In this document: positions 1 through 64,000 of the stretch, one piece after another | Numbering within the stretch: position 1 is the first letter of the stretch | Layout: each line of letters opens with the position of its first letter | NCBI GenBank assembly: GCA_031261425.1 | Contig: JAISJR010000017.1 | Location: 1-64,000, forward strand | Direction of reading: 5' to 3' | DNA from: Planctomycetota bacterium | GTDB lineage: Bacteria > Planctomycetota > SZUA-567 | Length of the DNA stretch: 64,000 nt | The notes under the pieces: generated by a model | What the model was told of the DNA's origin: nothing | What the model saw: only the letters and a program-made list of their open reading frames with translations | Database searches by the model: none | Position numbers and translations under genes: made by a program

Positions 1-315
1 TCCGACAGTCGCCCCAACGGGGCGCAATATATTAGCCCAGGGTAAGCGGCGACGTTCTATCAGCCGCGCCACCCTGGGTTAGAGGTTGCGGAGCAACCAT
101 CCGAAATTGGACGGTTCGCCGCATTTTGGCGAACCGCTCTCGCCGCCGGAGGCGGCGTTTGCCGCCGCAAACCGCGCGGCGGGACTGTCGGATTGATTTA
201 TCAATCAACCGCTACCCAGGGTGGCGCGGCTGATAGAGCATCGCCGCTTACCCTGGGCTAATATGTTTTGCGCTTTCAGCGCGACTGTCGGAATAATTTA
301 TCAAAATTGCGCGAA
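1..315. repeat. Large palindromic repeat, copy 1
   Basis: This gene-free stretch is an imperfect palindrome. Its ends TCCGACAGTCGC (1-12) and GCGACTGTCGGA (281-292) are inverted copies. Inside, an arm with AGCCCAGGGTAAGCGGCGA (34-52) is mirrored at about 241-260, and smaller inverted pieces (GGTTCGCC/GGCGAACC, GCCGCCGGAGGCGGC) fill the middle. A second copy lies at 22617-22926; bases 241-314 are the exact reverse complement of 22617-22690. There is no coding potential, and the function is unknown. Confidence 0.85.
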
Positions 316-316
316 A

Positions 317-392
317 CAACTTTCAACTTTCAACTTTCAACTTTCAACTTTCAACTTTCAACTTTCAACTCTAAACTCTCAACTCTAAACTC
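317..392. repeat. Heptamer tandem repeat before folC
   Basis: About ten units of CAACTTT and variants (CAACTCT, AAACTCT) run up to the folC start at 401. The unit is seven bases long, like most simple repeats in this window. No good ribosome binding site is left between the array and the folC start. Confidence 0.85.
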
Positions 393-400
393 TAATAAAA

Positions 401-1954
401 ATGCCCGACCCCCTACGTCCCGCGGCGGACGAAAAAGCCGAACTTTATACGCGCGACGAGCCGGTTACCGATGAATACCGGCAGGCGGTCGCCGAACTCG
501 AACAACACACCAACTACGAGCGCGACGGCAATTATCCGTCCGGCGCGGGCGGACTCGGCACCGCGATGATGGAAAAAATTTTGGCGCGTCTCGACTCGCC
601 GGAGCGCCGTTACTACGCCGTCATCATCGCCGGAACGAAAGGCAAAGGGTCAACCGCGTATCTGACCGCGTCGTTGCTGACCGCCAAAAATTGGACGACC
701 GGCTTGTTCACCTCGCCGCACCTCGACACCGTGCGCGAGCGCATAAAAATCAACGGCGCGACCGTGTCGCCCGCGAAATTCGCCGCCGCGTATCGACGCG
801 TCAAAAACGTCGTCGCCGCCGCGGAACGACCGACTTATTTTGAACTCTTGACGGCGATGGCGCTACTCATTTTCGCCGAAGCCGGCGTCGGGCTCGCGGT
901 GTTGGAAGTCGGACTCGGCGGGCGTTTGGACGCGACGAACGTCGCCGCTTTGTCCGTGCTGGCGACGGCGATAATGCCGGTGTCGCTCGACCACACGGAA
1001 ATTCTCGGCGACACGGTGGAAAAAATCGCCGCCGAAAAAGCCGGCGTTTTGCGCGAGCGGACGTTGCTCGTCCTCGCGCCGCAACCGCCGGCGGCGCGGG
1101 CGGTTATTCTCCAACGCGCGGAACGGTTGCAATGTCCGGTGTTGGAAATCGGGCGGGACGTGTTGATAACCCGACACGGCGTTCGCGACGGTAAGCAGAT
1201 TTACACGCTCGATTTCGGCAAACAAGAACTCGACCGGGAGCCGCGCCGCGCTTACGAAAATTTGCCGCTCGGCTTGGCGGGAGCGCACCAACTTGACAAC
1301 GCGGCGGCGGCGTTTTGTTTGGCGGATTCGCCGGCGCAGATGTTGGAATTGAGCCAAGATAAATTTTTGGCGCTCGCCGCGACGGTCGGGCAATGGCGGC
1401 GGATGCAAGCCGAAACGGAGATGATGCCGGCGGAGATCGAATGGGCGTGGCGCGACCTCGTGGTGCCGGGGCGTTTTGAAACCGTCGCCGCCGCGCCGCA
1501 CACGATTATCGACGGGGCGCACAACGCGGCGAGCGGCTGGGCGCTGGCGGAAACGTTGCGGGAAACGTGCGCCGGTTACGCGCCGAAAATCGCGGTGGTC
1601 GGCATGAGCCGCGATAAAAAAATCGCCGAATTTTTGCGCGTGGTCGCGCCGTTTTTTGATTACGTGTTTTTCACGCAAAGCGCCAACGGTCGCGCCGCCG
1701 CGCCGGAATTTTTACGCGAAGAAGCGGTCAAATTATTCCCCGACCGCGCCGAGCGTTTTCGCGCCGGTTGGACGCCGGTTACCGCGACGCTGGCGGCGCA
1801 GGTCTTGGCGGGCGAGCGCGGTTTGGTGTGCGTTACCGGCAGTTTTTATTTAATCGGCGAGTTGCGGATGCTGTTGCTCGCGGAAAAATTCGGCGCCCCC
1901 GCCGGACGCGAATTGACGGCGCTCCGCGACGAAATCCGCCGCGCGGCGGAGTAG
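401..1954 (+). CDS. folC: Bifunctional folylpolyglutamate synthase / dihydrofolate synthase
   Basis: This cytoplasmic Mur-ligase-family enzyme adds glutamate to dihydropteroate and to folates. The ATP-binding loop GTKGKGST sits at residues 78-85 and is followed by the family motif TSPHLDTVRERIKING; a second family block, IIDGAHN, is near residue 368. At 517 residues it is longer than typical FolC (about 420-440), with an N-terminal extension of some 40 residues and inserts in the middle. The start chosen is the first ATG after the heptamer array; no clear ribosome binding site is visible. Folate polyglutamation would support one-carbon metabolism, including any methyl transfer to tetrahydrofolate from the corrinoid genes downstream, but that link is only inference. 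Confidence 0.93.
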   Translation: MPDPLRPAADEKAELYTRDEPVTDEYRQAVAELEQHTNYERDGNYPSGAGGLGTAMMEKILARLDSPERRYYAVIIAGTKGKGSTAYLTASLLTAKNWTTGLFTSPHLDTVRERIKINGATVSPAKFAAAYRRVKNVVAAAERPTYFELLTAMALLIFAEAGVGLAVLEVGLGGRLDATNVAALSVLATAIMPVSLDHTEILGDTVEKIAAEKAGVLRERTLLVLAPQPPAARAVILQRAERLQCPVLEIGRDVLITRHGVRDGKQIYTLDFGKQELDREPRRAYENLPLGLAGAHQLDNAAAAFCLADSPAQMLELSQDKFLALAATVGQWRRMQAETEMMPAEIEWAWRDLVVPGRFETVAAAPHTIIDGAHNAASGWALAETLRETCAGYAPKIAVVGMSRDKKIAEFLRVVAPFFDYVFFTQSANGRAAAPEFLREEAVKLFPDRAERFRAGWTPVTATLAAQVLAGERGLVCVTGSFYLIGELRMLLLAEKFGAPAGRELTALRDEIRRAAE

Positions 1955-2088
1955 AGTTTGGTAGAAAACGCTTGATTCATTTCGCCGCGCCGAACCCGCC
2001 GTTTTTTGCCGAAGCGGTTGCGCGTGGTTATAATTGTGGAAAAAAGGCACTGCTCTCGAATTTCTAATTCTCAACTCCCCGCCTATCT

Positions 2089-4500
2089 ATGAAAAAATTC
2101 CTCATCATCCTGCGTCGTGAATTCGCGCAATTGGCGTTGACGCCGGCGCTCTACGCCGTGCTGGCGGGAATGACCGTGTTGGAGAGTTACGTTTTTTATC
2201 AGGAAGCCGCCGCGACCGAAAAGGCGTTGCTCGAACCGGTCGTTTTACTGATGGGCGTGTTGTCGCTGTTCTGGGCGCCGATTTTGACGATGCGCTCTTT
2301 CGCCGGCGAACACGCGGCGGGGACGCTCGAATTATTGTTCACCGCGCCGGTGCGACCGGTCGCGGCGGTGCTGGGCAAATTCGGCGGCGCGTTCGCGTTT
2401 TATTTATTGTCGCTCTTGCCGCTCGGTTTTTACGGCGCGGCGCTGGCGCGGAGCGCGGAAATCGACTGGGGCGCGTTCGCCGCGATGGCGGCGGGTTTGG
2501 CGGGCGCCGGCGCGGCGCAAATCGCCGTCGGGCTGTGGGTTTCCGCCCTAACCGCCAACATTATCGTCGCCGCCGCCGCCGCCTGCGCGGGCAATTTTTT
2601 CGGTTTGATGTTGTCGTTGCCGATGGAAAAAGGCGCGGCGGCGTTTTCCTTTCCGGCGCACTGGTCGTGGTGGATGCACTTCAAAGAAATTTTCTGCCGC
2701 GGACTGCTCGACACTCGTTCGCTCGTTTTTTTCGCGAGTTTCGTCGCGCTGTTTTTATTTTTAACGTGGCTAACGGTGGCGCGGCGCGGCGCGGTCGGCG
2801 GCGAAAAAATGCGGCGGCGACCGGCGTATCTCGCGGCGGGGCTGTTCGTCGCCGCCGTCAACGTCGCGCTCTTCGGCGGTTTGGCGCGGAGCGGTTTCGG
2901 CGAAATTTACGCCGCGCTGAGCGACGGCGATTTTTTCCGGCGCGGCTTGCCGCTGACCGTCGCCGCCGGTTTATTCGTCGCGGCGCTGGTCTGTCTGAAA
3001 TGGGCGCGGCGGCGGGTCGCGTGGCGGCGGGAAAATTATCCGGCGTATCTCGCGGCGGGCGCGGCGGCGCTGATTTTCGCCAACGTGAATTATCTCGCCG
3101 TGCAACGCTTCCCGTCTTTCGCCACGTATCACCGCTGGGACTTGACGGCTAATCAAGTCAACACCTTGTCGCCTTCGACCCGCGCCGCGCTCGACCAACT
3201 GACGGCGCCGCTGACCATCACCGTTTTTTTGAGCGACAGCGTTGACTACGAGGGACTGCCGCTGATGCGCTACACGCGCGATTTGTTGAGCGAGTTCACG
3301 GCTTACAGTCCGAAAGTCAAAACCGAATTTTTCGACGCCGTCGCCGACGCCGACGGCGCGAAGCAAAAAGCGCGGGAATTAGGGCTGACGGCGACGAATC
3401 TGACGCAGTTAATCGCGGTCAATTACGAAGACCGCCGGCAAGTCGTGCCGCTCGCGTCGCTATTGCGCGAGCCGGACGCGCAGGCGCGGTTGGCGGGCAT
3501 AAAACAACCCGCGTTTCAGGGCGAATTGGTGCTGGCGATTGTGGCGCGGCGGCTGAGCGACCGCCGCGCGGTCAACGTCTATTTCGCGGCGAACGTCGGC
3601 GAAGCCCAACCGTTCGGGCGCGAGCCGCTTTACAACAGCGTCGGACTTTTCGCCGAGGCGCTGGCGCGGGAAGCGTATCGCCTGCGCCCGTGGTCGTTTG
3701 ACGGCGCGCCGCCGCCGGATTGCGACGTGTTGGTGGTCGCGGGCTTTAATAAACCGCTGTCCGCCGCGCGCAATGAAATTCTAACGGAGTTTTTGCAAAA
3801 CGGCGGACGCTTGTTGTTGCTTCTGCCGGCGCCCGGCGACGAAGCCGCGCTCGGCGTCGGACGGCATTACCGGTGCGGCGCGGAAAAAATGTTGGACGCC
3901 ATCGGCATTTATCCGAACGGCGACCGCGTGTTCGACGAAAAAAATAATTTTGCCGGACAAGCGCATCAGGTCTTGACGTTGCTCGACGAGGCGTCGCCGA
4001 TAAAAACCGGTCTGCCGCAAACGGTGATTGTGATGCCGAACACGCAGTCGCTCGCGGTGGCGGACGACAGTCCGACCGGCTGGGTGCTGTCGCGCGTGGC
4101 GCGGTCGCTGAAACCGAGCAAACGTTTTCTGCCGACGGCGGCGCAACCGCTACCCGACGCGACGAGTAAATTTGCCGCCGGACCGGCGACGGTCATCGCG
4201 GCGGCGGCGTTGCCGGCGAGCGCCGCCGCGCCGGAAGCGCGAATTGTGGTGGCGGGAAGCGTCGGTTGGGCGTCGAATTTATTTATCAACCGCGAGGGGA
4301 ATTTAAGTTTTCTCAACGCGGCGACGCGCTGGTTGGCGGGGCGGCACTACGACATCAACGTCGCGCCGCGCGAATATCTGACTTACGCCATCAACCTCTC
4401 GCCGAAGGGCTGGCGGTGGCTGTGGTGGCTGTCGCTGGTCGCGTTGCCGGAAATCTGGCTCCTCGCCGCCGCGACGGTCTGGTGGCGACGGCGGGAGTAG
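2089..4500 (+). CDS. Fused ABC-2 permease and GldG-like protein
   Basis: This 803-residue inner-membrane protein joins two parts that are separate genes in gliding bacteria. Residues 1-235 are a GldF-like ABC-2 permease with about six hydrophobic helices (for example FAFYLLSLLPLGFYGAAL). Three more helices lie around 245-335. Residues 340-770 form a soluble GldG-like domain (start near YHRWDLTANQVNTLSPSTR), and a last helix at about 780-797 is followed by an arginine-rich tail. Fused proteins of this type occur widely outside gliding bacteria. The partner ATPase normally found next to it is absent here: folC lies upstream and acnB downstream on the other strand. The transported substrate is unknown. 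Confidence 0.8.
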   Translation: MKKFLIILRREFAQLALTPALYAVLAGMTVLESYVFYQEAAATEKALLEPVVLLMGVLSLFWAPILTMRSFAGEHAAGTLELLFTAPVRPVAAVLGKFGGAFAFYLLSLLPLGFYGAALARSAEIDWGAFAAMAAGLAGAGAAQIAVGLWVSALTANIIVAAAAACAGNFFGLMLSLPMEKGAAAFSFPAHWSWWMHFKEIFCRGLLDTRSLVFFASFVALFLFLTWLTVARRGAVGGEKMRRRPAYLAAGLFVAAVNVALFGGLARSGFGEIYAALSDGDFFRRGLPLTVAAGLFVAALVCLKWARRRVAWRRENYPAYLAAGAAALIFANVNYLAVQRFPSFATYHRWDLTANQVNTLSPSTRAALDQLTAPLTITVFLSDSVDYEGLPLMRYTRDLLSEFTAYSPKVKTEFFDAVADADGAKQKARELGLTATNLTQLIAVNYEDRRQVVPLASLLREPDAQARLAGIKQPAFQGELVLAIVARRLSDRRAVNVYFAANVGEAQPFGREPLYNSVGLFAEALAREAYRLRPWSFDGAPPPDCDVLVVAGFNKPLSAARNEILTEFLQNGGRLLLLLPAPGDEAALGVGRHYRCGAEKMLDAIGIYPNGDRVFDEKNNFAGQAHQVLTLLDEASPIKTGLPQTVIVMPNTQSLAVADDSPTGWVLSRVARSLKPSKRFLPTAAQPLPDATSKFAAGPATVIAAAALPASAAAPEARIVVAGSVGWASNLFINREGNLSFLNAATRWLAGRHYDINVAPREYLTYAINLSPKGWRWLWWLSLVALPEIWLLAAATVWWRRRE

Positions 4501-4539
4501 CGTTGAGCGGAGTTTGATTTTTTCTAATTTACTTCGCGC

Positions 4540-4563
4540 AACTTTCAACTTTCAACTCTCAAC
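4540..4563. repeat. Heptamer repeat at the acnB 3' end
   Basis: Three units of CAACTTT/CAACTCT lie here. Read on the minus strand they become GTTGAGAGTTGA, which supplies the last acnB codons and its TGA stop. Confidence 0.8.
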
Positions 4564-7017
4564 CCGAGCAAAATACTCTTCTTTCGTCGGTAGGCGACCG
4601 AGCGTGGCGGCGACCGCCGCGAGGAGAGCGCTACCGAGGAATACTTGCGCGCCGTCGCCCATCCGGTTGTTGAAATTCCGCGTGCTGGTCGAGAACACCG
4701 TCGCGTCGTCCGCCACCCGCGCCTGATTGCCCATACACAAACTGCAACCCGGAATTTCAAGCCGCGCGCCGGCGTCGGCGAAAACTTTCCACACGCCTTC
4801 GCGTTCCAAAACCTCGCGGTCGAGGCGCGTCGGCGGCGTAATCCACAGCCGGTTCACCGCGATTTTTTTGCCGCGCAAAATTTGCGCGGCGGCGCGGAAT
4901 TGCTCGCGATTGGTCATACACGACCCGATAAAAACCTCGTCAAGCGCCCGCCCCGCGTGGTCGCTCAACCAACCCGCCGCGTCGGGATTATTCGGCAACG
5001 CCAGCGCCGGTTCGCGAATTTGCGCCACGTCCAATTCGAGCGTCGCCGCAAATTCGGCGTTCGCGTCGCGCCGCGTCAGCGCCGGTTTTTTCAGCCATTC
5101 GCTAATCGAGGCGCGGCGCTTTTCCAGCGCGACGCGCGCCTGATAGCCGCCGGCAATCAAGCCGTCGATAATTTTAACGCTGTCGTTCAGCCACGCGACG
5201 ACCGCGTCTTCCGCCAAATCGACGGTGCAGGCGGCGGCGCTCCGCTCGGCGGACGCGCACGACCATTCAAACGCCTCTTCGACCGGCATCTGCCGCGTCA
5301 AGCCCTCGATTTCCAAAATCCGCCCGTTAAAGACATTTTTTTCGCCTTTGCCAAATTCGGACTGCAAGCCGAGTTCGACGGCGCGAATAGGCAAATAATT
5401 CACCGCGTCGCGCCAAGTAATGCCGCGCGGCAGTTGCCCGACGATTTTGACCAATACCGACTCCGGCATATCGAGCGGCATCGAGCCGAGCGCCGCCGCG
5501 AACGCCGCCAAGCCGGAACCGACCGCAAACGAAATGCCGAGCGGAAAGCGCGTATGACTGTCGCCGCCCGTGCCGACCGTGTCCGGCAACAGCAGGCGGT
5601 TGAGCCAACTGTGAATAATGCCGTCGCCGGGGCGGAGCGCGAAGCCGCCGCGTTCGGTAAAAAATTGCGACAAGGTCGCGTGCGTTTCCTTGTCCTTTTC
5701 TTGGGGATACGCGGCGGTGTGGCAGAAACTTTGCAACACGAACGGCGCGGCGAATTGCAAACACGCGAGTTCCGTCAATTCGTCGCGCGTCATCGGACCG
5801 GTGGTGTCCTGACTGCCGACGGTGGTTATTTGCGGCTGACAACTTTCGCCCGGCGCGACGCCGTTTTTGCCGCACGCCTTGCCGACAATTTTTTGCGCCA
5901 GCGTCCACCCCGCCGGAATTTTTTTCGGCGCGGGCGCCGGCGTGAATAGCGACTCGTCCTTCGTAACTCGTAATTCGTAATTTCCCTTTACGGCGGCGGC
6001 GGCTTGCGCCGTCAATGCTTTGCCGATTATCAGCGGAATCCGCCCGCCGGCGCGATATTCGTCCGGCAGAGTCGCCGGTTGCAAATTGAAAGTCGTCAGC
6101 GTTTCGCCGCTTTCGCCGGTGATTTTTCCCGTTGAAAAATTCACCGTAATCAGTTGTCCGGTCGTCAATCGGCTCACGTCGCAAACGAGGGGCAAGCCGC
6201 CGGCGTCTTCAAAAGTGTTGAAAAAAATCGGCGCGATGGTCGCGCCCAAAACCACGCCGCCGCGCCGCTTGTTCGGGACAAAAGGAATGTCGTCGCCGAT
6301 ATGCCAAATCAGCGAATTGCTCGCCGACTTGCGCGACGAGCCGACGCCGACGGTGTCGCCGGCAAACGCGACTTTTTCGCCGCGCCGCCGCGCGTCCGCC
6401 ATAAAATCAATCGCGTCGGGAAAAGACGCGCCGCCCAGCGAGAGCGCGTGCAACGGAATGTCGGGGCGCGTAACCGCGTCTTTGGCGGGCGATAAATCGT
6501 CGGTCGTTACCACGCCGCTCACTTTATAGACGCGCAGTCGCATCGTCGCCGGCAACGCCGGACGCGCCGTGAACCACGCGGCGTTAGCCCAATTTTCAAG
6601 AACTTTTTGCGCGGCGCGATTTCCCGATTGCGCGAGTTGCGCGACGGCGTCGAAATCGGCAAAAACCAAAATCGTTTGCGACAACGCCGCCGCCGCCTCG
6701 TCCGCGAGCGGGGAGGCAAGCAGTTTAATCAGCGCGGACACGTTGTAGCCGCCATACATCGAACCGAGTAGCGCCACCGCCGGCGCCGGCGCGATAACGG
6801 CGGATTTTTTCGCGCCGGTCGCAATGGCGGATAAAAATTCGGCTTTGACTTTCGCGGCGGGCGCGACGCCGGGCGGCACGCGCTCGCTCAACGCTTGCGC
6901 GTCGCAGGCGGTCGCGGACGCCGAGGTTAATTTTTCGCACAGCGCGGCGGTTTGTTCGGCGTTGAGCGGCATCGGCGGGATGCCCGCGGGACGGTCGGTC
7001 TTTTCGGCGGCAGACAT
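4552..7017 (-). CDS. acnB: Aconitate hydratase B
   Basis: This cytoplasmic TCA-cycle enzyme isomerises citrate to isocitrate and may also act as 2-methylisocitrate dehydratase. The AcnB-type order is clear: an N-terminal HEAT-like domain, then the swivel domain (GDTVGVGSSRKSASNSLIW), then the catalytic domains (TVGSQDTTGPMTRDEL; HSWLNRLLLPDTVGTGGDSH). The iron-sulfur cysteines sit in IGSCMTN and EIPGCSLCMGNQARV. At 821 residues it is about 30-45 shorter than E. coli AcnB (865), and most of the loss is at the C-terminus, where the frame runs into a heptamer repeat and stops. A strong Shine-Dalgarno (AGGAGT) precedes the ATG, and a TATAAT box lies about 30 bases upstream. Confidence 0.96.
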   Translation of the reverse strand: MSAAEKTDRPAGIPPMPLNAEQTAALCEKLTSASATACDAQALSERVPPGVAPAAKVKAEFLSAIATGAKKSAVIAPAPAVALLGSMYGGYNVSALIKLLASPLADEAAAALSQTILVFADFDAVAQLAQSGNRAAQKVLENWANAAWFTARPALPATMRLRVYKVSGVVTTDDLSPAKDAVTRPDIPLHALSLGGASFPDAIDFMADARRRGEKVAFAGDTVGVGSSRKSASNSLIWHIGDDIPFVPNKRRGGVVLGATIAPIFFNTFEDAGGLPLVCDVSRLTTGQLITVNFSTGKITGESGETLTTFNLQPATLPDEYRAGGRIPLIIGKALTAQAAAAVKGNYELRVTKDESLFTPAPAPKKIPAGWTLAQKIVGKACGKNGVAPGESCQPQITTVGSQDTTGPMTRDELTELACLQFAAPFVLQSFCHTAAYPQEKDKETHATLSQFFTERGGFALRPGDGIIHSWLNRLLLPDTVGTGGDSHTRFPLGISFAVGSGLAAFAAALGSMPLDMPESVLVKIVGQLPRGITWRDAVNYLPIRAVELGLQSEFGKGEKNVFNGRILEIEGLTRQMPVEEAFEWSCASAERSAAACTVDLAEDAVVAWLNDSVKIIDGLIAGGYQARVALEKRRASISEWLKKPALTRRDANAEFAATLELDVAQIREPALALPNNPDAAGWLSDHAGRALDEVFIGSCMTNREQFRAAAQILRGKKIAVNRLWITPPTRLDREVLEREGVWKVFADAGARLEIPGCSLCMGNQARVADDATVFSTSTRNFNNRMGDGAQVFLGSALLAAVAATLGRLPTKEEYFARVES

Positions 7018-7044
7018 ATAAGGACTCCTGTCTAAAAAAATCGG

Positions 7045-7050
7045 ATTATA
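7045..7050 (-). promoter_or_regulatory. Likely -10 box of acnB
   Basis: A perfect TATAAT is read on the minus strand 28 bases before the acnB start codon, with AGGAGT between. The -35 position (about 7068-7073, CTTTAT) is a weak match. Confidence 0.5.
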
Positions 7051-7163
7051 TGAACGATGCCGCCGCCATAAAGCCGTCCGGCTGACGCGCGACGATTGAC
7101 ACTATCGGCGGTCTTGTAACAATGTTTCGTTTTGCGTCTGAACGCGCCCACCGCAGTTTCCCA

Positions 7164-7270
7164 TTAAAAATCAGCGATTAAAAATTAAAAATTGCGGTGT
7201 AATTATCAAATGGCGCCAAACGAATTAACCTCCGCCATTTTTAATTTGTAATTTTTAATTTGTAATTGCT
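7164..7270. repeat. AT-rich inverted repeat
   Basis: Left-arm units of ATTAAAA and right-arm units of TTTTAAT/TTTGTAAT surround a short core (TATCAAATGGCGCC). It can fold as a hairpin between acnB and the next gene. It belongs to the dispersed family seen in most gaps of the window. Confidence 0.75.
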
Positions 7271-7287
7271 CTAAAACGAGGTGAAAA

Positions 7288-7767
7288 ATGCTGAAAAAAA
7301 TACTCTTAATCGGCGGTCTGGCGATATTCGCGGGGTGCGCTTCGACGCCGCCTGCCGCTAATGCGCCGGCAAAAAACGCGGCAACGCCCGCGCCCGCGAC
7401 GCCTGCCGCCGGCACGACCGTCCGTTACGCGGACCGCGCGGGCGGCGTGTTGCGCAAACACGAATTCGGCTCGGAAGAACGGATGGGCGCGACGCTGGTT
7501 TATTTCGCAAAAACGGTTTGTCCGGCGTGCGCGCAACAAGACCCGATTTATCAAAATTTGATTCGCTCGTTGCCGTCCGGCGTGCGGGCGCGCAAGGTCT
7601 TTGAATACGAAGTTGACAACTCGTGGTATGGCGTGGAACAAAATCCGACGATGGTTATTTACGTGGACGGCAAAGAGGTCTGGCGCCACGTCGGCGTGAT
7701 TGCCGAAGCCGATTTGCGCGCCGCCATCGCCCCGCATACGGCGGTGGTCAATAATTGGGCGGACTGA
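7288..7767 (+). CDS. Thioredoxin-like lipoprotein
   Basis: This 159-residue exported protein has a hydrophobic signal ending in the lipobox IFAGC (Cys16) and then an Ala/Pro-rich linker to about residue 47. A thioredoxin-like fold follows, with a CPAC redox motif in YFAKTVCPACAQQDP and a cis-proline-like NPTMVIYVDG strand. I infer a periplasmic, membrane-anchored thiol oxidoreductase or thiol-binding protein. The Shine-Dalgarno is GAGG eight bases before the ATG. It stands alone between a repeat and the accessory patch, and its partner is unknown. Confidence 0.75.
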   Translation: MLKKILLIGGLAIFAGCASTPPAANAPAKNAATPAPATPAAGTTVRYADRAGGVLRKHEFGSEERMGATLVYFAKTVCPACAQQDPIYQNLIRSLPSGVRARKVFEYEVDNSWYGVEQNPTMVIYVDGKEVWRHVGVIAEADLRAAIAPHTAVVNNWAD

Positions 7768-7782
7768 AGTTCAATTACGACC

Positions 7783-7801
7783 GGTCAAGAGGACGAGGGC
7801 G
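7783..7801. repeat. 19-bp direct repeat, left copy
   Basis: GGTCAAGAGGACGAGGGCG occurs here and again, perfectly, at 8668-8686. The two copies bracket the VapBC-like pair and a gene fragment, as expected for a small inserted or duplicated cassette. Confidence 0.8.
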
Positions 7802-7836
7802 ATAATTCATCGGCGCGGCAGATGGAGGGAACGGCA

Positions 7837-8082
7837 ATGCAGGCGAGTTTGCGTTTAGACAGCGAAGTTTTTCAAACGGCGACGCTTCGCGCGGCGTCGG
7901 CGAATGTTTCCGTGTCAAAATTGGTCAATGAGACGTTGAAAAAAGTTTTTGCGGAGGATAGTAAAGCGGAAGCGCGGCGCGAACGTTTAAGCCAACTTTA
8001 CGGTTCAATTACCGACCCGACTTTTGTGATGCCCGAACGGGAATTTGACCGCGGCAATCGCGTGTTGGAGGAATTTGTATGA
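7837..8082 (+). CDS. VapB-like antitoxin
   Basis: This 81-residue protein starts at the ATG preceded by GGAGGG (7824-7829); an ATG at 7822 is in frame but overlaps that site. The N-terminal MQASLRLDSEVFQTATLRAA followed by a helix resembles a ribbon-helix-helix DNA-binding head, and the C-terminus (TDPTFVMPEREFDRGNRVLEEFV) looks like the toxin-binding tail. It overlaps the PIN-domain gene by four bases (ATGA), so the two are translationally coupled. I infer an autoregulating antitoxin. Confidence 0.7.
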   Translation: MQASLRLDSEVFQTATLRAASANVSVSKLVNETLKKVFAEDSKAEARRERLSQLYGSITDPTFVMPEREFDRGNRVLEEFV

Positions 8083-8474
8083 GTTATTTTCTGGACGCGA
8101 ACAACTGTATTTTCTTTATCAACGGCAACCATCAGGCAATCCGCCGAAAAATTTTGGCAACGCCCCCAAGCGAAATTTTGATACCGTCGGTCGTCGCCGG
8201 CGAACTGTATTTTGGCGCGGGAAAAAGCGGGCGGCGTGAGGAAAATATGCGGCGGGCGCGAGAATTTTTGTCGGACTTTGAAATTGTCGAATACGACGAT
8301 GAAGCGGCGCAAGTGTATGGAAAAATTCGAGCGAATTTAGAACGGCGCGGCACGCCGCTTCCCGTCAACTATTATTTCATCGCGGCAATCGTGATTTCAC
8401 GCAACGGAACGCTGGTTACCGATGACGGACACTTCGCCAAAATCGCGGGGTTAAAAATCGAAAACTGGGCGTGA
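8079..8474 (+). CDS. VapC-like PIN-domain protein, one catalytic residue changed
   Basis: This 131-residue PIN-domain protein is coupled to the antitoxin gene. The first and second acidic residues are present (Asp6 in FLDANN; Glu42 in VVAGELYFGA) and the last is Asp115/116 in TLVTDDGHF. In the third motif, where VapC proteins usually have NDxxIAA, this one reads NYYFIAA, so the expected Asp is Tyr98. VapC toxins cut tRNA or rRNA using magnesium held by these acids, so this copy may be weak or dead. The VapC2 at 49907 keeps all four positions. Confidence 0.75.
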   Translation: MSYFLDANNCIFFINGNHQAIRRKILATPPSEILIPSVVAGELYFGAGKSGRREENMRRAREFLSDFEIVEYDDEAAQVYGKIRANLERRGTPLPVNYYFIAAIVISRNGTLVTDDGHFAKIAGLKIENWA

Positions 8475-8487
8475 TGTCGCTTTTTTG

Positions 8488-8601
8488 ATGAGCAGTGATG
8501 ATGATGGTCTTCACCGCAAAGAAGAACTTACCGCGTATATCGAAGTTAATCTTGAAGTTAGCCGCGGCGCGGATTTGGGAGCGGTGAAAAAGAGTTCTTG
8601 A
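8488..8601 (+). pseudogene. Fragment duplicating the 3' end of the next gene
   Basis: This 37-codon open frame ends in EVNLEVSRGAD followed by LGAVKKSS. The same residues end the phosphoribosyltransferase-like protein at 9973. The DNA at 8539-8615 matches 9926-10002 almost base for base with a one-base indel, so this is a remnant of a second gene copy. The rest of 8475-8728 holds only the direct repeat and no recognisable gene. Confidence 0.65.
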
Positions 8602-8615
8602 ACGCCAAAAAAGAA
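8539..8615. repeat. About 77-bp direct repeat, copy A
   Basis: This nearly repeats 9926-10002 (copy B), with one substitution and one indel in the region GCGCGGATTTGGGAGCGG. The two copies frame 8616-9925. Confidence 0.85.
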
Positions 8616-8667
8616 TATGACGACGACGGAATGGCGCGGACAATATCGCGGGGTTGGCAACGCGACA

Positions 8668-8686
8668 GGTCAAGAGGACGAGGGCG
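8668..8686. repeat. 19-bp direct repeat, right copy
   Basis: Perfect copy of 7783-7801, 885 bases downstream. Confidence 0.8.
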
Positions 8687-8728
8687 GTAACGGGCGCGCG
8701 CAATTATTTGGTAAAGAACGGTAAAGCA

Positions 8729-9973
8729 ATGGACGCGGAAATCAAACCGTTAGAGATTCCGTTGACGCTCAATGAAAAAGGCGTGTCGGGCAAACCGACC
8801 GCTTACGATGCGATAATGTCCAGCCCGGAATGGAAAGCGGCGAAAAACAAATACGACGAAACAGGAAAAGAATACGAGAGTGTGGAAAAAGAACGCGGCG
8901 CGGACGTCGTTGTTGCTCACTTGTGGAACGCCGACAAAAGCGCGGAATTGGCGAAACGCTTAAACGGCTTGCCGCCACTTTTTATTATTATGCCCAGCAC
9001 TTCCGGCGCGAACGCGCTGGTGCCGGCGTTGGCGCGGCGATTGGTGAATGATTTAGGTGGCAGTGAAATAGATGGGACTGCGATTGCGAACCGACTTCAT
9101 TCAATCCCGATGAAAGATGTTCCTCGTGAAGAACGCCCATTTGTGGCACGGGAATATGTTTTGGAAAATCCAGACGTATTGCGCCAAAATGCCAAAGGCA
9201 AAGCCGTCGTCATAGTGGAAGATGTTTTTTCTTCCGGCGCGTCGGCAAAGGCGTTTTGTGATACTTTGGCGGAAGCGAAAATTCAAGTAACGACGGTTGC
9301 GGGACTATTGGGCGACAGTCGTTTATCGGTTGAGCCGCAATTAGTCAGCAAATTGCAAAAAACTCTGCAACGCGCGGAAATTCCGGTTAAGGGAAAAGAA
9401 ATAGCCAAAATTTTATCGCGAGGGCAAGTTGAAACTTTAATTGATGACGTTAATCAAGTTCAAGGAGACAGAAATGAATACGCCAAAATTGCCCGCGACT
9501 TACGCGGGATACTCGACAGCCGACTTGCTCGCCATCTTGGACAAGATAAGTGGCGGAACACTGAAAAAGGAGTTGAATTTGCCGCCGGAAATGATGATAG
9601 CAGTGTGCCGGTTGGAGCGGGAATTTCAATTGAGTTATGTAGCCAACCACGCGGCGAAACTCGCGGCGAAAACGAAGTTAGCGAGTTGATTACTCGAACT
9701 GTGGACGCGCTTGCAAGCGAGCGCGTTCCGCATTTTCGCGATTGGCAAATGGTGGTGAAATTGGCGGAAGAGCGCCCGGACGAATGGACGGATGAGCATT
9801 GCCAAAGTGTGCGCCGGTCGTTGGGCAAACTTGACGAATTAGAGCATAAACACGGTCTTGACCATAACAGTGATGATTCGTCGTTGAAAAAATTGACGGA
9901 GCGGCTTGACCAAGCGATAACCAAAATCGAAGTTAATCTTGAAGTTAGTCGCGGCGCGGATTGGGGGCGGTGA
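8729..9973 (+). CDS. Phosphoribosyltransferase-like protein
   Basis: The 414-residue frame starts at an ATG with weak upstream signals; the frame is open back to 8654. Around 9190-9255 it encodes VVIVEDVFSSGASAKAF, a good match to the PRPP-binding loop of type I phosphoribosyltransferases, with a preceding sheet FIIMPSTSGANALVPALARRL. I therefore infer a nucleotide or base phosphoribosyltransferase fold. The middle (9474-9689) overlaps a better-looking frame with its own ribosome binding site, so the true protein may end near 9480 and the rest may be a frameshifted or fused remnant. The C-terminus is the repeated segment. Direct repeats on both sides suggest a mobile or duplicated origin. Confidence 0.5.
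   Translation: MDAEIKPLEIPLTLNEKGVSGKPTAYDAIMSSPEWKAAKNKYDETGKEYESVEKERGADVVVAHLWNADKSAELAKRLNGLPPLFIIMPSTSGANALVPALARRLVNDLGGSEIDGTAIANRLHSIPMKDVPREERPFVAREYVLENPDVLRQNAKGKAVVIVEDVFSSGASAKAFCDTLAEAKIQVTTVAGLLGDSRLSVEPQLVSKLQKTLQRAEIPVKGKEIAKILSRGQVETLIDDVNQVQGDRNEYAKIARDLRGILDSRLARHLGQDKWRNTEKGVEFAAGNDDSSVPVGAGISIELCSQPRGETRGENEVSELITRTVDALASERVPHFRDWQMVVKLAEERPDEWTDEHCQSVRRSLGKLDELEHKHGLDHNSDDSSLKKLTERLDQAITKIEVNLEVSRGADWGR
9474..9689 (+). CDS. Small protein overlapping the preceding frame
   Basis: This 71-residue frame begins with ATG after AAGGAGACAGAA, a strong ribosome binding site. The translation (STADLLAILDKISGG, LNLPPEMMIAVCRLEREF) looks like a folded helical protein. It lies wholly inside the longer frame 8729-9973 in another phase, and only one of the two readings is likely to be the functional one here. 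The family is not recognised. Confidence 0.45.
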   Translation: MNTPKLPATYAGYSTADLLAILDKISGGTLKKELNLPPEMMIAVCRLEREFQLSYVANHAAKLAAKTKLAS

Positions 9974-10002
9974 AAAAGAGTTCTTGAACGCCAAAAAAGA
10001 AA
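9926..10002. repeat. About 77-bp direct repeat, copy B
   Basis: Partner of 8539-8615. It covers the end of the phosphoribosyltransferase-like frame and runs up to the next gene. Confidence 0.85.
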
Positions 10003-10011
10003 GGGGAAACA

Positions 10012-11001
10012 ATGAGACGGCAGTGGAAATTGGGCGCGATTTTTGGGATTTGGGCGGTGTTGCTGACCGCTTGCGGCGGCAATGAATTGTTGGAGCAAGC
10101 CCAAGGCGGCTGGCTCGGTGAAATGACGACTACGCCGCCGACTCTGTTTAGCAAGCCGGAGCCGGTCAAGGAATTGATTTTCGTCGAAGTCGGCGAAAAC
10201 AGCATTGCGGTCAACGGCGACAAACTCGATTGCGAATATCAAACTTCCGCCGACGGCAAGACGCTAAAAGTGTTTAATACCAAAGAGCGCGTTAAAACGT
10301 TGAAAGAAATAGGCGGTGAGTTGTCGGCAAAGGAAAAAGAGCAGGTCGGTTTGGCGGCGGAAATTTCGTTTAACGGCGACAAATTGATTTTCAGTTCGAT
10401 GAAGGGCAAAGTCGAATGTCGCCGCGCCACGAAACAGGATTACGAGACGGCGGTTAAAAACGAGCAGGCGCGTTTGGCGGCGGGCAGCGCGACGGGCGCG
10501 GAGGAGTGCGACGGGGCGTTCGGGGTTAAATTCGGGGCGGCTAAGAGTTCTGTGCCGAATCTTGGTAACGAAGTCGAGCGTTTGGTTAATGGCACGATTG
10601 TTTATCCATTTACGCCGAGCGAGAAAAACGACCTTTTTGATTATTACGAGGTAGGAATTTGGCAGGATAAAGTGGTTTTTATTTATGGTGAAGATTTGAC
10701 GTGGAACGAAAATATTCACGCCTCGAAGTGGGACAAGAATCTTAAAGATAAAGTAGTTGATAATTTGCAGAAGAAGTATGGTAAATATAATGTTTGGAGT
10801 GTGGGGCAAGATTTATGGGAAAATAAGCATTGGCAAATAGAGTTTAAGTGGGGTAAGGCAATCCGGCGAAAAGAGAAATGGAATGGGATTTTGCCGGAAG
10901 ATGCGATTAAAATAACCTATACGGATTTAGATTTGAAAAAGCAAGCCGACGCGGAACACGCGCAAGACAAAAAGGTGGACGCCGGTTTTGAGGGGTTATG
11001 A
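10012..11001 (+). CDS. Lipoprotein of unknown function
   Basis: This 329-residue protein has a signal peptide ending in the lipobox LLTAC (Cys21) and is preceded by GGGGAAAC. Residues 35-150 look like a small beta domain (LIFVEVGENSIAVNGDKLDCEY). Residues 165-310 are a second domain starting ECDGAFGVKFGAAKS that contains many Lys, Trp and Tyr residues. The DNA of the second half (about 10560-10990) is clearly more AT-rich than its surroundings, which suggests a different origin from the first half or from the neighbours. I recognise no family. Confidence 0.7.
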   Translation: MRRQWKLGAIFGIWAVLLTACGGNELLEQAQGGWLGEMTTTPPTLFSKPEPVKELIFVEVGENSIAVNGDKLDCEYQTSADGKTLKVFNTKERVKTLKEIGGELSAKEKEQVGLAAEISFNGDKLIFSSMKGKVECRRATKQDYETAVKNEQARLAAGSATGAEECDGAFGVKFGAAKSSVPNLGNEVERLVNGTIVYPFTPSEKNDLFDYYEVGIWQDKVVFIYGEDLTWNENIHASKWDKNLKDKVVDNLQKKYGKYNVWSVGQDLWENKHWQIEFKWGKAIRRKEKWNGILPEDAIKITYTDLDLKKQADAEHAQDKKVDAGFEGL

Positions 11002-11009
11002 GTTAAACA

Positions 11010-11212
11010 TAAAAAAAATTAAAAATTACGAATGAAGAGCAGTTGATAGTTTTTAGTTGGTAGTTTTTAGTGGTGGGGTTTAACGGTCAAAGATTCGCTT
11101 CGCGGGCGCTGGCGGATTTGCTAACACTCCACAACTATCGACTAAAAACTACCGACTACCGACTTTTTCGCCGTAATTCGTAGTTTGTAATTCGTAATTG
11201 TTCTTTTCACAT
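11010..11212. repeat. Composite AT-rich inverted repeat
   Basis: The left arm has TTAAAAATTACGAAT and the seven-base units AGTTGAT/AGTTTTT. The core contains CGCTTCGCGGGCGC, and the right arm has mirrored AAAAACTACCGACTACCGAC and TTGTAATTCG. It fills the gap between the lipoprotein and rhomboid genes. Confidence 0.7.
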
Positions 11213-11222
11213 CGGGGAAACC

Positions 11223-12128
11223 ATGCGTTTATTGGGCAGAATCAACGACGACAACGAGGCGCTGATGGCGCAGGGATTTTTGTTGTCGCGGCGGATTAGT
11301 TGTCAGTTTGAGCAAGACCGGAGCGGCTGGGAATTCTGGGCGCTCGACGAAAATCAACTGCCGGAAGCGCGCGGGCTGTTTCAACAATTTCTCGCCGACG
11401 CCGACAAGGCGCCCTACGCCGAATTTCTCCCGCAAGCGCGCGCGGCGTTCCGGCAAGCCCGCCCCGCCTCCGGCTTGGCGGAAACGCAACTGAAAAAATC
11501 GCGCGGCGCGTTGACCGCGTCGAACTCGACGCCGCTGACGTGGCTGATTTTGACGGTGTGCGTCGGCTTATGGTTGTTGCAAACGCTCATTCCGGCGACC
11601 TTCCCCTATCTCTGCGACGCGCTCCAAATCACGCCGCTCGGCGACGCGGGACTCGGCGCGATTTTCGAGCGCGGACAAATCTGGCGGCTGTTCACGCCGG
11701 CGTTGTTGCATATGCCGGTGTTTTCGTCCGGCGGCGGCTTCAATTTTATGGGGCTGTTGCACATCGGTTTTAATATGCTGTGGGTCTATGATTTGGCGCC
11801 GCTCATCGAGCGCAAACACGGCACGGGGTATTTGCTCGCGCTGATGCTGACCATCGGCGTCGCGTCGAATTTGACGCAATACTTTTGGGCGGGACCGAAT
11901 TTTCTCGGCTTTTCCGGCGTGGTGTATGGCTTGCTCGGATTTTTGTGGTTGCGCGGCAAAACCGACCCGCGCTACGGCGTGTTGCTCAATCCGGGCGTCG
12001 TCAGTTTTATGCTGATTTGGCTCGGCGTTTGCGTGCTGATGACCGGCGTGGCGAACGGCGCGCACATCGGCGGACTGCTCATCGGCGCGGCGTGGGGCTA
12101 CGCTTCCGGCGCCTGCCGGCGGCGGTAA
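11223..12128 (+). CDS. Rhomboid family intramembrane serine protease
   Basis: This 301-residue inner-membrane protein has a GlpG-like layout. A soluble N-terminal domain (residues 1-95, starting MRLLGRINDDNEALMAQGFL) is followed by about six membrane helices. The catalytic serine is in GFSGVVYGLLG and the catalytic histidine in NGAHIGGLLIGAAWG. LLHIGFNMLWVYDLAPLIER is the conserved L1/helix 2 region. It would cut transmembrane segments of substrate proteins; the substrates are unknown. The Shine-Dalgarno is weak (GGGGAAACC). Confidence 0.9.
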   Translation: MRLLGRINDDNEALMAQGFLLSRRISCQFEQDRSGWEFWALDENQLPEARGLFQQFLADADKAPYAEFLPQARAAFRQARPASGLAETQLKKSRGALTASNSTPLTWLILTVCVGLWLLQTLIPATFPYLCDALQITPLGDAGLGAIFERGQIWRLFTPALLHMPVFSSGGGFNFMGLLHIGFNMLWVYDLAPLIERKHGTGYLLALMLTIGVASNLTQYFWAGPNFLGFSGVVYGLLGFLWLRGKTDPRYGVLLNPGVVSFMLIWLGVCVLMTGVANGAHIGGLLIGAAWGYASGACRRR

Positions 12129-12198
12129 ATCGCCGGAGCAATGACGAAATAGAATAAAGTGTGTTTGCCGAGTTTTTCCCGACGAAAGCCCAACGCCA

Positions 12199-12990
12199 AT
12201 GCCGCCCCGCCCTCATCGACCGTCCCGTCCCGTCCCGCCCCGCCCCGCCGCGGCTACGTCGCTCGCGGTTGCGTCGCTCGCGACTACGTCGCTTCGCGCG
12301 CGCAAACAAAATCTTTCGCCGCAAGTTACGACGTTGTGGGATTTTCCGTCGCAGAATTACGGCGCGGGCAAACAGGGCGACAGCAACTACGCCGGCGCGA
12401 CGCCGAGTTATATCATCTGGAATTTACTCCACCGCTACACCAATGAAAAAGCGCTGGTCGTGGACCCGATGTGCGGGAGCGGCACCACGCTCGACGTGGC
12501 GCGCGACTTAAACCGGCGCGCGCTCGGCTACGACCTCGCGCCGACGCGCCCCGACATTTTCCGTTGCGACGCGCGTAAATTGCCGCTCGAAGACGCGAAG
12601 GCGGATTTCGTCTTTATCGACCCGCCGTATTCCGACCATTTGACGTATTCCGCCGACCGCCGGTGCATCGGCAAACTCTCGGCGGCGACGCCGGCGTATT
12701 ACGAAGCGATGGCATTGGTGATTAAGGAAATCGCGCGGGTGTTGCGCCCCGACCGTTATTGGGCGCTTTACGTCGGCGACTCGTTTGTCAAAGACAAATT
12801 TTTCGCCCCGATTGGCTTTGAATTGTTCGGCATAATGCGCCGCTACTGCACGCCGGTCGATATTGTGGCGGTTACGCGCCACAACCAAACGTTGCAAATG
12901 GGCAACTACCGCCGCGCCGCCGCCGAGGGCAACTTTTTCCTGCGCGGGTTTAATTATTTGTTCATTATGAAAAAAGAACGGCAACAATAA
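12199..12990 (+). CDS. DNA methyltransferase (N4/N6 amino type)
   Basis: This protein of up to 263 residues carries the AdoMet-binding motif VVDPMCGSGTTLDVARDL and, after it, the catalytic motif FIDPPYSDHLTYS. The order is motif I then motif IV, with the target-recognition part probably at the C-terminus. The first 35 codons lie in low-complexity GC-rich DNA (repeats of CGTCC and of CTCGCGACTACGTCG-like units) and give a Pro/Arg-rich peptide, so the true start may be further in. No restriction endonuclease gene is nearby, so I infer an orphan methyltransferase. Confidence 0.8.
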   Translation: MPPRPHRPSRPVPPRPAAATSLAVASLATTSLRARKQNLSPQVTTLWDFPSQNYGAGKQGDSNYAGATPSYIIWNLLHRYTNEKALVVDPMCGSGTTLDVARDLNRRALGYDLAPTRPDIFRCDARKLPLEDAKADFVFIDPPYSDHLTYSADRRCIGKLSAATPAYYEAMALVIKEIARVLRPDRYWALYVGDSFVKDKFFAPIGFELFGIMRRYCTPVDIVAVTRHNQTLQMGNYRRAAAEGNFFLRGFNYLFIMKKERQQ

Positions 12991-13090
12991 GAGCAATTAA
13001 AAATTACAAATTAAAAATGGCGGATTGATTATCAAAATTGCGCGAAGCGAATTTGAAAACAAAAACTCCACAATTTTTAATTGTTCTTTA
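12991..13090. repeat. AT-rich inverted repeat
   Basis: GAGCAATTAAAAATTACAAA on the left is mirrored by TTTTTAATTGTTC on the right, around a core with AAAATTGCGCGAAGCGAATT. It is the same family as 15630-15776, which shares the core almost word for word. Confidence 0.75.
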
Positions 13091-13104
13091 TACGAGGTCT
13101 AACT

Positions 13105-14064
13105 ATGGACGCCGCCGATAGCGAATTGGAACCGTGGACGCAACCCGTTCCCGATTACGAAGACCTGCGCGTCGTCGGGCGCGGCGTCAGCGGCGTGGTG
13201 TTGCGCGGCAAGTCAACGCGCTTCGGGCGCGACGCGGCGCTGAAACTCATCGCGCCGGCGGCGGAAAATGCGGCGGAAAGATTTTTCAACGAAGCCCGCC
13301 AAACGGCGCGGCTTCGGCACGCCCACATCGCCCGCGGCTTCGACTGCGGACGCGCCGGCAAATACTTTTTCTACGCGATGGAATTTATTCGCGGCGAATC
13401 CGCGGCGAGCAAATTGCGCCGGTTGCAAACGCGCAAATTGCAAGAAATTGAAACGTTGAAAATCGCGCAAGCCGCCGCCGCCGCGATGCATTACGCCTAT
13501 CAACAGGGCTTGCTCCTCGTCGATGTCAAACCGAACAATTTATTGTTGGCGGAAAACGGCGACATAAAAATCGCCGATTTCGGCGTGGCGAAGGACTTGG
13601 CGTTCGCGACGGCGGAACAGTGGACGCAAGCGTTCGCCGCTTACGCCGCGCCGGAAACGGCGCAAGGCGAAAACCCCGATATTCGCTCGGCGCTCTACGC
13701 GCTCGGTTGCGTGTGGTATGAATTGCTGACCGGCGCGCCGCCGTTCGCCGGCGCGTCGCCGTCCGCGCTCTTGGTCGCGCAAATCAACGACGCGCCGCGT
13801 CCGCTGGCGGAAATCGACGCGAAAATTTCGCCGGCGACGGGACAACTAATCGCGTGGCTGTTAAACAAAAAACGCGAACAACGCCCGCGTTCCGCGCAAC
13901 AATTTTTAGCCAAAATGACGACGCATCCGCTCGTCAAAATCGCGAACGCAGACGACGCGCCGCCGGACAGTTCGCCCGAGGAAGATGCCGATGAACTTGA
14001 CGAATCGCGAGACCGTTCCGCCGTTCACGACGAAGGATTCGTCGGAGATTCGGGAATTGTTTAA
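13105..14064 (+). CDS. Serine/threonine protein kinase (Hanks type)
   Basis: The start is the ATG after TACGAGGTC, giving 319 residues. Kinase landmarks: glycine loop GRGVSGVVLRG, Lys47 (AALKLI), Glu63, catalytic loop LLLVDVKPNN with Asp140, Lys142 and Asn145, metal-binding DFG at 158-160, and AAPE. The usual HRD reads LVD, so the His and Arg before the catalytic Asp are missing, making this a non-RD kinase. There is no transmembrane segment or sensor domain, so it should be soluble. The acidic C-terminal tail (SSPEEDADELDESRDRS) overlaps the cupin gene. A link with the T6SS, as for PpkA kinases, is possible but unsupported at this distance. Confidence 0.88.
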   Translation: MDAADSELEPWTQPVPDYEDLRVVGRGVSGVVLRGKSTRFGRDAALKLIAPAAENAAERFFNEARQTARLRHAHIARGFDCGRAGKYFFYAMEFIRGESAASKLRRLQTRKLQEIETLKIAQAAAAAMHYAYQQGLLLVDVKPNNLLLAENGDIKIADFGVAKDLAFATAEQWTQAFAAYAAPETAQGENPDIRSALYALGCVWYELLTGAPPFAGASPSALLVAQINDAPRPLAEIDAKISPATGQLIAWLLNKKREQRPRSAQQFLAKMTTHPLVKIANADDAPPDSSPEEDADELDESRDRSAVHDEGFVGDSGIV

Positions 14065-14356
14065 TCCGCGGTTGACGGCGGACTGCAAAAATTTGAGCGT
14101 GGCGGAGGCGACTTTGGCGGCGGGACAAGCGACGCTTCCGCACCGGCATCCGCACAGCGAAGAAGTGTATTATTTTTTGCGCGGCGAGGGCGAACTAACG
14201 GTCAACGGCGAAACGCGCCGCGTCGCCACCAACGACACGGCGCATATTCCCGCCGGCGCGACGCACCAATGCCGCAACGCCGGCGCCGCGCCGTTAGCGT
14301 TCCTTTGCTTCTGCGCCCCGCCCTACGCGCACGCCGACACGGTTTTGGCGGAATAA
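13985..14356 (+). CDS. Small cupin-domain protein
   Basis: This 123-residue single-domain cupin has motif 1 in HRHPHSEEVYYFLRGEGELT and motif 2 around HIPAGATHQCRN. The histidines and glutamate can bind one metal ion. It starts inside the kinase gene in another frame (80-base overlap); the ATG at 13991 is an alternative start. The overlap suggests co-expression with the kinase. Substrate unknown. Confidence 0.8.
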   Translation: MPMNLTNRETVPPFTTKDSSEIRELFNPRLTADCKNLSVAEATLAAGQATLPHRHPHSEEVYYFLRGEGELTVNGETRRVATNDTAHIPAGATHQCRNAGAAPLAFLCFCAPPYAHADTVLAE

Positions 14357-14385
14357 AATCGAGACCAAACCGTAGGGCGAATTTG

Positions 14386-14398
14386 CCCCCCCCCCCCC
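14386..14398. repeat. Poly-C tract (13 C) upstream of the porin
   Basis: A run of 13 cytosines lies about 95 bases before the porin start codon. Such runs change length by slippage and can vary promoter spacing. The length in this assembly may also be imprecise. Confidence 0.7.
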
Positions 14399-14492
14399 GC
14401 GATTCCCCCGCCGCTTTTCTCCGAATTTTCTTGCCCCGCGTTTGGCAATTTACACAATGCCCGTTTTCGGTCAGAGTTGAGAACGGGAAGCA

Positions 14493-15626
14493 ATGACGCG
14501 GCGCGCGCATATTTTAATCATCGGTTTAATCGCCGTCGGCGGAGCGCTATTCGGCGCGGCGGTCGCGGCGGAGCCGGACGACGAATTGGTCGCCGCGCGG
14601 CGTCTCGCCCGTTCGACGTTGCAAATCGGCGGCGAATTTAACACCGATTACACCTTTTCTCTACGCGACCGCGACGGCGGCGCGAGCGGCACGGTCGGTC
14701 GCGGCGACTGGGCGCTTCGGCAAACCAATCTGCGCTTCTATCTCGATTTGGGCAACGGCGCGCAAGGACGCATCAAATTGGATTTAAGCGAACGCCGACC
14801 CGACTCGCAACAGCAAATTCTCGAAGAAGCCCTGCTCATTTGGCGGCAGATTTGCGGCGGTCCGTTCGGCATCATTTTCGGCAAAGGCGAAATTCCCTAC
14901 GGACAAGACCGCACGCTCGGCGTCATCCAAAGTTATCACCACAACAACGGCGCGGACAGCGCCGAAGGCGTTTCGATATTCAACCGCGGCGCGCCGGTTT
15001 GGCATCCGGGCGAAATCGACCGCGTGGTAATGGGCGGCGTCAGTTTCGATTGGCGCGACATTCTGCGCTTGGAAGTCGCGGTTTTTCAGCCGGACGATTA
15101 CCCCCGGCGATTACGTCAGGACGATTGGCAACGCGGCGGGAGCGGCTTTGAGAGTTTGGCGGCGCGGCTGTGGTGGCAAACGCCGCTCGAGGGTCTGGTC
15201 GCGGAATTATCGGGCGTCCGGCAATATATTTCCGACCACCAAGGACAACGCGCTCCCGCCAATCACGACGCGGCGCGGAACGACGAATATGCGTTCAGCG
15301 TCGGCTTGGATTATCGCGCGGCGCCGCTGGAATTATTCGCCGAATACGAAATGGGGATTAACTGGAATTTCACCACCGGCTATAACACGCACACGGTGTC
15401 CGTCGGCGGGCTGTATCAACTCACCGGTAAAATCGAACTCGGCGCGATGGCGGAATGGTTGCGCATCGACAATCGCGGCGCCGTTGCCGACTACAACAAA
15501 TTCGTCGCGCACGGCAAATACACTTGGGCGAGCGGACTGTATTTTATCGGCGAATACGGCATAGAAACGCTAAACTGGGGGCAAGTCGCGCACGTGTTCG
15601 CCCTGCGGACGGGCGTGGCGTTTTGA
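14493..15626 (+). CDS. Outer-membrane porin-like beta-barrel
   Basis: This 377-residue protein has a signal peptide (residues 1-26, ending AAVAAEP) followed by alternating amphipathic strands, many aromatic residues, and a C-terminal Phe (LRTGVAF), the usual barrel-insertion signal. Pieces such as GPFGIIFGKGEIPYGQDRT and GEIDRVVMGGVSFDW resemble phosphate- or anion-selective porins. It could admit the substrate of the transport and reductase cluster that begins 1.2 kb downstream, but that is inference. The upstream poly-C tract may make expression variable. A GGGAAG ribosome binding site precedes the ATG. Confidence 0.78.
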   Translation: MTRRAHILIIGLIAVGGALFGAAVAAEPDDELVAARRLARSTLQIGGEFNTDYTFSLRDRDGGASGTVGRGDWALRQTNLRFYLDLGNGAQGRIKLDLSERRPDSQQQILEEALLIWRQICGGPFGIIFGKGEIPYGQDRTLGVIQSYHHNNGADSAEGVSIFNRGAPVWHPGEIDRVVMGGVSFDWRDILRLEVAVFQPDDYPRRLRQDDWQRGGSGFESLAARLWWQTPLEGLVAELSGVRQYISDHQGQRAPANHDAARNDEYAFSVGLDYRAAPLELFAEYEMGINWNFTTGYNTHTVSVGGLYQLTGKIELGAMAEWLRIDNRGAVADYNKFVAHGKYTWASGLYFIGEYGIETLNWGQVAHVFALRTGVAF

Positions 15627-15629
15627 AAG

Positions 15630-15776
15630 AGCAATTAAAAATTAACAATTAACAATTAACAATTAACAATTAGAAATTAAAAATGGCGGATTGATTATCA
15701 AAATTGCGCGAAGCGAATTTGAAAACAAAAACTCCACAATTTTTAATTTTTAATTTGTAATTTTTAATTGCTCTTC
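15630..15776. repeat. AT-rich inverted repeat
   Basis: Five or more seven-base units of ATTAACA/ATTAAAA on the left face TTTTTAAT units on the right, around the same core as 12991-13090. It could form a long hairpin after the porin stop. Confidence 0.8.
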
Positions 15777-15823
15777 ATTTGGGCGCGGTTCGCGCGGTTC
15801 CAATAATAGGGGGAGATTAAACA

Positions 15824-16531
15824 ATGCGCCGGCAATTTTTGTTCGCGGTCTTGACCGTATGTTTGGGCGCTTGCGCGCCGTATCAGCGCTACGCCGACGC
15901 CGAGGCGTTTTACGCGCAGGGCAACTATGAACGCGCCGAAGCGATTTTCGCCGACTACGCCAAACAGCCGAACGCCCGGCGTTACGAAGCGGCATACTAT
16001 CAAGCCGTCTGTTTGGCGAAAACCGGCTACTTGGAAGACGCGAATAAAATTTTGGCTAATTCCGCGCGTTTTTGCGACGACCGGCAATTGCGGGTGAAAA
16101 TGCTGTTGGCGCAAGCGGAAATTATGCGCCGCCTACCCGACCTGCCGCGCGCCGAGGCGATTTACGCCGACTTGCGCCATAATTATTACGACCTTTTCAC
16201 GCCGGAAATGATTGACGCGACGCGCGCCGAATTTGTGTTGGTCAACCCGCTCGGTAGCGACGCCACGGTCGCCGCGATTGACCCGTATTTGCCGGCGCCG
16301 CTGTATCGCGTTCGTCTCAGCACCACTTACGTCGATAGGGCGTCCGCGCTGGCGGCGACTTATCGCCTCGCCGCGAACGGCATCGAAACCGCCGTCAGCC
16401 AAAATCACCTCAACGGACGCGGGGTCTATGCCGTGCAAATCGGCGCGTTCCGCAATCGCCATCTCGCCGAAGTCCGCGCCGAACAAGCCCGCCAACTCGG
16501 TTTCGGCGTGTTGATTCTCGAAGTGAAGTAA
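15824..16531 (+). CDS. Lipoprotein with TPR-like repeats and a SPOR domain
   Basis: This 235-residue protein has a lipobox at LGAC (Cys17), so it is a membrane-anchored lipoprotein. Residues 20-130 contain TPR-like helical pairs (ADAEAFYAQGNYERAEAIFADY; LLAQAEIMRRLPDLPRAEAIY). The C-terminal 75 residues (YRVRLSTTYVDRASALAATYRL ... GVYAVQIGAFRNRHLAEVRA) form a SPOR domain, which binds denuded septal peptidoglycan. I infer a periplasmic role at the cell wall or division site. GGGGGAG precedes the start. Confidence 0.82.
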   Translation: MRRQFLFAVLTVCLGACAPYQRYADAEAFYAQGNYERAEAIFADYAKQPNARRYEAAYYQAVCLAKTGYLEDANKILANSARFCDDRQLRVKMLLAQAEIMRRLPDLPRAEAIYADLRHNYYDLFTPEMIDATRAEFVLVNPLGSDATVAAIDPYLPAPLYRVRLSTTYVDRASALAATYRLAANGIETAVSQNHLNGRGVYAVQIGAFRNRHLAEVRAEQARQLGFGVLILEVK

Positions 16532-16700
16532 AGAGATTTGTCCACGAATTACACGAATTAACCCGAATTAAAGAGCAAGAGATTTCTCACAGAGCCACAG
16601 AGGCACGGAGAGAGAAAAGAGAAAAAGAAAGAATTAAACAAATTCATTTTTTCTCTGTGGAACTCTGTGTCTCTGTGCCTCTGTGAGAAATAATCGGAAC
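16532..16700. repeat. Inverted repeat of the CACGAATTA / CACAGAGCC family
   Basis: TTTGTCCACGAATTACACG is followed by TTTCTCACAGAGCCACAGAG, which is mirrored by CTCTGTGCCTCTGTGAGAAA near 16670-16690. Related sequence recurs at 30205-30310, 37735-37910 and 43790-43890. The remaining bases up to 16850 hold the promoter of the next gene. Confidence 0.8.
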
Positions 16701-16739
16701 GCCCGCCGCCGCCGTTCATTTTTCCCCAAATTTTTCATC

Positions 16740-16767
16740 TTGACAATTACCGCCGCCGGCGTATTAT
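16740..16767 (+). promoter_or_regulatory. Sigma-70-type promoter of the nitrogenase-like cluster
   Basis: TTGACA (16740-16745) and TATTAT (16762-16767) are separated by 16 bases, about 85 bases before the NifH-like start. This is the best promoter match I see in the window and no equally good one follows inside the cluster. No sigma-54 (NifA-type) element is obvious. Confidence 0.6.
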
Positions 16768-16850
16768 CATATTTATTACTAAATCGGTGATAACTGTTTG
16801 CGACTTGCCGCGGACAGCGGCGTCTTAATCAAAAACAAAAGGAATTTTCG

Positions 16851-17723
16851 ATGTCCAAAGAAATCAAACAAATCGCCATCTACGGCAAGGGCGGAATCGG
16901 CAAGTCAACCACCTCGTCGAACATCAGCGCCGCGCTGGCAAAATTGGGTTACAAAGTTATGCAGGTCGGTTGCGACCCGAAAAGCGATTCGACCAACACT
17001 TTGCGCGGCGGCACTTACATTCCGACCGTGTTGGACACGCTCCGCGCCAAAGGCAAAGTTACCGCCGACGAAATTATTTTTACCGGCGCCGGCGGCGTGT
17101 ATTGCGTCGAAGCCGGCGGTCCGGCGCCGGGCGTCGGTTGCGCCGGTCGCGGGATTATCACCGCCGTCGAGCAACTGAAACAATTGCGGGTGTTTGAAAA
17201 TCTCGACATCGACATCGTGCTTTACGACGTGTTGGGCGACGTGGTCTGCGGCGGGTTCGCGGTGCCGATTCGCGAAGGCATCGCCAAGCACGTGTTCACC
17301 GTAACTTCGTCGGATTTTATGGCGATTTACGCGGCGAATAATCTTTTCGCCGGCATTAAAAAATACAGTAGCACCGGCGGCGCGTTGCTCGGCGGCATTA
17401 TCGCCAACTCGATTAACGCGCCGTATAGCCGCGCGATTGTCGATGATTTCGCCGCGCGCACGCAAACGCAAATCGTCGAATACGTCCCGCGCTCGGTAAC
17501 GGTTACGCAGGCGGAATTGCAAGGCAAAACCGTCATCGAAGCCGCGCCGGACTCGGCGCAAGCGCAGGTCTATTTGGAACTTGCCGAAAAAATCGCCAAG
17601 CACACGGACTCCAAAACGCCGAATCCGATGTCGGTCGAGGAATTGCACCAGTGGGCGGGTTCGTGGGCGGAAAAATTGTTGAAAATCGAAACCGGCGAAG
17701 TCGCGCCGAAAGACGGGATTTAG
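16851..17723 (+). CDS. NifH-like iron protein (nitrogenase-like reductase component)
   Basis: This 290-residue ATP-driven electron donor of the NifH/BchL/CfbC family has Walker [10 protein letters not shown] at 12-20 and CDPKSDST at 41-48. The two cysteines that hold the 4Fe-4S cluster between subunits are Cys97 (GVGCAGRG) and Cys133 ([14 protein letters not shown]). Arg100, the regulatory ADP-ribosylation position in some NifH, is conserved. It would be a homodimer passing electrons to the D/K-like protein. The Shine-Dalgarno AAAGGA and a promoter lie upstream. The absence of nifB/E/N and the divergent partners argue against true nitrogen fixation. It leads the 18.5-kb cluster. Confidence 0.93.
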
Positions 17724-17813
17724 CAGTGAGCAGTGGGCAGTGAGCAGTAATTACGCCGCCTGCCGGAATTAGAATCGCGCTAAAAAAGGACTAAAGTTCA
17801 GCCGCTGAAATCC

Positions 17814-17844
17814 GTAAATGAAAGACAACACTTCTTTCATTTAC
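17814..17844 (+). promoter_or_regulatory. Hairpin before the unknown gene
   Basis: GTAAATGAAAG and CTTTCATTTAC form a perfect 11-bp stem with a 9-base loop, ending 8 bases before the GGAGGG of the next gene. It could protect or block the message, or partly terminate transcription after the NifH-like gene. Confidence 0.6.
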
Positions 17845-17865
17845 ACTTTTCAGGGAGGGCTAACC

Positions 17866-19584
17866 ATGTCCACGGCTGTCGGCTTTAATACCGGTTTTAG
17901 CAGTAATTTGTGGGGCGGATTTAGCCCGTTGGCGAATGGCGGCGTCGCGATTCGCGGTGATGAGAAATCCGCCGGTATCGCCGGTAAAATTAGCGCGGGT
18001 GGCGATAGCGTTGAAATATCAGCCGCCGCCTACGCCGCGTTTGCGAATTTTTCGGCGACCGCGGGCGCGATTAGCGCCGTTGATTTGAGCACTAAAGAGG
18101 GTCGCGCCGAACAGGCGAAAAATTACGACGCGCTTCTTGCCGGATTGCGCGACGAGTATGACGAACCGGAAGCGATGCGCCGCTTCGACGAAATTATGCG
18201 GGCGGACGGATATGAATTGCGGATTGAACGCGGGATTTCCGGCGGCATCAATGCTTGCGACGTTGAATACATAGGCGGGATAAATTTCGCGTCCGGTAGC
18301 GCTCAATTTACGGAGAGCCAAATACCGCAAATAAGCGCGGCGTTAAGCCCAACCAAACCGGCTACAAATATGAGTGCCTATTCGTCAATTACGGCGGCGG
18401 AAATAAACGGACGCGAGGAATACTGGGCGGAGACCTCCGTGGCATATAACGTTACGGCGTCGGCAAAAATGTCTGAAACTTTTGCGGCGTGGCGCGACCG
18501 TCCGGTTGCCGACGACCTGCAAGCGCAGATTAATTTCGACCTGTCGGAATATATGGATAAATTCCGCGCTACCGGCGATGCGTCAACGCTCGACAGCGCG
18601 GCAGGCGTAATCAGCAATCGAATGAACAACGGTCAAATCGCGGCGGTGGGGGTCAGCGCGGATTTGGCGACGGTCGCGAAAACGGTGTTGGAGAAAGCCG
18701 GAGTAACGCTTGCCGCCGGTGAAAATCTAATGTTCAGTTTTGTCGAAGACGGCGCCGGCAAAGGAAACTTTCGTTTGCACGCGCTCATCACCTCGACGGA
18801 CGGCAATCGTTTTAGCGCGGAAATTGACGATGTGTTGAAAAATGACGCCGATATTTTTCAGGCGTTTCAAGCGAAAAGCGACCGGATTGCATTTGCCGAT
18901 TTGTCGGAAATCGGCAGTTATTCCGACGGACCGCGGTTTGTTTCCTACGGTCAAAGTCGCAAATTCATTTTTTCGGCGGACGAACCGTCAACGTTGGTAA
19001 TCGGCGACCAATTGTCTGTCGATAGCGAGGGTTACACCTATCAGAAGAAAATATCCGACCGGTTTATTACGACTGCCGATTATTTTTCCATCAGCGCTAG
19101 CCGTTCGTTAGATGAAAGTTTTGCAGGGGGAAAATTTATTCCTAATTTGTCGCAAACGTCGCGAGAAGATGAGTTGGCGCGTAGAATTATTGACGCGACA
19201 AAATCCGGCGGCGTAGTTAATGCCACAATAAGCGAACAGGACTGGTATGACTGGAACCTAAAAGAGGCGACGGAATACGCATCGACGCACTCGCGGGAAT
19301 TTCAAGATTATGCGTCGTATGCGGAAGCGAGTGGATTGTCGAAAGAAGCGGAAAATAAAGTTCAAGGCGAGAAAAAAACGGCGAATAAATTGATGGCGAG
19401 CGTTGACCAAACGCCGACGGACTATCGTGAACTTTACGGCGAAATCAAAAATATGTGGTTGGCGGAATGGAAAAAATCGGTGTCGTCTGAGATGTTATTA
19501 AATATACCGCTAGCGTCGCAACGAGAGTTTTACCAGATAAGTTATTTGTCGGCAATAGAAAATGCGCAGATACGCGCACAATAA
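17866..19584 (+). CDS. Unknown protein between the H- and D-like genes
   Basis: This 572-residue protein starts at the ATG with GGAGGG seven bases upstream; an earlier in-frame ATG at 17818 lies inside the hairpin. There is no signal peptide, membrane segment or cysteine motif. The N-terminus is rich in Gly, Ser and Asn, with GGDSVEISAAAYAAFANF, a pattern that loosely recalls N-termini of flagellar or exported proteins; this is weak. The C-terminal third is charged and probably helical. Its codon use (more AT-ending) and composition differ from the reductase genes. I recognise no family; it may be an inserted gene or a lineage-specific accessory. Confidence 0.75.
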   Translation: MSTAVGFNTGFSSNLWGGFSPLANGGVAIRGDEKSAGIAGKISAGGDSVEISAAAYAAFANFSATAGAISAVDLSTKEGRAEQAKNYDALLAGLRDEYDEPEAMRRFDEIMRADGYELRIERGISGGINACDVEYIGGINFASGSAQFTESQIPQISAALSPTKPATNMSAYSSITAAEINGREEYWAETSVAYNVTASAKMSETFAAWRDRPVADDLQAQINFDLSEYMDKFRATGDASTLDSAAGVISNRMNNGQIAAVGVSADLATVAKTVLEKAGVTLAAGENLMFSFVEDGAGKGNFRLHALITSTDGNRFSAEIDDVLKNDADIFQAFQAKSDRIAFADLSEIGSYSDGPRFVSYGQSRKFIFSADEPSTLVIGDQLSVDSEGYTYQKKISDRFITTADYFSISASRSLDESFAGGKFIPNLSQTSREDELARRIIDATKSGGVVNATISEQDWYDWNLKEATEYASTHSREFQDYASYAEASGLSKEAENKVQGEKKTANKLMASVDQTPTDYRELYGEIKNMWLAEWKKSVSSEMLLNIPLASQREFYQISYLSAIENAQIRAQ

Positions 19585-19645
19585 ACAACGTTTAAGTGAT
19601 ACGCAGTAAACTGAACCACTCTATTAAGAAAGACAAAGGTCTTTT

Positions 19646-21130
19646 ATGAGCAACCTTGATTTAACTGTGCCGCCGCGCCGCGAAGACCGGCATCACGAGA
19701 CCTGTTTGGCTTACGGCGGGACGGTCTGCGGTTCGCGCCGCCCCGGCAAACGGTGCGCGTTAATGGCGGACGCCGAGCGCGGTTTCACGCAAGGGTCAAT
19801 CTGCTCGTTGCTTCCGGGTTTGGGGATTATGTGCAGTTTGCCGGACACCGCCGTTTTACTGCACGGCGGCGTCGGTTGCGGCTCGTCCATTCACGGGATT
19901 AACGGCAACGTGCGCGCCGGTCATAACGCGCGGCGCGGTAAGCCGTTCGACGCGCTGTGGTTTTCGACCGCGCTCAACGAAGTTGACGTTATTTCCGGCG
20001 GCGACGCGAAACTTGAACGCGCCATCAAAGAAATCGACGCGCTCTATCAGCCGCAAGTGATTGTCGTGGTCGCCAGTTGCTTGCCCGGCATTATCGGCGA
20101 CGACATCGACTCCGTCGCGGCGCAGGTGCAACCGGCGGTCAACGCGCGGCTTTTGCCGGTGCATTGCGAGGGCTTTAAGACCCGTTTTATGGCGACCGCC
20201 TACGACGTGATTTATCACGCCATCGGGCGAAATTTATTGCCCGCGCCGGACGAGAAAATTATCCGCGAAGAAAAAACGATTAACGTGATGAACGTCGGCT
20301 CGATGGGACGCATCGACGAAATTGAAATTGAGCGTCTGTTTGAAGAATTGGGGCTGACGGCGAATTTTTATCCGGTGTTCGCGCGTCCCGAAAGTTTTTC
20401 GCGCGCGACGCGGGCGGCGCTGTCGATTAGCACCTGCCCGACGCACGACGACTATTTTCTGACGCATTTGGAGGAAAAATTCGGCGTGCCGTATTTGATT
20501 CGCAATATGCCGATCGGCATCGCCAACACGAGCGCGTGGCTCCGCGATTTGGCGGAAAAATTAAAACTGCCGCAGGTCGAAAAATTGATTTCCGCGGAAG
20601 AAGCCGAACTGCGCGCGGCGTTGCAAGAATTTTTGCCGCTGTTTAAGGACAAGCGCGTGTTTTTATCGGCGGGCGAATACCGGTCGCTCGCGACCGCGTC
20701 GCTGTTGAAAGAACTCGGCTTCAAAATCGCCGGCATCCGCTCGTTCCATTACGATAATTTCGCCGAGGTTGAGTTGGAAAAATTGCGCGCCGGCGGCGAG
20801 GATTTCACGTGGAACGTCGCCAACGTTCAGCCGTTCGAGGAAGCGAATTTACTGAAAAAAGTCAAGCCGGATTTATTTTTGGGGCATTGGCACGGCAATC
20901 AAACCGCCGGTCGGCTCGGTATTCCGACGCACGTGATTTACAACACCGGTTACGGCTACATCGGTTATCGCGGCGTGTATGACTTGGCGCGGCGGCTACA
21001 TCGCAAGTTGAGCAACACCGCGTTCACCGACCGCCTCGGAAAATACGGACGTTTGCCGTATCGCGACAGTTGGTATCAAGAAGAACCGTTTGCGTATATC
21101 CGCTCGAAAAACGCGGCAAATGCCGAGTAA
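19646..21130 (+). CDS. NifD/NifE-like catalytic subunit of a nitrogenase-like reductase
   Basis: This 494-residue oxidoreductase/nitrogenase component 1 family protein has three P-cluster cysteines aligning as Cys53, Cys78 (GGVGCGSS, 25 residues apart as in NifD) and Cys145 (ASCLPGIIGDD). Cys264, in STCPTHDDYFLTHLEEKFGVPY, aligns without gaps with the NifD cofactor ligand Cys275 region. In the region of NifD His442, the stretch after GIP (GIPTHVIYNTG) places Tyr432 where His would be. Extra cysteines at 20, 28 and 37 form an N-terminal group not found in NifD. I infer a catalytic subunit with a metal-sulfur cofactor acting on something other than N2. Substrate unknown. Confidence 0.9.
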   Translation: MSNLDLTVPPRREDRHHETCLAYGGTVCGSRRPGKRCALMADAERGFTQGSICSLLPGLGIMCSLPDTAVLLHGGVGCGSSIHGINGNVRAGHNARRGKPFDALWFSTALNEVDVISGGDAKLERAIKEIDALYQPQVIVVVASCLPGIIGDDIDSVAAQVQPAVNARLLPVHCEGFKTRFMATAYDVIYHAIGRNLLPAPDEKIIREEKTINVMNVGSMGRIDEIEIERLFEELGLTANFYPVFARPESFSRATRAALSISTCPTHDDYFLTHLEEKFGVPYLIRNMPIGIANTSAWLRDLAEKLKLPQVEKLISAEEAELRAALQEFLPLFKDKRVFLSAGEYRSLATASLLKELGFKIAGIRSFHYDNFAEVELEKLRAGGEDFTWNVANVQPFEEANLLKKVKPDLFLGHWHGNQTAGRLGIPTHVIYNTGYGYIGYRGVYDLARRLHRKLSNTAFTDRLGKYGRLPYRDSWYQEEPFAYIRSKNAANAE

Positions 21131-21203
21131 ATTTAATGTTAGAGATTATTTCCCCAAGCGGTGGCGTTATTCACAAGCGGTGGCTCTATTCAAAGGAACT
21201 GTT

Positions 21204-22586
21204 ATGACCTCGATATTAGACGAACCGTTGCCGCCGCTCGTTTCCGCGCTTGAACGTCCGCGGTGGAGTTGCGCGCTCGGCGGGGCGCTCGCCGCGGTCG
21301 GCGCGTTGCCGCGCACGATTCCGGTGATGCACGCCGGACCCGGTTGCGCGTCGAATTTTACGTGGATGCAAAACGGTTCGGGCGGCTTGGCGACCGGCGG
21401 TTATTGTAGCGGTCTGGCGATGCCGGGCTCGAATTTGCAGGACAGCGAAGTGGTTTTCGGCGGACACGAGCGGTTGGGCGAGGAACTCGCCAACGCCATC
21501 AAAATTATGGACGGCGATTTGTATTTCGTCCTGACCGGTTGCGTGCCGGAAGTTATCGGCGACGACGTGGACGCGGTGGTGGCGGAATACGCCAACGACG
21601 GCAAGCCGGTGGTTTTCGCCTCGACCGCCGGATTCAAGGGCAACTCTTATTTCGGCTACGAACAAGTGCTGAAAACGTTGTTTAAGTCGGTGGTGGAAAA
21701 AGGCGCGCCGAAGCAAAACGACTTGGTCAACGTGTGGGGCGTGCCGCCGACGCAGGATGTTTTTTGGCGCGGCAATTTGCAGGGCGTCGCGCGATTGTTG
21801 CAATTACTCGGTTTTCGCGCGAATTATTTTTTCGGCTCCGGCGCGGATTTAGACCTCATTAAAAAATCCGCCGGCGCGCGGCTGAACATCGTTTTGTCCG
21901 ACCTCTACGGCATCGAGGCGGCGGAATTATTTAAGGAACTGCACGGCGTTGACTTTATTTCCACGCCTCTGCCGTTCGGCGCGGCGGCGACGGAGAAATT
22001 TTTGCGGACGGTCGGCGCGGCGTTGAAAGTAAGCGGCGAAGCGGTGGAGAAAATTATCGACGCGGAAGGGCGTCGGCATTACGAGTATCTCGAAGGATTG
22101 CTTGAAGTTTTCAACGATATGGAAGCGCAACGTTACGCGATTGTCATCGGCGACGCGAATTACGCTTTCGCGACGGCGGATTTTCTCGCCGAGGATTTGG
22201 GCTTTTTACCGGATTTAATCGCCGTTACCGACGACCTGACGGCAGAGAAGCGCGAAATTCTGCTTACCAAGCGGAGCGCGCGGGTCGCGGGGCGCTACGG
22301 CGAAAAATCGCAAGTGGTGTTCATCGCCGACGGGGCGCATTTAACGGAAGCGGTGGACGACACGTGGCGGGCGGAAAGTTGGAAAAAATATCATCCGGCG
22401 AAACGTCCGGCGATTGTGGTCGGCAGTTCGCTTGACCGCGGTCTGGCGGCGGCGCTCGGCGCGGCGCATTTGACCGTGGCGTTTCCGGTGTCGAACCGCG
22501 CGGTGCTAAACCGCGGCTACACCGGCTACGACGGCGGCTTAACCCTCGCCGAAGACGTGATTAGTTCGTTTATCGCCGCGCGGTAA
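21204..22586 (+). CDS. NifK/NifN-like beta subunit of a nitrogenase-like reductase
   Basis: This 460-residue protein starts at the ATG with AAAGGAAC upstream; the open frame reaches back to 21090 but would overlap the D-like gene. P-cluster cysteines are Cys23 (WSCALGGA), Cys48 (HAGPGCASN) and Cys113 (TGCVPEVIGDD), with the 25-residue spacing of NifK. It lacks the longer NifK N-terminal region. With the D-like protein it should form an alpha2-beta2 tetramer fed by the H-like protein. The 74-base gap before it contains a short direct repeat (AAGCGGTGGC twice). The stop is followed directly by GTTGAAA heptamers and then the palindromic repeat. Confidence 0.9.
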   Translation: MTSILDEPLPPLVSALERPRWSCALGGALAAVGALPRTIPVMHAGPGCASNFTWMQNGSGGLATGGYCSGLAMPGSNLQDSEVVFGGHERLGEELANAIKIMDGDLYFVLTGCVPEVIGDDVDAVVAEYANDGKPVVFASTAGFKGNSYFGYEQVLKTLFKSVVEKGAPKQNDLVNVWGVPPTQDVFWRGNLQGVARLLQLLGFRANYFFGSGADLDLIKKSAGARLNIVLSDLYGIEAAELFKELHGVDFISTPLPFGAAATEKFLRTVGAALKVSGEAVEKIIDAEGRRHYEYLEGLLEVFNDMEAQRYAIVIGDANYAFATADFLAEDLGFLPDLIAVTDDLTAEKREILLTKRSARVAGRYGEKSQVVFIADGAHLTEAVDDTWRAESWKKYHPAKRPAIVVGSSLDRGLAAALGAAHLTVAFPVSNRAVLNRGYTGYDGGLTLAEDVISSFIAAR

Positions 22587-22616
22587 GAGTTCAGAGTTGA
22601 AAGTTGAGAGTTGAAA

Positions 22617-22926
22617 TCGCGCAATTTTGATAAATTATTCCGACAGTCGCGCTGAAAGCGCAAAACATATTAGCCCAGGGTAAGCGGCGACGTTCTATCA
22701 GCCGCGCCACCCTGGGTAAAAATGGCGCGGAGCGCCAACCGCAATTGGACGGTTCGCCGCGTTTTGGCGAACCGCTCTCGCCGCCGGAGGCGGCGTTTGC
22801 CGCCTAACGGCGGGACTGTCGGATGAGTTTTATCAATCAACCGCTACCCAGGGTGGCGGCACGATAGAGCGTGTGCCTTACCCTGGGCTGATATATTTCG
22901 CCCTTGCAGGGCGACTGTTGGAATAA
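22617..22926. repeat. Large palindromic repeat, copy 2
   Basis: This second copy of the element at 1-315 fills most of the gap between the K-like gene and the first transporter gene. TCCGACAGTCGC (22639-22650) pairs with GCGACTGTTGGA near 22911-22922, and the ACCCAGGGT/ACCCTGGGT arms mirror each other. Bases 22617-22690 are the exact reverse complement of 241-314. It may separate the reductase transcript from the transporter genes. The rest of the gap up to 23007 shows no gene. Confidence 0.85.
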
Positions 22927-23007
22927 ATTAGCAAAACATAACCAATCGCGCTATCAATTATTAAATCCGTTTAACCGTTATTCCACGCTTTGGGGAAAAG
23001 CCGTATT

Positions 23008-24021
23008 ATGAACCTATTTATCACAAAAACTATGCGTTATTTGGCAACGGCATGGGCGGCGGTCAAGGAACTGCGCCGCGTCAAACTGTGGTGGGTGCCA
23101 ATGACGATAGGAATAGCGATTCTGCTTGAGTTGCTGTTGTCCAACCACGACAGTCAGCCGGCGACGAAATATGCGTATTACCGCTATTTGGTGTTTATCG
23201 CGCTGGCGTTCTTTTTGACGCTCGCCGTCGGCGCGAAATTTTTTCCGCGTTGGCGGGAAAAACTCCTGCACATTTCCGCCTTTTACACCGCCGTATTTCT
23301 CGCGCTGAATATCTATCACTTGGCGACGCAAAAATTCGGCTTGCTCCCCGCGCTGTTTTTCCCCTCGCCGGGGCGGATTCTCGAAGCGTTGGTCGTTGAC
23401 TTCCGTTATTTGATTGTCGATTGCCTCGGCTCGTCGGCAAAGTTGTTGGCGTGGGGCTATTTCACCGGCGCGATTGCCGGCTTCTTCACCGGCATCGCCG
23501 TCGGCTTCAACAAAACCGCCGCTTACTGGGTCAATCCGCTGACCCGCATTATCGGACCGATTCCGCCGACCGCGTGGATACCGATAGTGTTGGTGGCGTT
23601 TCCGACCACGTTTTCCGGCGGCGCGTTTTTAATCGCGCTGGCGGTGTGGTTTCCGGCGGCGGTGATGACCGGTAGCGGCATCGCCAACGTGCCGAACGCT
23701 TATTTTGAGGTGTCGAGCACGCTCGGCGCCAGCCGTTGGCGGCAAATTTTTTACGTCGGGATTCCCGCCGCGATGCCGTCGATTTTCATCGGGCTGTTCA
23801 CCGGCACCTGCTCGTCGTTTATTACGCTGATGACCGCCGAAATGCTCGGCGTGAAAAACGGCATCGGCTGGTATGTCAATTGGCAACGCGAAATGTTGTC
23901 CTACGCCAACGTCTATGCCGGACTAATCATCATCGCGATTACCTTTTATTTGCTGATTACCTTGCTTTTCCGCTTGCGCGATGTCGTGCTGGTCTGGCAA
24001 AAAGGAGTAATCAAATGGTAG
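23008..24021 (+). CDS. ABC transporter permease, NitT/TauT type (system 1)
   Basis: This 337-residue inner-membrane protein has three extra N-terminal helices (about residues 25-45, 58-78 and 88-108) before the standard SsuC/TauC-type permease core. The cytoplasmic ATPase-contact loop is visible as EVSSTLGASRWRQIFYVGIPAAMP. A GGGGAAAAG site lies about ten bases before the ATG. It overlaps the ATPase gene (ATGGTAG), so the two are coupled. Relatives import nitrate, taurine, sulfonates, thiamine precursors and similar small molecules; the substrate here is unknown, but proximity suggests the compound used by the reductase or the methyltransferases. Confidence 0.88.
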   Translation: MNLFITKTMRYLATAWAAVKELRRVKLWWVPMTIGIAILLELLLSNHDSQPATKYAYYRYLVFIALAFFLTLAVGAKFFPRWREKLLHISAFYTAVFLALNIYHLATQKFGLLPALFFPSPGRILEALVVDFRYLIVDCLGSSAKLLAWGYFTGAIAGFFTGIAVGFNKTAAYWVNPLTRIIGPIPPTAWIPIVLVAFPTTFSGGAFLIALAVWFPAAVMTGSGIANVPNAYFEVSSTLGASRWRQIFYVGIPAAMPSIFIGLFTGTCSSFITLMTAEMLGVKNGIGWYVNWQREMLSYANVYAGLIIIAITFYLLITLLFRLRDVVLVWQKGVIKW

Positions 24022-24821
24022 CCCCCCAAACGGGCGCCGCGACTATCGGCGCCATCAACATTCGCGGCGTGAAAAAGACCTTCACGCATCAGGACGGCTC
24101 AATCATCGAGGCGCTGTCGAACGTCGATTTGTCCGTCGCCGCCGGCGAGTTTATCACGCTGATTGGTCCGTCCGGTTGCGGCAAGTCAACGTTGCTCCGC
24201 GCGATTGCCGGACTGCATCCGGTTGACGCCGGCGAATTGACGTTGGACGGCGAGCCCATCACCGGACCGGCGGCGGAGCGCGGACTGGTTTTTCAAGACC
24301 CGTTGCTTTTCCCGTGGCTGAACATTCACGACAACGTGGCGTTCGGCTTAAAGGCGCGGCATTTGTATCGCGAGCACAAGGCGGAAGTCGGACAGTTTCT
24401 GAAATTGGTCGGCTTGGAAACGTTCGGCAAATCGTATCCGCACCAACTCTCCGGCGGGATGCAACAACGCGCGGCGCTGGCGCGGGCGCTGGTCAATCAG
24501 CCGAGCGTGTTGTTGCTCGACGAACCGCTCGGCGCGCTCGACGCTTTTACGCGAATGAATATGCAGGACGAAATCATTCGGATTTGGCAGGAGCGTAAAA
24601 CCACGATGATTATGGTTACGCACGACGTTGACGAAGCGGTGTATCTCGCCGACCGCGTGGTGGTGATGTGTCCGCGCCCGGCGCGGATAGAAGAAATCAT
24701 CAGCGTTAAACGGGAGCGTCCCCGCGCTCGCAGTCATCCCGACTTTTTACAGTTGCGCGGGAAACTGCTGAAAATCCTCGACTTCGGCGGACAGGAACGC
24801 GAACCGGAATACCGGATTTAG
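24015..24821 (+). CDS. ABC transporter ATPase, NitT/TauT type (system 1)
   Basis: This 268-residue ATPase has Walker A GPSGCGKST, a Q-loop in GLVFQDPLLFPWLN, signature LSGGMQQR, Walker B VLLLDEP and the switch His in MVTHDVDEA. The start is the ATG overlapping the permease stop, with AAGGAG ten bases upstream. It powers the permease at 23008, and the binding protein at 24981 probably completes the system. Confidence 0.93.
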   Translation: MVAPQTGAATIGAINIRGVKKTFTHQDGSIIEALSNVDLSVAAGEFITLIGPSGCGKSTLLRAIAGLHPVDAGELTLDGEPITGPAAERGLVFQDPLLFPWLNIHDNVAFGLKARHLYREHKAEVGQFLKLVGLETFGKSYPHQLSGGMQQRAALARALVNQPSVLLLDEPLGALDAFTRMNMQDEIIRIWQERKTTMIMVTHDVDEAVYLADRVVVMCPRPARIEEIISVKRERPRARSHPDFLQLRGKLLKILDFGGQEREPEYRI

Positions 24822-24822
24822 A

Positions 24823-24950
24823 GCAATTAACAATTAACAATTCACAATTAACAATGGTGGAGTTTGATGATTAAAAATCGCTTCGCGAAATTTTGACAAT
24901 CAACTCCTCAATTGTTAATTGTTAATTGTGAATTGTTAATTCGTAATTGA
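24823..24950. repeat. AT-rich heptamer inverted repeat
   Basis: Units of CAATTAA/CAATTCA on the left mirror TTGTTAA units on the right, with AAAATCGCTTCGCGAAATTTTG in the middle. It separates the ATPase and binding-protein genes. Confidence 0.8.
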
Positions 24951-24980
24951 AATCTTACCCCCTCTTTTAAGGAGAAAAAA

Positions 24981-25958
24981 ATGCGTGCCAAAATTGTCAT
25001 CGCGTTACTCGCGTTCGCGGTAACGTTGCCGGCGCTCGCCGCCGACGCGCCGCTGAAAAAAATCCGCGTCGGTTTCACCGGCGGATTGTGTGAAGGTCCC
25101 GTGCAAATCGCGCACGAAAAGGGCTTTTACGCGGAAGAAGGTCTCGACGCCGAACTCATCAAACTCCAAGCCGGCGCGAATTTTGAGGCGATTGCCGCGG
25201 ACAAAATCGACGCCAGTTTCGGGTTGCTTGCCACCTTGCTTCAGCCGCTCTCGAACGGGTTGACGATTAAAATCACCACCGGTTTGCACACCGGTTGCGA
25301 CAAGTTGCTGGTGAAACCGGACAGCGGCATCAAAACGCTCACCGACCTGAAAGGCAAAAGAATCGGCGTGCCGAGTTTGACTAGTAGTCCGATTATGTTC
25401 ACGCGGCGCGGTCTCGCGGCGGCGGGCGTGAAAGTCGGCGACAAGGACGCCGAAGTCGAATTTGTCGTCTTCAGTAACGCGGAATTGCCGCTCGCTTTGT
25501 CAAAAGGCGCGATTGACGCGCTGGCGGCGAACGACCCCGTGGCGTCGGTGGCGGCGAAAGCGAACAACTTGACCGTCCTGCTCGATTCGGCGCGCGACGA
25601 GCCGTATAAGAGTCAATACTGCTGTGCCGGTTACGTTTCCGCCAAATTGTATAAAGAAGACCCGGCGGCGGCGCTGGCTTACACCCGCGCCGTGCAGAAA
25701 GCGAGCGCGTGGATTCAGGAACATCCCGACGAGACCACGCAAATTCAGGTGGACAAAAAATACGTCGCGGGCGACCCGGAATTTAACGCGACGGTGCTGA
25801 AAACGTTCAAATACATCCCGTCGGCGAAAGGCGCCTACGACGCCTTCAGCGTCATCGCCAACGAACTGAAAGACATCGGGATTCTGCGCGCCGACCTCGA
25901 CGCGGATAAACTGCGCGACAACAGCGTGGTGCTGTTGCCGGGCGTGGTGTATGAATAA
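24981..25958 (+). CDS. ABC transporter substrate-binding protein, NMT1/SsuA type (system 1)
   Basis: This 325-residue periplasmic protein has a signal peptide of about 21 residues (LLAFAVTLPALAA). The mature start KIRVGFTGGLCEGPVQIAHE and the block GFYAEEGLDAELIKL are typical of the NMT1/SsuA family. LTDLKGKRIGVPSL and NDPVASVAAKA mark later ligand-pocket loops. Cys pairs (GLCEG, YCCAG) are unusual and might bind ligand or metal, or form a disulfide. AAGGAG precedes the start. It belongs with the permease and ATPase just upstream. Confidence 0.88.
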   Translation: MRAKIVIALLAFAVTLPALAADAPLKKIRVGFTGGLCEGPVQIAHEKGFYAEEGLDAELIKLQAGANFEAIAADKIDASFGLLATLLQPLSNGLTIKITTGLHTGCDKLLVKPDSGIKTLTDLKGKRIGVPSLTSSPIMFTRRGLAAAGVKVGDKDAEVEFVVFSNAELPLALSKGAIDALAANDPVASVAAKANNLTVLLDSARDEPYKSQYCCAGYVSAKLYKEDPAAALAYTRAVQKASAWIQEHPDETTQIQVDKKYVAGDPEFNATVLKTFKYIPSAKGAYDAFSVIANELKDIGILRADLDADKLRDNSVVLLPGVVYE

Positions 25959-26075
25959 TTAACAATTAACAATTCACAATTAACAATTGAGGAGTTGGTT
26001 GTCAAAATTTCACGAAGTGAATTTTAATTATCAAACTCCACCATTGTTAATTGTGAATTGTTAATTGTGAATTGA
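25957..26075. repeat. AT-rich heptamer inverted repeat
   Basis: The TAATTAACAATTAAC arm starts within the stop codon of the preceding gene and is mirrored by TTGTTAATTGTGAATTG. The core contains TTTCACGAAGTGAAT. Confidence 0.8.
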
Positions 26076-26081
26076 GCCCTC

Positions 26082-26160
26082 GCTTGCCGGTTGTCCGCTA
26101 CTCCCACTGGCGAATTAGTAAGTATCGGCAAGCATTTTTTTGCGGGCGCTTCGGCGCCCG
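26082..26160 (+). terminator. Two stem-loops before binding protein 2
   Basis: GCTTGCCG (26082-26089) pairs with CGGCAAGC (26126-26133), followed by seven T, the form of an intrinsic terminator with a long internal loop. A second stem CGGGCGC-TTCG-GCGCCCG spans 26143-26160, ending 22 bases before the next start codon. Together they resemble a leader with attenuation. No known riboswitch consensus is recognised. Confidence 0.5.
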
Positions 26161-26182
26161 TTAGTTTTTACAAGGAGCATCA

Positions 26183-27244
26183 ATGTTATCCCATTTACTC
26201 CGCCCGTTGGCGTTGGCGGCAACGGTTGCCGTCGCCGGATTTTTTTCGCCGACCGCGACCGCCGCCGACAAAATTGTGGTCGGGCATTTGCCGGCGACCG
26301 GACATTCCAAATTTTTTGTCGCCAAAGAAAAGGGCTTTTTCGCCGAGGAAGGGCTTGACGCCGAATTGATTGAATTCGCCAATTCCGCCGACGGTTTGGC
26401 GGCGGTGCGCGCCGGCAAATTGGATGTCGGGGCGTTCGGCACCGTCGCGCCGCTCGTGCATATCGCGCAAGGCGCCGACCTCCACATTCTCGGCGGCATT
26501 ATGGGCGAGGACGCTTTTTTAGTCACCAAAATCGCGCGGGCGGGCGAGGTGAAAAACGTCGCCGACCTGAAAGGCAAAAAAATCGCCACCGTGCGTTTAG
26601 CCAGCGGCGACGCGGTGTTGCGCGGCGCGCTCAGCCAAAACGGCATTTCGTGGAAAACCGACGTGGAATTGTCGGAATTGAAAAACCCGCCGGCGGTGAT
26701 TGAAGCCGTGAAAAACGGGCAGGTCGATGTCGGCGTGATTTGGGGACCGTTCGACCAAACGGTCGCGGAAAACGGTTTGCAAATTGTTTTGGCTTCCGCC
26801 GATTTGTATCCGGGGCATCCGTGCTGTCGCCTCGTCGCCAACGACGCCAAGTTCAAGAGCAACGGCGGCGAGGTCTGGAAGCGTTTCCTGCGGGCGATTC
26901 TTAAAGCCGAGCGGTTCGCGCGCGGCAATCCCGCCAACCGCGCGGAGGTCGTCGCCATCATCGGCAAGTATGTGAAATTGGCGCCGGAAAAAATCGAAAA
27001 CGCCTATTACGCCGGGCGGCTCGACCAGACGACCGACCCCAATTTGCAGGGTGTGTCGCAAGTTTGGCAAATTTTGCAAGACGCCGGTTATATCACGGCG
27101 GATTTAGACATTGCGAAATTCATCGAAACCGCGCCGTATAAAAACGCGCTCGACAGTTTAGCCGCCGAAGAGCCGGACGAACCTTTCTGGCAGAACGCGG
27201 AAGCGGTCTTTGCCGAACGCGACGCGAGCGCGAAGGGCAATTAA
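26183..27244 (+). CDS. ABC transporter substrate-binding protein, NMT1/SsuA type (system 2)
   Basis: This 353-residue periplasmic protein has a signal peptide ending ATATAA (about residue 27). Family blocks: KIVVGHLPATGHSKFFVAKE, GFFAEEGLDAELIEF, VADLKGKKIATVRL and VDVGVIWGPFDQ. It shares its architecture with binding protein 1 but is clearly divergent, so it probably binds another ligand. Its last codons (GGC AAT TAA) come from the repeat that follows. AAGGAG precedes the ATG. It heads the second importer (27387 and 28239). Confidence 0.88.
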   Translation: MLSHLLRPLALAATVAVAGFFSPTATAADKIVVGHLPATGHSKFFVAKEKGFFAEEGLDAELIEFANSADGLAAVRAGKLDVGAFGTVAPLVHIAQGADLHILGGIMGEDAFLVTKIARAGEVKNVADLKGKKIATVRLASGDAVLRGALSQNGISWKTDVELSELKNPPAVIEAVKNGQVDVGVIWGPFDQTVAENGLQIVLASADLYPGHPCCRLVANDAKFKSNGGEVWKRFLRAILKAERFARGNPANRAEVVAIIGKYVKLAPEKIENAYYAGRLDQTTDPNLQGVSQVWQILQDAGYITADLDIAKFIETAPYKNALDSLAAEEPDEPFWQNAEAVFAERDASAKGN

Positions 27245-27375
27245 CAATTAACAATTAACAATTGACAATGGTGGGGTTTGATTATCAAAAATTCGCTTCG
27301 CGCGCGCTTGCGGATTTGTCAATAAAAACTCCATAATTGTTAATTGTTAATTGTTAATTGTGAATTGTTAATTGG
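27241..27375. repeat. AT-rich heptamer inverted repeat
   Basis: TTAACAA units begin in the last codons of the preceding gene and are mirrored by TTGTTAA units around TTCGCTTCGCGCGCGCTTGCGG. Confidence 0.8.
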
Positions 27376-27386
27376 TTGGAGAACCG

Positions 27387-28184
27387 ATGACCACCTTGCG
27401 CCTTGCAGACATCACTTTCGCCTACGGCGACCGCGTTATTCTCGAACATTTGAGTTTGACCGTCGCCGACGGCGAATTTTTGGTGGTGTTGGGCGCCAGC
27501 GGCGGCGGCAAAACCACGCTGTTGCGGTTAATCGCCGGTTTAGCCGCGCCGACGACGGGGCAGATTTTTTTTGCCGATGAAGAAGTGCGCGCGCCGTCGC
27601 CGCAACGCGGCATCGTGTTTCAGGATTACGCGCTGTTCCCGTGGTATTCGTTGCGCGACAACGTGGCGCTGGCGGTGGCGAAAAGCGAGCCGCGCTTGTC
27701 GCGGCGCGAGCGGCGCGAACGCGCCGCCGAGTATTTGCGAGCGGTCGGCTTGGGCGACGCGGCGGCGAAATATCCGCACGAATTGTCCGGCGGGATGCGG
27801 CAACGCGGGGCGCTCGCCCGCACGCTCGCGCTCGGCAGTCCGCTGTTGTTGTTGGACGAGCCGTTCGGCGCGTTGGACCCGCACAACCGCGCCCGTTTGC
27901 AAAATTTATTGTTGGAAATTTGGCGCGCCGCGACTCCGCGCCGCACCGTGATTTTTGTTACGCACGATATTGACGAAGCGTTGTTGCTCGGCGACCGAAT
28001 TATCGCGCTCGGCTCCAACCCCGGGCGCATCATCGGGGAAATAAAAATTGACGCGCCGCGCCCGCGCTCGCGCGAAGACATAATTACCGCCGAAAATTTC
28101 CGGTCATATCGCGCGGCAATCCAAGCGTGCTATTGCCGGCGCGACGACGACGAAGCCGTCGATGGCGACGGCGGCGGAATTTGA
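27387..28184 (+). CDS. ABC transporter ATPase, NitT/TauT type (system 2)
   Basis: This 265-residue ATPase has Walker A GASGGGKTT, Q-loop GIVFQDYALFPWYS, signature LSGGMRQR, Walker B LLLLDEP and switch His FVTHDIDEA. The start follows TTGGAGAACCG. The C-terminus is unusual: ACYCRRDDDEAVDGDGGGI, an acidic, glycine-rich tail. It pairs with the permease 54 bases downstream and the binding protein upstream. Confidence 0.92.
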   Translation: MTTLRLADITFAYGDRVILEHLSLTVADGEFLVVLGASGGGKTTLLRLIAGLAAPTTGQIFFADEEVRAPSPQRGIVFQDYALFPWYSLRDNVALAVAKSEPRLSRRERRERAAEYLRAVGLGDAAAKYPHELSGGMRQRGALARTLALGSPLLLLDEPFGALDPHNRARLQNLLLEIWRAATPRRTVIFVTHDIDEALLLGDRIIALGSNPGRIIGEIKIDAPRPRSREDIITAENFRSYRAAIQACYCRRDDDEAVDGDGGGI

Positions 28185-28238
28185 ATTTTTTTTTAAGATT
28201 TTAAGAATCTTAAAACCCTTAATCCCTTACGCAAAATT

Positions 28239-28979
28239 ATGCCGCATCGCCTTTCCGGTCTGTTGCTCTTTCCGCTCCTTGTCGGCGTCTGGGCGTTCGT
28301 CGCGGAAATTTTACCGCCGCAGAGCCGTTATCTTTTTCCGGCGCCGCTGGCGGTGGCGCGGGCGTTGTGGGAATCGCTCGGCGTGTTGTGGCAAGGCACG
28401 GTCGCGTCGATGATGATTTTAATTCCGGGTTACATTTTAGCGGTGCTTGCCGCCGTATTGTTCGGGATTCCGGTCGGCGCCACGACTTGGGCGCGGCATT
28501 TTTTTGCGCCGTTGATGCGGGTCGCCGCGCCGGTGCCGCCGACGGTGTATGTGCCTTACGCCATCGCGTTGTTGCCGACGTTTCGCGCGTCCGCGATTTT
28601 CGTGGTTTTTATCGGCGCGTTCTGGCCCGTGTTTCTCGGCGCGGTGTCCGGCGCCGCGACCGTGCCGGAGCGCCACCGCGACAACGCCCGCGTGCTTGGT
28701 TTCGGGCGCTGGGAATACTGGCGGCGCGTGGCTTTTCACGCCGCTCTGCCGGCGATTTTCAACGGGATGGGCGTCGGAATGGCGATGGCGTTTATACTGC
28801 TCACCGTCGCCGAATTGTTCGGCGCCAACGTCGGCTTGGGGCATTTCGTCCAATACTACGCCGACTTCGCCGACTACCCGCGGATGGTCGCCGGCATCAT
28901 TTACACCGGCGCGGTTACGTTTTCCGCGATGACGCTCCTCGCCCAATTGCAAAAACGGATGCTGTTTTGGAACATTTAG
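28239..28979 (+). CDS. ABC transporter permease, NitT/TauT type (system 2)
   Basis: This 246-residue permease has the standard six-helix SsuC/TauC core, without the N-terminal extension of permease 1. The ATPase-contact loop is RHRDNARVLGFGRWEYWRRV followed by AFHAALPAIFNGMG. The gap before it holds TTTAAGATTTTAAGAATCTTAAAA, another short inverted repeat. It completes the second importer in the order binding protein, ATPase, permease, the mirror of system 1. Confidence 0.88.
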   Translation: MPHRLSGLLLFPLLVGVWAFVAEILPPQSRYLFPAPLAVARALWESLGVLWQGTVASMMILIPGYILAVLAAVLFGIPVGATTWARHFFAPLMRVAAPVPPTVYVPYAIALLPTFRASAIFVVFIGAFWPVFLGAVSGAATVPERHRDNARVLGFGRWEYWRRVAFHAALPAIFNGMGVGMAMAFILLTVAELFGANVGLGHFVQYYADFADYPRMVAGIIYTGAVTFSAMTLLAQLQKRMLFWNI

Positions 28980-28980
28980 A

Positions 28981-29110
28981 ACCAATTAACAATTAACAAT
29001 TCACAATTAACAATTGAGGAGCAATCGTCGAAATTACGCGAAGCGAATTTGAAAATCAAACTCCACCATTGTTAATTGTTAATTGTTAATTGTGAATTGT
29101 TAATTCATAA
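28981..29110. repeat. AT-rich heptamer inverted repeat
   Basis: CAATTAACAATTAACAATTC on the left mirrors TTGTTAATTGTTAATTG on the right around AAATTACGCGAAGCGAATTT. It separates the transporter genes from the methyltransferase genes. Confidence 0.8.
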
Positions 29111-29122
29111 CTTTGGAGTCCT

Positions 29123-30196
29123 ATGCCCACCCACGACCTAATGACTCCCCGCGAACGTTTGGCGGCGATAAAAGCCGGACGCCCGTATGACCGTCTGCGT
29201 TGCGTGCCGTCGATTAGCAACACCACGGCGCGGGTTCTCGGCTGTAAGGTTTCCGAGTTGCGCCGCGACGGCGAGACGCTGGCGCGGGCGACGATTGCGA
29301 CCTACCGGCGTTTCCGCTACGACACGGTGCGGGTGTTCACCGACCTTTACGTTCAGCCGGAGGCGATGGGGGCGAAAGTGCGCGTCCCGCTCGATGAAAC
29401 CGCGCATCTCGACGCGCCGGCGATTAACACGGTCGCCGAAATCGCGGCGCTCACGCCGCATAATCCGCACACCGACGGACCTCTGCCGGCGCTGTTGCAG
29501 GCGACGCGCTTGGTGTATGAGGCGCTCAACGACGAGGTGCCGGTAACTTGCGCGGTGGAGGGACCGTTCACTTTGGCGGCGTTGTTGGTCGGCGCGGAAA
29601 CCATTTCGCGCTGGATGTTTAAGGAACCGGCGGCGGCGCATCGATTGCTCGAAATCGCGTATCGGGCGTGTAGCCGTTTAGCGGCGGCGATTATCGCAAC
29701 CGGCGCGGCGCCGAGTTTGACCGACGCGATGAGTTCCAGCACGGTGATTAGCCCGAAGCATTTTCGGGAATTTGCTTTGCCGTATCTCAAACGATTGGTC
29801 GGCGACATTCGCGAGCGCTCCGGCGCCGCGCCCGGACTGCATATTTGCGGCAAGACCGCGCCGATTTGGGAAGGAATGGTCGAAACCGGCGCGAGTTGTT
29901 TGTCGATTGACAATCTCGCGGATTTGCGCGCGGCGAAAAAATTGGTCGGCGACCGCGTTTGTTTGATGGGCAACATTCCGCCGTCGGAGGTTTTATTGCG
30001 CGGCGCGCCCGCCGACGTGCGCCGCGCCGCGCTGAAATGCATCCGCGAAGCGGGCGATAATCCGGGCGGTTTTATTTTAGCCAGCGGCTGTTCTCTGCCG
30101 ACCGAAACGCCGTTCGCCAACATCGACGCGATGATGGACGCCGCGCGAGAAGTCGGCTATCCGGTCGCCGAGGGGCTGGCGAAAATTACAAATTAA
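29123..30196 (+). CDS. MtaA/CmuA-type methyltransferase (UroD fold) 1
   Basis: This 357-residue cytoplasmic protein belongs to the uroporphyrinogen-decarboxylase superfamily branch that moves methyl groups to or from corrinoid proteins. The zinc site of that branch is complete: His240 and Cys242 (GLHICGKT) and Cys323 (LASGCSLPTETP). The zinc would activate a thiol or thiol-like substrate. Other family marks are AVEGPFTLAALLVG and ALPYLKRLVGDI. GGAGTC precedes the start. The last codons (K-I-T-N-stop) lie in an AT-rich repeat. Three paralogues share one corrinoid protein here; which one meets the substrate and which the methyl acceptor cannot be told. Confidence 0.85.
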   Translation: MPTHDLMTPRERLAAIKAGRPYDRLRCVPSISNTTARVLGCKVSELRRDGETLARATIATYRRFRYDTVRVFTDLYVQPEAMGAKVRVPLDETAHLDAPAINTVAEIAALTPHNPHTDGPLPALLQATRLVYEALNDEVPVTCAVEGPFTLAALLVGAETISRWMFKEPAAAHRLLEIAYRACSRLAAAIIATGAAPSLTDAMSSSTVISPKHFREFALPYLKRLVGDIRERSGAAPGLHICGKTAPIWEGMVETGASCLSIDNLADLRAAKKLVGDRVCLMGNIPPSEVLLRGAPADVRRAALKCIREAGDNPGGFILASGCSLPTETPFANIDAMMDAAREVGYPVAEGLAKITN

Positions 30197-30310
30197 AAAT
30201 TAAAAATTACGAAGTCCTCTGTGGCTCTGTGAGAAATCTCTTGCTCTTTAATTCGTCTAATTCGTGTTAATTCGTGGACAACAAATCTCTTTGCTCTTTT
30301 CATATTTTTC
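30190..30310. repeat. Mixed repeat (heptamer plus CACGAATTA family)
   Basis: It starts with ACAAATTAAAAATTAAAAA in the end of the preceding gene and continues with CTCTGTGGCTCTGTGAGAAA and TTCGTGTTAATTCGTGGACA, a half element of the family at 16532. Confidence 0.75.
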
Positions 30311-30323
30311 GTGGACAAAAAAA

Positions 30324-31346
30324 ATGACTAACAAAGAAATCATTCTGTCCGCGATTGCGGGCAAACCGGCGGAGCGCAACGCCGCGACGTTGATGTCGGC
30401 GGGGTTGTGGTCGTTTGCGCGGCGCGGCTTGAAATTGCAGGACGCGCTCTATCAGCCCGAACTCGCCGCCGACGTGCTGGCTTCGACCATCGAAGAAATT
30501 CAGGGCGATATGGTCTATGCCGCGACCGGCTATTACCAACTTCTGCCCCGCGCGCTCGGCGCGAAAATCAAATTCCGTCCGAACGGCGTCCCCGACCTCG
30601 ACGTGCCGGTTTTCGCCGACCCGTCGCAACTCGACCCGTCGCGGCTCGACCGGATTGCCGGCGACGAAGGGCTGAATTTTTTATGGGAAACCGCCGGACG
30701 GTTGGCGAAGCGGGTCGGGCAAAAATTTTTGGTCGCCTGCGGCTCGTTTGTGGTGCTGACCGTCGGCGGACAAATCGTCAGCGTCGAGCAATTGATGCGG
30801 GCGCTCCGCCGCGACGCGCCGGCGGCGAACGCGGTGTTGGATTACGCGCTTGAAGCGTGCTGGGGCTACCTCGAACCGTTTTTGCGGAGCGGCTCCGAAT
30901 TGGTGTCGCTCGCCGACCCGACCGCCAGCGGCGATATGATTTCGCGCCGGTATTTCGCGGACTTTATCGCGCCGCGCCACAAAATTTTGGTTGACCGGAT
31001 TCACGCGCGCGGCGCCAAAGTGATGTTGCATATTTGCGGCGATGTCAACGACCGGATTAACTTGATGCGCGACTCCGGCGTGGACGTGCTGTCGCTCGAT
31101 TTCAAAGTTGACCTCGCGCCGGTCCGCGAGCAATTGCGCGGACGCGCGGCGTTCGCGGGCAATCTCGACCCGGTGCGGGTGATGTTGCAGGCAACGCCGG
31201 ACGAGATTCGCCGTTTGGGGCGGGAGAGCATTAAAAAATACGGCGGCGACCATAATTATATTTTGATGCCGGGTTGCGATATTCCCGGCACGGTGCCGCT
31301 CGAAAACGTCAAGGCGTTGCTCGCGGCGGCGCGAGAAACCAATTAA
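30324..31346 (+). CDS. MtaA/CmuA-type methyltransferase (UroD fold) 2
   Basis: This 340-residue protein is of the same superfamily, with zinc ligands His236 and Cys238 (MLHICGD) and Cys318 (LMPGCDI). The start is the ATG after a run of A; no clear Shine-Dalgarno is present, and the open frame extends 20 codons upstream into repeat DNA. LADPTASGDMISRRYFADF is the family block before the zinc site. It shares little detailed sequence with copy 1, so it probably has another substrate or acceptor. It ends T-N-stop inside a repeat and lies directly before the corrinoid protein gene. Confidence 0.85.
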   Translation: MTNKEIILSAIAGKPAERNAATLMSAGLWSFARRGLKLQDALYQPELAADVLASTIEEIQGDMVYAATGYYQLLPRALGAKIKFRPNGVPDLDVPVFADPSQLDPSRLDRIAGDEGLNFLWETAGRLAKRVGQKFLVACGSFVVLTVGGQIVSVEQLMRALRRDAPAANAVLDYALEACWGYLEPFLRSGSELVSLADPTASGDMISRRYFADFIAPRHKILVDRIHARGAKVMLHICGDVNDRINLMRDSGVDVLSLDFKVDLAPVREQLRGRAAFAGNLDPVRVMLQATPDEIRRLGRESIKKYGGDHNYILMPGCDIPGTVPLENVKALLAAARETN

Positions 31347-31462
31347 CAATTAACAATTAACAATTAAAAATTTTTGCGTCAATTATTGAAACTTCGCGAA
31401 GCGATTTTGCTAATTCAAACTCCACAATTGTTAATTGTGAATTGTTAATTGTTAATTGATTT
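31343..31462. repeat. AT-rich heptamer inverted repeat
   Basis: CAATTAACAATTAACAATTA begins in the last codon of the preceding gene and is mirrored by TTGTTAATTGTGAATTGTTA, with AAACTTCGCGAAGCGATTTT in the centre. Confidence 0.8.
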
Positions 31463-31509
31463 GCCACTATTTTTGGTCTTAAAAAACCTAACTTTATCGG
31501 AGAAAAAAG

Positions 31510-32181
31510 ATGCCACGGGAAAAATCAGCCGTCTATCGGGACTTGTCCGACGCGGTGTTGAATTTGGAAGAGGAAAAGGCGGCGGCGACGGCGCAAGAAG
31601 TCGTCGCCGCCGGTTACGACGCCTACGAAGCCATCGACCAAGGATTGGCGGACGGGATGGCGCGCGCCGGCAAATTATTTGAGGAAGACGAGTATTTCGT
31701 ACCGGAGTTGTTGATTGCCGCCGACGCGATGTATGCCGGCTTGGGCGTGTTGCGCCCGCACATCAAAATTGACCAAAGCCGCGCGCCGGGGCGCGTGGTG
31801 ATTGGCGTGATTGAGGGCGACACGCACGACATCGGCAAAAATCTCGTCAAAATTATTTTGGAGGCGAAGGGCTTTGAAACGCGCGACTTGGGACGCGACA
31901 TTCCGCCGGCGGCGTTCGCGCAGGCGGCGCGGGAATTTAACGCGGAAATTATCGCCATTTCGACGCTGATGACGACGACGATGGCGGGAATGGAGAAAGT
32001 CATCTCGCTGTTGAAAGACGGCGGCGACCGCGACAAATTCCGCGTAATGGTTGGCGGCGCGCCCATCTCGGCGACTTTCGCCGAAAAAATCGGCGCCGAC
32101 GGCTACGCGGCAAACGCCGTCGAAGCCGGCGAACTCGCCGTGCGGCTGGTTAGCGAACTGCGTGGAGGAATTAGGGATTAG
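31510..32181 (+). CDS. Corrinoid (B12-binding) methyl-carrier protein
   Basis: This 223-residue protein is of the MtaC/MtbC/MttC type. Residues 1-88 are the helical cap domain (GLADGMARAGKLFEEDEYFVPELL). Residues 95-220 are the B12-binding Rossmann domain with the signature DTHDIG at 104-109, where His106 would be the lower cobalt ligand, plus ISTLMTTTM and GGAPIS. It would carry a methyl group on cobalt between the UroD-type methyltransferases that flank it. CGGAGA lies eleven bases before the ATG. It is the only corrinoid protein in the window. Confidence 0.94.
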   Translation: MPREKSAVYRDLSDAVLNLEEEKAAATAQEVVAAGYDAYEAIDQGLADGMARAGKLFEEDEYFVPELLIAADAMYAGLGVLRPHIKIDQSRAPGRVVIGVIEGDTHDIGKNLVKIILEAKGFETRDLGRDIPPAAFAQAAREFNAEIIAISTLMTTTMAGMEKVISLLKDGGDRDKFRVMVGGAPISATFAEKIGADGYAANAVEAGELAVRLVSELRGGIRD

Positions 32182-32222
32182 GGAAAAGTTGAAAGTTCGG
32201 ATGGCGTTTTTTGGCGTTTCTT

Positions 32223-32464
32223 AGAACCTATCCGAATATCGAACTAATTGGCTGTTTGCCCCGTTAGGGGCAATCTGTCGGTAGAAACGCCGCCGCCATA
32301 AAGTCGCGTCCCGTTAGGGACGCAATGTCGGTCTAATTACCACTAACCAACATTCCGTCCCTACGGGACGGATTCTTTTCGGGCGGCTTTTTCTACCGAC
32401 ATTTCGTCCCTACGGGACTGCGTCCCCTATCGGGACGACGCTCGTTGATAACAGGATAGGTTCT
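32223..32464. repeat. 242-bp palindromic element
   Basis: AGAACCTATCC (32223-32233) is mirrored exactly by GGATAGGTTCT (32454-32464). Inside, GTCGGTAGAAA mirrors TTTCTACCGAC, and several small stems CGTCCC-TA-GGGACG or CCCGTTAGGGG sit between. The gap of about 350 bases between the corrinoid protein and methyltransferase 3 is otherwise empty. It differs from the CCCAGGGT palindromes. Confidence 0.85.
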
Positions 32465-32528
32465 TAAACTCTTAAAATTCTTAGCCCGCTTAAAATCCTT
32501 TTTTCTAACCCCTAACCCCCCAATCCCT

Positions 32529-33578
32529 ATGCCTGCCCCTTCCGAAAAAATCACGCCGAAGTCGCGCCTGCGCGCGGTGTTGCGGCGCGAAAAAGTTGAC
32601 CGTCCGCCGGTTTGTTGTCCGGGCGGAATGATGAACGCGGCGATTGTGGAAATCGTCGGCAATTGCGCCGCGACGTTGCCCGCCGCGCATTTTGACGCCG
32701 AAAAAATGGCGACGCTGTCGCTCGCCGTCGCCGAAAAAACCGGCTTTGAAAATATCGCCTTGCCGTTTTGTATGACCGTCGAGCCGGAGGCGCTCGGCAG
32801 TCGCATCGATCCGGGCAGTTTGGCGTGCGAACCGAAAGTCGCCGCCGAAGCGTATCAGTCGTGCGCCGACGTGCCGACGTGGAACGTCGCCGAGTTGTTG
32901 ACGCGCGGGCGCGTGCCGTTAATTCTCGACGCGACGCGGCGGCTTGCCGCGCCCCACGGCGATTTGCCGGTGATTGTCAGCATTTCGGGACCCGTCAGCA
33001 CGGCGGCGTCCGTCGTGGACCCGCCGGCGTATTTCAAGGAATTGCGCAAAAAACCGGCGGAAGCGCGGCGGGTAACCGGACAAGTTACGGCGTTTTTGGC
33101 GGCGTATGCCCGCGCCGCGGTGCAGGCGGGAGCGGACGTGATTGCGATTGGCGACCCCAGCGCGACCGGCGATATTTTGGGTCCGAAATTATTCGCCGAG
33201 TTTGCCGTGCCGTATTTGCGCGAATTGGTCGAGGCGATTCACGCCGCCGGCGCGCCCGCGATGGTGCATATTTGCGGCAACACCGACAACTGCCGCCAGC
33301 ACTGGGTCGCCATCGGCGCGGACGCGGTGAGCGTGGACGCGATGATTAACTTGGCGAAATTGAAAAACGAATTTCCGGCGGCGTTCGCGACGATGGGCAA
33401 TCTCAGCACGTTTTTGTTGGAATTCAGCGACGCCGAAAAAATCGCGGCGCGGGCGCGGCAGTTGGTCGCCGACGGCATCGACATCATCGCCCCCGCCTGC
33501 GGTTTAAGCACCTCCACCAAATTAGCCGCCATCCGCGCGATGACCGACGCGGTGCGGGAGAGCGCAGTGAACAATTAA
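32529..33578 (+). CDS. MtaA/CmuA-type methyltransferase (UroD fold) 3
   Basis: This 349-residue paralogue has the zinc triad His247 and Cys249 (MVHICGN) and Cys324 (IAPACGLST). The N-terminal RLRAVLRREKVDRPPVCCPGG and IGDPSATGDILGPKLFAEF match the MtaA-like branch best of the three. In methanogens MtaA moves methyl from the corrinoid protein to coenzyme M; in bacteria lacking that coenzyme the acceptor could be tetrahydrofolate or another thiol, which is inference. The start ATG has no good ribosome binding site. It ends V-N-N-stop in a repeat. Confidence 0.86.
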   Translation: MPAPSEKITPKSRLRAVLRREKVDRPPVCCPGGMMNAAIVEIVGNCAATLPAAHFDAEKMATLSLAVAEKTGFENIALPFCMTVEPEALGSRIDPGSLACEPKVAAEAYQSCADVPTWNVAELLTRGRVPLILDATRRLAAPHGDLPVIVSISGPVSTAASVVDPPAYFKELRKKPAEARRVTGQVTAFLAAYARAAVQAGADVIAIGDPSATGDILGPKLFAEFAVPYLRELVEAIHAAGAPAMVHICGNTDNCRQHWVAIGADAVSVDAMINLAKLKNEFPAAFATMGNLSTFLLEFSDAEKIAARARQLVADGIDIIAPACGLSTSTKLAAIRAMTDAVRESAVNN

Positions 33579-33712
33579 CAATTAACAATTAAAAATTAAA
33601 AATTAAAAATGATGGAGTTGGATGGTAAAAATTCGCTTCGCGAGCGCTTGCGGACTTGCCCATAAAAACTCCGCCATTTTTAATTTTTAATTTGTAATTT
33701 TTAATTGCTCTT
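33574..33712. repeat. AT-rich heptamer inverted repeat
   Basis: Units CAATTAA/AAATTAA on the left mirror TTTTTAAT/TTTGTAAT on the right around AATTCGCTTCGCGAGCGCTTGCGG. Confidence 0.8.
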
Positions 33713-33742
33713 TTTTAACGGTTAGCGAACGGTCTAGCAAAA

Positions 33743-35398
33743 ATGCAAATCCACTTCCTCCCCGACAACCGCACGGTCGAACTGTCCGCCGGCGAGTCGC
33801 TTCTCACGGCGGCGCGGCGCGCCGGCGTCGAATTAGCCGCGCCCTGCAACGGCGCGGGCGTGTGCGGCAAATGTTTGGTGCGCGTCGCGGCGGGTCAGTC
33901 CGCGCCGCTCGGCAAAAGCCGGCATTTCGCGCCCGCCGGCAGTTTGCTTGCCTGCGAAACGACCGCCGTGAGCGATTTAACCGTCGAAATTCCGCGAAAA
34001 AAAGAAACCGGTTTGCAAATCCACAATCACGGCGCGACGATTGAGGTCGAACTCGCGCCGGCAATCCGCAAACATTACGACGGCGCGAACACGCAAATTT
34101 TCGCGGGCGCCGAACTTCTCGGCACGGAAGCCGGCGACACGACCGCGCGCGTTTTCGGCGCGGTGATTGACATCGGCACGACGACGCTGGCGGTCGGGAT
34201 TATTGATTTACTCACCGGCGAAGAAGCGGCGGGCGCGACCGGTCTAAATCCGCAAACGAGTTACGCGCAGGACGTGTTGGGACGAATTCATTTCGCGAGC
34301 GGCGACGGCGGCTTAGCCATTTTACAGAGCGCGGTCGTCGCGGCGTTGAACGCGCTTATCGGCGAGGCGGCAGACGCGGCAAAAATCGACACGGCGCAAA
34401 TTTATGAAGCGGTCGTCAGCGGCAATACTTGTATGTTGCAGTTGGCGCTCGGACTCGACCCCGCGCCGCTCGGTCGGCATCCTTACGCGCCGTTTTTCGC
34501 CGGTAACGAAACGCGCCCCGCCGCCGGTTTGCGGATTGCGCCGTTCGGGCAAATTTACGCGCCGCCGAATATCGCCGGACATATCGGCGCGGATATTGTC
34601 AGCGGCATCGTCGCCACCGATTTGGCGGCGCGGCGCGGCACGACGTTGTTTGTCGATATCGGCACGAACGGCGAAATGGTCGTCGCGCAAGACGGCAAAA
34701 TGGTCGGCGCTTCGACCGCCGCCGGACCGGCGTTCGAGGGAATGAATATCGCCTGCGGGATGCGGGCGGCGGCGGGCGCGATTGAGCGCGTCAACATCGA
34801 GGGGGAAAATTTTCAACTCCGCGTGATTGGCGACGCGCCGCCGGTCGGCATTTGCGGAAGCGGACTGATGGATTTAGTCGGCGAACTGGCGCGTTGCGGC
34901 GTCATTGACGGCGGCGGACGATTAGGCGGCAATCGCGACCCGAACGCCTACGCGGCGAAAATTTTGGCGGAGCGCGGACGGCGCGTGGACGGCAAGGCGC
35001 GGCTGACGGTCGCGGACGCGGTTTATTTATCGCAAAAGGATTTGCGGCAGGTGCAATTGGCGAAAGGGGCGATTCGCGCCGGCGTCGATTTATTATTGAA
35101 AAACGCGGGCGTGGCGGCGGCGGCGGTGGACGAGGTGATTATCGCCGGTTCGTTCGGGTATCATTTGCGCGCCGAGAGTTTGCTCAATTTGGGCTTACTG
35201 CCGCGCGAATTGGCGGGAAAAATAAGTTTTGCCGGCAACACCTCGAAAAGCGGGGCGCGACTGTTTTTATTAAATCACGCCGAACGCGCCCGCGCGGCGG
35301 CGTTAGCCCGCGCCGTCCGCGCCGTCAATTTAGCCGAAGACGAAAGTTTCCAAACCGTCTTTATCGCGGCGATGGCGTTTCCGGCGGCGAGAGAATAG
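33743..35398 (+). CDS. RamA-type corrinoid-activating ferredoxin/ASKHA ATPase
   Basis: This 551-residue protein begins with a [2Fe-2S] ferredoxin domain: Cys35, Cys41, Cys44 (CNGAGVCGKC) and Cys71 (LACET). A linker to about residue 140 is followed by the ASKHA-fold ATPase domain (VIDIGTTTLAVGI; TLFVDIGTNGEMVV; IAGSFGYHLRAE). Proteins of this type use ATP to reduce inactive Co(II) corrinoid back to Co(I) on methyl-carrier proteins. It fits as the repair enzyme for the corrinoid protein at 31510. It closes the cluster and no convincing ribosome binding site is seen. Confidence 0.92.
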   Translation: MQIHFLPDNRTVELSAGESLLTAARRAGVELAAPCNGAGVCGKCLVRVAAGQSAPLGKSRHFAPAGSLLACETTAVSDLTVEIPRKKETGLQIHNHGATIEVELAPAIRKHYDGANTQIFAGAELLGTEAGDTTARVFGAVIDIGTTTLAVGIIDLLTGEEAAGATGLNPQTSYAQDVLGRIHFASGDGGLAILQSAVVAALNALIGEAADAAKIDTAQIYEAVVSGNTCMLQLALGLDPAPLGRHPYAPFFAGNETRPAAGLRIAPFGQIYAPPNIAGHIGADIVSGIVATDLAARRGTTLFVDIGTNGEMVVAQDGKMVGASTAAGPAFEGMNIACGMRAAAGAIERVNIEGENFQLRVIGDAPPVGICGSGLMDLVGELARCGVIDGGGRLGGNRDPNAYAAKILAERGRRVDGKARLTVADAVYLSQKDLRQVQLAKGAIRAGVDLLLKNAGVAAAAVDEVIIAGSFGYHLRAESLLNLGLLPRELAGKISFAGNTSKSGARLFLLNHAERARAAALARAVRAVNLAEDESFQTVFIAAMAFPAARE

Positions 35399-35502
35399 AC
35401 CTCGCGGCGAAGCGCGGAGATTGCTTATTGAATTTTTTTGTATCCTTACTACATTCCGCGCTCCGTTGGCGCAATGACCGCGACCGGCACCGGAGAAATG
35501 TT

Positions 35503-35712
35503 ATGCGCGAAATAAAAAACGGGTGGGCGGATACTTTCTGGGACGGCGCCGCTTACGACCAATTTATTGCTTCCCGACCGCAAGACCTTAACCATCGCGA
35601 ACGCCCCGCCGAACAAAATCTTTTCGCGTGGCTGGCGGCGGATGCCGACGCGCTCAAAAAAGGCGCCGACGGCGAAACTATGGACGAAACTTTACGCACT
35701 CTTTTATCGTAG
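35503..35712 (+). CDS. Small unknown protein, first of a pair
   Basis: This 69-residue protein has CGGAGAAA upstream of the ATG; a longer in-frame reading from 35428 lacks such a site. It is acidic and helical, with paired Trp (GWADTFWDGAAYDQFI) and a C-terminal DETLRTLL. Five bases separate it from the next gene, suggesting an operon. Not recognised. A toxin-antitoxin or regulator pair is one possibility without direct support. Confidence 0.55.
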   Translation: MREIKNGWADTFWDGAAYDQFIASRPQDLNHRERPAEQNLFAWLAADADALKKGADGETMDETLRTLLS

Positions 35713-35717
35713 AAATT

Positions 35718-36185
35718 ATGTTCGCCGATACCGCTTGTTATCAACCGTTGCCGAAAGAAAAAGCCGAAGCCATCGCGGATTTTCTTTATGACTGTTTGGG
35801 CGATTTGCCGGCGGCGTTAGGAATTAAAGATTTGCGCGTTTCCAAGCCGGCAATCGCCGAAATTATCGACCTCGTGGAACGCCGCCGCGTTTATTTCCGC
35901 GTTTTTCACGGTATTGAAATGGGCGAATTAAATGAAACCGCGCTTTACTGCTTCTGGTTTATTAAATTCGCCCCGCTCTATCATCCGCAATATCCCAACT
36001 GGCAAATCAACCTGCTCGCGGCGATGAAATTATTGATTGCGTTCGTCCGCCGCCGTCATCCCGCCGCGCCTCTGCCGAAACCGCTCATCCAAAAAATCGC
36101 CTACGCTTTTCGTTATCGCGACCTGTCCAAAGAAGCGGTAATGTTGTTGCTTGAAACCCTTGTCGCCAAACCTCGCGCCGACTAA
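35718..36185 (+). CDS. Unknown protein, second of a pair
   Basis: This 155-residue protein is probably all-helical and has no signal peptide. Visible stretches: PLPKEKAEAIADFLYDCLGDLP, VERRRVYFRVFHGIEMGELN and YCFWFIKFAPLYHPQYPNWQIN. It follows the 69-residue gene closely and lies before radA. Family not recognised. Base and codon use match the neighbours. Confidence 0.6.
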   Translation: MFADTACYQPLPKEKAEAIADFLYDCLGDLPAALGIKDLRVSKPAIAEIIDLVERRRVYFRVFHGIEMGELNETALYCFWFIKFAPLYHPQYPNWQINLLAAMKLLIAFVRRRHPAAPLPKPLIQKIAYAFRYRDLSKEAVMLLLETLVAKPRAD

Positions 36186-36264
36186 TCGCGACGGAATAAT
36201 CGCTTCACTTGCGCCAACCGTGTCAGCCCCATAATAGCCGGTTTTTCCCGCTCCGGCTTTCATA

Positions 36265-37626
36265 ATGGCAAAAACCAAAACGCAATTCGTTTGTCAGCAA
36301 TGCGGCTTCGTCACGCCGAATTGGAGCGGGCGCTGTCCGCAGTGCCGCGAGTGGAACGCGCTAGCGGAAGAAATTCCCGTCGCCGCGAAAACCGCCGGCT
36401 CAAAATCGGCGCGCGGCGGGCAAGCCGCTTGCCCCATCACCGCCGTTACCGCCGAACACACCGCGCGTCTCCCGACCGGCATCGTCGAACTCGACCGGAT
36501 TCTCGGCGGCGGACTCGTGCGCGGCGCGGCGATTCTCATCGGCGGCGAGCCGGGCGTCGGCAAATCCACTCTGCTAATGCAAGTCGCCAATTGGTTGGCG
36601 CAAACCGGTCTGACGATTCTTTACGTGACGGCGGAAGAGTCGGCGGCGCAGTTGCGCCTCCGCGCCGAGCGGCTGAACGCGCTGAACGACCGCCTGCTGA
36701 TTTTCGCCGAAAACAATCTCACCGAAATCGTCAAAACGCTCGACGCCGCCCGCGCCGACGTCGTGATTTTGGACTCGATTCAAATGGTCTATTGGGACGC
36801 GCTCGGCTCGACGCCCGGCTCGATTGGGCAAGTCCGCGAATGCGCGGCGGCGCTCGTCGCGCAAGCCAAGCGTTCCAACACGCCGCTGTTTTTAGTCGGA
36901 CACGTAACCAAAGACGGCGCCATCGCCGGACCGAAGGTCTTGGAACATTTGGTCGATGTCGTGTTGCAATTCGAAGGCGAGCGTTTTCACGCGGCGCGGA
37001 TTTTGCGCGCCGTCAAAAATCGCTACGGCGCGGTCAACGAACTCGGCGTCTTTGAAATGACCGGCGCGGGACTGGCGCCGATTGCCGACCCGTCGCAATT
37101 GTTTTTATCGGGGCGCGGCGAAAACAGCAGCGGCGCGGTTACGACGGCGACGTTGGAGGGCTCGCGCCCGTTTTTGTTGGAGGCGCAGGCGCTCGTCGTG
37201 CCGGGTTTTCCGGGCAACGCCAAACGGCAAATGAGCGGCGTGGACCGCCAACGGGCGCAGATGTTGCTCGCGGTGTTGGAAAAACGCGCCGACTTGACGC
37301 TGTATGACAAAGACGTTTTTCTGAACGTCGCGGGCGGCGCGGAATTGAGCGAACCCGGCGGCGATTTGGCGGTGGCGCTGGCGGTGGCGTCGAGTTTGCG
37401 CGAGGTGGTTTTTCCGCGCGAGACGATTGTGATTGGCGAGGTCGGTTTGGGCGGCGAAATTCGCCCCGTGCATCAGCCCGACGCGCGTCTCGCCGAAGCC
37501 GAGCGTTTGGGATTCAAACGGGCGCTGTTGCCGCAGGGCAACAAACTCACCGACAAACATAAAATTGCCGTTGAGCGCGTCGGCAAAATCGACGAGGCGT
37601 TGCAAGTGTTGCAAGTTCAGAGTTGA
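36265..37626 (+). CDS. radA: DNA repair protein RadA
   Basis: This 453-residue RecA-like ATPase/helicase promotes branch migration in recombinational repair. In order: an N-terminal zinc finger (Cys10, Cys13, Cys24, Cys27), Walker A GGEPGVGKS at 93-101, the RadA motif KNRYG near residue 251, and a C-terminal Lon-like domain (GGAELSEPGGDLAVALAVAS; GEVGLGGEIRPV). Length is normal for the family. The last residues, QVQS, and the stop come from a GTTCAGAGTTGAG heptamer. Confidence 0.96.
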   Translation: MAKTKTQFVCQQCGFVTPNWSGRCPQCREWNALAEEIPVAAKTAGSKSARGGQAACPITAVTAEHTARLPTGIVELDRILGGGLVRGAAILIGGEPGVGKSTLLMQVANWLAQTGLTILYVTAEESAAQLRLRAERLNALNDRLLIFAENNLTEIVKTLDAARADVVILDSIQMVYWDALGSTPGSIGQVRECAAALVAQAKRSNTPLFLVGHVTKDGAIAGPKVLEHLVDVVLQFEGERFHAARILRAVKNRYGAVNELGVFEMTGAGLAPIADPSQLFLSGRGENSSGAVTTATLEGSRPFLLEAQALVVPGFPGNAKRQMSGVDRQRAQMLLAVLEKRADLTLYDKDVFLNVAGGAELSEPGGDLAVALAVASSLREVVFPRETIVIGEVGLGGEIRPVHQPDARLAEAERLGFKRALLPQGNKLTDKHKIAVERVGKIDEALQVLQVQS

Positions 37627-37925
37627 GCAAAGGTTGCGCTTCGCGCATTTTTAATATAACTCCTCCGCTAAACTCTTAACTCGACTTACGCATTCAATAA
37701 AAAGACGCAAATTTTTACGAATAAAAAAAAGAGATTTGTTGTCCACGAATTACACGAATTACACGAAGTTAAAGAGCCGAAAAACGGACAAAAAAAATTG
37801 GGAAAGCACACCAACCTTCGCTTCGCTCGGTTTCGTGTTAATTCGTTTAATTCGTGAAAATTCGTGTTAAGTTCTTTTCGTGTTCATTCGTGGCTTCTCT
37901 TTTTTTTTGCGCGTAACTCGAGTTT
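37627..37925. repeat. Repeat-filled gap between convergent radA and argH
   Basis: The first 60 bases are heptamer-like sequence. From about 37735 an inverted repeat of the CACGAATTA family follows: GTCCACGAATTACACGAATT on the left, AATTCGTTTAATTCGTGAA and ATTCGTGGC on the right, around CCTTCGCTTCGCTCGG. The end is ATTAAAA heptamer sequence that runs into the argH 3' end. No gene is seen. Confidence 0.8.
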
Positions 37926-39311
37926 TTAATTCTTAATTTTTAATTGTCTTTTCCACCGCGCCAGAGATTTTTTCACCTCGACCGTGCCGGCGCTACCGGC
38001 GGAACGATAGGCGTTCGGCAACGTTTGCGGATTTAAGCGCGGCAGTAAATCATCACCGATGGACGCGCAAACAGACCGCATTTCATCTAACGACAAGTCG
38101 GCGAGGCGGCGGTTGGTGTCTTCCGCTATTCGCACCAATTCGCCGGAAATCCGGTGCGCGTCGCGGAACGGAATCTTTTTTTCGACCAAGTATTCCGCCA
38201 GCGCCGTCGCTTCTAAAAAGCCGTCCGCCAACATCGCCGCCGCGCGTTTTTTAGCAAACGCCAGCGTCGGGAGAAATTCGGCGAAACAGGTCAGCGTCAA
38301 TTCCGCCGTCGCGACCGCGCTAAACAGCGGCGTTTTATCTTCTTGTAAGTCGCGGTTATAGGTCAGCGGCAGACCTTTCATAATGGTCAGCAACGTCGTC
38401 AGCGCCCCGAAAATCGCGCCGGTTTTGCCGCGCGTCAATTCAAGGAAATCCGGGTTGCGCTTCTGCGGCATAATCGAACTGCCGGTGCTCCACGCATCGT
38501 CGAGTTTGATTAACCGCCATTCGGAACTCGCCCATAAAATCAGGTCTTCGCTGAGCCGCGACAGATGCACAAATAAAATCGCCAGCGCCGAGAGCGTCTC
38601 AATCACAAAATCGCGGTCGGACACCGCGTCCATACTGTTGGCGCACAGTCCGGCGAAACCGAGTTCTTGCGCGACAAATTCGCGGTCAATCGGCAAGGTC
38701 GTGCCGGCTAACGCGCAGGCGCCGAGCGGCAAAAGATTGACGCGCCGGTTGGCGTCGGCGAGGCGGTCAAAGTCGCGCTCCCACATTTCGACATAGGCGA
38801 GTAAATGTTGCGCGAGCAACACCGGTTGCGCCCGTTGCAAATGGGTGTAGCCCGGAATGACGAGTTCTTTTTCGCGGTCGGCGACGGCGACGGCGGCGGC
38901 TTGCGTTCGGCGGAGCAATTTTTGCAAACCGGCGATTTTGTCGCGCAACCACAAACGCAAATCGGTGGCGACCTGGTCGTTGCGACTGCGGGCGGTGTGT
39001 AGGCGTTTCGCCGGCTCGCCGGCGATTGCCGTCAACCGCGCCTCAATCGCCATATGAATGTCTTCGTCCGCGGCGCGATAGACGAACGCGCCGCCGGCGA
39101 TTTCTTTTTCCACCTGCGCCAAGCCGCGCTTGATGCTCGCCCAATCCGAAGCGGTTATGAGTTTGACGCGCGCGAGCATCGCGGCGTGGGCGAGCGAGCC
39201 GCGAATATCGACGCGCGCCAATTCGCGGTCGTAGGACAACGACTCGCTGAATTTTTCCAACAACGGGTGCGTGCCTTTTTTGAAGCGCCCGTGCCAAAGT
39301 TTATCGGTCAT
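37926..39311 (-). CDS. argH: Argininosuccinate lyase
   Basis: This 461-residue enzyme splits argininosuccinate into arginine and fumarate in arginine synthesis. Family signature GSSIMPQKRNPDFLELTRGK is present, as are HTARSRNDQVATDLRLW and PGYTHLQRAQPVLLAQHLLAY. The start is the ATG matching MTDKLWHGRF, preceded by GGAGAAAATA. The C-terminal residues QLKIKN and the stop are encoded by the AT-rich repeat. Two tiny frames lie just before it (39301-39369 and 39401-39484); the first overlaps the argH start and shares the sequence CGCCGGAGAAAATAATG with it. Confidence 0.96.
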   Translation of the reverse strand: MTDKLWHGRFKKGTHPLLEKFSESLSYDRELARVDIRGSLAHAAMLARVKLITASDWASIKRGLAQVEKEIAGGAFVYRAADEDIHMAIEARLTAIAGEPAKRLHTARSRNDQVATDLRLWLRDKIAGLQKLLRRTQAAAVAVADREKELVIPGYTHLQRAQPVLLAQHLLAYVEMWERDFDRLADANRRVNLLPLGACALAGTTLPIDREFVAQELGFAGLCANSMDAVSDRDFVIETLSALAILFVHLSRLSEDLILWASSEWRLIKLDDAWSTGSSIMPQKRNPDFLELTRGKTGAIFGALTTLLTIMKGLPLTYNRDLQEDKTPLFSAVATAELTLTCFAEFLPTLAFAKKRAAAMLADGFLEATALAEYLVEKKIPFRDAHRISGELVRIAEDTNRRLADLSLDEMRSVCASIGDDLLPRLNPQTLPNAYRSAGSAGTVEVKKSLARWKRQLKIKN

Positions 39312-39400
39312 TATTTTCTCCGGCGGCGCGGATGCGGATTGCCAACGCCCGCGCACAATTATTCGCCATTATTTTCTCCGGCGGAGCGAATGGCGAGCGC

Positions 39401-39484
39401 TCATTTCCGGCGCGTCCGGCGCGGGGCGTGTTTCCACTGCTTGCGCTCGTCGGCGCTCAAAATCCCGCGCACGCCAATGCCCAT
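39401..39484 (-). pseudogene. Remnant of an Rpn-type gene
   Basis: A 27-codon frame with GGGAGATA upstream contains GILSADERK, which matches LMILSADERK in the intact Rpn-type protein encoded just upstream on the same strand. I read it as a decayed end of a second copy. Confidence 0.5.
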
Positions 39485-39486
39485 AT

Positions 39487-40371
39487 TTATCTCCCGATTA
39501 TTGTCAAAATTTCAAGCGGTGTTTTCCCGCTCTTCAAGAGGGAAAGAAAAAATTCGCGCTCTTTTTCTCTACCTATCTCTATCCCCTCTTTTTTCCCTTC
39601 TCTTTTTCCTTCTCGCTTTGCCCCCTGAAGCCGCGACTGTTCGTCGCGCCACAGTTTCAGGCGGGATTCATACAACATCCGCTTGCGCTCGTCGGCGCTT
39701 AAAATCATCAATTCGCCGAACGCCTTTTTTATCACCGGATTCTTTGCGCTTGCCATCGTAAATTCCTCCTCCGTTTGGGCGCCGATAAAGGCGAGCCAAT
39801 CCACTAACGAACTTTCTTCGCGCGGCGCCGCTCGACCTTTGGGCAGTTTGGTTAAATCCAACACGTCAATTTCCAACAAATCATTAAACGGAAAATGTTC
39901 CGTGTTTTCCAACAACGAAAAGACCGTATGAAAACGCGCCGTTTCCGTTATCAGCGGGAAATTGGCGATGACGATTGACACCGACGGCTTGATGACGTCG
40001 TAGGTTTTGCCGCTATGCATTTGCTCGGTTATCATTTTGGCTAAATAATAGGTGAGACGCGAGCGCATTGCCTCGACTTCCAAAACCTGAATCTCCACGT
40101 CGATAATTTTCCCCGACGCGGTTTTTATTTTCACGTCGAGAATGCCTAATTTATCGTCGAGCGCTTCCCGTTGCAGATGCGGGTCAACAAACACCAATTT
40201 ATCAAACTCGCCGGCGGGAATATGCAACACCGCTTGCAGGAAATCCGCCAACAAGTCGGAGTTTTTCTCATTCCCGAACAGCCACTTGAATACCATATCG
40301 ACCACCGGCAACAGTATCTTCGGCGCGCCGGTCGCGGACGGGATTGGCGGCGTTTTCGCTTTCTTTGCCAT
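39487..40371 (-). CDS. Rpn-family PD-(D/E)XK nuclease / putative transposase
   Basis: This 294-residue protein starts at the ATG with GGAG nine bases upstream. It belongs to the family of recombination-promoting nucleases once called putative transposases. The fold is marked by LPVVDMVFKWLFGNEKNSDLL, followed by the nuclease core KLGILDVKIK and DVEIQV (acidic residues of the PD-(D/E)XK site). A charged repeat region (REGKREGKKEGIEIGREKE) and a short helix (LLKSGKTPLEILTIIGR) close it. Such genes spread and decay readily; a fragment lies beside it. Cellular role uncertain. Confidence 0.82.
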   Translation of the reverse strand: MAKKAKTPPIPSATGAPKILLPVVDMVFKWLFGNEKNSDLLADFLQAVLHIPAGEFDKLVFVDPHLQREALDDKLGILDVKIKTASGKIIDVEIQVLEVEAMRSRLTYYLAKMITEQMHSGKTYDVIKPSVSIVIANFPLITETARFHTVFSLLENTEHFPFNDLLEIDVLDLTKLPKGRAAPREESSLVDWLAFIGAQTEEEFTMASAKNPVIKKAFGELMILSADERKRMLYESRLKLWRDEQSRLQGAKREGKREGKKEGIEIGREKEREFFLSLLKSGKTPLEILTIIGR

Positions 40372-40501
40372 TACGGTCTCCGGTTTATCGCGCTCAACGG
40401 CGCGGACATCGCGCAAGCGACGCCGCGTAACGCTCGCCGGCGCCTCACTCTCGGTAGTCCGCGGAGGTGAATTCGCCGCGCCGTCCTCCGGTCTATCGCT
40501 C

Positions 40502-40747
40502 TCACGCAAATTTGGGCAAAAGGTAATCGACGGTGCCGGTCATCGTCGCGAGTCGCGGATAGTCCGCTTCCGGCACCGTGATTTTATGCTCTTTTTTCAG
40601 CGTCATCACGATGTCGAGGAAGTCCATACTGTCCAACCCCATCTGGTCGCGCAACGGCTGGTCGTCCTGAATTTTACCGGCGTCTTCGTCCGGCGCGATT
40701 TCCGCGATAATTTCCACTACAATTTGGCGCACTTCGTCGCGAGTCAT
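40502..40747 (-). CDS. Acyl carrier protein
   Basis: This 81-residue four-helix carrier has the phosphopantetheine site GLDSMD, with Ser40 as the attachment residue. The start is the ATG after GGAGACAGTT; the longer frame upstream is not supported. It is acidic at the start and fairly basic near the end (KKEHKITVPEADYPRLA). No fatty-acid or polyketide genes are adjacent; its only close neighbour is the methionine-synthase activation-domain gene 93 bases upstream on the same strand. Confidence 0.85.
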   Translation of the reverse strand: MTRDEVRQIVVEIIAEIAPDEDAGKIQDDQPLRDQMGLDSMDFLDIVMTLKKEHKITVPEADYPRLATMTGTVDYLLPKFA

Positions 40748-40839
40748 AACTGTCTCCTTCGGCAAATAAAAAAATTTTGGGTCATCACGGTAGTTGTGGC
40801 GAAAGGAAGCGCGCGATTGTTGCGGGCGGCGCGGCATTT

Positions 40840-41460
40840 TCAAGCGACGAGCCCTTTGACGGCGGTTACGGATTTTTCAGGGAGTAATTGTAGCCGGTCG
40901 GTAACGGTTACGCCGAGCGCGGACAGCGACAAAATTTCGGCGAATTGCGCTTGCGCGGACAGCGACCAGTCGCCGTAACCCGGCGAAAAGCGCGGTCGCC
41001 CGCGTCCGGCGCTTCGATAGGCGCGCGCGCAATACTCGTCGATGTGGTCGAGCGCCGCTTCGACGGTTTCCGTGCCGACCGCGTCATAGACCAACGCCGC
41101 CGCGCCGTCGCCGGCGGCGATTTTGGCGCTCGCCGCGCGCGGCAACGCTTCGCCAATCGTCGCCGCCATAATGGCGACTTGCGCGCTACCGCGCAAATTG
41201 TCGGCTAATTTCGCGGAATGAAAAACGACGCCGCCCGCGAGTTCCACGACGTCCGCGTCGCAACGAATGAGCGGCAGGACGACGGCGCGTCCGCGCGGCT
41301 CGCACAGCAAAAACGCCGCGTTTATCCAGTCGCGGATTTTCCGCGTTTGCGCCGCCGGCGTGAGCGACGAACGGTTATAGCCGAGCCGCGCCCAGATGCG
41401 TTTTTCCGGCAACGGCACGGCGAGCGCGTTGAAATTTTTCAGCGATAATCGGTCGGTCAT
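40840..41460 (-). CDS. Stand-alone methionine-synthase activation domain (AdoMet-binding)
   Basis: This 206-residue protein resembles the C-terminal domain of MetH that binds S-adenosylmethionine and re-methylates oxidised cobalamin. The key block is GRPRFSPGYGDWSLSAQAQF, the known AdoMet-binding motif (RxSPGYGD...Q), followed by LGVTVTDRLQLLPEKSV. There is no homocysteine, folate or B12 domain. It could serve a split methionine synthase elsewhere or reactivate another corrinoid protein, possibly that of the 16.7-35.4 kb cluster; this is inference. The start is the ATG of MTDRLSLKNF, with GGAAGAG upstream. Confidence 0.8.
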   Translation of the reverse strand: MTDRLSLKNFNALAVPLPEKRIWARLGYNRSSLTPAAQTRKIRDWINAAFLLCEPRGRAVVLPLIRCDADVVELAGGVVFHSAKLADNLRGSAQVAIMAATIGEALPRAASAKIAAGDGAAALVYDAVGTETVEAALDHIDEYCARAYRSAGRGRPRFSPGYGDWSLSAQAQFAEILSLSALGVTVTDRLQLLPEKSVTAVKGLVA

Positions 41461-41757
41461 TTTGCTCTTCCTTTTAGCGGTCGGAGAGCAGACATAATAC
41501 CCCAATTCCCGCTTTTTGTTATCCGGTAATTTAAGCCGCTCACCCCCGCCGATTGCCGGCGGATAGTCCGCCCCAGCCCTCCGTAGAGGGGAATTGGCGT
41601 TGCCGCGCTTCGCGCAACTCTCCCCCGCCCTCGAACGGGCGCGAAGAAAATAATAAAAAAAAATTATTTTTTTTTGTTATGATGAGGGGATGGACGGACA
41701 ATGTAGGTGTAAGGCAAAAATAATTTTTCCCGCTTTTCTTACGAAAGGACGACTACC

Positions 41758-42387
41758 ATGGCTGAACCCACTACTGCCGCGCTCGCGGCGCCCACCCCGC
41801 TGTTAGACCATTTGTCCAGTCGCGGCAAATCGCAGGCGGCGCAAATGCTGAAACAACGCGGCTACCTGTTGTCGAAAAACGACAATATGGCGTTCGACGC
41901 CTATATCAGTTTCGGCAAAGACCTCGAAGGTGAAAGCACGGACGACGGGCACAAGAAATGGATTGCGGTGCGCGGCATCGACTTCGGCGCCTCTTTGCCG
42001 ATTAAGCGCTCGCGGAGCGACGGCGGCGCGGACACGGTTGACCGCCCGCATTTCGAGACCTTCTTTTTCACCAAAGACCTCGACAAGGCGACGCCGAATT
42101 TGCTGAAAGCGTGCGCCACCGGTCAAAAATTCGACACCGTTACGTTGGATTTGTGCGTGATGTTGGCGAACGCGAAAAAACCGTATCTCACCGTTACGTA
42201 TGAAAAAGTGTATGTAACGTCGCTGAGTTCGGTCGCCGCCGCCGACGACGATTCCATTCCGACGGAATTGGTCGGACTGAGTTTCGGGAAAATAAAAATC
42301 ACCTATCAGCCGGTCGATTTGGTGAAAGCGGCTTTAGGCGGCAAGGTGGAAGCGGAGTTTGATTTGTCGGCGTTGACCTACAAATAG
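41758..42387 (+). CDS. hcp: Hcp-family T6SS tube protein with N-terminal extension
   Basis: This 209-residue protein contains a full Hcp core from about residue 44 (MAFDAYISFGKDLEGESTDDGHKKWIAVRGIDFGASLPI) to the end. About 43 residues precede the core (LLDHLSSRGKSQAAQMLKQRGYLLSKND), which ordinary Hcp lack. The ATG at 41758 has AAAGGACG upstream, so the extension appears real. Hcp hexamers stack to form the tube. A TATGAT box at 41678-41683 inside AT-rich DNA may be its promoter. The stop codon lies in the first bases of a small inverted-repeat element. Confidence 0.85.
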   Translation: MAEPTTAALAAPTPLLDHLSSRGKSQAAQMLKQRGYLLSKNDNMAFDAYISFGKDLEGESTDDGHKKWIAVRGIDFGASLPIKRSRSDGGADTVDRPHFETFFFTKDLDKATPNLLKACATGQKFDTVTLDLCVMLANAKKPYLTVTYEKVYVTSLSSVAAADDDSIPTELVGLSFGKIKITYQPVDLVKAALGGKVEAEFDLSALTYK

Positions 42388-42547
42388 ACCTGTTCGACAA
42401 CCAATTCGCGGCATCTTTTCGGCTAATTTTCCGTTCCGCCGCGTCAAAATTCCTCGCCATACTCTCGGTATTGCTTCGTCATTTTTCCTGGCGAAACGAA
42501 AAATTAGACGCGAAAATTTGCTCGCTCTTGGTTATCGAACAGGTCTA
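42385..42547. mobile_element. 163-bp element with 13-bp terminal inverted repeats
   Basis: TAGACCTGTTCGA (42385-42397) is exactly mirrored by TCGAACAGGTCTA (42535-42547). The inside is also imperfectly palindromic (GGCTAATTTTCCGTT versus AACGAAAAATTAGACG). There is no coding frame. It looks like a MITE or large folded repeat placed between the two hcp genes; no target-site duplication is clear. Confidence 0.65.
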
Positions 42548-42638
42548 TTAAAAACCCGATAGGGAACGCGCTAAGAAATTTCAAAAAAATTGCGTCCACG
42601 CGCTCAACGCGCGGCGCTACAAAAACAAGGAGAGAACT

Positions 42639-43136
42639 ATGTCTTTTAACGCTTATTTGCAGTTGGACGGTATTGACGGCGAAGCCACCGACGCGGAACA
42701 CAAAAAGTGGATACCGTTGTTGGGATTGGATTTCGGCGTGGATTTGCCGATTTTGATTGACCGCAATACCGGCGGTCCGTCCAGCACCAATCGCGCCAAC
42801 TTTCACGAACTGACGTTGACCAAAGGCATTGACGCCGCGACGCCGAAGATTTACGCCAATTGCGCCGGCGCCAAAGTGATTAACAAGGCGAAGATTGAAA
42901 TCGCGCGCGGCTTGGGCGGAAAATTGGTGAAACCGATTGTGATTGAATTGGAAAAAGTGTATATCACGTCGGTGGACACGTTGGCGTCGGCGGCGGTGCA
43001 TCGGGTGCCGGTGGAAATCATTACGCTGAATTACGGCACGATTAAATGGACTTACACGTCCTCCGATTTGACGAAAGGCGCGGCGGGCGGCAATGTGGAG
43101 TTCAAGTGGGATTTGGTCGCCAATAAATCCGCGTAG
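42639..43136 (+). CDS. hcp: Hcp-family T6SS tube protein
   Basis: This 165-residue, standard-length Hcp begins MSFNAYLQLDGIDGEATDAE, followed by HKKWIPLLGLDFGVDLPI, and ends in beta strands (TLNYGTIKWTYTSSDLTKG). AAGGAGAG precedes the ATG. It is clearly related to the extended copy upstream but not identical. One may form the tube and the other carry an effector or act with a particular VgrG; this is inference. Confidence 0.9.
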   Translation: MSFNAYLQLDGIDGEATDAEHKKWIPLLGLDFGVDLPILIDRNTGGPSSTNRANFHELTLTKGIDAATPKIYANCAGAKVINKAKIEIARGLGGKLVKPIVIELEKVYITSVDTLASAAVHRVPVEIITLNYGTIKWTYTSSDLTKGAAGGNVEFKWDLVANKSA

Positions 43137-43215
43137 TTAAAAGTTAAAAAAAGTTGAAAGTTGAAAGTTGTGGTTGCGGTTATTTCAACTTTCAACGCTA
43201 AACTTTCAACTTTTC
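43137..43215. repeat. Heptamer inverted repeat (GTTGAAA / CTTTCAA)
   Basis: AGTTAAAAGTT and GTTGAAAGTTGAAAGTTG on the left mirror CAACTTTCAACGCTAAACTTTC on the right. It lies between hcp and tssE. Confidence 0.75.
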
Positions 43216-43239
43216 GCTGTCCACTGCCCACTCGTAATT

Positions 43240-43767
43240 ATGCCCGACATTTTCTCCCATCGCGCCGAACAAAAAGTCGCCGAAACCGAGTTGTTGCCCT
43301 GTTTGCTGGACCGGTTGACCGACCTTGAGCCGCATCGCGAGGGGGAAGCGACCGAGCGGCGCGTGGCGTCGCTACGCCAATATCGCGAGTCGATTTTACG
43401 CGATTTGCAATGGCTGCTAGGCAGTCGCTCGTTGTTCAACCGCGCCGACGACCTCGCGGCGGCGCCGCGCGCGGTGCAAGAATCGGTGCTGAATTTCGGG
43501 ATGCGCGACCTCACCGGACAGACGATTGCCGGTCGCCGGCGCGAACAATTAACGAATTGTCTGCGCGAGGCGCTAACGCGGTTTGAGCCGCGGATAATGC
43601 CGGACACTTTGGCAGTAAAAATCACCACGCACGACGACGACGAACGAGTGCCGGCGACTTCGCTTCGGCTGGATTTGCGCGGCACGTTGTTCGCTTTGCC
43701 GGTGCCGGAAGAATTGGTTTTCCGCACCGACCTCGATTTGGAAACCGGCGCGATAAAGAACGGGTGA
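43240..43767 (+). CDS. tssE: T6SS baseplate protein TssE
   Basis: This 175-residue gp25-like baseplate wedge component is recognised by the N-terminal MPDIFSHRAEQKVAETELLPCLLDRL, the central ESVLNFGMRDLTGQTIAGRRREQL and the strand SLRLDLRGTLFALPVPEELVFR. The start is the ATG after the repeat; no strong ribosome binding site is present. It is the first of the baseplate genes (E, F, G). Confidence 0.88.
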   Translation: MPDIFSHRAEQKVAETELLPCLLDRLTDLEPHREGEATERRVASLRQYRESILRDLQWLLGSRSLFNRADDLAAAPRAVQESVLNFGMRDLTGQTIAGRRREQLTNCLREALTRFEPRIMPDTLAVKITTHDDDERVPATSLRLDLRGTLFALPVPEELVFRTDLDLETGAIKNG

Positions 43768-43789
43768 TTTTTCGATTAAAAAAAAGAAC

Positions 43790-43920
43790 GTATCCACGAA
43801 TTTTCACAAATTAGACGAATTAACACGAATTTTTTCTTACGGCGGTTGCTCTTTAATTCGTGAAAATTAGTGTAATTCGTGGACAACTCTCTTGGGCAAA
43901 TTCGCGGACGCATCTCTTTG
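43790..43920. repeat. Inverted repeat of the CACGAATTA family
   Basis: TATCCACGAATTTTCACAAA with ACGAATTAACACGAATT on the left mirrors TTTAATTCGTGAAAATTAGTG and TTCGTGGACA on the right. It lies between tssE and tssF. Confidence 0.75.
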
Positions 43921-43927
43921 AAAAACA

Positions 43928-45778
43928 ATGGACTCCCAATTCATCAATCTTTACAACGACGAACTTCTTTATTTGCGCGGGCTCGGCGGCGAGTTTGCGC
44001 GGGATTTTCCGAAAATTGCCGGTCGATTGGGGCTTGACGGTTTCGCCTGCGCCGACCCGTATGTGGAGCGGTTGCTTGAGGGCTTCGCGTTTTTGACGGC
44101 GCGCGTCCGCCACCGGCTCGACGCCGGTTATCCGCAACTTTACGAATCGTTGCTCGAAGTTATTTGTCCGTCTTATCTCGCGCCGACGCCGGCGTTGGTT
44201 ATCGCCGGCTTGGTTCCCGATATGAAAGAGGGCGCGCTTTACGGCGGCTACCGCGTGCCGCGCGGCACGTTGCTGAAATCCGGCGTGGCGGACGGTCAGC
44301 AAACCGCTTGCCTTTTTTCCACCGCTTTTGCGGTCGCGCTGTATCCGCTCGTCATCGACCGATTGCGGGCGGTTACCGGCGGTTTGGGCGAGATGGGTTT
44401 GCCCGCGCAGGCGCCGGAAGACGAACATCTGCAACTCGGCTTGCGTTGTCTCGGCGGCGAAGGCGCGGCAAAATTGCGGCTCGACTCTTTGCGGGTGCAT
44501 TGGCGCGGCGACGTGGTCGCGGCGACGCTTTACGAACAATTGCAAACGCGGTTAAAAGCGGTGTATGTCGTCGATGACGCCGCCGGAAAATGCGTCGGCG
44601 TCTTGCCGCCGGCGGCGGTGGCGCCGGTCGGTTTCCGCGACGACGAAGCGTTATTGCCGGACGATACCGGCGCTTATTCCGGCTATCGCTTGTTGCGCGA
44701 GTATTTCGCTTTTCCCGACCGTTTTTTATTTGTCGATATTAACGGCTTGCGTCCGGCGTTGTCCAAATGTTCCGGCAAAGAATTTTCGCTGATTTTCGCC
44801 TTGCGTCCGGGGCGCGCGCCGTTGCCCGCGGCGTTGACCGCCGAGAACGCGCGGCTGTTCGCCGTGCCGGCGGCGAATGTGTTTATGAAACGGTGCGACC
44901 ATATTTTGCTCGACCGGCAGACGCACGAATATCATCTCGTCGCCGACCGGACGCGCGCGCAGGATTTTGAAATTTACCGCGTCAACACGGTGCGCGGTTT
45001 GGCGGCGGATTTAACGACGGCGCGGGAATTTCGCCCGTTATATGCGGCGAACGACGGCGACCTCGACGCGCCGCCGCGCAATTATTATTTAGGACACCGG
45101 CGGCAACGGTTGGACTCGACCTACGAACAACGGCACGGCAAACGCTCGCGTTACAGCGGCAGTGAAATGTTTATTTCGCTGACGGACGGCGGCGGCAAAG
45201 GAGAAGATTGGCGGTATCTCGCGGTGTCGGCGTTATGCACGAACCGCGATTTGCCGTTCAAAATGCCGCGCGATTTGCACGGGCGGGATTTTACGTTGGA
45301 GGTCGGAATGCCGGTGGAGCGGATTGCTTGTTTAAGCGGTCCGACGCCGCCGCGACCGGCATTGGCGGCGGGCAAAGACGCGTGGAAAGTCGTCGGGCAT
45401 TTGTCGCTGAATTATTTGTCGCTCAGCGGCGAGCGCGGCGCGGCGGCGTTGCGGGAGATGCTGGCGTTATACAGTGAAAACGGCGACCCGAATTTGCGCG
45501 ACCAGACGCGGGGCTTGACGGCGACGCGAAGCGAACCGTTGTTGCGGCGGTTGCCGGGGCAACATTTCGGTTCGCTGGCGCGGGGATTAGGCATAAAACT
45601 GACGTTTGACGAGCGGGCGTTCGCGGGACTGGGCGTGTTTTTACTGGGGCGGATTTTGGCGGAATTTTTCCGGCAGTATGCGTCCATCAATTCGTTCGTA
45701 GAAACGGCGCTGTGCGCCGGCAACGGCGATGAAATCGCCCGCTGGGAAGCCGCGCCGGGTAAACGGAGCGTGCTGTAA
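43928..45778 (+). CDS. tssF: T6SS baseplate protein TssF
   Basis: This 616-residue VasA/ImpG family protein has N-terminal family blocks FINLYNDELLYLRGLGGEFARDFPKIAGRLG and DPYVERLLEGFAFLTARVRHRLD. The C-terminal half includes GSEMFISL and LGRILAEFFRQYASINSFVETAL. Length is normal. TssF joins TssG, TssE and TssK in the baseplate wedge. No good Shine-Dalgarno precedes the ATG. Confidence 0.93.
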   Translation: MDSQFINLYNDELLYLRGLGGEFARDFPKIAGRLGLDGFACADPYVERLLEGFAFLTARVRHRLDAGYPQLYESLLEVICPSYLAPTPALVIAGLVPDMKEGALYGGYRVPRGTLLKSGVADGQQTACLFSTAFAVALYPLVIDRLRAVTGGLGEMGLPAQAPEDEHLQLGLRCLGGEGAAKLRLDSLRVHWRGDVVAATLYEQLQTRLKAVYVVDDAAGKCVGVLPPAAVAPVGFRDDEALLPDDTGAYSGYRLLREYFAFPDRFLFVDINGLRPALSKCSGKEFSLIFALRPGRAPLPAALTAENARLFAVPAANVFMKRCDHILLDRQTHEYHLVADRTRAQDFEIYRVNTVRGLAADLTTAREFRPLYAANDGDLDAPPRNYYLGHRRQRLDSTYEQRHGKRSRYSGSEMFISLTDGGGKGEDWRYLAVSALCTNRDLPFKMPRDLHGRDFTLEVGMPVERIACLSGPTPPRPALAAGKDAWKVVGHLSLNYLSLSGERGAAALREMLALYSENGDPNLRDQTRGLTATRSEPLLRRLPGQHFGSLARGLGIKLTFDERAFAGLGVFLLGRILAEFFRQYASINSFVETALCAGNGDEIARWEAAPGKRSVL

Positions 45779-45871
45779 TCGAGTTTGATGCCAAAGTATG
45801 CGGTCGCTCTATTCAATTTGGTATTTCTCCGTGTCCTCTTATCTAATTTTCTCTATTCCCGCTAAACGCCG

Positions 45872-46849
45872 ATGCCGTCTCTCGCCGACCAGCCGCTTGC
45901 CGCCACCGAATTTTTCCGTTTAGGGCGGGAAATCGAATTGGCAAATCCGCAATTGCCGCGGTTAGGCAAAGCCGCGTTGCCCGACCGCGAGCCGTGGCGC
46001 TTCGGGCAAATTCCCGCAATGAAATTCGCGGCGGCGGAATTAGGCGGCGCGGCGAAAACGAAAGCCGGCAAAAAATTCGCGCCGGTGAAATTTTTGGGGT
46101 TGCTCGGCGCCGACGGACCGTTGCCGCTCGCCTACACCGAATACGCGATTTCGCGCTATCGCCACAACGACGACCCGACGCTCGTCGAGTTTTTGAACAT
46201 TTTTCATCAGCGGGCGGTTACGTTGTTTTATCGCGCGTGGGCGGCGAGCCGCGCCGAAATCAGCATCGACCGCGCGGACGACGATTATTTCGGCGAAATC
46301 GTCGCGGCGTTGAGCGGCATTTATGAAAAATCGTTGCGCGGACGGGACGCGATTCCCGACGAAGCGAAACGCCATTTTGCCGGTTTGTCGGCGGGCGGGA
46401 CGCGCTCGCCGCTCGGTTTGGAAAAAATCATTTGCCGCTATTTCGGCTGGCGGGCGCGCGTCGAAGAATTTTGCGGCGACTGGTATGCCATCCCCGACCG
46501 CTACCATTGTTTGCTCGGCGGCAACCACGCGGCGCTCGGACAGTCGGCGGTGGCGGGAAGCGTCAGTTGGGAAATCAATTTGCGCTTCGCCTTGCGGATT
46601 GGCGCGCTCGCTTTGCGCGACTACGAAAAACTTCTGCCGGGCGGGCGCAGTTACGAGCGGTTGCGCGATTGGGTGAATTTTTACGCGGGAATAGAGTTGT
46701 CGTGCGAATTGCGGCTGGAACTTTGCCGCGACGAAATTCCGGCGACGAAACTCGGCGAATACGGGCAACTCGGACGGACGACGTGGTTGCGCGACCCGCA
46801 ATCGCCGCCGCCGGAAAATCCGGTGGTTAAATTTCGGTTAAGCGAATGA
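45872..46849 (+). CDS. tssG: T6SS baseplate protein TssG
   Basis: This 325-residue VasB/ImpH family protein has EFFRLGREIELANPQLPRLGK, the block VKFLGLLGADGPLPLAYTEYAISR, and FLNIFHQRAVTLFYRAW, all typical of TssG. Its place right after tssF is standard. It is followed by TTTAAGAGTTTTAAGAATCTTAAG, a small inverted repeat. Confidence 0.93.
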   Translation: MPSLADQPLAATEFFRLGREIELANPQLPRLGKAALPDREPWRFGQIPAMKFAAAELGGAAKTKAGKKFAPVKFLGLLGADGPLPLAYTEYAISRYRHNDDPTLVEFLNIFHQRAVTLFYRAWAASRAEISIDRADDDYFGEIVAALSGIYEKSLRGRDAIPDEAKRHFAGLSAGGTRSPLGLEKIICRYFGWRARVEEFCGDWYAIPDRYHCLLGGNHAALGQSAVAGSVSWEINLRFALRIGALALRDYEKLLPGGRSYERLRDWVNFYAGIELSCELRLELCRDEIPATKLGEYGQLGRTTWLRDPQSPPPENPVVKFRLSE

Positions 46850-46933
46850 TTAAGAGTTTTAAGAGTTTTAAGAATCTTAAGATTCTTAAAGTCCTTAATA
46901 GTCCCCAATCTCTCATCATCAGGAGTAACCCCA

Positions 46934-49651
46934 ATGCCCGAAATTTCCCGCGCCAAATTGTTTGGCAAATTAAATCCGGTGGCTTACAAGTCGATGGAAG
47001 CGGCGACGACTTTTTGCAAGTTGCGCGGCAATCCTTACGTCGAAGTCGTCCACTGGCTCAACCAAGTCGTCGCGCTCGCCGACGCCGATTTGCAACATCT
47101 TATCACCCATTTCCAACTCGACCGCTCGCGGCTCGCCGCCGATTTGACCCGCGCGCTCGACGCTCTGCCGCGCGGCGCGACGGCGATTTTGGACTTTTCC
47201 ACGCCGCTGCAATTGGCGGTCAAAGAAGGGTGGCTGTATGCGTCGATGCTGTTCGGTAGTGGGGCGGTGCGCACCGGTCATCTCGTCGTCGCGATGTTGA
47301 AAGAGCGCGATTTGACGGCGCAATTTCTCAATATCAGCGCCGAATTTCGCAAAATTAAAATCGACGAATTAGTCGGCGATTACGCCGCCATCACCGCCGG
47401 TTCGCCGGAGGAACGGCAAGCCGCGTCCGACGGCTCGCATCTCGCGGGCGGCGCCGAACCGGGCGAAGCGTCCGGCGCCATCGCGCCCGCCGCGCTGGGC
47501 AAGGGCGAGGCGCTGAAAAAATTCTGTGAAAATTTAACCCAAAAAGCCCAAGACGGGAAAATCGACCCGGTGCGCGGACGCGATAATGAAATCCGGCAAA
47601 TCGTCGATATTTTAATGCGCCGCCGCCAGAACAATCCGATTTTGACCGGCGAAGCCGGCGTCGGCAAAACCGCCGTGGTCGAAGGATTCGCGTTGCGCGT
47701 CGCCGCGGGCGACGTGCCGCCGCCGCTGAAAGACGTGCAACTCTATTCGCTCGATTTGGGACTGCTCCAAGCCGGCGCCAGTATGAAGGGCGAATTTGAA
47801 AATCGGTTGAAACAAGTCATCGAAGAAGTCAAGAGTTCGCCGACGCCGATTATTTTGTTTATCGACGAGGCGCACACGCTTATCGGCGCGGGCGGCGCGG
47901 CGGGACAAAACGACGCGGCGAATTTGCTGAAACCGGCGCTGGCGCGCGGCGAATTGCGGACCATCGCGGCGACGACGTGGGCGGAATACAAAAAGTATTT
48001 TGAGAAAGACCCGGCGCTGACGCGGCGCTTCCAAAACATTTTGGTCGAGGAGCCGGACGACGAAAAAGCCGTAGCGATGATGCGCGGAATGTGCGGCGTG
48101 TTGCGCGAGCATCATAAGGTCGAAGTTCTCGACGAAGCGTTGACGGCGGCGGTGAGTTTGTCGCGGCGTTATATTCCGGCGCGGCAGTTGCCGGATAAAT
48201 CGGTCAGCGTGTTGGACACGGCTTGCGCGCGGGTGGCGATTAGCCGTTACGCGGAACCGGCGCCGGTCGAAAGTTCGCGGCGGCGCATCGAAAATATGGC
48301 AGTCGAAATCGGCATTTTGCAACGCGAAGACGCCGCCGGTCTCGACCACGCCGCGACGCTGACGAAATTGACCGCCGCATTGGACGCGGAAAAAACGCGC
48401 TTCGCCGAACTCGACAAGGCGTGGAAAGACGAACTTGGTTTAGTCGAAAAAATTCTCGAAAAACGCGCCGGACTGCTACCGGCGGCGGCGAAAAAAGACG
48501 CGGGCGATGCCGTTGCCGCCGATGCCAGCGCCGCGCCGGTTGCCGCCGATAATAATGATGACCGCGCGGCGACGCTCGCGGAACTCCGCGAGTTGGAAAC
48601 GCAATTGGCGGCGAAACAGGGCGAAGCGCCGCTCGTGTTGCCGTTTGTGAATCGGGACGCGATTGCGGCGGTGATTGCGGATTGGACGGGGATTCCGGTC
48701 GGGCGGATGATGAAAGACCAAATCGCGCAGGTCTTGGATTTGCCGAATTTATTGAAAAAGCGCGTCGTCGGGCAGGACCACGCGCTCGACGCCATCGCCA
48801 AACGGATTCAGACGGCGCGGGCGAATTTGGAAGCGCCGGAAAAACCGATTGGCGTGTTTATGTTCGCGGGGATGAGCGGCACCGGCAAAACGGAAACGGC
48901 GCTGACGTTGGCGGAAGCGCTTTACGGCGACGAGCGGAATCTCATCACGATAAATATGTCGGAATTTCAGGAAGCGCACACGGTTTCGACGCTCAAAGGC
49001 GCGCCTCCCGGTTATGTCGGCTACGGCGAGGGCGGCGTGTTGACCGAAGCGGTGCGGCGCAAACCGTATAGCGTTTTGCTCCTCGACGAAATGGAAAAGG
49101 CGCATCCCGACGTGCACGAAATTTTCTTTCAGGTCTTCGACAAAGGGCAAATGAAAGACGGCGAGGGGCGGGAAATTAATTTCCGCAATTGCGTTATCAT
49201 TATGACCAGCAACGTCGGGAGCGAGACGGTGCGGCGGTTGTGCCGCGACGCGGAGAATTTGCCGGCGGTCGAGACGCTCGCCGAAGCGATGCGCCCCGAT
49301 TTATTGCAGGCGTTTCCGGCGGCGTTGTTGGGGCGGATTGTGGTCGTCCCGTATTATCCGCTGTCGGCGACAGTAATGCGGAACATCATCGACCTGAAAC
49401 TCGGCGCGGTGAAAAAACGCATCACGGCAAATTACGGCATTGAGTTGGCGGTAACGGACGCGGTGTATGAATTGATTCGCGAGCGGTGCAACGAAGTCGA
49501 AAGCGGAGCGCGCGTGGTGGACGCGATAATCACCAACACGCTGTTGCCGGAAATCAGCCGCGAGTTCCTCACCGCGCTGTTGGAAAACCGTCCGGTCAAA
49601 GCGGCGGCGGTCGAGGTCGAGGGCGGGAATTTTACGTATAAATTTGAATAA
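46934..49651 (+). CDS. tssH: T6SS AAA+ ATPase ClpV
   Basis: This 905-residue ClpB-type disaggregase pulls apart contracted TssB-TssC sheaths for reuse. The N-terminal domain (1-160) is followed by AAA1 with Walker [10 protein letters not shown] (about residue 239) and [17 protein letters not shown] middle coiled segment of about residues 450-570 contains an unusual Ala/Asp-rich linker ([20 protein letters not shown]). AAA2 has GMSGTGKTE (about residue 646) and [23 protein letters not shown] precedes the start. It follows the baseplate genes. Confidence 0.94.
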
Positions 49652-49688
49652 TTATTGATTGATTGATGATTGACACGAAAGGTAACGT

Positions 49689-49922
49689 ATGCCGTCGTCC
49701 GCCGTTAAAAAACTCAAATTTGTCGAAGTGATGAATTATTTATTGGCGTTGCCGCGCGGCGACAAGGAGATGGTGATTCGCGAATTATCCAAGCCGGACG
49801 AGTCCAAGATGACGCGCGACGAATATCTTGATTTTTTGCTGAACGCGCCGGTGTTCGGCGAGGAAGAAGTCGCGCCGATGTTGCGCGCGCGCGCGGAGAT
49901 AAATCGATGCTTTCCGGCATAG
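49689..49922 (+). CDS. Antitoxin-like partner of VapC2
   Basis: This 77-residue charged helical protein (FVEVMNYLLALPRGDKEMVIREL; KMTRDEYLDFLLNAPVFGEEE) overlaps the PIN-domain gene by 16 bases. Its position and size fit an antitoxin of the VapB type, though the DNA-binding head is not a clear ribbon-helix-helix or AbrB form. AAAGGTAACG precedes the start. Confidence 0.65.
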   Translation: MPSSAVKKLKFVEVMNYLLALPRGDKEMVIRELSKPDESKMTRDEYLDFLLNAPVFGEEEVAPMLRARAEINRCFPA

Positions 49923-50305
49923 TGGCGGACGCTTGCGTGTTGATTGATTTTTTTCGCGCCAAGGAAAAAGCCGCGACGTTGTATGTGAAATTAACGCGCC
50001 AATATGCGAGCGTTTACGTCCCGACCACGGTTTTGTATGAGGTCTTGGTCGGCGACACGCCAGCCGGACGCCTCTTTTGGCAAAAAATGTTTAACTCGTT
50101 GCCGATTTTATCGTTCACCGAGGCGGACGCGCGGCTGGCGGCGACCATGGCGCAAAAATTGCGCCATAAAAATTTGCGGATGGAACCGGCTGATCTCTTC
50201 ATTGCCGCGACGGCGATTACGCGCGAATTGCCGCTTGCCACTTTGAACGCGCAACATTTTAATATGCTAAAAGGTATCGCCAATTTACCGCTGATAACCG
50301 GATAA
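49907..50305 (+). CDS. vapC: VapC-type PIN-domain toxin
   Basis: This 132-residue ribonuclease keeps the expected site: Asp8 (VADACVLIDFF), Glu45 (LYEVLVGD), Asp96 (PADLFIAATAI) and Asn114 (ATLNAQHF). It is co-transcribed with the antitoxin-like gene and lies between clpV and vgrG. VapC toxins cleave tRNA or rRNA. A T6SS cargo role is conceivable, but the pairing with an upstream antitoxin fits a stabilising toxin-antitoxin module better. Confidence 0.82.
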   Translation: MLSGIVADACVLIDFFRAKEKAATLYVKLTRQYASVYVPTTVLYEVLVGDTPAGRLFWQKMFNSLPILSFTEADARLAATMAQKLRHKNLRMEPADLFIAATAITRELPLATLNAQHFNMLKGIANLPLITG

Positions 50306-50337
50306 TTTGACGATAACCATCTGCGGAGGAGAAAAAT

Positions 50338-52500
50338 ATGTCCTACACCCAAGACAACCGTCCGGCGAAAATCACCACGCCGTTGGGTAAAGACAAACTG
50401 CTGTTGCAAACGCTGACCGGCGAAGAGGCGTTGGCGCGACCGTTTCGCTACGAGGCGGTTTGCGCGAGCGCCGACCATAATCTCGACCTCGCCCAACTCA
50501 TCGGGCAAAGCGTTACGGTGGCGCTCAAAAGCGAAAAAGAAAAAGGCGACACGCGCTATTTCAACGGCGTTTGCACTTCGGCGCGGCAATTCGCCGGCGC
50601 CACGGTGTTGGCGGAATACCGCTTGGTGATTGAGCCGTATTTCGCGCTGTTGCGCCACTCGCAGAATTGCCGCTTGTTCCAAAAAAAGAAATTGCCGGAC
50701 ATTGTCAAAGCGGTGTTCGCCGCCGCCGGTTTGAGCGACTATAAATTGTCGCTGACCGGCAATTACCCGGAAATCCCGTTTTGCGTCCAATACAACGAAA
50801 GCGATTTCGCTTTCGTCAGCCGCCTGCTCGAACAAGCCGGCGCTTACTACTATTTCAAGCACGCCGACGGCAAGCACGAAATCACGCTGGTTGACGCGAT
50901 GAGCGCGCACGCGACCGGCAACGGCGCGGCGGCGGCGAGTTTTTTGGAAAACGTCCTCCACTGGACGGCGGAACAAAATTTCGTTACCGGCAAAACCGCG
51001 ACCGTGGCGTATGACTTCAAAAATCCGCGCGGCGATTTGGCGGCGAAAAAAGCCCAAGACCCCCGGCATCCGGCGGGCAAGTTGGAAAAGTATCTCTTTC
51101 GCGGCAACGATTATTTTCAGAGCGCCGACGGCGAAGCGCTGGCGCAAACCGCGCTCGAAAGCGAACAAGCGCGGCATAAAACGTTCGCCTGTCAAACGAC
51201 CGCGCGCGGCTTGGCGACCGGTTTTACGTTCAAACTGCAAGATTGTCCGGTGAGCGCGCAAAACGCGGACTATTTAATCGCCGAGAGCGATTTTCGCCTC
51301 GACACGGCGAATTACGAAAACGGCGACGACGGCGAAATTGTTTACGCGGCGAATCTGCGCGGCATTCCGAAGTCCGCGATTTTCCGACCGGCAATTATCA
51401 CGCCGCGTCCGACCGTGTACGGCTTGCAAAGCGCGGTCGTCGTCGGCAAAAAAGGCGAGGAAATTTGGACCGACGATTATCGCCGCGTCCAGGTGCAATT
51501 CGTCTGGGACCGCGACGGCAAAAAAGACGAAAACAGTTCGTGCTGGTTGCGCGTGGCGCAAATTTGGGCGGGCAAACAATTCGGCGCGGTGTTCACGCCG
51601 CGCGTCGGCGACGAAGTGTTGGTCGAATTTATCGGCGGCAATCCCGACCGTCCGGTCGTCGTCGGCTCGCTTTACAACGAGGTCAACCGACCGCCCTACG
51701 ACAAAAGTATGTTGGAGGTCTCCGGCATTAAAACCCATTCAAGCAAAGAGGGCGACGGCTTCAACGAATTGCGTTTCAACGACAAAAAAGATAGCGAACT
51801 GTTCGCGTTGCAGGCGCAGAAAGATATGACCACGTTGGTCAAAAATCAGTTGACGCTGACCGTCGGCGACGACGACCATAAAGACACCGCCGATATGAAA
51901 ACGACGGTCAAACACGATTTAATCGGCGTCGTCGAAAACAATCACGCCGACACGGTGAAAAAAGACCAAACGCTGACGGTCGAAAACAACCGGACGCGGA
52001 CGGTGAAAAAAGACGAGACCGTAACGATTGAGGGCAACCGTTCTTCGACGGTGAAAAAAGACGAAACGGCGAAAGTCGAGGGCGCGCGTAATCTGACGGT
52101 GAGCAAAGACCAAACGACGAAAATCGACGGCGCGCGCAGTTTGACGGTGAGCAAGGACGATGCGACGAAAGTCAGCGGCAAGCGGTCGGCGAACATCACC
52201 GGCAACGACGAGGTCGCCGCGCAGGAAATCACGCTGACCGGCAAGACGAAAATCACGCTGAAAGTCGGCGGCTCGACGGTGGAAATTTCGGCGAGCGGCA
52301 TCACGCTGAAAAGCGGCGCGTCGTCGATAGCGCTGTCGGCGAGCGACATCACCGAAAAAGCGGGCGCCAGTAAATTGTCGTTGGGCGCGGCGCAGGCGGC
52401 GTTGGAAAGCGTGCAAACGACGGTGAAAGGCACCGCGACGGCGGAATTGTCGGCGTCGGGAATGGTTACGGTCAAAGGCGGCGTGGCGATGATAAATTAG
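50338..52500 (+). CDS. vgrG: T6SS spike protein VgrG
   Basis: This 720-residue protein has gp27-like domains in the first 380 residues (FRYEAVCASADHNLDLAQLIGQ; IPFCVQYNESDFAFVSRLLEQAGAYYYF). The gp5-like OB fold follows (WDRDGKKDENSSCWLRVAQIWAG; FTPRVGDEVLVEFIGGNPDRPVVVGSLYNE). The C-terminal beta-prism has repeated units of about 14 residues (TVKKDQTLTVENNR-type) and ends GGVAMIN without a large effector domain. GCGGAGGAG precedes the ATG. It would cap the Hcp tube; the PAAR tip is not in the window. Confidence 0.95.
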   Translation: MSYTQDNRPAKITTPLGKDKLLLQTLTGEEALARPFRYEAVCASADHNLDLAQLIGQSVTVALKSEKEKGDTRYFNGVCTSARQFAGATVLAEYRLVIEPYFALLRHSQNCRLFQKKKLPDIVKAVFAAAGLSDYKLSLTGNYPEIPFCVQYNESDFAFVSRLLEQAGAYYYFKHADGKHEITLVDAMSAHATGNGAAAASFLENVLHWTAEQNFVTGKTATVAYDFKNPRGDLAAKKAQDPRHPAGKLEKYLFRGNDYFQSADGEALAQTALESEQARHKTFACQTTARGLATGFTFKLQDCPVSAQNADYLIAESDFRLDTANYENGDDGEIVYAANLRGIPKSAIFRPAIITPRPTVYGLQSAVVVGKKGEEIWTDDYRRVQVQFVWDRDGKKDENSSCWLRVAQIWAGKQFGAVFTPRVGDEVLVEFIGGNPDRPVVVGSLYNEVNRPPYDKSMLEVSGIKTHSSKEGDGFNELRFNDKKDSELFALQAQKDMTTLVKNQLTLTVGDDDHKDTADMKTTVKHDLIGVVENNHADTVKKDQTLTVENNRTRTVKKDETVTIEGNRSSTVKKDETAKVEGARNLTVSKDQTTKIDGARSLTVSKDDATKVSGKRSANITGNDEVAAQEITLTGKTKITLKVGGSTVEISASGITLKSGASSIALSASDITEKAGASKLSLGAAQAALESVQTTVKGTATAELSASGMVTVKGGVAMIN

Positions 52501-52504
52501 ATAC

Positions 52505-52630
52505 GAATTAGAAATTACAAATTAAAAATTACAAATTGTGGAGGTAATTCGCAAATTCGCTTCGCGTAATTTTTAATAATTACTCCGTTATTTTTAATTT
52601 TTAATTTGTAATTTTTAATTGCTCTTTCTC
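52505..52630. repeat. AT-rich inverted repeat
   Basis: GAAATTACAAATTAAAAATTAC on the left mirrors TTTTTAATTTGTAATTTTTAATTG on the right around TTCGCAAATTCGCTTCGCG. It lies after vgrG. Confidence 0.8.
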
Positions 52631-52653
52631 TTAACTCACCACAGGAAAAAAAT

Positions 52654-53343
52654 ATGTCAGACACCGCTCCGCAACTCCCGCATTTGCCGCTCGCCGTTTT
52701 AAGCCGCGAATTTTCGGCGGCGACGCGCCGGACGTTGGCGCAAAACGGCATCACCGATTACGACGCGGACACGGTCGCGCAATTGCGGCAAGCCGGTAAT
52801 TTCGACGACGCGGTGTTGGCGCAAGCCGCCTTGTTGCCGCCGATGCCGGCGCTGTATTGGGCGTGGCTGTGCGTGAACCGCTATTTGCGCAAAACGCTGA
52901 CGCCGGCGGGACTCGCGGCGCAGGACGCGATGAAAGAGTGGTTAGCCGCTTGCGCCGAATGTGGAAAAGAGTGGCTGGCGACCGGCAATGTCGGCGACGC
53001 CGCCAAACTTAAAGTTGAACAAGCGGGCATTGCGGCGTGGCAGGCGGCGGAAGCCGACGGCGGCAATTCGGCGGCGGGGGTGTTGTGCCGCGGCGCGTAT
53101 TGGTTCGGAGATAATGTGGTGCCGCCGGAGATGGAAGAGGTGAAAGACAAAATTCCGCCGGCGCCGGAACTGCCCTATTTTATGGCGGCGGCGGCGGCGC
53201 GGCTGTGCGTTGCCGCCGACCCGGAACAGTCCGCCGCGATTCTCGGCGACTGCTTGGATACGGCGCAAATCGTCCTCGCCGACCCGACCGTCGGCGCCAT
53301 CATCCACCGCCTCGCCGAGCAAAAAATGCACCGGATTGGTTAG
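52654..53343 (+). CDS. Unknown T6SS-associated protein
   Basis: This 229-residue, probably helical cytoplasmic protein is rich in Ala and Trp. Visible blocks: LPHLPLAVLSREFSAATRRTLA, MPALYWAWLCVNRYLRKTLTP and a Cys pair (CAECGKEW). Its place right after vgrG suggests an effector adaptor, chaperone or T6SS accessory, but I do not recognise a family with confidence. CACAGGAAAAAA precedes the start. Confidence 0.65.
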   Translation: MSDTAPQLPHLPLAVLSREFSAATRRTLAQNGITDYDADTVAQLRQAGNFDDAVLAQAALLPPMPALYWAWLCVNRYLRKTLTPAGLAAQDAMKEWLAACAECGKEWLATGNVGDAAKLKVEQAGIAAWQAAEADGGNSAAGVLCRGAYWFGDNVVPPEMEEVKDKIPPAPELPYFMAAAAARLCVAADPEQSAAILGDCLDTAQIVLADPTVGAIIHRLAEQKMHRIG

Positions 53344-53425
53344 AATCGTTACCAAACCTAAACCGTAGTATCGCACGGAGGCGCGGAGAACACGTATTAC
53401 CGATGTTACGCGCCGCTCTCAATAG

Positions 53426-53445
53426 CCCCACGCTTTAGCGTGGGG
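53426..53445. repeat. CCCCACGC hairpin in the gap before tssM
   Basis: CCCCACGC-TTTA-GCGTGGGG is a perfect 8-bp stem. The same sequence, extended to 13 bp, recurs at 62934-62963. The rest of the 320-base gap 53344-53663 shows no gene, only short GC-rich repeats and no clear promoter. Confidence 0.75.
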
Positions 53446-53663
53446 TCAATGTTGGATAACAAAAAGTCGTATTAAGCGCCCCCGCCATCATCAATCGGCA
53501 TGAAATCCGCCGCGAAATCCCGCCGCAACGGTGGATATTTCGCCGTAAAACGCCGATATACTTCAATGAAAACCGGAAAACCGGCGTTGCGGGAACGCCC
53601 GCCGTTCGCCCGCCGATTATTTTTCCCCAACCGCCCTATGCCCGAGGTTGCGCCCTTTGCCCG

Positions 53664-56600
53664 ATGTTGACCGTTATTCTAAAATTTTTGTTCGGCTGTT
53701 TAATTGTCGCGCTGATGCTTATCGGCGCGCTCGTGATTGTCTGCGCGCCGATGGCGATTGGGGACGCTTCGCCATGGTGGGGCGGCGGGGCGCTAATCGC
53801 CATTCTCGGCGGCGGAACGATATATTATTTGCTTGCCGCCGCGCGTCGCCGCCGCCGCGAAAATAAAACGGTGGAAGCGCCGCCCGTTGACGCCGATACA
53901 CCACGCGACGAAAGCATCCGCATTTTATGGGACGACGCGCGGCGGGCGCTTCGCGCCAGTCACCTGCGCGGTAAAGGTAACGTCCTCTACGCGCAACCGT
54001 GGGGCGTAATGCTCGGCGCTTCCGGCGCCGGTAAAACCTGCGCCGTCGCCGGTTCGCGCCTCGCCACCGAACTCGGCATCGGTAAAAACGACGCCCGTTG
54101 CTCATTGCATTTTCTGCGCGATTTGGCGTTGATTGACCCGCAAGGCGAAAAATTTGTATCCGGCGGGGAAAACGCCGCCGCCAATTCCGGCAATGAGGAC
54201 TTATCCTGCCTGCTGACGTTGCTTGCCTCGGCGCGGAGCCGCGAGCCGCTCAATTACATTATCCTGACCGTCGGCGCCGACAGTTTGCTTAACGAACACG
54301 CCGACGATTTACAGGAATACGGGCGGCAACTGTCCGCGCAAATCGACGCGATTTACCGGCGTTTCGGGTGCCGGATTCCGTTGTATTTGTTAGTTACGAA
54401 ATTGGATTTGGTTTACGGGATGCGCGAACTCGCGCGGGCGTTGCCGGACGATATTTTGACGCAGGCGATGGGCGCGGTTAATGCCGCGACGTTGGCGGCG
54501 GACGGTTTTGCCGAAGAGGCGTTCGCCGATTTGTCGCGACGGTTGCAGACGTTGCGCTTGCAATTGGCGTTTTCCGTCAAAGGCGACGCGGCGGCAATCA
54601 GCGCCGCGCCCGCCGGTTTCGCGCAATTGTTGCCCGGCTTGCGGGCGGTGTTGCGCGGGGCGTTCGCGCCGAATCCTTATCGTCAACCGCTGACGTTGCG
54701 CGGACTGTTTTTCGGCGCGGGACGCGCCGAAGGCGCGCCGGAGCCGCTGAAATTAACCGAACTGGGCTTACCGGCGCCGAAGCCGGAAACCGATTCCGAT
54801 TGGGACAAAAACGCCGCCCGTCTGACGATGTTTTTGTCCGACTTTTTCGGCAAAGTCCTGCCCGCCGACCGCGATTATTATCGCCCGTTGCCGGAGTTTG
54901 CCCGCTGGCGGGCGCTTCGCGCCAACCTCGGCGTTTTGACGATTTTATGTCTCGCGTTCGCGGCGGCGCTCGGAATGACGGCGGCGTTTTTGCAACAATA
55001 CGCAATGTTGAAAAAACACGGGCAAGACACGCTCGCCGTTCTGCCCGATTATCCGCCGGAGCAAATCCGGCAATTGCCGAGCGGCGCGGAAATGGCGGGC
55101 GTCTTGTATCACCTGAACGAATCGAGCCGCTATTGGCAAAATTTATCGGCGGAAAATCGCGGCGCGTGGTGGACGCGCTGGTTCGGGATGAACGGCTTGT
55201 CGCGTTACGAGCGGCGCGCGGCGGCGGATTTCACCCGCCAATTCCGGCAATATGTGATTAACGTGTTGGACTTGCGCATCACGCGCGACCAGCCGTTGAA
55301 CCGCGCTGACGGCGCGGATTTTGCGCCGCGTTTCGGCGCGTTTTACGAGTATTTGGTGCGGCGGGTGAATTTGTCGCGGCAAGTGGCGGCGGGCAAAATC
55401 TCGGCGAACACGCTGGCGCGTTATCCGGCGCCGTCCGCCGGTATTTGGCGCGCGGTCGGCGCCGCGTTGTCGCCCGATGCCGGCGAATTGTTTCACGATT
55501 TATACGCGCAGTATTATTTGGCGTGGCGCGACCGCGGGCTGGCGGCGGAAGAAACGCAGGCGCTTAGCCGCGAATTGGTCGGGCTGTTGCGGTCGGGCTG
55601 GCGCTCGCTCGATTGGCTGACGCCGTGGGTTAATCAGTTGGAAACGCTAACGGACGTGCGTCTCGGCGATTTTTGGCAGGGGGCGGGCGGCGACGCGGAA
55701 AATTATTTGCCGCGCGGCTACACGGCGGCGGGCAGTAAAGAGATTGTCGCCTTCGTGCGGCAAATCGACGACGCGCTGTTCGCGGCGGAAATGGACGACG
55801 TGGAGCGCCGGACGTTGCGCGCCGATATGCGCGAGCGCGCCGAGCGCGCGTTTCGCGCCTATAAACAACAGGCGTATGCCGCGTGGTTGCGTTTCGCCGC
55901 GCAAATGCCGTCGGGGCGCGGCGACATCGCGACGGAAGAAGAAATGAAATATCTCGCCGGTTTGAGCGCGGCGCTGAACGGACCTTACGAACACTTTTTA
56001 GACCGCCTGCTGACGGACGTGTTGCAAATTTCCGGCAACGACATCGCGCAACTGCCGCAATGGATGCGTTTAGTCCTCGAATATCGTCAATACCGCGTCA
56101 ATACGCTAACGGCAAAATTTATCGGCGCTTCGACTTCCTACGCGAACACGGCGCTCAATTACGCTTCGCAACTTAAAAGTTTGGTGCAACGGGTGCCGGC
56201 GCCGCTCGCCACGCCGCAAATGGCGGTCAATCCGTCCGCCGCGTTCGGCGCGTATTGCCAGGGGTTGTTGCGCTCAGGTCCGCCGCCGGGGAATTTGTCG
56301 CGGGAACTCGCTTACGCCAAAGTCGCGACGCTGTTCGGCGGCAAAGCGTTGCCGACGGCGACGCTCCCCAATCAAGCCGACGCGATGAATTCGCTCAAAC
56401 AAGCCGTTGACCAATTCGCGGCGTTTGAGAAAGCGTTAAACCGGAGCAACGCGACGGCGGAAGAGCAAATAATTTGGCGGTGCGCGCGTGGGACCCTGGA
56501 CTTGGTGGTTGCGTATAATTTGTATGAGGCGGCGCAAGTCGCGGCGAAATCGTGGAACGACGCGGTGCTGGCGGGCTTATCGGCGGTGCCGCCGCCGAAC

Positions 56601-57785
56601 GTGCCGCAGGAATTATTTGACCGGAAAAACGGGCGGGTTTGGAAGTGGCTCAAAGAGGTCGGCGAAACATTTTTCGCGGGAAGCGCGGCGCAGAATTTTC
56701 AGCCGAAAACCGTGTCCGGCTACACCTTGCCGTTGAATTACGACCTCTTGAGCGCGGCGTTGGTCAACGGCGCCAAAGGCGGTTGGAGTATGAAGCCGCA
56801 ATATCATCTGAACGTTACGGCATTGCCGGTGGACGTGAACGAACGCGCCGTAACTTTGCCGCTCGGCGTAACGTTGACGCTTTACGCGGCGGAAGGTCCG
56901 CAGACCTTGCGCAATCTTAATTATCCGGCGTCGCGCCAATTTATCTGGAAACCGGCGGAAGACGGGCGCGTCGAATTGCGCTTGGAATTTCCGACTTTCG
57001 CGTTGATTAAAACCTACGACGGACCGTTCGGCTTCGCGCGTTTTTGCGGCGAATTTACCGACGGGACGCGGGTTTTCAAACCGGAAGAATTTCCCGAAGC
57101 GGCGGCGCAGTTGCGCGAAATGTGCGTCAATTATTTGCGCGTCTCGTATAAGTTTGAACCGGCGCAGTTGGAGGCGATTGTGCGCCTGAACAATTTGGTC
57201 GAAGTCAACGCCCCCGGACAAATCGCGCCGAATTTCGACGAATGGCAAAACGAATTTCGCGCCGCCAATTCGCCGGCGGACGCGGCGGCGAAAAAGGACG
57301 CGCCGTTGCCGGCAATCAAAGAGCCGGTAGTCGCGGTCGCGGCGAAAAAAAATGAAGACCTCTCGCCGCTCGACGAAGCAATCTCGCCGCTCGCGGCGGG
57401 CGATGTCGAATTTATCAACGCGGTCGAATGGCGCGAACGCGGCAACGCGGGCGGCAAACCGCGCAACGGCACGCCCCACAACGGCACGCCGCGCGATTGG
57501 CTACCCGACGCCGAAGAGTGGCTGATGCCGCCCTACGATACGGCGGTTAGCGTCGAGGTGATAAAAAACGAATTGCCCTTCAAAGACGAATTTCAATTTA
57601 CCGGGACGCCGCGCGGCGAGGCGCGTAGCGGTGAACGCGACAGTGAACGCGGCGCGGTGAATGTTGACATTCGTGAAAGCCGCGGCGAGCCGCCGTCAGC
57701 CGCCGAGCGGTTAAAAAATAAAGACGATTCCCGCCCGACCTCTTCGGCGCTGTGGTATTCGGCGACGGTGTTAAACGGGCGGTGA
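53664..57785 (+). CDS. tssM: T6SS inner-membrane protein TssM (IcmF)
   Basis: This 1373-residue protein has two N-terminal membrane helices (residues 3-28 and 40-60), a cytoplasmic NTPase-like domain with Walker A GASGAGKT at 118-125, and the IcmF block IYRRFGCRIPLYLLVTKLDLVYGM. A third membrane helix is at about 425-445 (VLTILCLAFAAALGMTAAF). The large periplasmic part follows. The last 110 residues are a long, low-complexity acidic/basic tail (ERGNAGGKPRNGTPHNGTPR) beyond the usual TssM end. TssM normally joins TssJ and TssL to form the envelope channel; neither is found here. The start has no good ribosome binding site. Confidence 0.9.
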   Translation: MLTVILKFLFGCLIVALMLIGALVIVCAPMAIGDASPWWGGGALIAILGGGTIYYLLAAARRRRRENKTVEAPPVDADTPRDESIRILWDDARRALRASHLRGKGNVLYAQPWGVMLGASGAGKTCAVAGSRLATELGIGKNDARCSLHFLRDLALIDPQGEKFVSGGENAAANSGNEDLSCLLTLLASARSREPLNYIILTVGADSLLNEHADDLQEYGRQLSAQIDAIYRRFGCRIPLYLLVTKLDLVYGMRELARALPDDILTQAMGAVNAATLAADGFAEEAFADLSRRLQTLRLQLAFSVKGDAAAISAAPAGFAQLLPGLRAVLRGAFAPNPYRQPLTLRGLFFGAGRAEGAPEPLKLTELGLPAPKPETDSDWDKNAARLTMFLSDFFGKVLPADRDYYRPLPEFARWRALRANLGVLTILCLAFAAALGMTAAFLQQYAMLKKHGQDTLAVLPDYPPEQIRQLPSGAEMAGVLYHLNESSRYWQNLSAENRGAWWTRWFGMNGLSRYERRAAADFTRQFRQYVINVLDLRITRDQPLNRADGADFAPRFGAFYEYLVRRVNLSRQVAAGKISANTLARYPAPSAGIWRAVGAALSPDAGELFHDLYAQYYLAWRDRGLAAEETQALSRELVGLLRSGWRSLDWLTPWVNQLETLTDVRLGDFWQGAGGDAENYLPRGYTAAGSKEIVAFVRQIDDALFAAEMDDVERRTLRADMRERAERAFRAYKQQAYAAWLRFAAQMPSGRGDIATEEEMKYLAGLSAALNGPYEHFLDRLLTDVLQISGNDIAQLPQWMRLVLEYRQYRVNTLTAKFIGASTSYANTALNYASQLKSLVQRVPAPLATPQMAVNPSAAFGAYCQGLLRSGPPPGNLSRELAYAKVATLFGGKALPTATLPNQADAMNSLKQAVDQFAAFEKALNRSNATAEEQIIWRCARGTLDLVVAYNLYEAAQVAAKSWNDAVLAGLSAVPPPNVPQELFDRKNGRVWKWLKEVGETFFAGSAAQNFQPKTVSGYTLPLNYDLLSAALVNGAKGGWSMKPQYHLNVTALPVDVNERAVTLPLGVTLTLYAAEGPQTLRNLNYPASRQFIWKPAEDGRVELRLEFPTFALIKTYDGPFGFARFCGEFTDGTRVFKPEEFPEAAAQLREMCVNYLRVSYKFEPAQLEAIVRLNNLVEVNAPGQIAPNFDEWQNEFRAANSPADAAAKKDAPLPAIKEPVVAVAAKKNEDLSPLDEAISPLAAGDVEFINAVEWRERGNAGGKPRNGTPHNGTPRDWLPDAEEWLMPPYDTAVSVEVIKNELPFKDEFQFTGTPRGEARSGERDSERGAVNVDIRESRGEPPSAAERLKNKDDSRPTSSALWYSATVLNGR

Positions 57786-57955
57786 GAAAGCAATTAACCA
57801 TTAAAATTTACGCCGGTCGCCGCTTCATTTAAGACGGTATCGAGAGTGTCTATTAGGGTTGTTCCTTTTTTATTCCATTATTGGGAATAACGTCATTGCG
57901 GCGGTGTTTTCATTGCGATATTTTATACGCAAAAAAAAATGCGCGGCAGAACGAA

Positions 57956-58618
57956 TTAACGAGAAGCGCCCTTGTCGCGTCGGCGCGGAGAAATGTCCGG
58001 TGATTTTTGGATGGATACGCTGTTTTGCTGTTCCTGCAATTTCGCCAGCCAAGCACGCTGTTCGATTTTATGTTGGCGGAGAAGCGCGTCGCATAAATCG
58101 ATATTGACTTTGGCTTCCTCAATTAAAGCCGGTGCAAGCGTCCTTCCCAGTTGAGAGTTATTATGGCGAGCGCGTTCTGCCGACACGAATTTATGCACGG
58201 CGTCAATGGGTGCGCCGGTGGGCGTGTGGGGCGTGCGTTGGCTGTCTTGATAACTCGCTTCGTAAATTGCGAAAGAAGCGAGGTCGCGCATATTCGCTTT
58301 GCGAGATTTCATCGCTTGGGCGCATTGCTTAACGGAGTTTTGCAAACTACTGTTGAGCAAAGAATCGTCCGGACGCGCGAGCAATTCTATTCTGGCAAAC
58401 GTCGAGCTCACCGCCAACATCAAGTCGGCGTTCTTGGTGGGGATGACTTCTTGGCGGATAAAATCGGCTATCTCAACGGCTAATTTCTCATAACGGGCAA
58501 GCGCCATTCCACGTTTGTGAGCGGAATTAGTCGGTTGTATCGCCGAGAATTCTGCTTGTTGCAACTTCTTTAAGCGTTCCGCTTCGGCGATTATCGCCTT
58601 ACTTGTATGCAGGTTCAT
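57956..58618 (-). CDS. Unknown helical protein in the T6SS locus
   Basis: This 220-residue protein is almost entirely helical (AIIAEAERLKKLQQAEFSAI; LLRQHKIEQRAWLAKLQEQQ) and has a basic tail (RRRDKGASR). There is no signal peptide. It is transcribed against the T6SS genes and overlaps the gene before it by 20 bases, so it belongs to a minus-strand operon with 58599-58985 and perhaps 59069-59287. Family not recognised. An effector, immunity or adaptor role is possible from location only. Confidence 0.7.
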   Translation of the reverse strand: MNLHTSKAIIAEAERLKKLQQAEFSAIQPTNSAHKRGMALARYEKLAVEIADFIRQEVIPTKNADLMLAVSSTFARIELLARPDDSLLNSSLQNSVKQCAQAMKSRKANMRDLASFAIYEASYQDSQRTPHTPTGAPIDAVHKFVSAERARHNNSQLGRTLAPALIEEAKVNIDLCDALLRQHKIEQRAWLAKLQEQQNSVSIQKSPDISPRRRDKGASR

Positions 58619-58985
58619 CGCCCCATCCCTTTCCCAAAAGTTTATCTAACAAAGTGTCACCGGTAAATTGTTCGAGCCAACCCTCACCGAATCGTTCGTC
58701 GGCGAGCGTCAGGTCAGCGCCGGTCGCGAGCAATGCGTCTTTGCCGTGATTTTCCGCATAAACATAAGCGCACGCCGCCGGCATCGGTATCGGGGCGGTA
58801 ATTCTGTCGATTTCTTCTCCGCTCGCGCCGCGACGATAAGCGGCAAGCGCGGCGTCTTGGCATTTGTTGAAGAAGTCCATACGGATTACACCGATTTTAC
58901 TGCGCGGATAAACGACCGGATTGTCGTCTTCGTCATCGTCGAACGTTGCCGGAAGTTCTCGCGGCGCGGTTAAAGTGGCAGGCAT
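58599..58985 (-). CDS. Unknown acidic protein in the T6SS locus
   Basis: This 128-residue protein starts at the ATG with GGAGAAAAGCA upstream; an in-frame start ten codons earlier is weaker. The N-terminus is disordered and acidic (FDDDEDDNPV), then helical blocks MDFFNKCQDAALAAYRRGASGEEIDRI and DERFGEGWLEQFTGDTLLDKLLG. It overlaps the next gene, suggesting coupled translation. Not recognised. Confidence 0.7.
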   Translation of the reverse strand: MPATLTAPRELPATFDDDEDDNPVVYPRSKIGVIRMDFFNKCQDAALAAYRRGASGEEIDRITAPIPMPAACAYVYAENHGKDALLATGADLTLADERFGEGWLEQFTGDTLLDKLLGKGWGDEPAYK

Positions 58986-59068
58986 TGCTTTTCTCCTTAT
59001 TCTAAAAGTGGTCAAAAAATTAAGACGGTATTTTACCCGTAACGCCGTGCCAATTCAATTTTATTCGT

Positions 59069-59287
59069 TTATTCCGTCGCGGGAAACAGCGTTATTTCTT
59101 GCAACAGCGCCGCGCGTTTGCGGTCTAACCGCGCCAAGCCGGTGGCGGCGATTTGCCGGTGGCGGGGTTCGATAAGATGTTTCGCCGCCCAACGTTTAAT
59201 CGTCGAGCTGTCGGCGTCCGTGCCGCGCTTATACGCTTTTTCGACTAACACGCCGAAAATGAAAATCTCGCCGTCGCGCTCTTTCAC
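59069..59287 (-). CDS. Small basic protein upstream of the minus-strand pair
   Basis: A 72-residue frame from a GTG start contains EKAYKRGTDADSSTIKRWAAKHLIEPRHRQIAATG and ends EITLFPATE. Codon use is like that of real genes here. It lies 83 bases before the next minus-strand gene and probably belongs to the same transcript. Function unknown; the Shine-Dalgarno is weak, so the start is uncertain. Confidence 0.45.
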   Translation of the reverse strand: MKERDGEIFIFGVLVEKAYKRGTDADSSTIKRWAAKHLIEPRHRQIAATGLARLDRKRAALLQEITLFPATE

Positions 59288-59411
59288 CGTCTAAAAATTC
59301 GCGAAGCGCGATTTGATAATTACTCCGCCATTCATAACATTTGGGGTTGTCGCGTAACTTTTATTTCTCATCGGTCGGCTTTCCGACCGCCTCAACGGGA
59401 CAAAACTTAAA

Positions 59412-60467
59412 ATGCCAGAATTGGACTTTTCCGCGTTTGGCGCGCCGCTTGTCGGCGACAAGCCGGCGGGCGAGAATTTGGAGTATGACCCGAAATTTCT
59501 CGAAGTCGCCGCCATCGCCGCCGGCAAGCCCCAGCAAGTTATGGGCGACGCCGTCATCGACGGCGAACCGCCGGACTGGCGCGCCCTGCGCGACGCCTGT
59601 CTCGCTCTCGCCCCCCGCACCCGCGACTTGCGCCTCGCCGTTTATCTCGCCCTCGCCGAATTGCAAATCGACGGACTTGCCGGTTACGCCGCCGGTTTAG
59701 CCGTCGTCGGCGATTACGTCGATAATCTCTGGGACCACTTTTACCCGACGCCCGACCCCGACGACCCGACGGATTTAGTCGAACGGCTCAACACGTTCGC
59801 CTCGCTCTCGGCGGCGCCCGGCGCGTTTGACGATTCGCTGAATTTTGCCGGCAATTTGCGCGACGCCGTGCTGTTGCAAAGCCGCGCGGTCGGCAAAGTT
59901 ACCTTGCGCGATTTACTGGTGGTCGCCGGCGAAATTCCGCCGTCCGCCGCCGGCGCGCCCGACGAAACGTTGATTAACGCCGTGTTTATGGACGTCGGCG
60001 CCGACGCGGTCGCGACGTTGCGGGACACGCTGTTTCGCGCGCGCGACACGTTCGACCATATCGGCAAAATCCTCGCGGACAAAGCGGGCAACAACCCGAC
60101 GCCGGATTTGTCCGTGGTCGCCAATTTGCTGAAAAAGACCGCGCAACAAGTTGACCGGCGCTGGCGGGAAATGACCGGCGCGGACGCGGAAGTTGACGCT
60201 GAAGCCGTCGAAGTCGGCGGCGACGAAGGGGGCGGCGCATCGGGGAAAATTCGCAATCGCGGCGACGTGGCGCGAACGCTGAAAAAAATGATTGCCTATT
60301 ACGACGGTTGCGAGCCCGGCAGTCCGGTGCCGTTTTTATTGAAACGGGCGCTGAAAATGGTCGATATGAATTTCGTGGCGTTGATGAGCGAACTCTCGCC
60401 GGACAGCATCGAGCGGTTAAGCGTGGTGATGGGCAAGGAAATTTTGCCGGCGGAAACGAACGGCTGA
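59412..60467 (+). CDS. tssA: T6SS protein TssA (ImpA N-terminal family)
   Basis: This 351-residue protein has the ImpA_N region in its first 160 residues (PAGENLEYDPKFLEVAAIAAGKPQQVMGD; DLRLAVYLALAELQIDGLAGYAAGLAVVGDYVDNLWDHFYP). The C-terminal half is helical and ends in a short conserved segment (FVALMSELSPDSIERLSVVMGKE). TssA guides baseplate docking and sheath growth. The last nine codons and stop are duplicated just downstream. Confidence 0.9.
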   Translation: MPELDFSAFGAPLVGDKPAGENLEYDPKFLEVAAIAAGKPQQVMGDAVIDGEPPDWRALRDACLALAPRTRDLRLAVYLALAELQIDGLAGYAAGLAVVGDYVDNLWDHFYPTPDPDDPTDLVERLNTFASLSAAPGAFDDSLNFAGNLRDAVLLQSRAVGKVTLRDLLVVAGEIPPSAAGAPDETLINAVFMDVGADAVATLRDTLFRARDTFDHIGKILADKAGNNPTPDLSVVANLLKKTAQQVDRRWREMTGADAEVDAEAVEVGGDEGGGASGKIRNRGDVARTLKKMIAYYDGCEPGSPVPFLLKRALKMVDMNFVALMSELSPDSIERLSVVMGKEILPAETNG

Positions 60468-60574
60468 AAAAGAATTAAAAATTACAAATTAAAAATTAAA
60501 AATTAAGGAAATTTTGCCGGCGGAAACGAACGGCTGAAAAAGAATTAAAAATTACAAATTAAAAATTAAAAATT
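60435..60574. repeat. 70-bp perfect tandem duplication at the tssA end
   Basis: Bases 60435-60504 are repeated exactly at 60505-60574. The unit includes the codons for KEILPAETNG, the tssA stop and AT-rich heptamers. Its length is ten times seven. The second copy is non-coding. Confidence 0.95.
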
Positions 60575-60658
60575 GCGGAGTGGACTTAAAAATTACGCTT
60601 CGCGAATTTGATAATCAAACTCCACAATTTTTAATTTTTAATTTTTAATTTGTAATTA
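60540..60658. repeat. AT-rich inverted repeat before tssB
   Basis: GAATTAAAAATTACAAATTAA on the left mirrors TTAATTTTTAATTTTTAATTTG on the right around AAATTACGCTTCGCGAATTTG. Confidence 0.8.
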
Positions 60659-60710
60659 GATTATCAAACTACTCTATCATAAACAACCATACCAAAACGG
60701 AGGAAAACCA

Positions 60711-61235
60711 ATGGGCGACAGCGGACAAAAATTCGTCGGGCGCAATCGGGCGCCGCGGGTGCAAATCGAATACGACGTGGAACTCTACGGCTCGGAAAAG
60801 AAAGTTAATTTGCCGTTCATTACCGGCGTGCTGGCGGACTTGTCCGGCAAACCCGCCGAGGCGTTGCCGAACGTCGAAGACCGGAAATTTCTCGACATCG
60901 ACGTGGACAATTTCGACGACCGGCTTAAAGCCGTCAAGCCGCGCGTGGCGTTCACGGTGGAAAACACGGTTACCGGCGAGGGCAATCTGCCGGTGGAGAT
61001 GACGTTTGCGAGTATGGACGATTTTTCGCCGGCGAAAGTTATCCAAAAAACCGAAGGATTGCGGCAACTTTTAGACGCCCGCACGCAACTCGCCAATTTG
61101 CTGTCGTATATGGACGGCAAAGCCGGCGCCGAAGAATTGATTAAAAAAGTCCTGCAAGACCCGACGCTTCTGCAAACATTGGCTTCGGCGGCGAAAAAAG
61201 AAGACGCGGGCGGCGACGCGACGGCGGCGCAGTAA
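60711..61235 (+). CDS. tssB: T6SS sheath small subunit TssB
   Basis: This 174-residue VipA/ImpB family protein has family blocks RNRAPRVQIEYDVELYG, KVNLPFITGVLADLSG and RKFLDIDVDNFDDRLKAVKPR. It forms the contractile sheath with TssC. GGAGGAAAACC precedes the ATG. Length and composition are normal. Confidence 0.96.
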   Translation: MGDSGQKFVGRNRAPRVQIEYDVELYGSEKKVNLPFITGVLADLSGKPAEALPNVEDRKFLDIDVDNFDDRLKAVKPRVAFTVENTVTGEGNLPVEMTFASMDDFSPAKVIQKTEGLRQLLDARTQLANLLSYMDGKAGAEELIKKVLQDPTLLQTLASAAKKEDAGGDATAAQ

Positions 61236-61237
61236 GA

Positions 61238-61358
61238 GCAATTAAAAATTAAGAATTAAAAATTAAAAATAGTGGAGTTTGATTATCAAATTCGCTTCGC
61301 GTATTTTTTTAATCCATTCCGCCATTTTTAATTTTTAATTTGTAATTTTTAATTTCCA
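61238..61358. repeat. AT-rich inverted repeat between tssB and tssC
   Basis: CAATTAAAAATTAAGAATTAAA on the left mirrors TTTTTAATTTTTAATTTGTAA on the right around TATCAAATTCGCTTCGCG. Confidence 0.8.
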
Positions 61359-61412
61359 TTACCTCAACCATTGACGATAACCCCGATTAACTAAACCACA
61401 GGAGATAAAACT

Positions 61413-62897
61413 ATGGCAGAAGCAGAAGCCGCGGCGGCGCAAGCGCCGGTCGAAACGGTCTCGGCGGACGATTTTTCCGCGCTGTTAGACCAGGAATTTA
61501 AGCCGAAATCCACCGAAGCGAAATCGGCGGTGCAGGAAGCCGTTACCACGTTGGCGGCGCAGGCGTTGGCGGGCGCGAACATCGTGCCGGACAACGCGAT
61601 TACCACGATTGAGGCGATGATTGCCGAACTCGACAAAAAATTGTCCCAGCAGGTCAACGCGATTATCCACCATCCCGACTTTCAGAAACTCGAAGGCACG
61701 TGGCGCGGCTTGCACTATTTAATCAACAATTCCGAGACCGACGAATCGCTGAAAATCCGCGTGCTCAACGTCAGCAAAAACGACCTCGCGAAAACGTTGA
61801 AAAAATTCAAAGGCACCGCGTGGGACCAAAGCCCGCTGTTCAAAAAGATTTACGAAAACGAATACGGCACGTTGGGCGGCGAACCCTACGGCTGTTTGAT
61901 TGGCGATTATTATTTTGACAATTCGGCGCCGGACGTGCAGATGTTGGGCGAACTCGCGAAAATCGGCGCCGCCGCGCACGCGCCGTTTATTGCCGCGCCG
62001 TCGCCGAAAGCGTTTAATTTGGACAGTTGGCAGGAATTGGCGAACCCGCGCGACCTGACGAAAATTTTCCAAACGCCGGATTACGCGGCGTGGCGGAGTT
62101 TGCGCGAAAGCGACGACAGCCGTTATCTCGTAATGGCGATGCCGCGCGTGTTGTCGCGGTTGCCTTACGGTCCGAACACCAATCCGGTGGAAGAATTCGC
62201 TTGTCAGGAAACCGCGAATAAACACGAGGATTTCACGTGGATGAACGCGGCGTTCACGATGGGCGCGAACATCAACCGCTCGTTTAAGTTATACGGCTGG
62301 TGCTCTTCTATTCGCGGCGTGGAAAGCGGCGGCTTGGTGCCGAATTTGCCGGTCTATACTTTCCCGTCCGACGACGGCGGCGTGGATATGAAATGCCCGA
62401 CGGAAATCGCGATTACCGACCGGCGCGAAGCCGAGTTGTCGAAAAACGGCTTTCTGCCGCTGTGCCACCGCAAGGGGAGCGACAACGCGGTGTTTATCGG
62501 CGCGCAAACGTTGAACAAACCGACGGAATACGAAGACCCGGACGCGACGGGCAACGCCAATTTGTCGGCGCGTCTGCCGTATATTTTCGCGGTGGACCGT
62601 TTCGCGCATTATTTGAAGTGTATGGTGCGCGACAAAATCGGCTCATTCAAGAGTCGCGACGATATGCAAAAATATCTCAACAACTGGATTATGAACTATG
62701 TAACGGCAGACCCGTCGGCGAGCGAAGAAGTCAAAGCGCGTTATCCGTTGTCGGCGGCGGAGGTAACGGTGAAAGATGTCGAAGGCAACCCCGGCTATTA
62801 CAGCGCGACCTTCTACCTGAAACCGCACTATCAATTGGAAGGTCTGACCGCGTCGCTCCGTTTGGTCACGAAATTGCCGAGCGAAAAGGGCGGGTAA
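61413..62897 (+). CDS. tssC: T6SS sheath large subunit TssC
   Basis: This 494-residue VipB/ImpC family protein contains LEGTWRGLHYLINNSETDESLKIRVLNVSKNDL, YGCLIGDYYFDNSAPDVQML and the C-terminal ARLPYIFAVDRFAHYLKCMVRDKIGSF. It pairs with TssB in the sheath that ClpV recycles. CAGGAGAT precedes the ATG. It follows tssB with only a repeat in between. Confidence 0.96.
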   Translation: MAEAEAAAAQAPVETVSADDFSALLDQEFKPKSTEAKSAVQEAVTTLAAQALAGANIVPDNAITTIEAMIAELDKKLSQQVNAIIHHPDFQKLEGTWRGLHYLINNSETDESLKIRVLNVSKNDLAKTLKKFKGTAWDQSPLFKKIYENEYGTLGGEPYGCLIGDYYFDNSAPDVQMLGELAKIGAAAHAPFIAAPSPKAFNLDSWQELANPRDLTKIFQTPDYAAWRSLRESDDSRYLVMAMPRVLSRLPYGPNTNPVEEFACQETANKHEDFTWMNAAFTMGANINRSFKLYGWCSSIRGVESGGLVPNLPVYTFPSDDGGVDMKCPTEIAITDRREAELSKNGFLPLCHRKGSDNAVFIGAQTLNKPTEYEDPDATGNANLSARLPYIFAVDRFAHYLKCMVRDKIGSFKSRDDMQKYLNNWIMNYVTADPSASEEVKARYPLSAAEVTVKDVEGNPGYYSATFYLKPHYQLEGLTASLRLVTKLPSEKGG

Positions 62898-62933
62898 CGA
62901 GAGTTTAGAGTTGAGAGTTGAAATTACGCGGTT

Positions 62934-62963
62934 AATAGCCCCACGCTAAAGCGTGGGGCTATT
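62934..62963. terminator. 13-bp hairpin after tssC
   Basis: AATAGCCCCACGC-TAAA-GCGTGGGGCTATT is a perfect palindrome and could end the T6SS transcript, although no T-run follows. It matches the hairpin at 53426-53445. Confidence 0.5.
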
Positions 62964-62979
62964 GAAAACGGCGCGCAAC

Positions 62980-63070
62980 TTTTCCCTTTTCCCTTTTCCC
63001 TTTTCCCTTTTCCCTTTTCCCTTTTCCCTTTTCCCTTTTCCCTTTTCCCTTTTCCCTTTTCCCTTTTCCC
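62980..63070. repeat. TTTTCCC heptamer, 13 perfect copies
   Basis: The 91-base array ends 12 bases before the sigma-factor start codon. All 13 units are identical. Change in copy number would alter the leader of the next gene in steps of seven bases. Confidence 0.95.
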
Positions 63071-63082
63071 TTTTTCAACTCT

Positions 63083-64000
63083 ATGGCGCCTCCCACTCCC
63101 CAATCGGACGCCGAACTAATGGCGGCGGCGCAAGGCGGCGACGAAACGGCTTTTACGACGTTGGTCGAGCGGCATCAGCAATTGGTCGAAAAAATAATGT
63201 GGCGTTTCAGCCGCGTCCCCGCCGAACACGAGGACTTGACGCACGAGGTCTTTGTGCAGTTTTTTCTGGGAATGGCGCGGTATCGCGGCGAGGCGCCGGT
63301 AACGCATTTCTTGACGGCGTTAGCCCGCAAAATCGGTTTTCGTTTCTGGGAAAAACGCGCTCATTCCCGCACCCGCCCTTTGCCGGAAGATTTAGCCGAC
63401 ACGCTCGCCGCGCCGCCGGCGCCAGCCGAACCGTCGCCGACCTTGTTCGACCTGTTAAGCGAACTCAAACCCGACGACCGGCTGGCGTTGACGCTCACTT
63501 ATTACGACCGTTATGAAGCCCCGCAAATTGCCGCCACGTTGGGTTGGACGCTTGACGCGACACGGATGCGTTTGACGCGGGCGCGGCGAAGTTTGCAGGA
63601 AATGGTCCGCCGGCGCGGAATAGACGCGGCGCAAATAATTCAGGGAGAATTGGCGATGCCGAAACTTGACGAAACGATGACCGGTTTGGCGGCGGGTGAG
63701 CCCGCGACGCGCAAAACGCAGATTTTCCCGCGCGAAGTGGTGGAAACGGCGAAAACCAAAATGGCGGCGACTTATTTGTTGCTCCGCCCGACGCCGCGCG
63801 AAGCCGTCGAAGCCGCGCAAAAAATGGCGGCGCAATATCAATTGTCCGCCGGCGGGCACGAACGCGCCGAGCGGGCGTTCACCGCGTTTTTTGTGGAACT
63901 TGAACGGCGGCAAAAAGAATATCGCGACGGAGTTTTTACCTTGCGGCAAGACCTTGCCGCGGAACTCCGTGACATCCTGCCGCCCGCCGCCTTCGCCGAT
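63083..64000 (+). CDS. ECF-type RNA polymerase sigma factor (partial)
   Basis: The frame runs 306 codons to the window edge without a stop. Residues 10-90 are sigma region 2 (ELMAAAQGGDETAFTTLVERH; HEDLTHEVFVQFFLGMARYRGEAP; FLTALARKIGFRFWEKR). Residues 115-170 are region 4 with a helix-turn-helix (LKPDDRLALTLTYYDRYEAP; IAATLGWTLDATRMRLTRARRSLQ). After residue 185 it continues with a C-terminal extension that begins near ELAMPKLDETMTGLAAGEP, where GGGAGAATTGGCGATG could also start a separate in-frame product. The first ATG has no Shine-Dalgarno, being set just after the TTTTCCC array. It may control the T6SS genes or a following operon. Confidence 0.8.
   Translation, partial: MAPPTPQSDAELMAAAQGGDETAFTTLVERHQQLVEKIMWRFSRVPAEHEDLTHEVFVQFFLGMARYRGEAPVTHFLTALARKIGFRFWEKRAHSRTRPLPEDLADTLAAPPAPAEPSPTLFDLLSELKPDDRLALTLTYYDRYEAPQIAATLGWTLDATRMRLTRARRSLQEMVRRRGIDAAQIIQGELAMPKLDETMTGLAAGEPATRKTQIFPREVVETAKTKMAATYLLLRPTPREAVEAAQKMAAQYQLSAGGHERAERAFTAFFVELERRQKEYRDGVFTLRQDLAAELRDILPPAAFAD

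What the first reader, a model, noticed from the sequence alone, without database searches (positions are those of the whole stretch)
16740..35398. Nitrogenase-like reductase joined with corrinoid methyl-transfer genes and two importers
One run of plus-strand genes contains H-, D- and K-like nitrogenase homologues, two NitT/TauT importers, three MtaA/CmuA-type methyltransferases, one corrinoid carrier and its RamA-type activator. Each family is seen directly. Known nitrogenase-like enzymes include protochlorophyllide and chlorophyllide reductases, the F430 enzyme CfbCD and the methylthio-alkane reductase Mar. A link with three UroD-type methyltransferases and a dedicated corrinoid protein in one locus is not a layout I know. 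I infer uptake of a small methylated compound, reductive bond cleavage, and capture of the methyl group on cobalt.
Basis: partly seen in the sequence, partly recalled or inferred. Interest (0 to 1): 0.88.

Follow-up and report, generated by a model that had tools for sequence, protein, structure and literature searches.

The report
Nitrogenase-like reductase with corrinoid methyltransfer genes
This gut planctomycete carries a gene set that probably imports a small sulfur-containing compound, splits it with a nitrogenase-like enzyme and moves the methyl group onto a vitamin-B12 protein; the combination was first described in 2023, but this reductase is a separate, untested branch beside the one known enzyme.

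Summary
Fifteen plus-strand genes (16851-35398) encode H, D and K nitrogenase homologues, two SsuA/NitT-type importers, three MtaA-like methyltransferases (Mlps), one corrinoid protein and a RACo-type activase, plus one unmentioned lineage-specific ORF. The core meets the testable published criteria of a "type 1 mlp gene cluster"; such clusters beside MarHDK-like (group IV-A) genes were already reported (Kountz & Balskus, PMC10418091), so the layout is not new. Added here: D is not methylthio-alkane reductase (Mar) proper. Its clade lies outside the Mar clade (AU p = 0.0003), keeps all cluster ligands (C53, C78, C145, C264, H414) but lacks Mar's Arg hallmark and has changed pocket residues; Sporomusa carries both enzymes. 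Among 80 relatives chosen by D alone, 26 of 51 loci with enough flank carry corrinoid protein plus Mlp (six phyla), 41 a NitT/TauT importer; 19 of 22 relatives of MlpB lie directly upstream of D. The genome has a NifB homologue but no nitrogenase and no SelD. Best reading: anaerobic organosulfur scavenging, C-S cleavage on a P-cluster/[Fe8S9C]-type enzyme followed by corrinoid demethylation, sulfur captured by CysK/MetY. Substrate and order of steps are inferred.

The parts
16740..16767 (+). possible promoter TTGACA-16-TATTAT upstream of H
   Evidence: 11 of 12 consensus bases, best site in the region; consensus match only
16851..17723 (+). H: NifH-type reductase (290 aa), closest solved relative MarH of R. 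rubrum
   Evidence: PF00142 E 5e-100; 475 bits to 9fmg_D against 282 for the best NifH; cluster Cys97 and Cys133 present
17818..19584 (+). 588-aa ORF of unknown function between H and D; lineage-specific, probably not part of the pathway
   Evidence: no Pfam/NCBIfam match; relatives only in own genome, G001 and G009 among 21 genomes; H and D adjacent without it in relatives
19646..21130 (+). D: catalytic subunit, sister clade to MarD
   Evidence: PF00148 E 3e-80; best PDB 9fmg_A by sequence and fold, TMq 0.85; C53, C78, C145, C264, H368, H414 invariant in 31 aligned proteins; tree, AU test
21204..22586 (+). K: partner subunit of D
   Evidence: PF00148 E 1.6e-63; best PDB MarK, 260 bits; P-cluster type Cys23, Cys48, Cys113
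23008..24021 (+). importer 1 permease (NitT/TauT type)
   Evidence: PF00528 E 2.6e-18; orthologues (60-72%) directly after K in many relatives
24015..24821 (+). importer 1 ATPase
   Evidence: PF00005 E 2.4e-34; best NCBIfam SaoA/TauB-like, below cut-offs
24981..25958 (+). importer 1 substrate-binding protein
   Evidence: SsuA subfamily TIGR01728, 109 bits, below cut-off 163.5
26183..27244 (+). importer 2 substrate-binding protein
   Evidence: TIGR01728 144 bits, below cut-off 163.5; best PDB SsuA 2x26 E 1e-13
27387..28184 (+). importer 2 ATPase
   Evidence: PF00005 E 3e-30
28239..28979 (+). importer 2 permease
   Evidence: PF00528 E 1.8e-16; ntrB/TauC-like
29123..30196 (+). MlpA: MtaA-like methyltransferase, first in the core (position of Mlp1)
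   Evidence: PF01208 E 1e-86; Zn ligands HIC and C; clade of 9 rows, 100*
30324..31346 (+). MlpB: MtaA-like methyltransferase, second in the core (position of Mlp2)
   Evidence: PF01208 E 3e-52; HIC and C; in a 23-row clade (98*) of which 19 of 22 other members lie directly upstream of D; long branch
31510..32181 (+). corrinoid carrier protein
   Evidence: PF02310 and PF02607; GDTHDIG corrinoid motif read in sequence
32529..33578 (+). MlpC: MtaA-like methyltransferase (position of Mlp3)
   Evidence: PF01208 E 4e-74; NF004889 359 bits over cut-off 244; HIC and C; 20-row clade 100*
33743..35398 (+). RACo-type reductive activase of the corrinoid protein with N-terminal 2Fe-2S domain
   Evidence: PF14574, PF17651, PF00111

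Best explanation
The cluster is an anaerobic organosulfur-scavenging module: a type 1 mlp gene cluster joined to a group IV-A nitrogenase-like reductase outside the Mar clade. Importers 1 and 2 bring in a small organosulfur anion (inferred). H passes electrons at the cost of ATP to D/K, which carries a P-cluster and a NifB-derived [Fe8S9C]-type cluster (ligands present; clusters inferred) and cleaves a C-S bond of the substrate (inferred from Mar). The methylated thiol product, or a methylated thiol substrate, gives its methyl group through a His-Cys-Cys zinc methyltransferase, most likely MlpB, to the corrinoid protein, which RACo keeps in the Co(I) state; another Mlp hands the methyl on to an acceptor thiol (inferred). 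The freed sulfide, or methanethiol, enters amino acids through CysK or MetY, both present in the genome.
For: Families and order. Nearest characterised enzyme for H, D and K is Mar, a C-S reductase. All metal ligands kept. A NifB homologue sits elsewhere in a genome with no other PF00148 protein. Conserved linkage in six phyla in loci chosen on D alone: 26 of 51 with corrinoid protein plus Mlp, 24 of 51 with all type 1 MGC parts, 41 of 51 with NitT/TauT binding protein or permease. MlpB-type gene directly upstream of D in 19 of 22 relatives. All three Mlps have the His-Cys-Cys ligands said to mark S/Se methyltransferases (PMC10418091). A CysK gene lies within about 10 kb of D in 28 of 80 relatives; a representative passes the cysK cut-off, and the window's genome has CysK and MetY above cut-off. 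Binding proteins are nearest the aliphatic-sulfonate family SsuA.
Against: No substrate is identified; both binding proteins score below the SsuA subfamily cut-off. About half of the D/K loci with adequate flank lack corrinoid genes nearby, so D/K can serve without them, and in close relative G014 the corrinoid protein and D/K are on different contigs. The pocket differs from Mar, so C-S cleavage is extrapolated. No H4folate:corrinoid methyltransferase other than MetH exists in the genome, so the final methyl acceptor is open. Co-transcription is untested.
Confidence: 0.5

Rival explanations
1. Two parallel sulfur-salvage modules sit side by side: importer plus reductase on one organosulfur compound, and the Mlp/corrinoid set on another; they share regulation and end products but not a pathway.
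For: Deltaproteobacterial, Desulfarculales and Candidatus Adiutrix loci carry D-K-importer 1 without corrinoid genes. Kountz & Balskus offer a parallel pathway as an alternative (PMC10418091).
Against: MlpB-type genes lie directly upstream of D in Bacillota, Spirochaetota, Synergistota and Planctomycetota, which suggests sequential action.
Confidence: 0.25
2. H/D/K is simply methylthio-alkane reductase (Mar) for methionine salvage from MTA-derived methylthio compounds.
For: Mar is the nearest solved relative of all three subunits and of the predicted fold of D; MetY is in the genome.
Against: Placing window D with the Mar clade is rejected (AU p = 0.00034); Arg428 hallmark missing and H194/W195/F199 replaced by F/M/Y; Sporomusa KB1 carries both a 79% MarD and a window-type D.
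Confidence: 0.12
3. H/D/K is a sulfonate reductase of the isethionate reductase (Isr) kind fed by the SsuA-type importers.
For: Comparable gene content: nitrogenase-like HDK plus SsuCAB importer (PMC11423573); binding proteins nearest SsuA.
Against: IsrD keeps one of three P-cluster Cys and lacks the cofactor Cys (PMC11423573); window D has all of them. The maturase here is NifB-like, IsrB is not. A sulfonate without a methyl group leaves the Mlps unexplained.
Confidence: 0.07
4. The cluster recycles methyl-selenium compounds, as most type 1 mlp clusters are thought to do.
For: ClMlp2 methylates selenide in vitro (PMC10418091) and sdm genes support dimethylselenide use (PMC11097638).
Against: No SelD in this 92.7% complete genome: best match 42.5 bits, cut-off 125. 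Some relatives with window-type D do have SelD, so selenium use is not excluded for them.
Confidence: 0.05

Closest known systems
Type 1 mlp gene clusters, non-selenium group with MarHDK-like genes (Kountz & Balskus, PMC10418091)
   Same: Same core genes and, for the core, the same order as in C. ljungdahlii (Mlp, Mlp, corrinoid protein, Mlp, activase); His-Cys-Cys Mlps; MarHDK-like group IV-A genes alongside; no dedicated H4folate methyltransferase.
   Different: Two SsuA/NitT-type importers between reductase and core, not stressed in the text read; D clade shown here to lie outside Mar proper; host is a planctomycete MAG.
Methylthio-alkane reductase MarBHDK of R. rubrum (PDB 9fmg, 9d9u; PMC12552129)
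   Same: Subunit make-up, P-cluster and [Fe8S9C] ligands (including the loop I His), NifB-like maturase, fold.
   Different: D about 30% identical; Arg428 deleted; His194/Trp195/Phe199 replaced; separate clade; corrinoid genes and importers attached.
Isethionate reductase IsrBHDK with SsuCAB (PMC11423573)
   Same: Nitrogenase-like HDK working with a sulfonate-type ABC importer in sulfur assimilation.
   Different: IsrD lacks most cluster ligands that are present here; its maturase is not NifB-like; no corrinoid genes appear in the published induced-gene table of that locus.
Mo-nitrogenase NifHDK
   Same: Fold, Fe-protein, P-cluster cysteines.
   Different: No NifEN or any other PF00148 protein in the genome; the Gln191/His195 positions are not kept; the likely ligand His is in the Mar-type loop.

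Membership tests
[quoted passage not shown]
   three URO-D, one B12-binding, one RACo
Type 1 mlp gene cluster | same direction, no divergent gene between, gaps under 2 kb | tested here: met
   gaps 127-347 bases in the core, all plus strand
Type 1 mlp gene cluster | no tetrahydrofolate methyltransferase homologue within 20 kb | tested here: met
   PF00809 only at G000 C25 and C28, none on the window's contig C71
Type 1 mlp gene cluster | Mlps fall in the published Mlp2 and Mlp3 clades | not testable with these tools
   reference Mlp sequences not held; order and best NCBIfam match of MlpC agree
Type 1 mlp gene cluster | His-Cys-Cys zinc ligands in Mlps | tested here: met
   HIC plus C in all three
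Non-selenium type 1 cluster | genome lacks selenium traits | tested here: met
   SelD 42.5 bits against cut-off 125; SelA/B/C not searched; genome 92.7% complete
Mar (methylthio-alkane reductase) | ligands of P-cluster and [Fe8S9C] in D and K | tested here: met
   D C53/C78/C145/C264/H414; K C23/C48/C113
Mar (methylthio-alkane reductase) | Arg428-His429 pair on loop I, proposed hallmark | tested here: not met
   Arg position deleted in the window and the members of its clade listed; His kept
Mar (methylthio-alkane reductase) | D in the clade of R. rubrum MarD | tested here: not met
   AU p 0.00034 for holding window D with the Mar clade
Mar (methylthio-alkane reductase) | reduces methylthio-alkanes to methanethiol and hydrocarbon | not testable with these tools
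   needs purified enzyme
Isr (isethionate reductase) | D with one P-cluster Cys and no cofactor Cys | tested here: not met
   all four Cys present; published description
Nitrogenase | NifEN present and Gln191/His195 around the cofactor | tested here: not met
   only two PF00148 proteins in the genome; M and Y at the aligned positions

The most novel reading that the evidence does not exclude
The D/K clade is a new nitrogenase-like reductase family with its own substrate, fed by a dedicated SsuA-type importer, whose product is passed directly to a cognate methyltransferase (MlpB) that loads the methyl group onto the corrinoid protein: a coupling of [Fe8S9C]-type reduction and B12 methyl transfer in one pathway.
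Probability: 0.33. Interest if true: 0.75.

Novelty: new variant of a known kind. Interest (0 to 1): 0.5.

Why it matters
Only a few nitrogenase-like enzymes have a known reaction. A widespread sister clade of Mar, found here in six phyla (many of them gut and sediment anaerobes) with a ready-made importer and a cognate methyltransferase, gives specific substrates and partners to test, and would show how anaerobes recover sulfur from organic compounds. It may also bear on biological methane, ethylene or methanethiol release.

Tried and rejected
A viral-contig scan with K gave nothing. Plasmid tblastn with D returned mostly Nif and one 31% Chloroflexota record, so no Isr reference was found. 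Reference Mlp sequences (C. ljungdahlii) and IsrD were not obtainable, so Mlp1/2/3 clades and the exact distance to Isr are untested by tree. Rfam matches in the region are all below gathering score and mostly fall on intergenic repeats, so no riboswitch is claimed. Nitrogen fixation and selenium recycling were considered and judged unlikely. The 588-aa ORF was considered as a pathway part and set aside.
Full report
What is there. Between 16851 and 35398 fifteen genes run on the plus strand: H, an unknown 588-aa ORF, D, K, importer 1 (permease, ATPase, binding protein), importer 2 (binding protein, ATPase, permease), MlpA, MlpB, corrinoid protein, MlpC and a RACo-type activase. The best promoter-like site of the region, 11 of 12 consensus bases, lies at 16740 just upstream of H. 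The window is contig C71 of a 2.62 Mb, 92.7% complete draft genome; its two same-family matches with 74% identical D correspond to termite-gut-type Planctomycetota MAG records (the link of handle to record rests on matching contig lengths and positions).

The reductase. H is closest to R. rubrum MarH (475 bits, against 282 for the best NifH), and D and K are closest to MarD and MarK (215 and 260 bits) among all solved structures. An AlphaFold model of D (pLDDT 89) matches the Mar catalytic subunit best (TMq 0.85, 30% identity). [quoted passage not shown] The second shell differs: the Arg beside the loop I His, which the structure paper proposes as a hallmark of Mar, is deleted, and Mar His194, Trp195 and Phe199 are Phe, Met and Tyr. 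In a tree of 67 D proteins the window falls in a 45-row clade (SH-aLRT 92) outside the Mar clade (12 rows, 99*), and forcing it into the Mar clade is rejected (p-AU 0.00034). Sporomusa sp. KB1 has both a 79% MarD and a 57% window-type D. So it probably works like Mar in its metal chemistry but is not a member of Mar by the tests that could be made.

Cofactor supply. The genome has no PF00148 protein besides D and K yet carries a NifB homologue on contig C90, 301.6 bits to TIGR01290 (cut-off 343.65), without the NifX domain. NifB-like and NifX-like genes lie near D in 21 and 32 of 80 relatives. This fits a NifB-derived cluster in D; that cluster is inferred.

The methyl-transfer core. It meets the published gene-content criteria of a type 1 mlp gene cluster, including no pterin-binding methyltransferase on the contig, and has the gene order of the C. 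ljungdahlii cluster (PMC10418091). All Mlps carry the His-x-Cys and Cys ligands. SelD is absent above cut-off, which places it with the non-selenium group, the group in which that preprint already reported MarHDK-like group IV-A genes.

Conserved linkage. The 80 loci were picked with D only. Of 51 with at least 4 kb on both sides, 26 have corrinoid protein and Mlp, 24 have all core parts, and 41 have a NitT/TauT binding protein or permease, in Thermodesulfobacteriota, Myxococcota, Bacillota, Spirochaetota, Synergistota and Planctomycetota (in the Synergistota and Planctomycetaceae loci counted, no such binding protein or permease was found near D). Importer 1 orthologues follow K directly in many termite-gut deltaproteobacteria. 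MlpB belongs to a 23-row clade of which 19 of the 22 other members lie immediately upstream of D. MlpB of the window has a long branch, so its place within that clade is less sure. The loci are unevenly sampled and related to each other, so these counts are not independent events.

Function. A CysK gene occurs in 28 of 80 loci, and a representative passes the cysK cut-off. The window's genome has CysK (450 bits, cut-off 351) and MetY (569.5, cut-off 495.1), which can take up sulfide and, for MetY, probably methanethiol (family knowledge); it also has a MetH-like protein and one sulfite-reductase-like protein. Both binding proteins are nearest SsuA but under its cut-off. I therefore favour organosulfur scavenging: import, C-S cleavage, demethylation on the corrinoid protein, capture of the sulfur. 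Shown by sequence: families, ligands, clade, linkage. Inferred: clusters, substrate, reaction, order, methyl acceptor. The main rival is two parallel modules, since about half of the D/K loci with adequate flank lack corrinoid genes.

Novelty. The combination is known from one preprint without biochemistry on the reductase. The distinct D clade, the tie to MlpB and the dedicated importers are refinements I did not find in the papers read (supplements could not be opened). Hence a new variant of a known kind.

Noticed in passing
17818-19584: A 588-aa ORF without known family splits H from D; among 21 genomes searched, relatives occur only in the same genome, its genus-mate G001 and family member G009.
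   Followed up: partly
24824-24941, 25957-26074, 27238-27374, 28983-29099, 31340-31458, 33567-33719: Intergenic palindromes built of 7-base repeats (CAATTAA)n sit in six gaps of the cluster; the exact 19-mer occurs about 110 times per strand in the whole genome and about 160 in G001, so it is a dispersed element, not part of the system.
   Followed up: partly
22625-22936: A 60-base inverted repeat (85%) spans most of the gap between K and permease 1; weak Acido-Lenti-1 RNA similarity below gathering score.
   Followed up: no
L108, L161-L164 (Sporomusa sp. KB1): One genome carries 24 PF00148 proteins, including true Mar, window-type and other nitrogenase-like D/K pairs clustered within about 90 kb; a good place to compare specificities.
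   Followed up: partly
43928-62897: A type VI secretion gene set (TssF, TssG, ClpV-like ATPase, VgrG-like, IcmF, ImpA, VipA, VipB) fills the right part of the window.
   Followed up: no
L114, L115, L116 (G014, G011, G012): Relatives in the same family carry a second, more divergent D paralogue (about 37% to window D) with SsuA-type binding proteins nearby.
   Followed up: no
L091, L093, L095, L096, L098, L101: In Synergistaceae and Planctomycetaceae the reductase/corrinoid operon follows a glutamine-synthetase-like gene and MetI/MetQ-like importer genes (read from sequence, not tested by HMM).
   Followed up: no

Follow-up and report, generated by a model that had tools for sequence, protein, structure and literature searches.

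A planctomycete nitrogenase-like protein from a sister clade of methylthio-alkane reductase probably takes its cofactor histidine from Loop I

Methylthio-alkane reductase (MAR, group IV-C) has been called the only nitrogenase-like enzyme described with P- and [Fe8S9C]-clusters (PMC12552129). In MarD, the catalytic subunit of the R. rubrum enzyme, Cys270 and His429 bind the [Fe8S9C] cluster; His429, the ligand of Fe8, lies in Loop I and not at the site of NifD His442 (PMC12552129). The pair Arg428-His429 has been suggested as a hallmark of MAR (PMC12552129). A further group IV system, the isethionate reductase IsrHDK, contains an IsrD without equivalents of Cys62, Cys154 and Cys275 (PMC11423573). 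Group IV-A (Nfa) adjoins MarD (PMC11423573), and NifDK-like genes found in association with selenium-free mlp clusters of type I have been assigned to it (PMC10418091). Examples of Nfa HDK are found in Endomicrobium proavitum and Paenibacillus riograndensis (PMC9147875, PMC11423573).

The window, a 64,000-nucleotide stretch of a Planctomycetota genome, encodes an H, D and K set related to these systems (Table 1). The D reading frame is uninterrupted over its 494 codons, an AAAGG-type site lies upstream, and residue 1 of its NifD-like product is also where homologues begin in the alignment, indicating the same start position. R. rubrum MarD is the closest solved relative by both sequence and fold. 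Identity to MarD is 31%, compared with about 24% to NifD (E about 1e-30), and an AF2 model built from 70 sequences (pLDDT 90.3) finds its best fold match in 9fmg_A (TM 0.85/0.89, rmsd 2.6 A), while NifD structures reach TM values of about 0.71-0.76. The direct evidence comprises conserved residues, homology, the class of fold, the operon context and the co-occurrence of NifB; cluster identity, ligation by His414 and the reaction are inferred from it. With a probability of roughly 0.68, D would be the cluster-bearing subunit of a group IV reductase in a sister clade of MAR, using Cys264 and His414 to hold a NifB-derived [Fe8S9C] cluster and most likely cleaving C-S bonds.

Table 1. Positions of the nitrogenase-like genes, their predicted ligand codons and the adjoining genes in the window
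Feature	Position	Strand	Remarks
NifH/MarH-type reductase (Fe protein)	16851..17723	+	290 aa; MarH 9fmg_D, E 7e-142; TIGR01287 nifH 398 bits, above cut-off
D (alpha-like) catalytic subunit	19646..21130	+	494 aa; best PDB match MarD 9fmg/9d9u, E 1.8e-62
Cys53 codon	19802..19804	+	predicted P-cluster ligand; equals MarD Cys66, NifD Cys62
Cys78 codon	19877..19879	+	predicted P-cluster ligand; equals MarD Cys91
Cys145 codon	20078..20080	+	predicted P-cluster ligand; equals MarD Cys158
CPTHDDY motif	20435..20455	+	Cys264, predicted cofactor Fe1 ligand; His267 at NifD Ser278 position
His414 codon	20885..20887	+	predicted second cofactor ligand, Loop I; equals MarD His429, NifD Gly424 position
Tyr432 codon	20939..20941	+	residue at NifD His442 column (MAFFT)
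K (beta-like) subunit	21204..22586	+	460 aa; best PDB match MarK 9d9u_C, E 5.9e-76
ABC transporter 1	22990..25958	+	permease 22990-24021; ATPase about 24036-24821; SsuA/NMT1-type binding protein 24981-25958
ABC transporter 2	26183..28979	+	NMT1-type binding protein 26183-27244 (Pfam NMT1); ATPase 27372-28184; permease 28239-28979
Three MtaA/CmuA-type corrinoid methyltransferases	29123-30196, 30264-31346, 32529-33578	+	HxC...C zinc motif in all three
Corrinoid protein of the methyltransferase set	31510-32181	+	within the set 29123..33578
RACE/Ram-type corrinoid reductive activase	33743..35398	+	551 aa; NF040756 AcsV-like 373.6 bits, below cut-off 800

Conservation in D was counted over 83 homologues in a MAFFT family alignment. 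The original prediction had named cysteines 53, 78 and 145 as conserved P-cluster residues, and they are retained in 81, 81 and 83 of the 83 sequences, respectively. Cys23, Cys48 and Cys113 of K align with MarK Cys32, Cys56 and Cys121 and are predicted to form the K half of the P-cluster, and all six P-cluster cysteines are present across D and K. Cys264 is invariant (83/83) and corresponds to NifD Cys275 and MarD Cys270. The segment that holds it, CPTHDDYFLTHLEEKFGVPY, pairs without gaps with the NifD region around Cys275 in both MAFFT and hhalign, so the fit seen by eye and the assignment of Cys264 as a cofactor ligand both gain support. In the AF2 model, Cys264 sits after strand 257-262 and before helix 265-279.

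The surrounding CPTHDDY motif is a signature of the clade, marked by His267 at the position of NifD Ser278; MarD-type proteins read C-x-T-L there. The scan of genome contigs for homologues used six peptide patterns, including CPTHDDYF and FHYDNFAE (residues 264-271 and 367-374), and because these patterns contain residues 264-271 and 368, selection accounts in part for the invariance seen there. CPTHDDY also occurs in D copies not picked by pattern (locus L074, 548-2071; L075, 15432-17048; L091; and L092). His414 and Tyr432 lie outside all six patterns and are free of this bias.

Loop I of the D protein, VKPDLFLGHWHGNQTAGRLGIP, reads VKPDLFLG-H414-WHGN. His414 is invariant in the 83 homologues and is placed by the AF2 model after strand 410-413 and before helix 415-423. 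Both the MAFFT family alignment and the hhalign profile-profile alignment (FLG-HW against IIIRHN) pair it with MarD His429; a gap in the D protein falls opposite MarD Arg428, and Gly413 is likewise found in 83/83. Pairwise phmmer with a single sequence pairs His414 with MarD Arg428 instead, and because of this shift of one residue the match to His429 needs family evidence. From these alignments, His414 is a predicted cluster ligand of D. Sequence comparison thus suggests that the cofactor histidine is probably not lost but provided by a neighbouring loop, as in MAR. His416, two residues further on, was ruled out as a ligand, being present in only 25/83.

The NifD His442 column contains tyrosine in 73 homologues, phenylalanine in nine and tryptophan in one; it is aromatic in every sequence and histidine in none. 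Tyr432 occupies this column in MAFFT, as the original prediction had it, and hhalign opens a two-residue gap in the D protein opposite NifD His442-Ser443. The exact pairing is therefore aligner-dependent, and the site is without histidine either way. Taken strictly, the first observation would mean a cofactor without any histidine ligand, bound instead by Tyr432 or by a non-protein ligand. The constantly aromatic site is consistent with such an arrangement, but Tyr432 is ruled out as a ligand by the Phe or Trp found in 10/83, which means that a Tyr-O ligand cannot be general, whereas His414 is present throughout and matches a ligand of the solved MarD; this proposal is highly improbable. The suggestion of a metal-sulfur cofactor held unlike FeMo-co is upheld, and its implied exchange of histidine for tyrosine is not, since His414 would serve instead: alignment against MarD places a histidine at the cofactor position (His414 at His429). 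The initial observation was right and its interpretation probably half right, the different hold being achieved through a relocated histidine with published precedent.

The identity of the cluster is addressed by the genes that accompany D. The genome from which the window derives, 92.7% complete, yields only two hits to PF00148, namely this D and K, and no NifEN was found by that search. It encodes a NifB-type protein of 286 aa with a radical SAM domain and HPCF, CNVQCNFC and CVNESRPGV motifs. The gene lies on another contig (genome contig C90; locus L088, 10709-11569) and is thus unlinked from HDK, in contrast to the NifB-H-D-K order of the close relatives L005, L006 and L008. Besides the window's genome, 20 distinct genomes with this D were tested, and every one of them has NifB. 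In three genomes (the window's, G071 and G077) this DK is the only detected DK-type pair, NifB is present and NifEN is not detected; in G071 and G077, NifB shares a contig with DK. Because NifEN is missing from the genomes that have only this DK, the NifB product itself is suggested as the natural cofactor. MAR and NifB biochemistry predicts the composition [Fe8S9C], and a cluster of this kind, derived from NifB and bound through Cys264 and His414, is the most likely cofactor. The coupling to NifB is imperfect in distant kin. In G001, a genome of the same genus as the window's that is 84% complete, NifB was found with no DK hit, so that either sequence is missing or NifB serves another purpose there. 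In G010, a contig begins with a MarD-like DK, and no full NifB hit was obtained.

These gene contents also bear on a role for D as a NifE-like maturase or scaffold that carries the cluster for another enzyme. The top NCBIfam match of D is indeed nifE, at 168.7 bits and far below the cut-off of 505 bits, but no other DK that could accept the cluster is found in the window's genome, and the dedicated MarH-type reductase, both P-cluster halves and the uptake operon point to a catalyst. A scaffold function is barely credible.

In a tree of 39 D sequences, the window's protein groups with the CPTHDDY sequences and is excluded from the MarD-type clade (100/99). The two groups are neighbours, both far from Nif, and the clade of D is found in several phyla. 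Loop I follows the same division: Arg-His in the MarD type, Gly-His in the window's family and Ser-His in a third, small subfamily. In three loci of the same planctomycete family (L094, L098 and L099), a D subfamily has CHVHDLY for CPTHDDY and SHPGIGIW for GHWHGN, with the Loop I histidine kept. One D of a Chlorohelix plasmid that bears two H-D-K sets (L087, 14974-16494) has a longer Loop I without an aligned histidine, possibly representing another mode of coordination. G014, a genome of the same family as the window's, encodes a D identical to the one in L005 (Planctomycetota MAG Nc350_bin215), and the style of MAG names suggests a termite-gut habitat for most close relatives.

MarHDK (PDB 9FMG, 9D9U; PMC12552129) shares with this system its fold, the H/D/K set, the six P-cluster cysteines, the cluster cysteine, the Loop I histidine, His375 (here His368) and a probable need for a NifB-type enzyme. 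The window's protein differs in belonging to a separate sister clade, in a Loop I that is one residue shorter and without Arg428, in an additional conserved His267 and in a locus linked to corrinoid methyltransferases. In place of His194 and Trp195, which neighbour S2B in MarD, D has Phe181 and Met182, and for this reason the substrate is probably unlike that of MAR. That MarHDK are the closest solved relatives of H, D and K might be taken to mean that the enzyme is MAR itself, converting methylthio-ethanol to methanethiol and ethylene. This is unlikely given the distinct Arg-His clade of MarD, the identity of 31%, the three MarD residues that are not conserved, and loci in which MarD-type and window-type D stand side by side (L038, L072, L075 and L080).

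Compared with Mo-nitrogenase, D resembles NifD in overall fold, P-cluster cysteines and the Cys275 equivalent. It departs from NifD in the replacement of His442 by Tyr, Phe or Trp, of Gln191 by Met182 (Met or Trp in homologues), of His195 by an invariant Tyr186 and of the homocitrate-contacting Lys426 by variable residues (residue 416), and NifEN is absent from the window's genome. Judged by sequence, D falls outside both MAR proper and the nitrogenases, since its clade is separate and key residues of MarD and NifD are replaced. Isethionate reductase, likewise of group IV and adjoined by sulfonate-type transporters (PMC11423573), is ruled out as an identity, because D keeps the equivalents of Cys62, Cys154 and Cys275 that IsrD has lost.

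The clade of D is probably group IV-A 'Nfa', an assignment made by mlp linkage and by the published position of Nfa beside MarD. This raises the prospect of an N2-reducing DK with an Fe-only cofactor, the activity claimed for E. proavitum. That organism takes up 15N2 and is reported to have no nif-like genes other than NfaDK (PMC9147875). The cluster-building parts of a nitrogenase (NifB, P-cluster and Cys264) are present. However, the replacement of four NifD residues that are tied to N2 reduction and the lack of NifEN in the window's genome speak against N2 reduction, and the genes adjoining DK concern methyl-sulfur compounds, not nitrogen. It is very unlikely that this DK fixes nitrogen.

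The neighbourhood is consistent with a reductase of organosulfur compounds. Cys97 and Cys133 of the H protein are predicted ligands of a [4Fe-4S] cluster. Between H and D lies a 588-codon ORF (17818-19584, +) that has no Pfam or NCBIfam match; it resembles an insertion into the operon, given its GC3 of 0.55 against 0.70-0.78 in neighbouring genes and the lack of any homologue in the fetched loci. Transporter 1 matches the ntrB/TauC/SsuA families, in all cases below cut-offs, and the D-K-permease-ATPase-binding protein order is kept in the closest relatives. Homologues of transporter 2 precede D in loci of the Geobacter group. Matches of the substrate-binding proteins to sulfonate families all fall below cut-off. 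Further downstream, at 41758-62894 (+), the window contains type VI secretion genes (Hcp, TssF, TssG, IcmF-related and VipB/TssC).

The methyltransferase set is recognized by TIGR01463 and TIGR02370 matches in the first two methyltransferases and the corrinoid protein, and by similarity in the third methyltransferase. As in the type I mlp cluster of Kountz & Balskus (PMC10418091), three MtaA-like methyltransferases, a corrinoid protein and a RACE activase occur together with neither selD nor selB above cut-off in the window's genome. The HxC...C motif has been tied to S/Se substrates (PMC10418091); a selenium role was set aside on the selD and selB result. The type I mlp linkage is shared with group IV-A NfaHDK. 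An arrangement of methyltransferase, D, K, corrinoid protein, methyltransferase and RACE, with NifB and H nearby, recurs in loci of Bacillota, Spirochaetota, Synergistota, Planctomycetota, Myxococcota and Geobacteraceae, and organosulfur-type transporters and the methyl-corrinoid set are linked to the clade across many phyla.

Returning to the reductase reading, the MarH-type protein would deliver ATP-driven electrons to a P-cluster shared between D and K and from there to a Mo- and homocitrate-free, NifB-derived [Fe8S9C] cluster. Fe1 of this cluster would be bound by Cys264 and Fe8 by His414 of Loop I, much as by Cys270 and His429 in MarD, with the conserved His267 added and Arg428 missing. 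An imported organosulfur compound would have its C-S bond reductively cleaved, and the adjacent corrinoid methyltransferase set would then handle methyl-sulfur products. For the reaction of D/K, the best fit would be a reductive cleavage of C-S bonds that serves sulfur assimilation and is coupled to methyl transfer, and a similar link to methyl-corrinoid systems was proposed earlier (PMC10418091). Because the histidine appears to be supplied by the loop as in MAR, an iron-sulfur-carbide cluster and work on sulfur compounds, not N2 fixation, are most likely.

Tentatively, the entire clade may constitute a second class of [Fe8S9C] enzymes, defined by Cys264, the Loop I His414 and the cavity His267, with a substrate other than methylthio-ethanol and a product fed directly to corrinoid methyltransferases. 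If so, the Loop I histidine was already present in the common ancestor of groups IV-A and IV-C, and the reported N2 fixation of group IV-A needs re-examination. The disputed 'group IV nitrogenase' probably belongs to this clade, and the sequences analysed here lack the residues of the N2 site. Within the Arg428-His429 hallmark of MAR, it is the histidine and not the arginine that is common to the whole sister clade. Because this Loop I histidine is common to both clades, it can be proposed for their ancestor as well, and large carbide clusters probably occur more widely.
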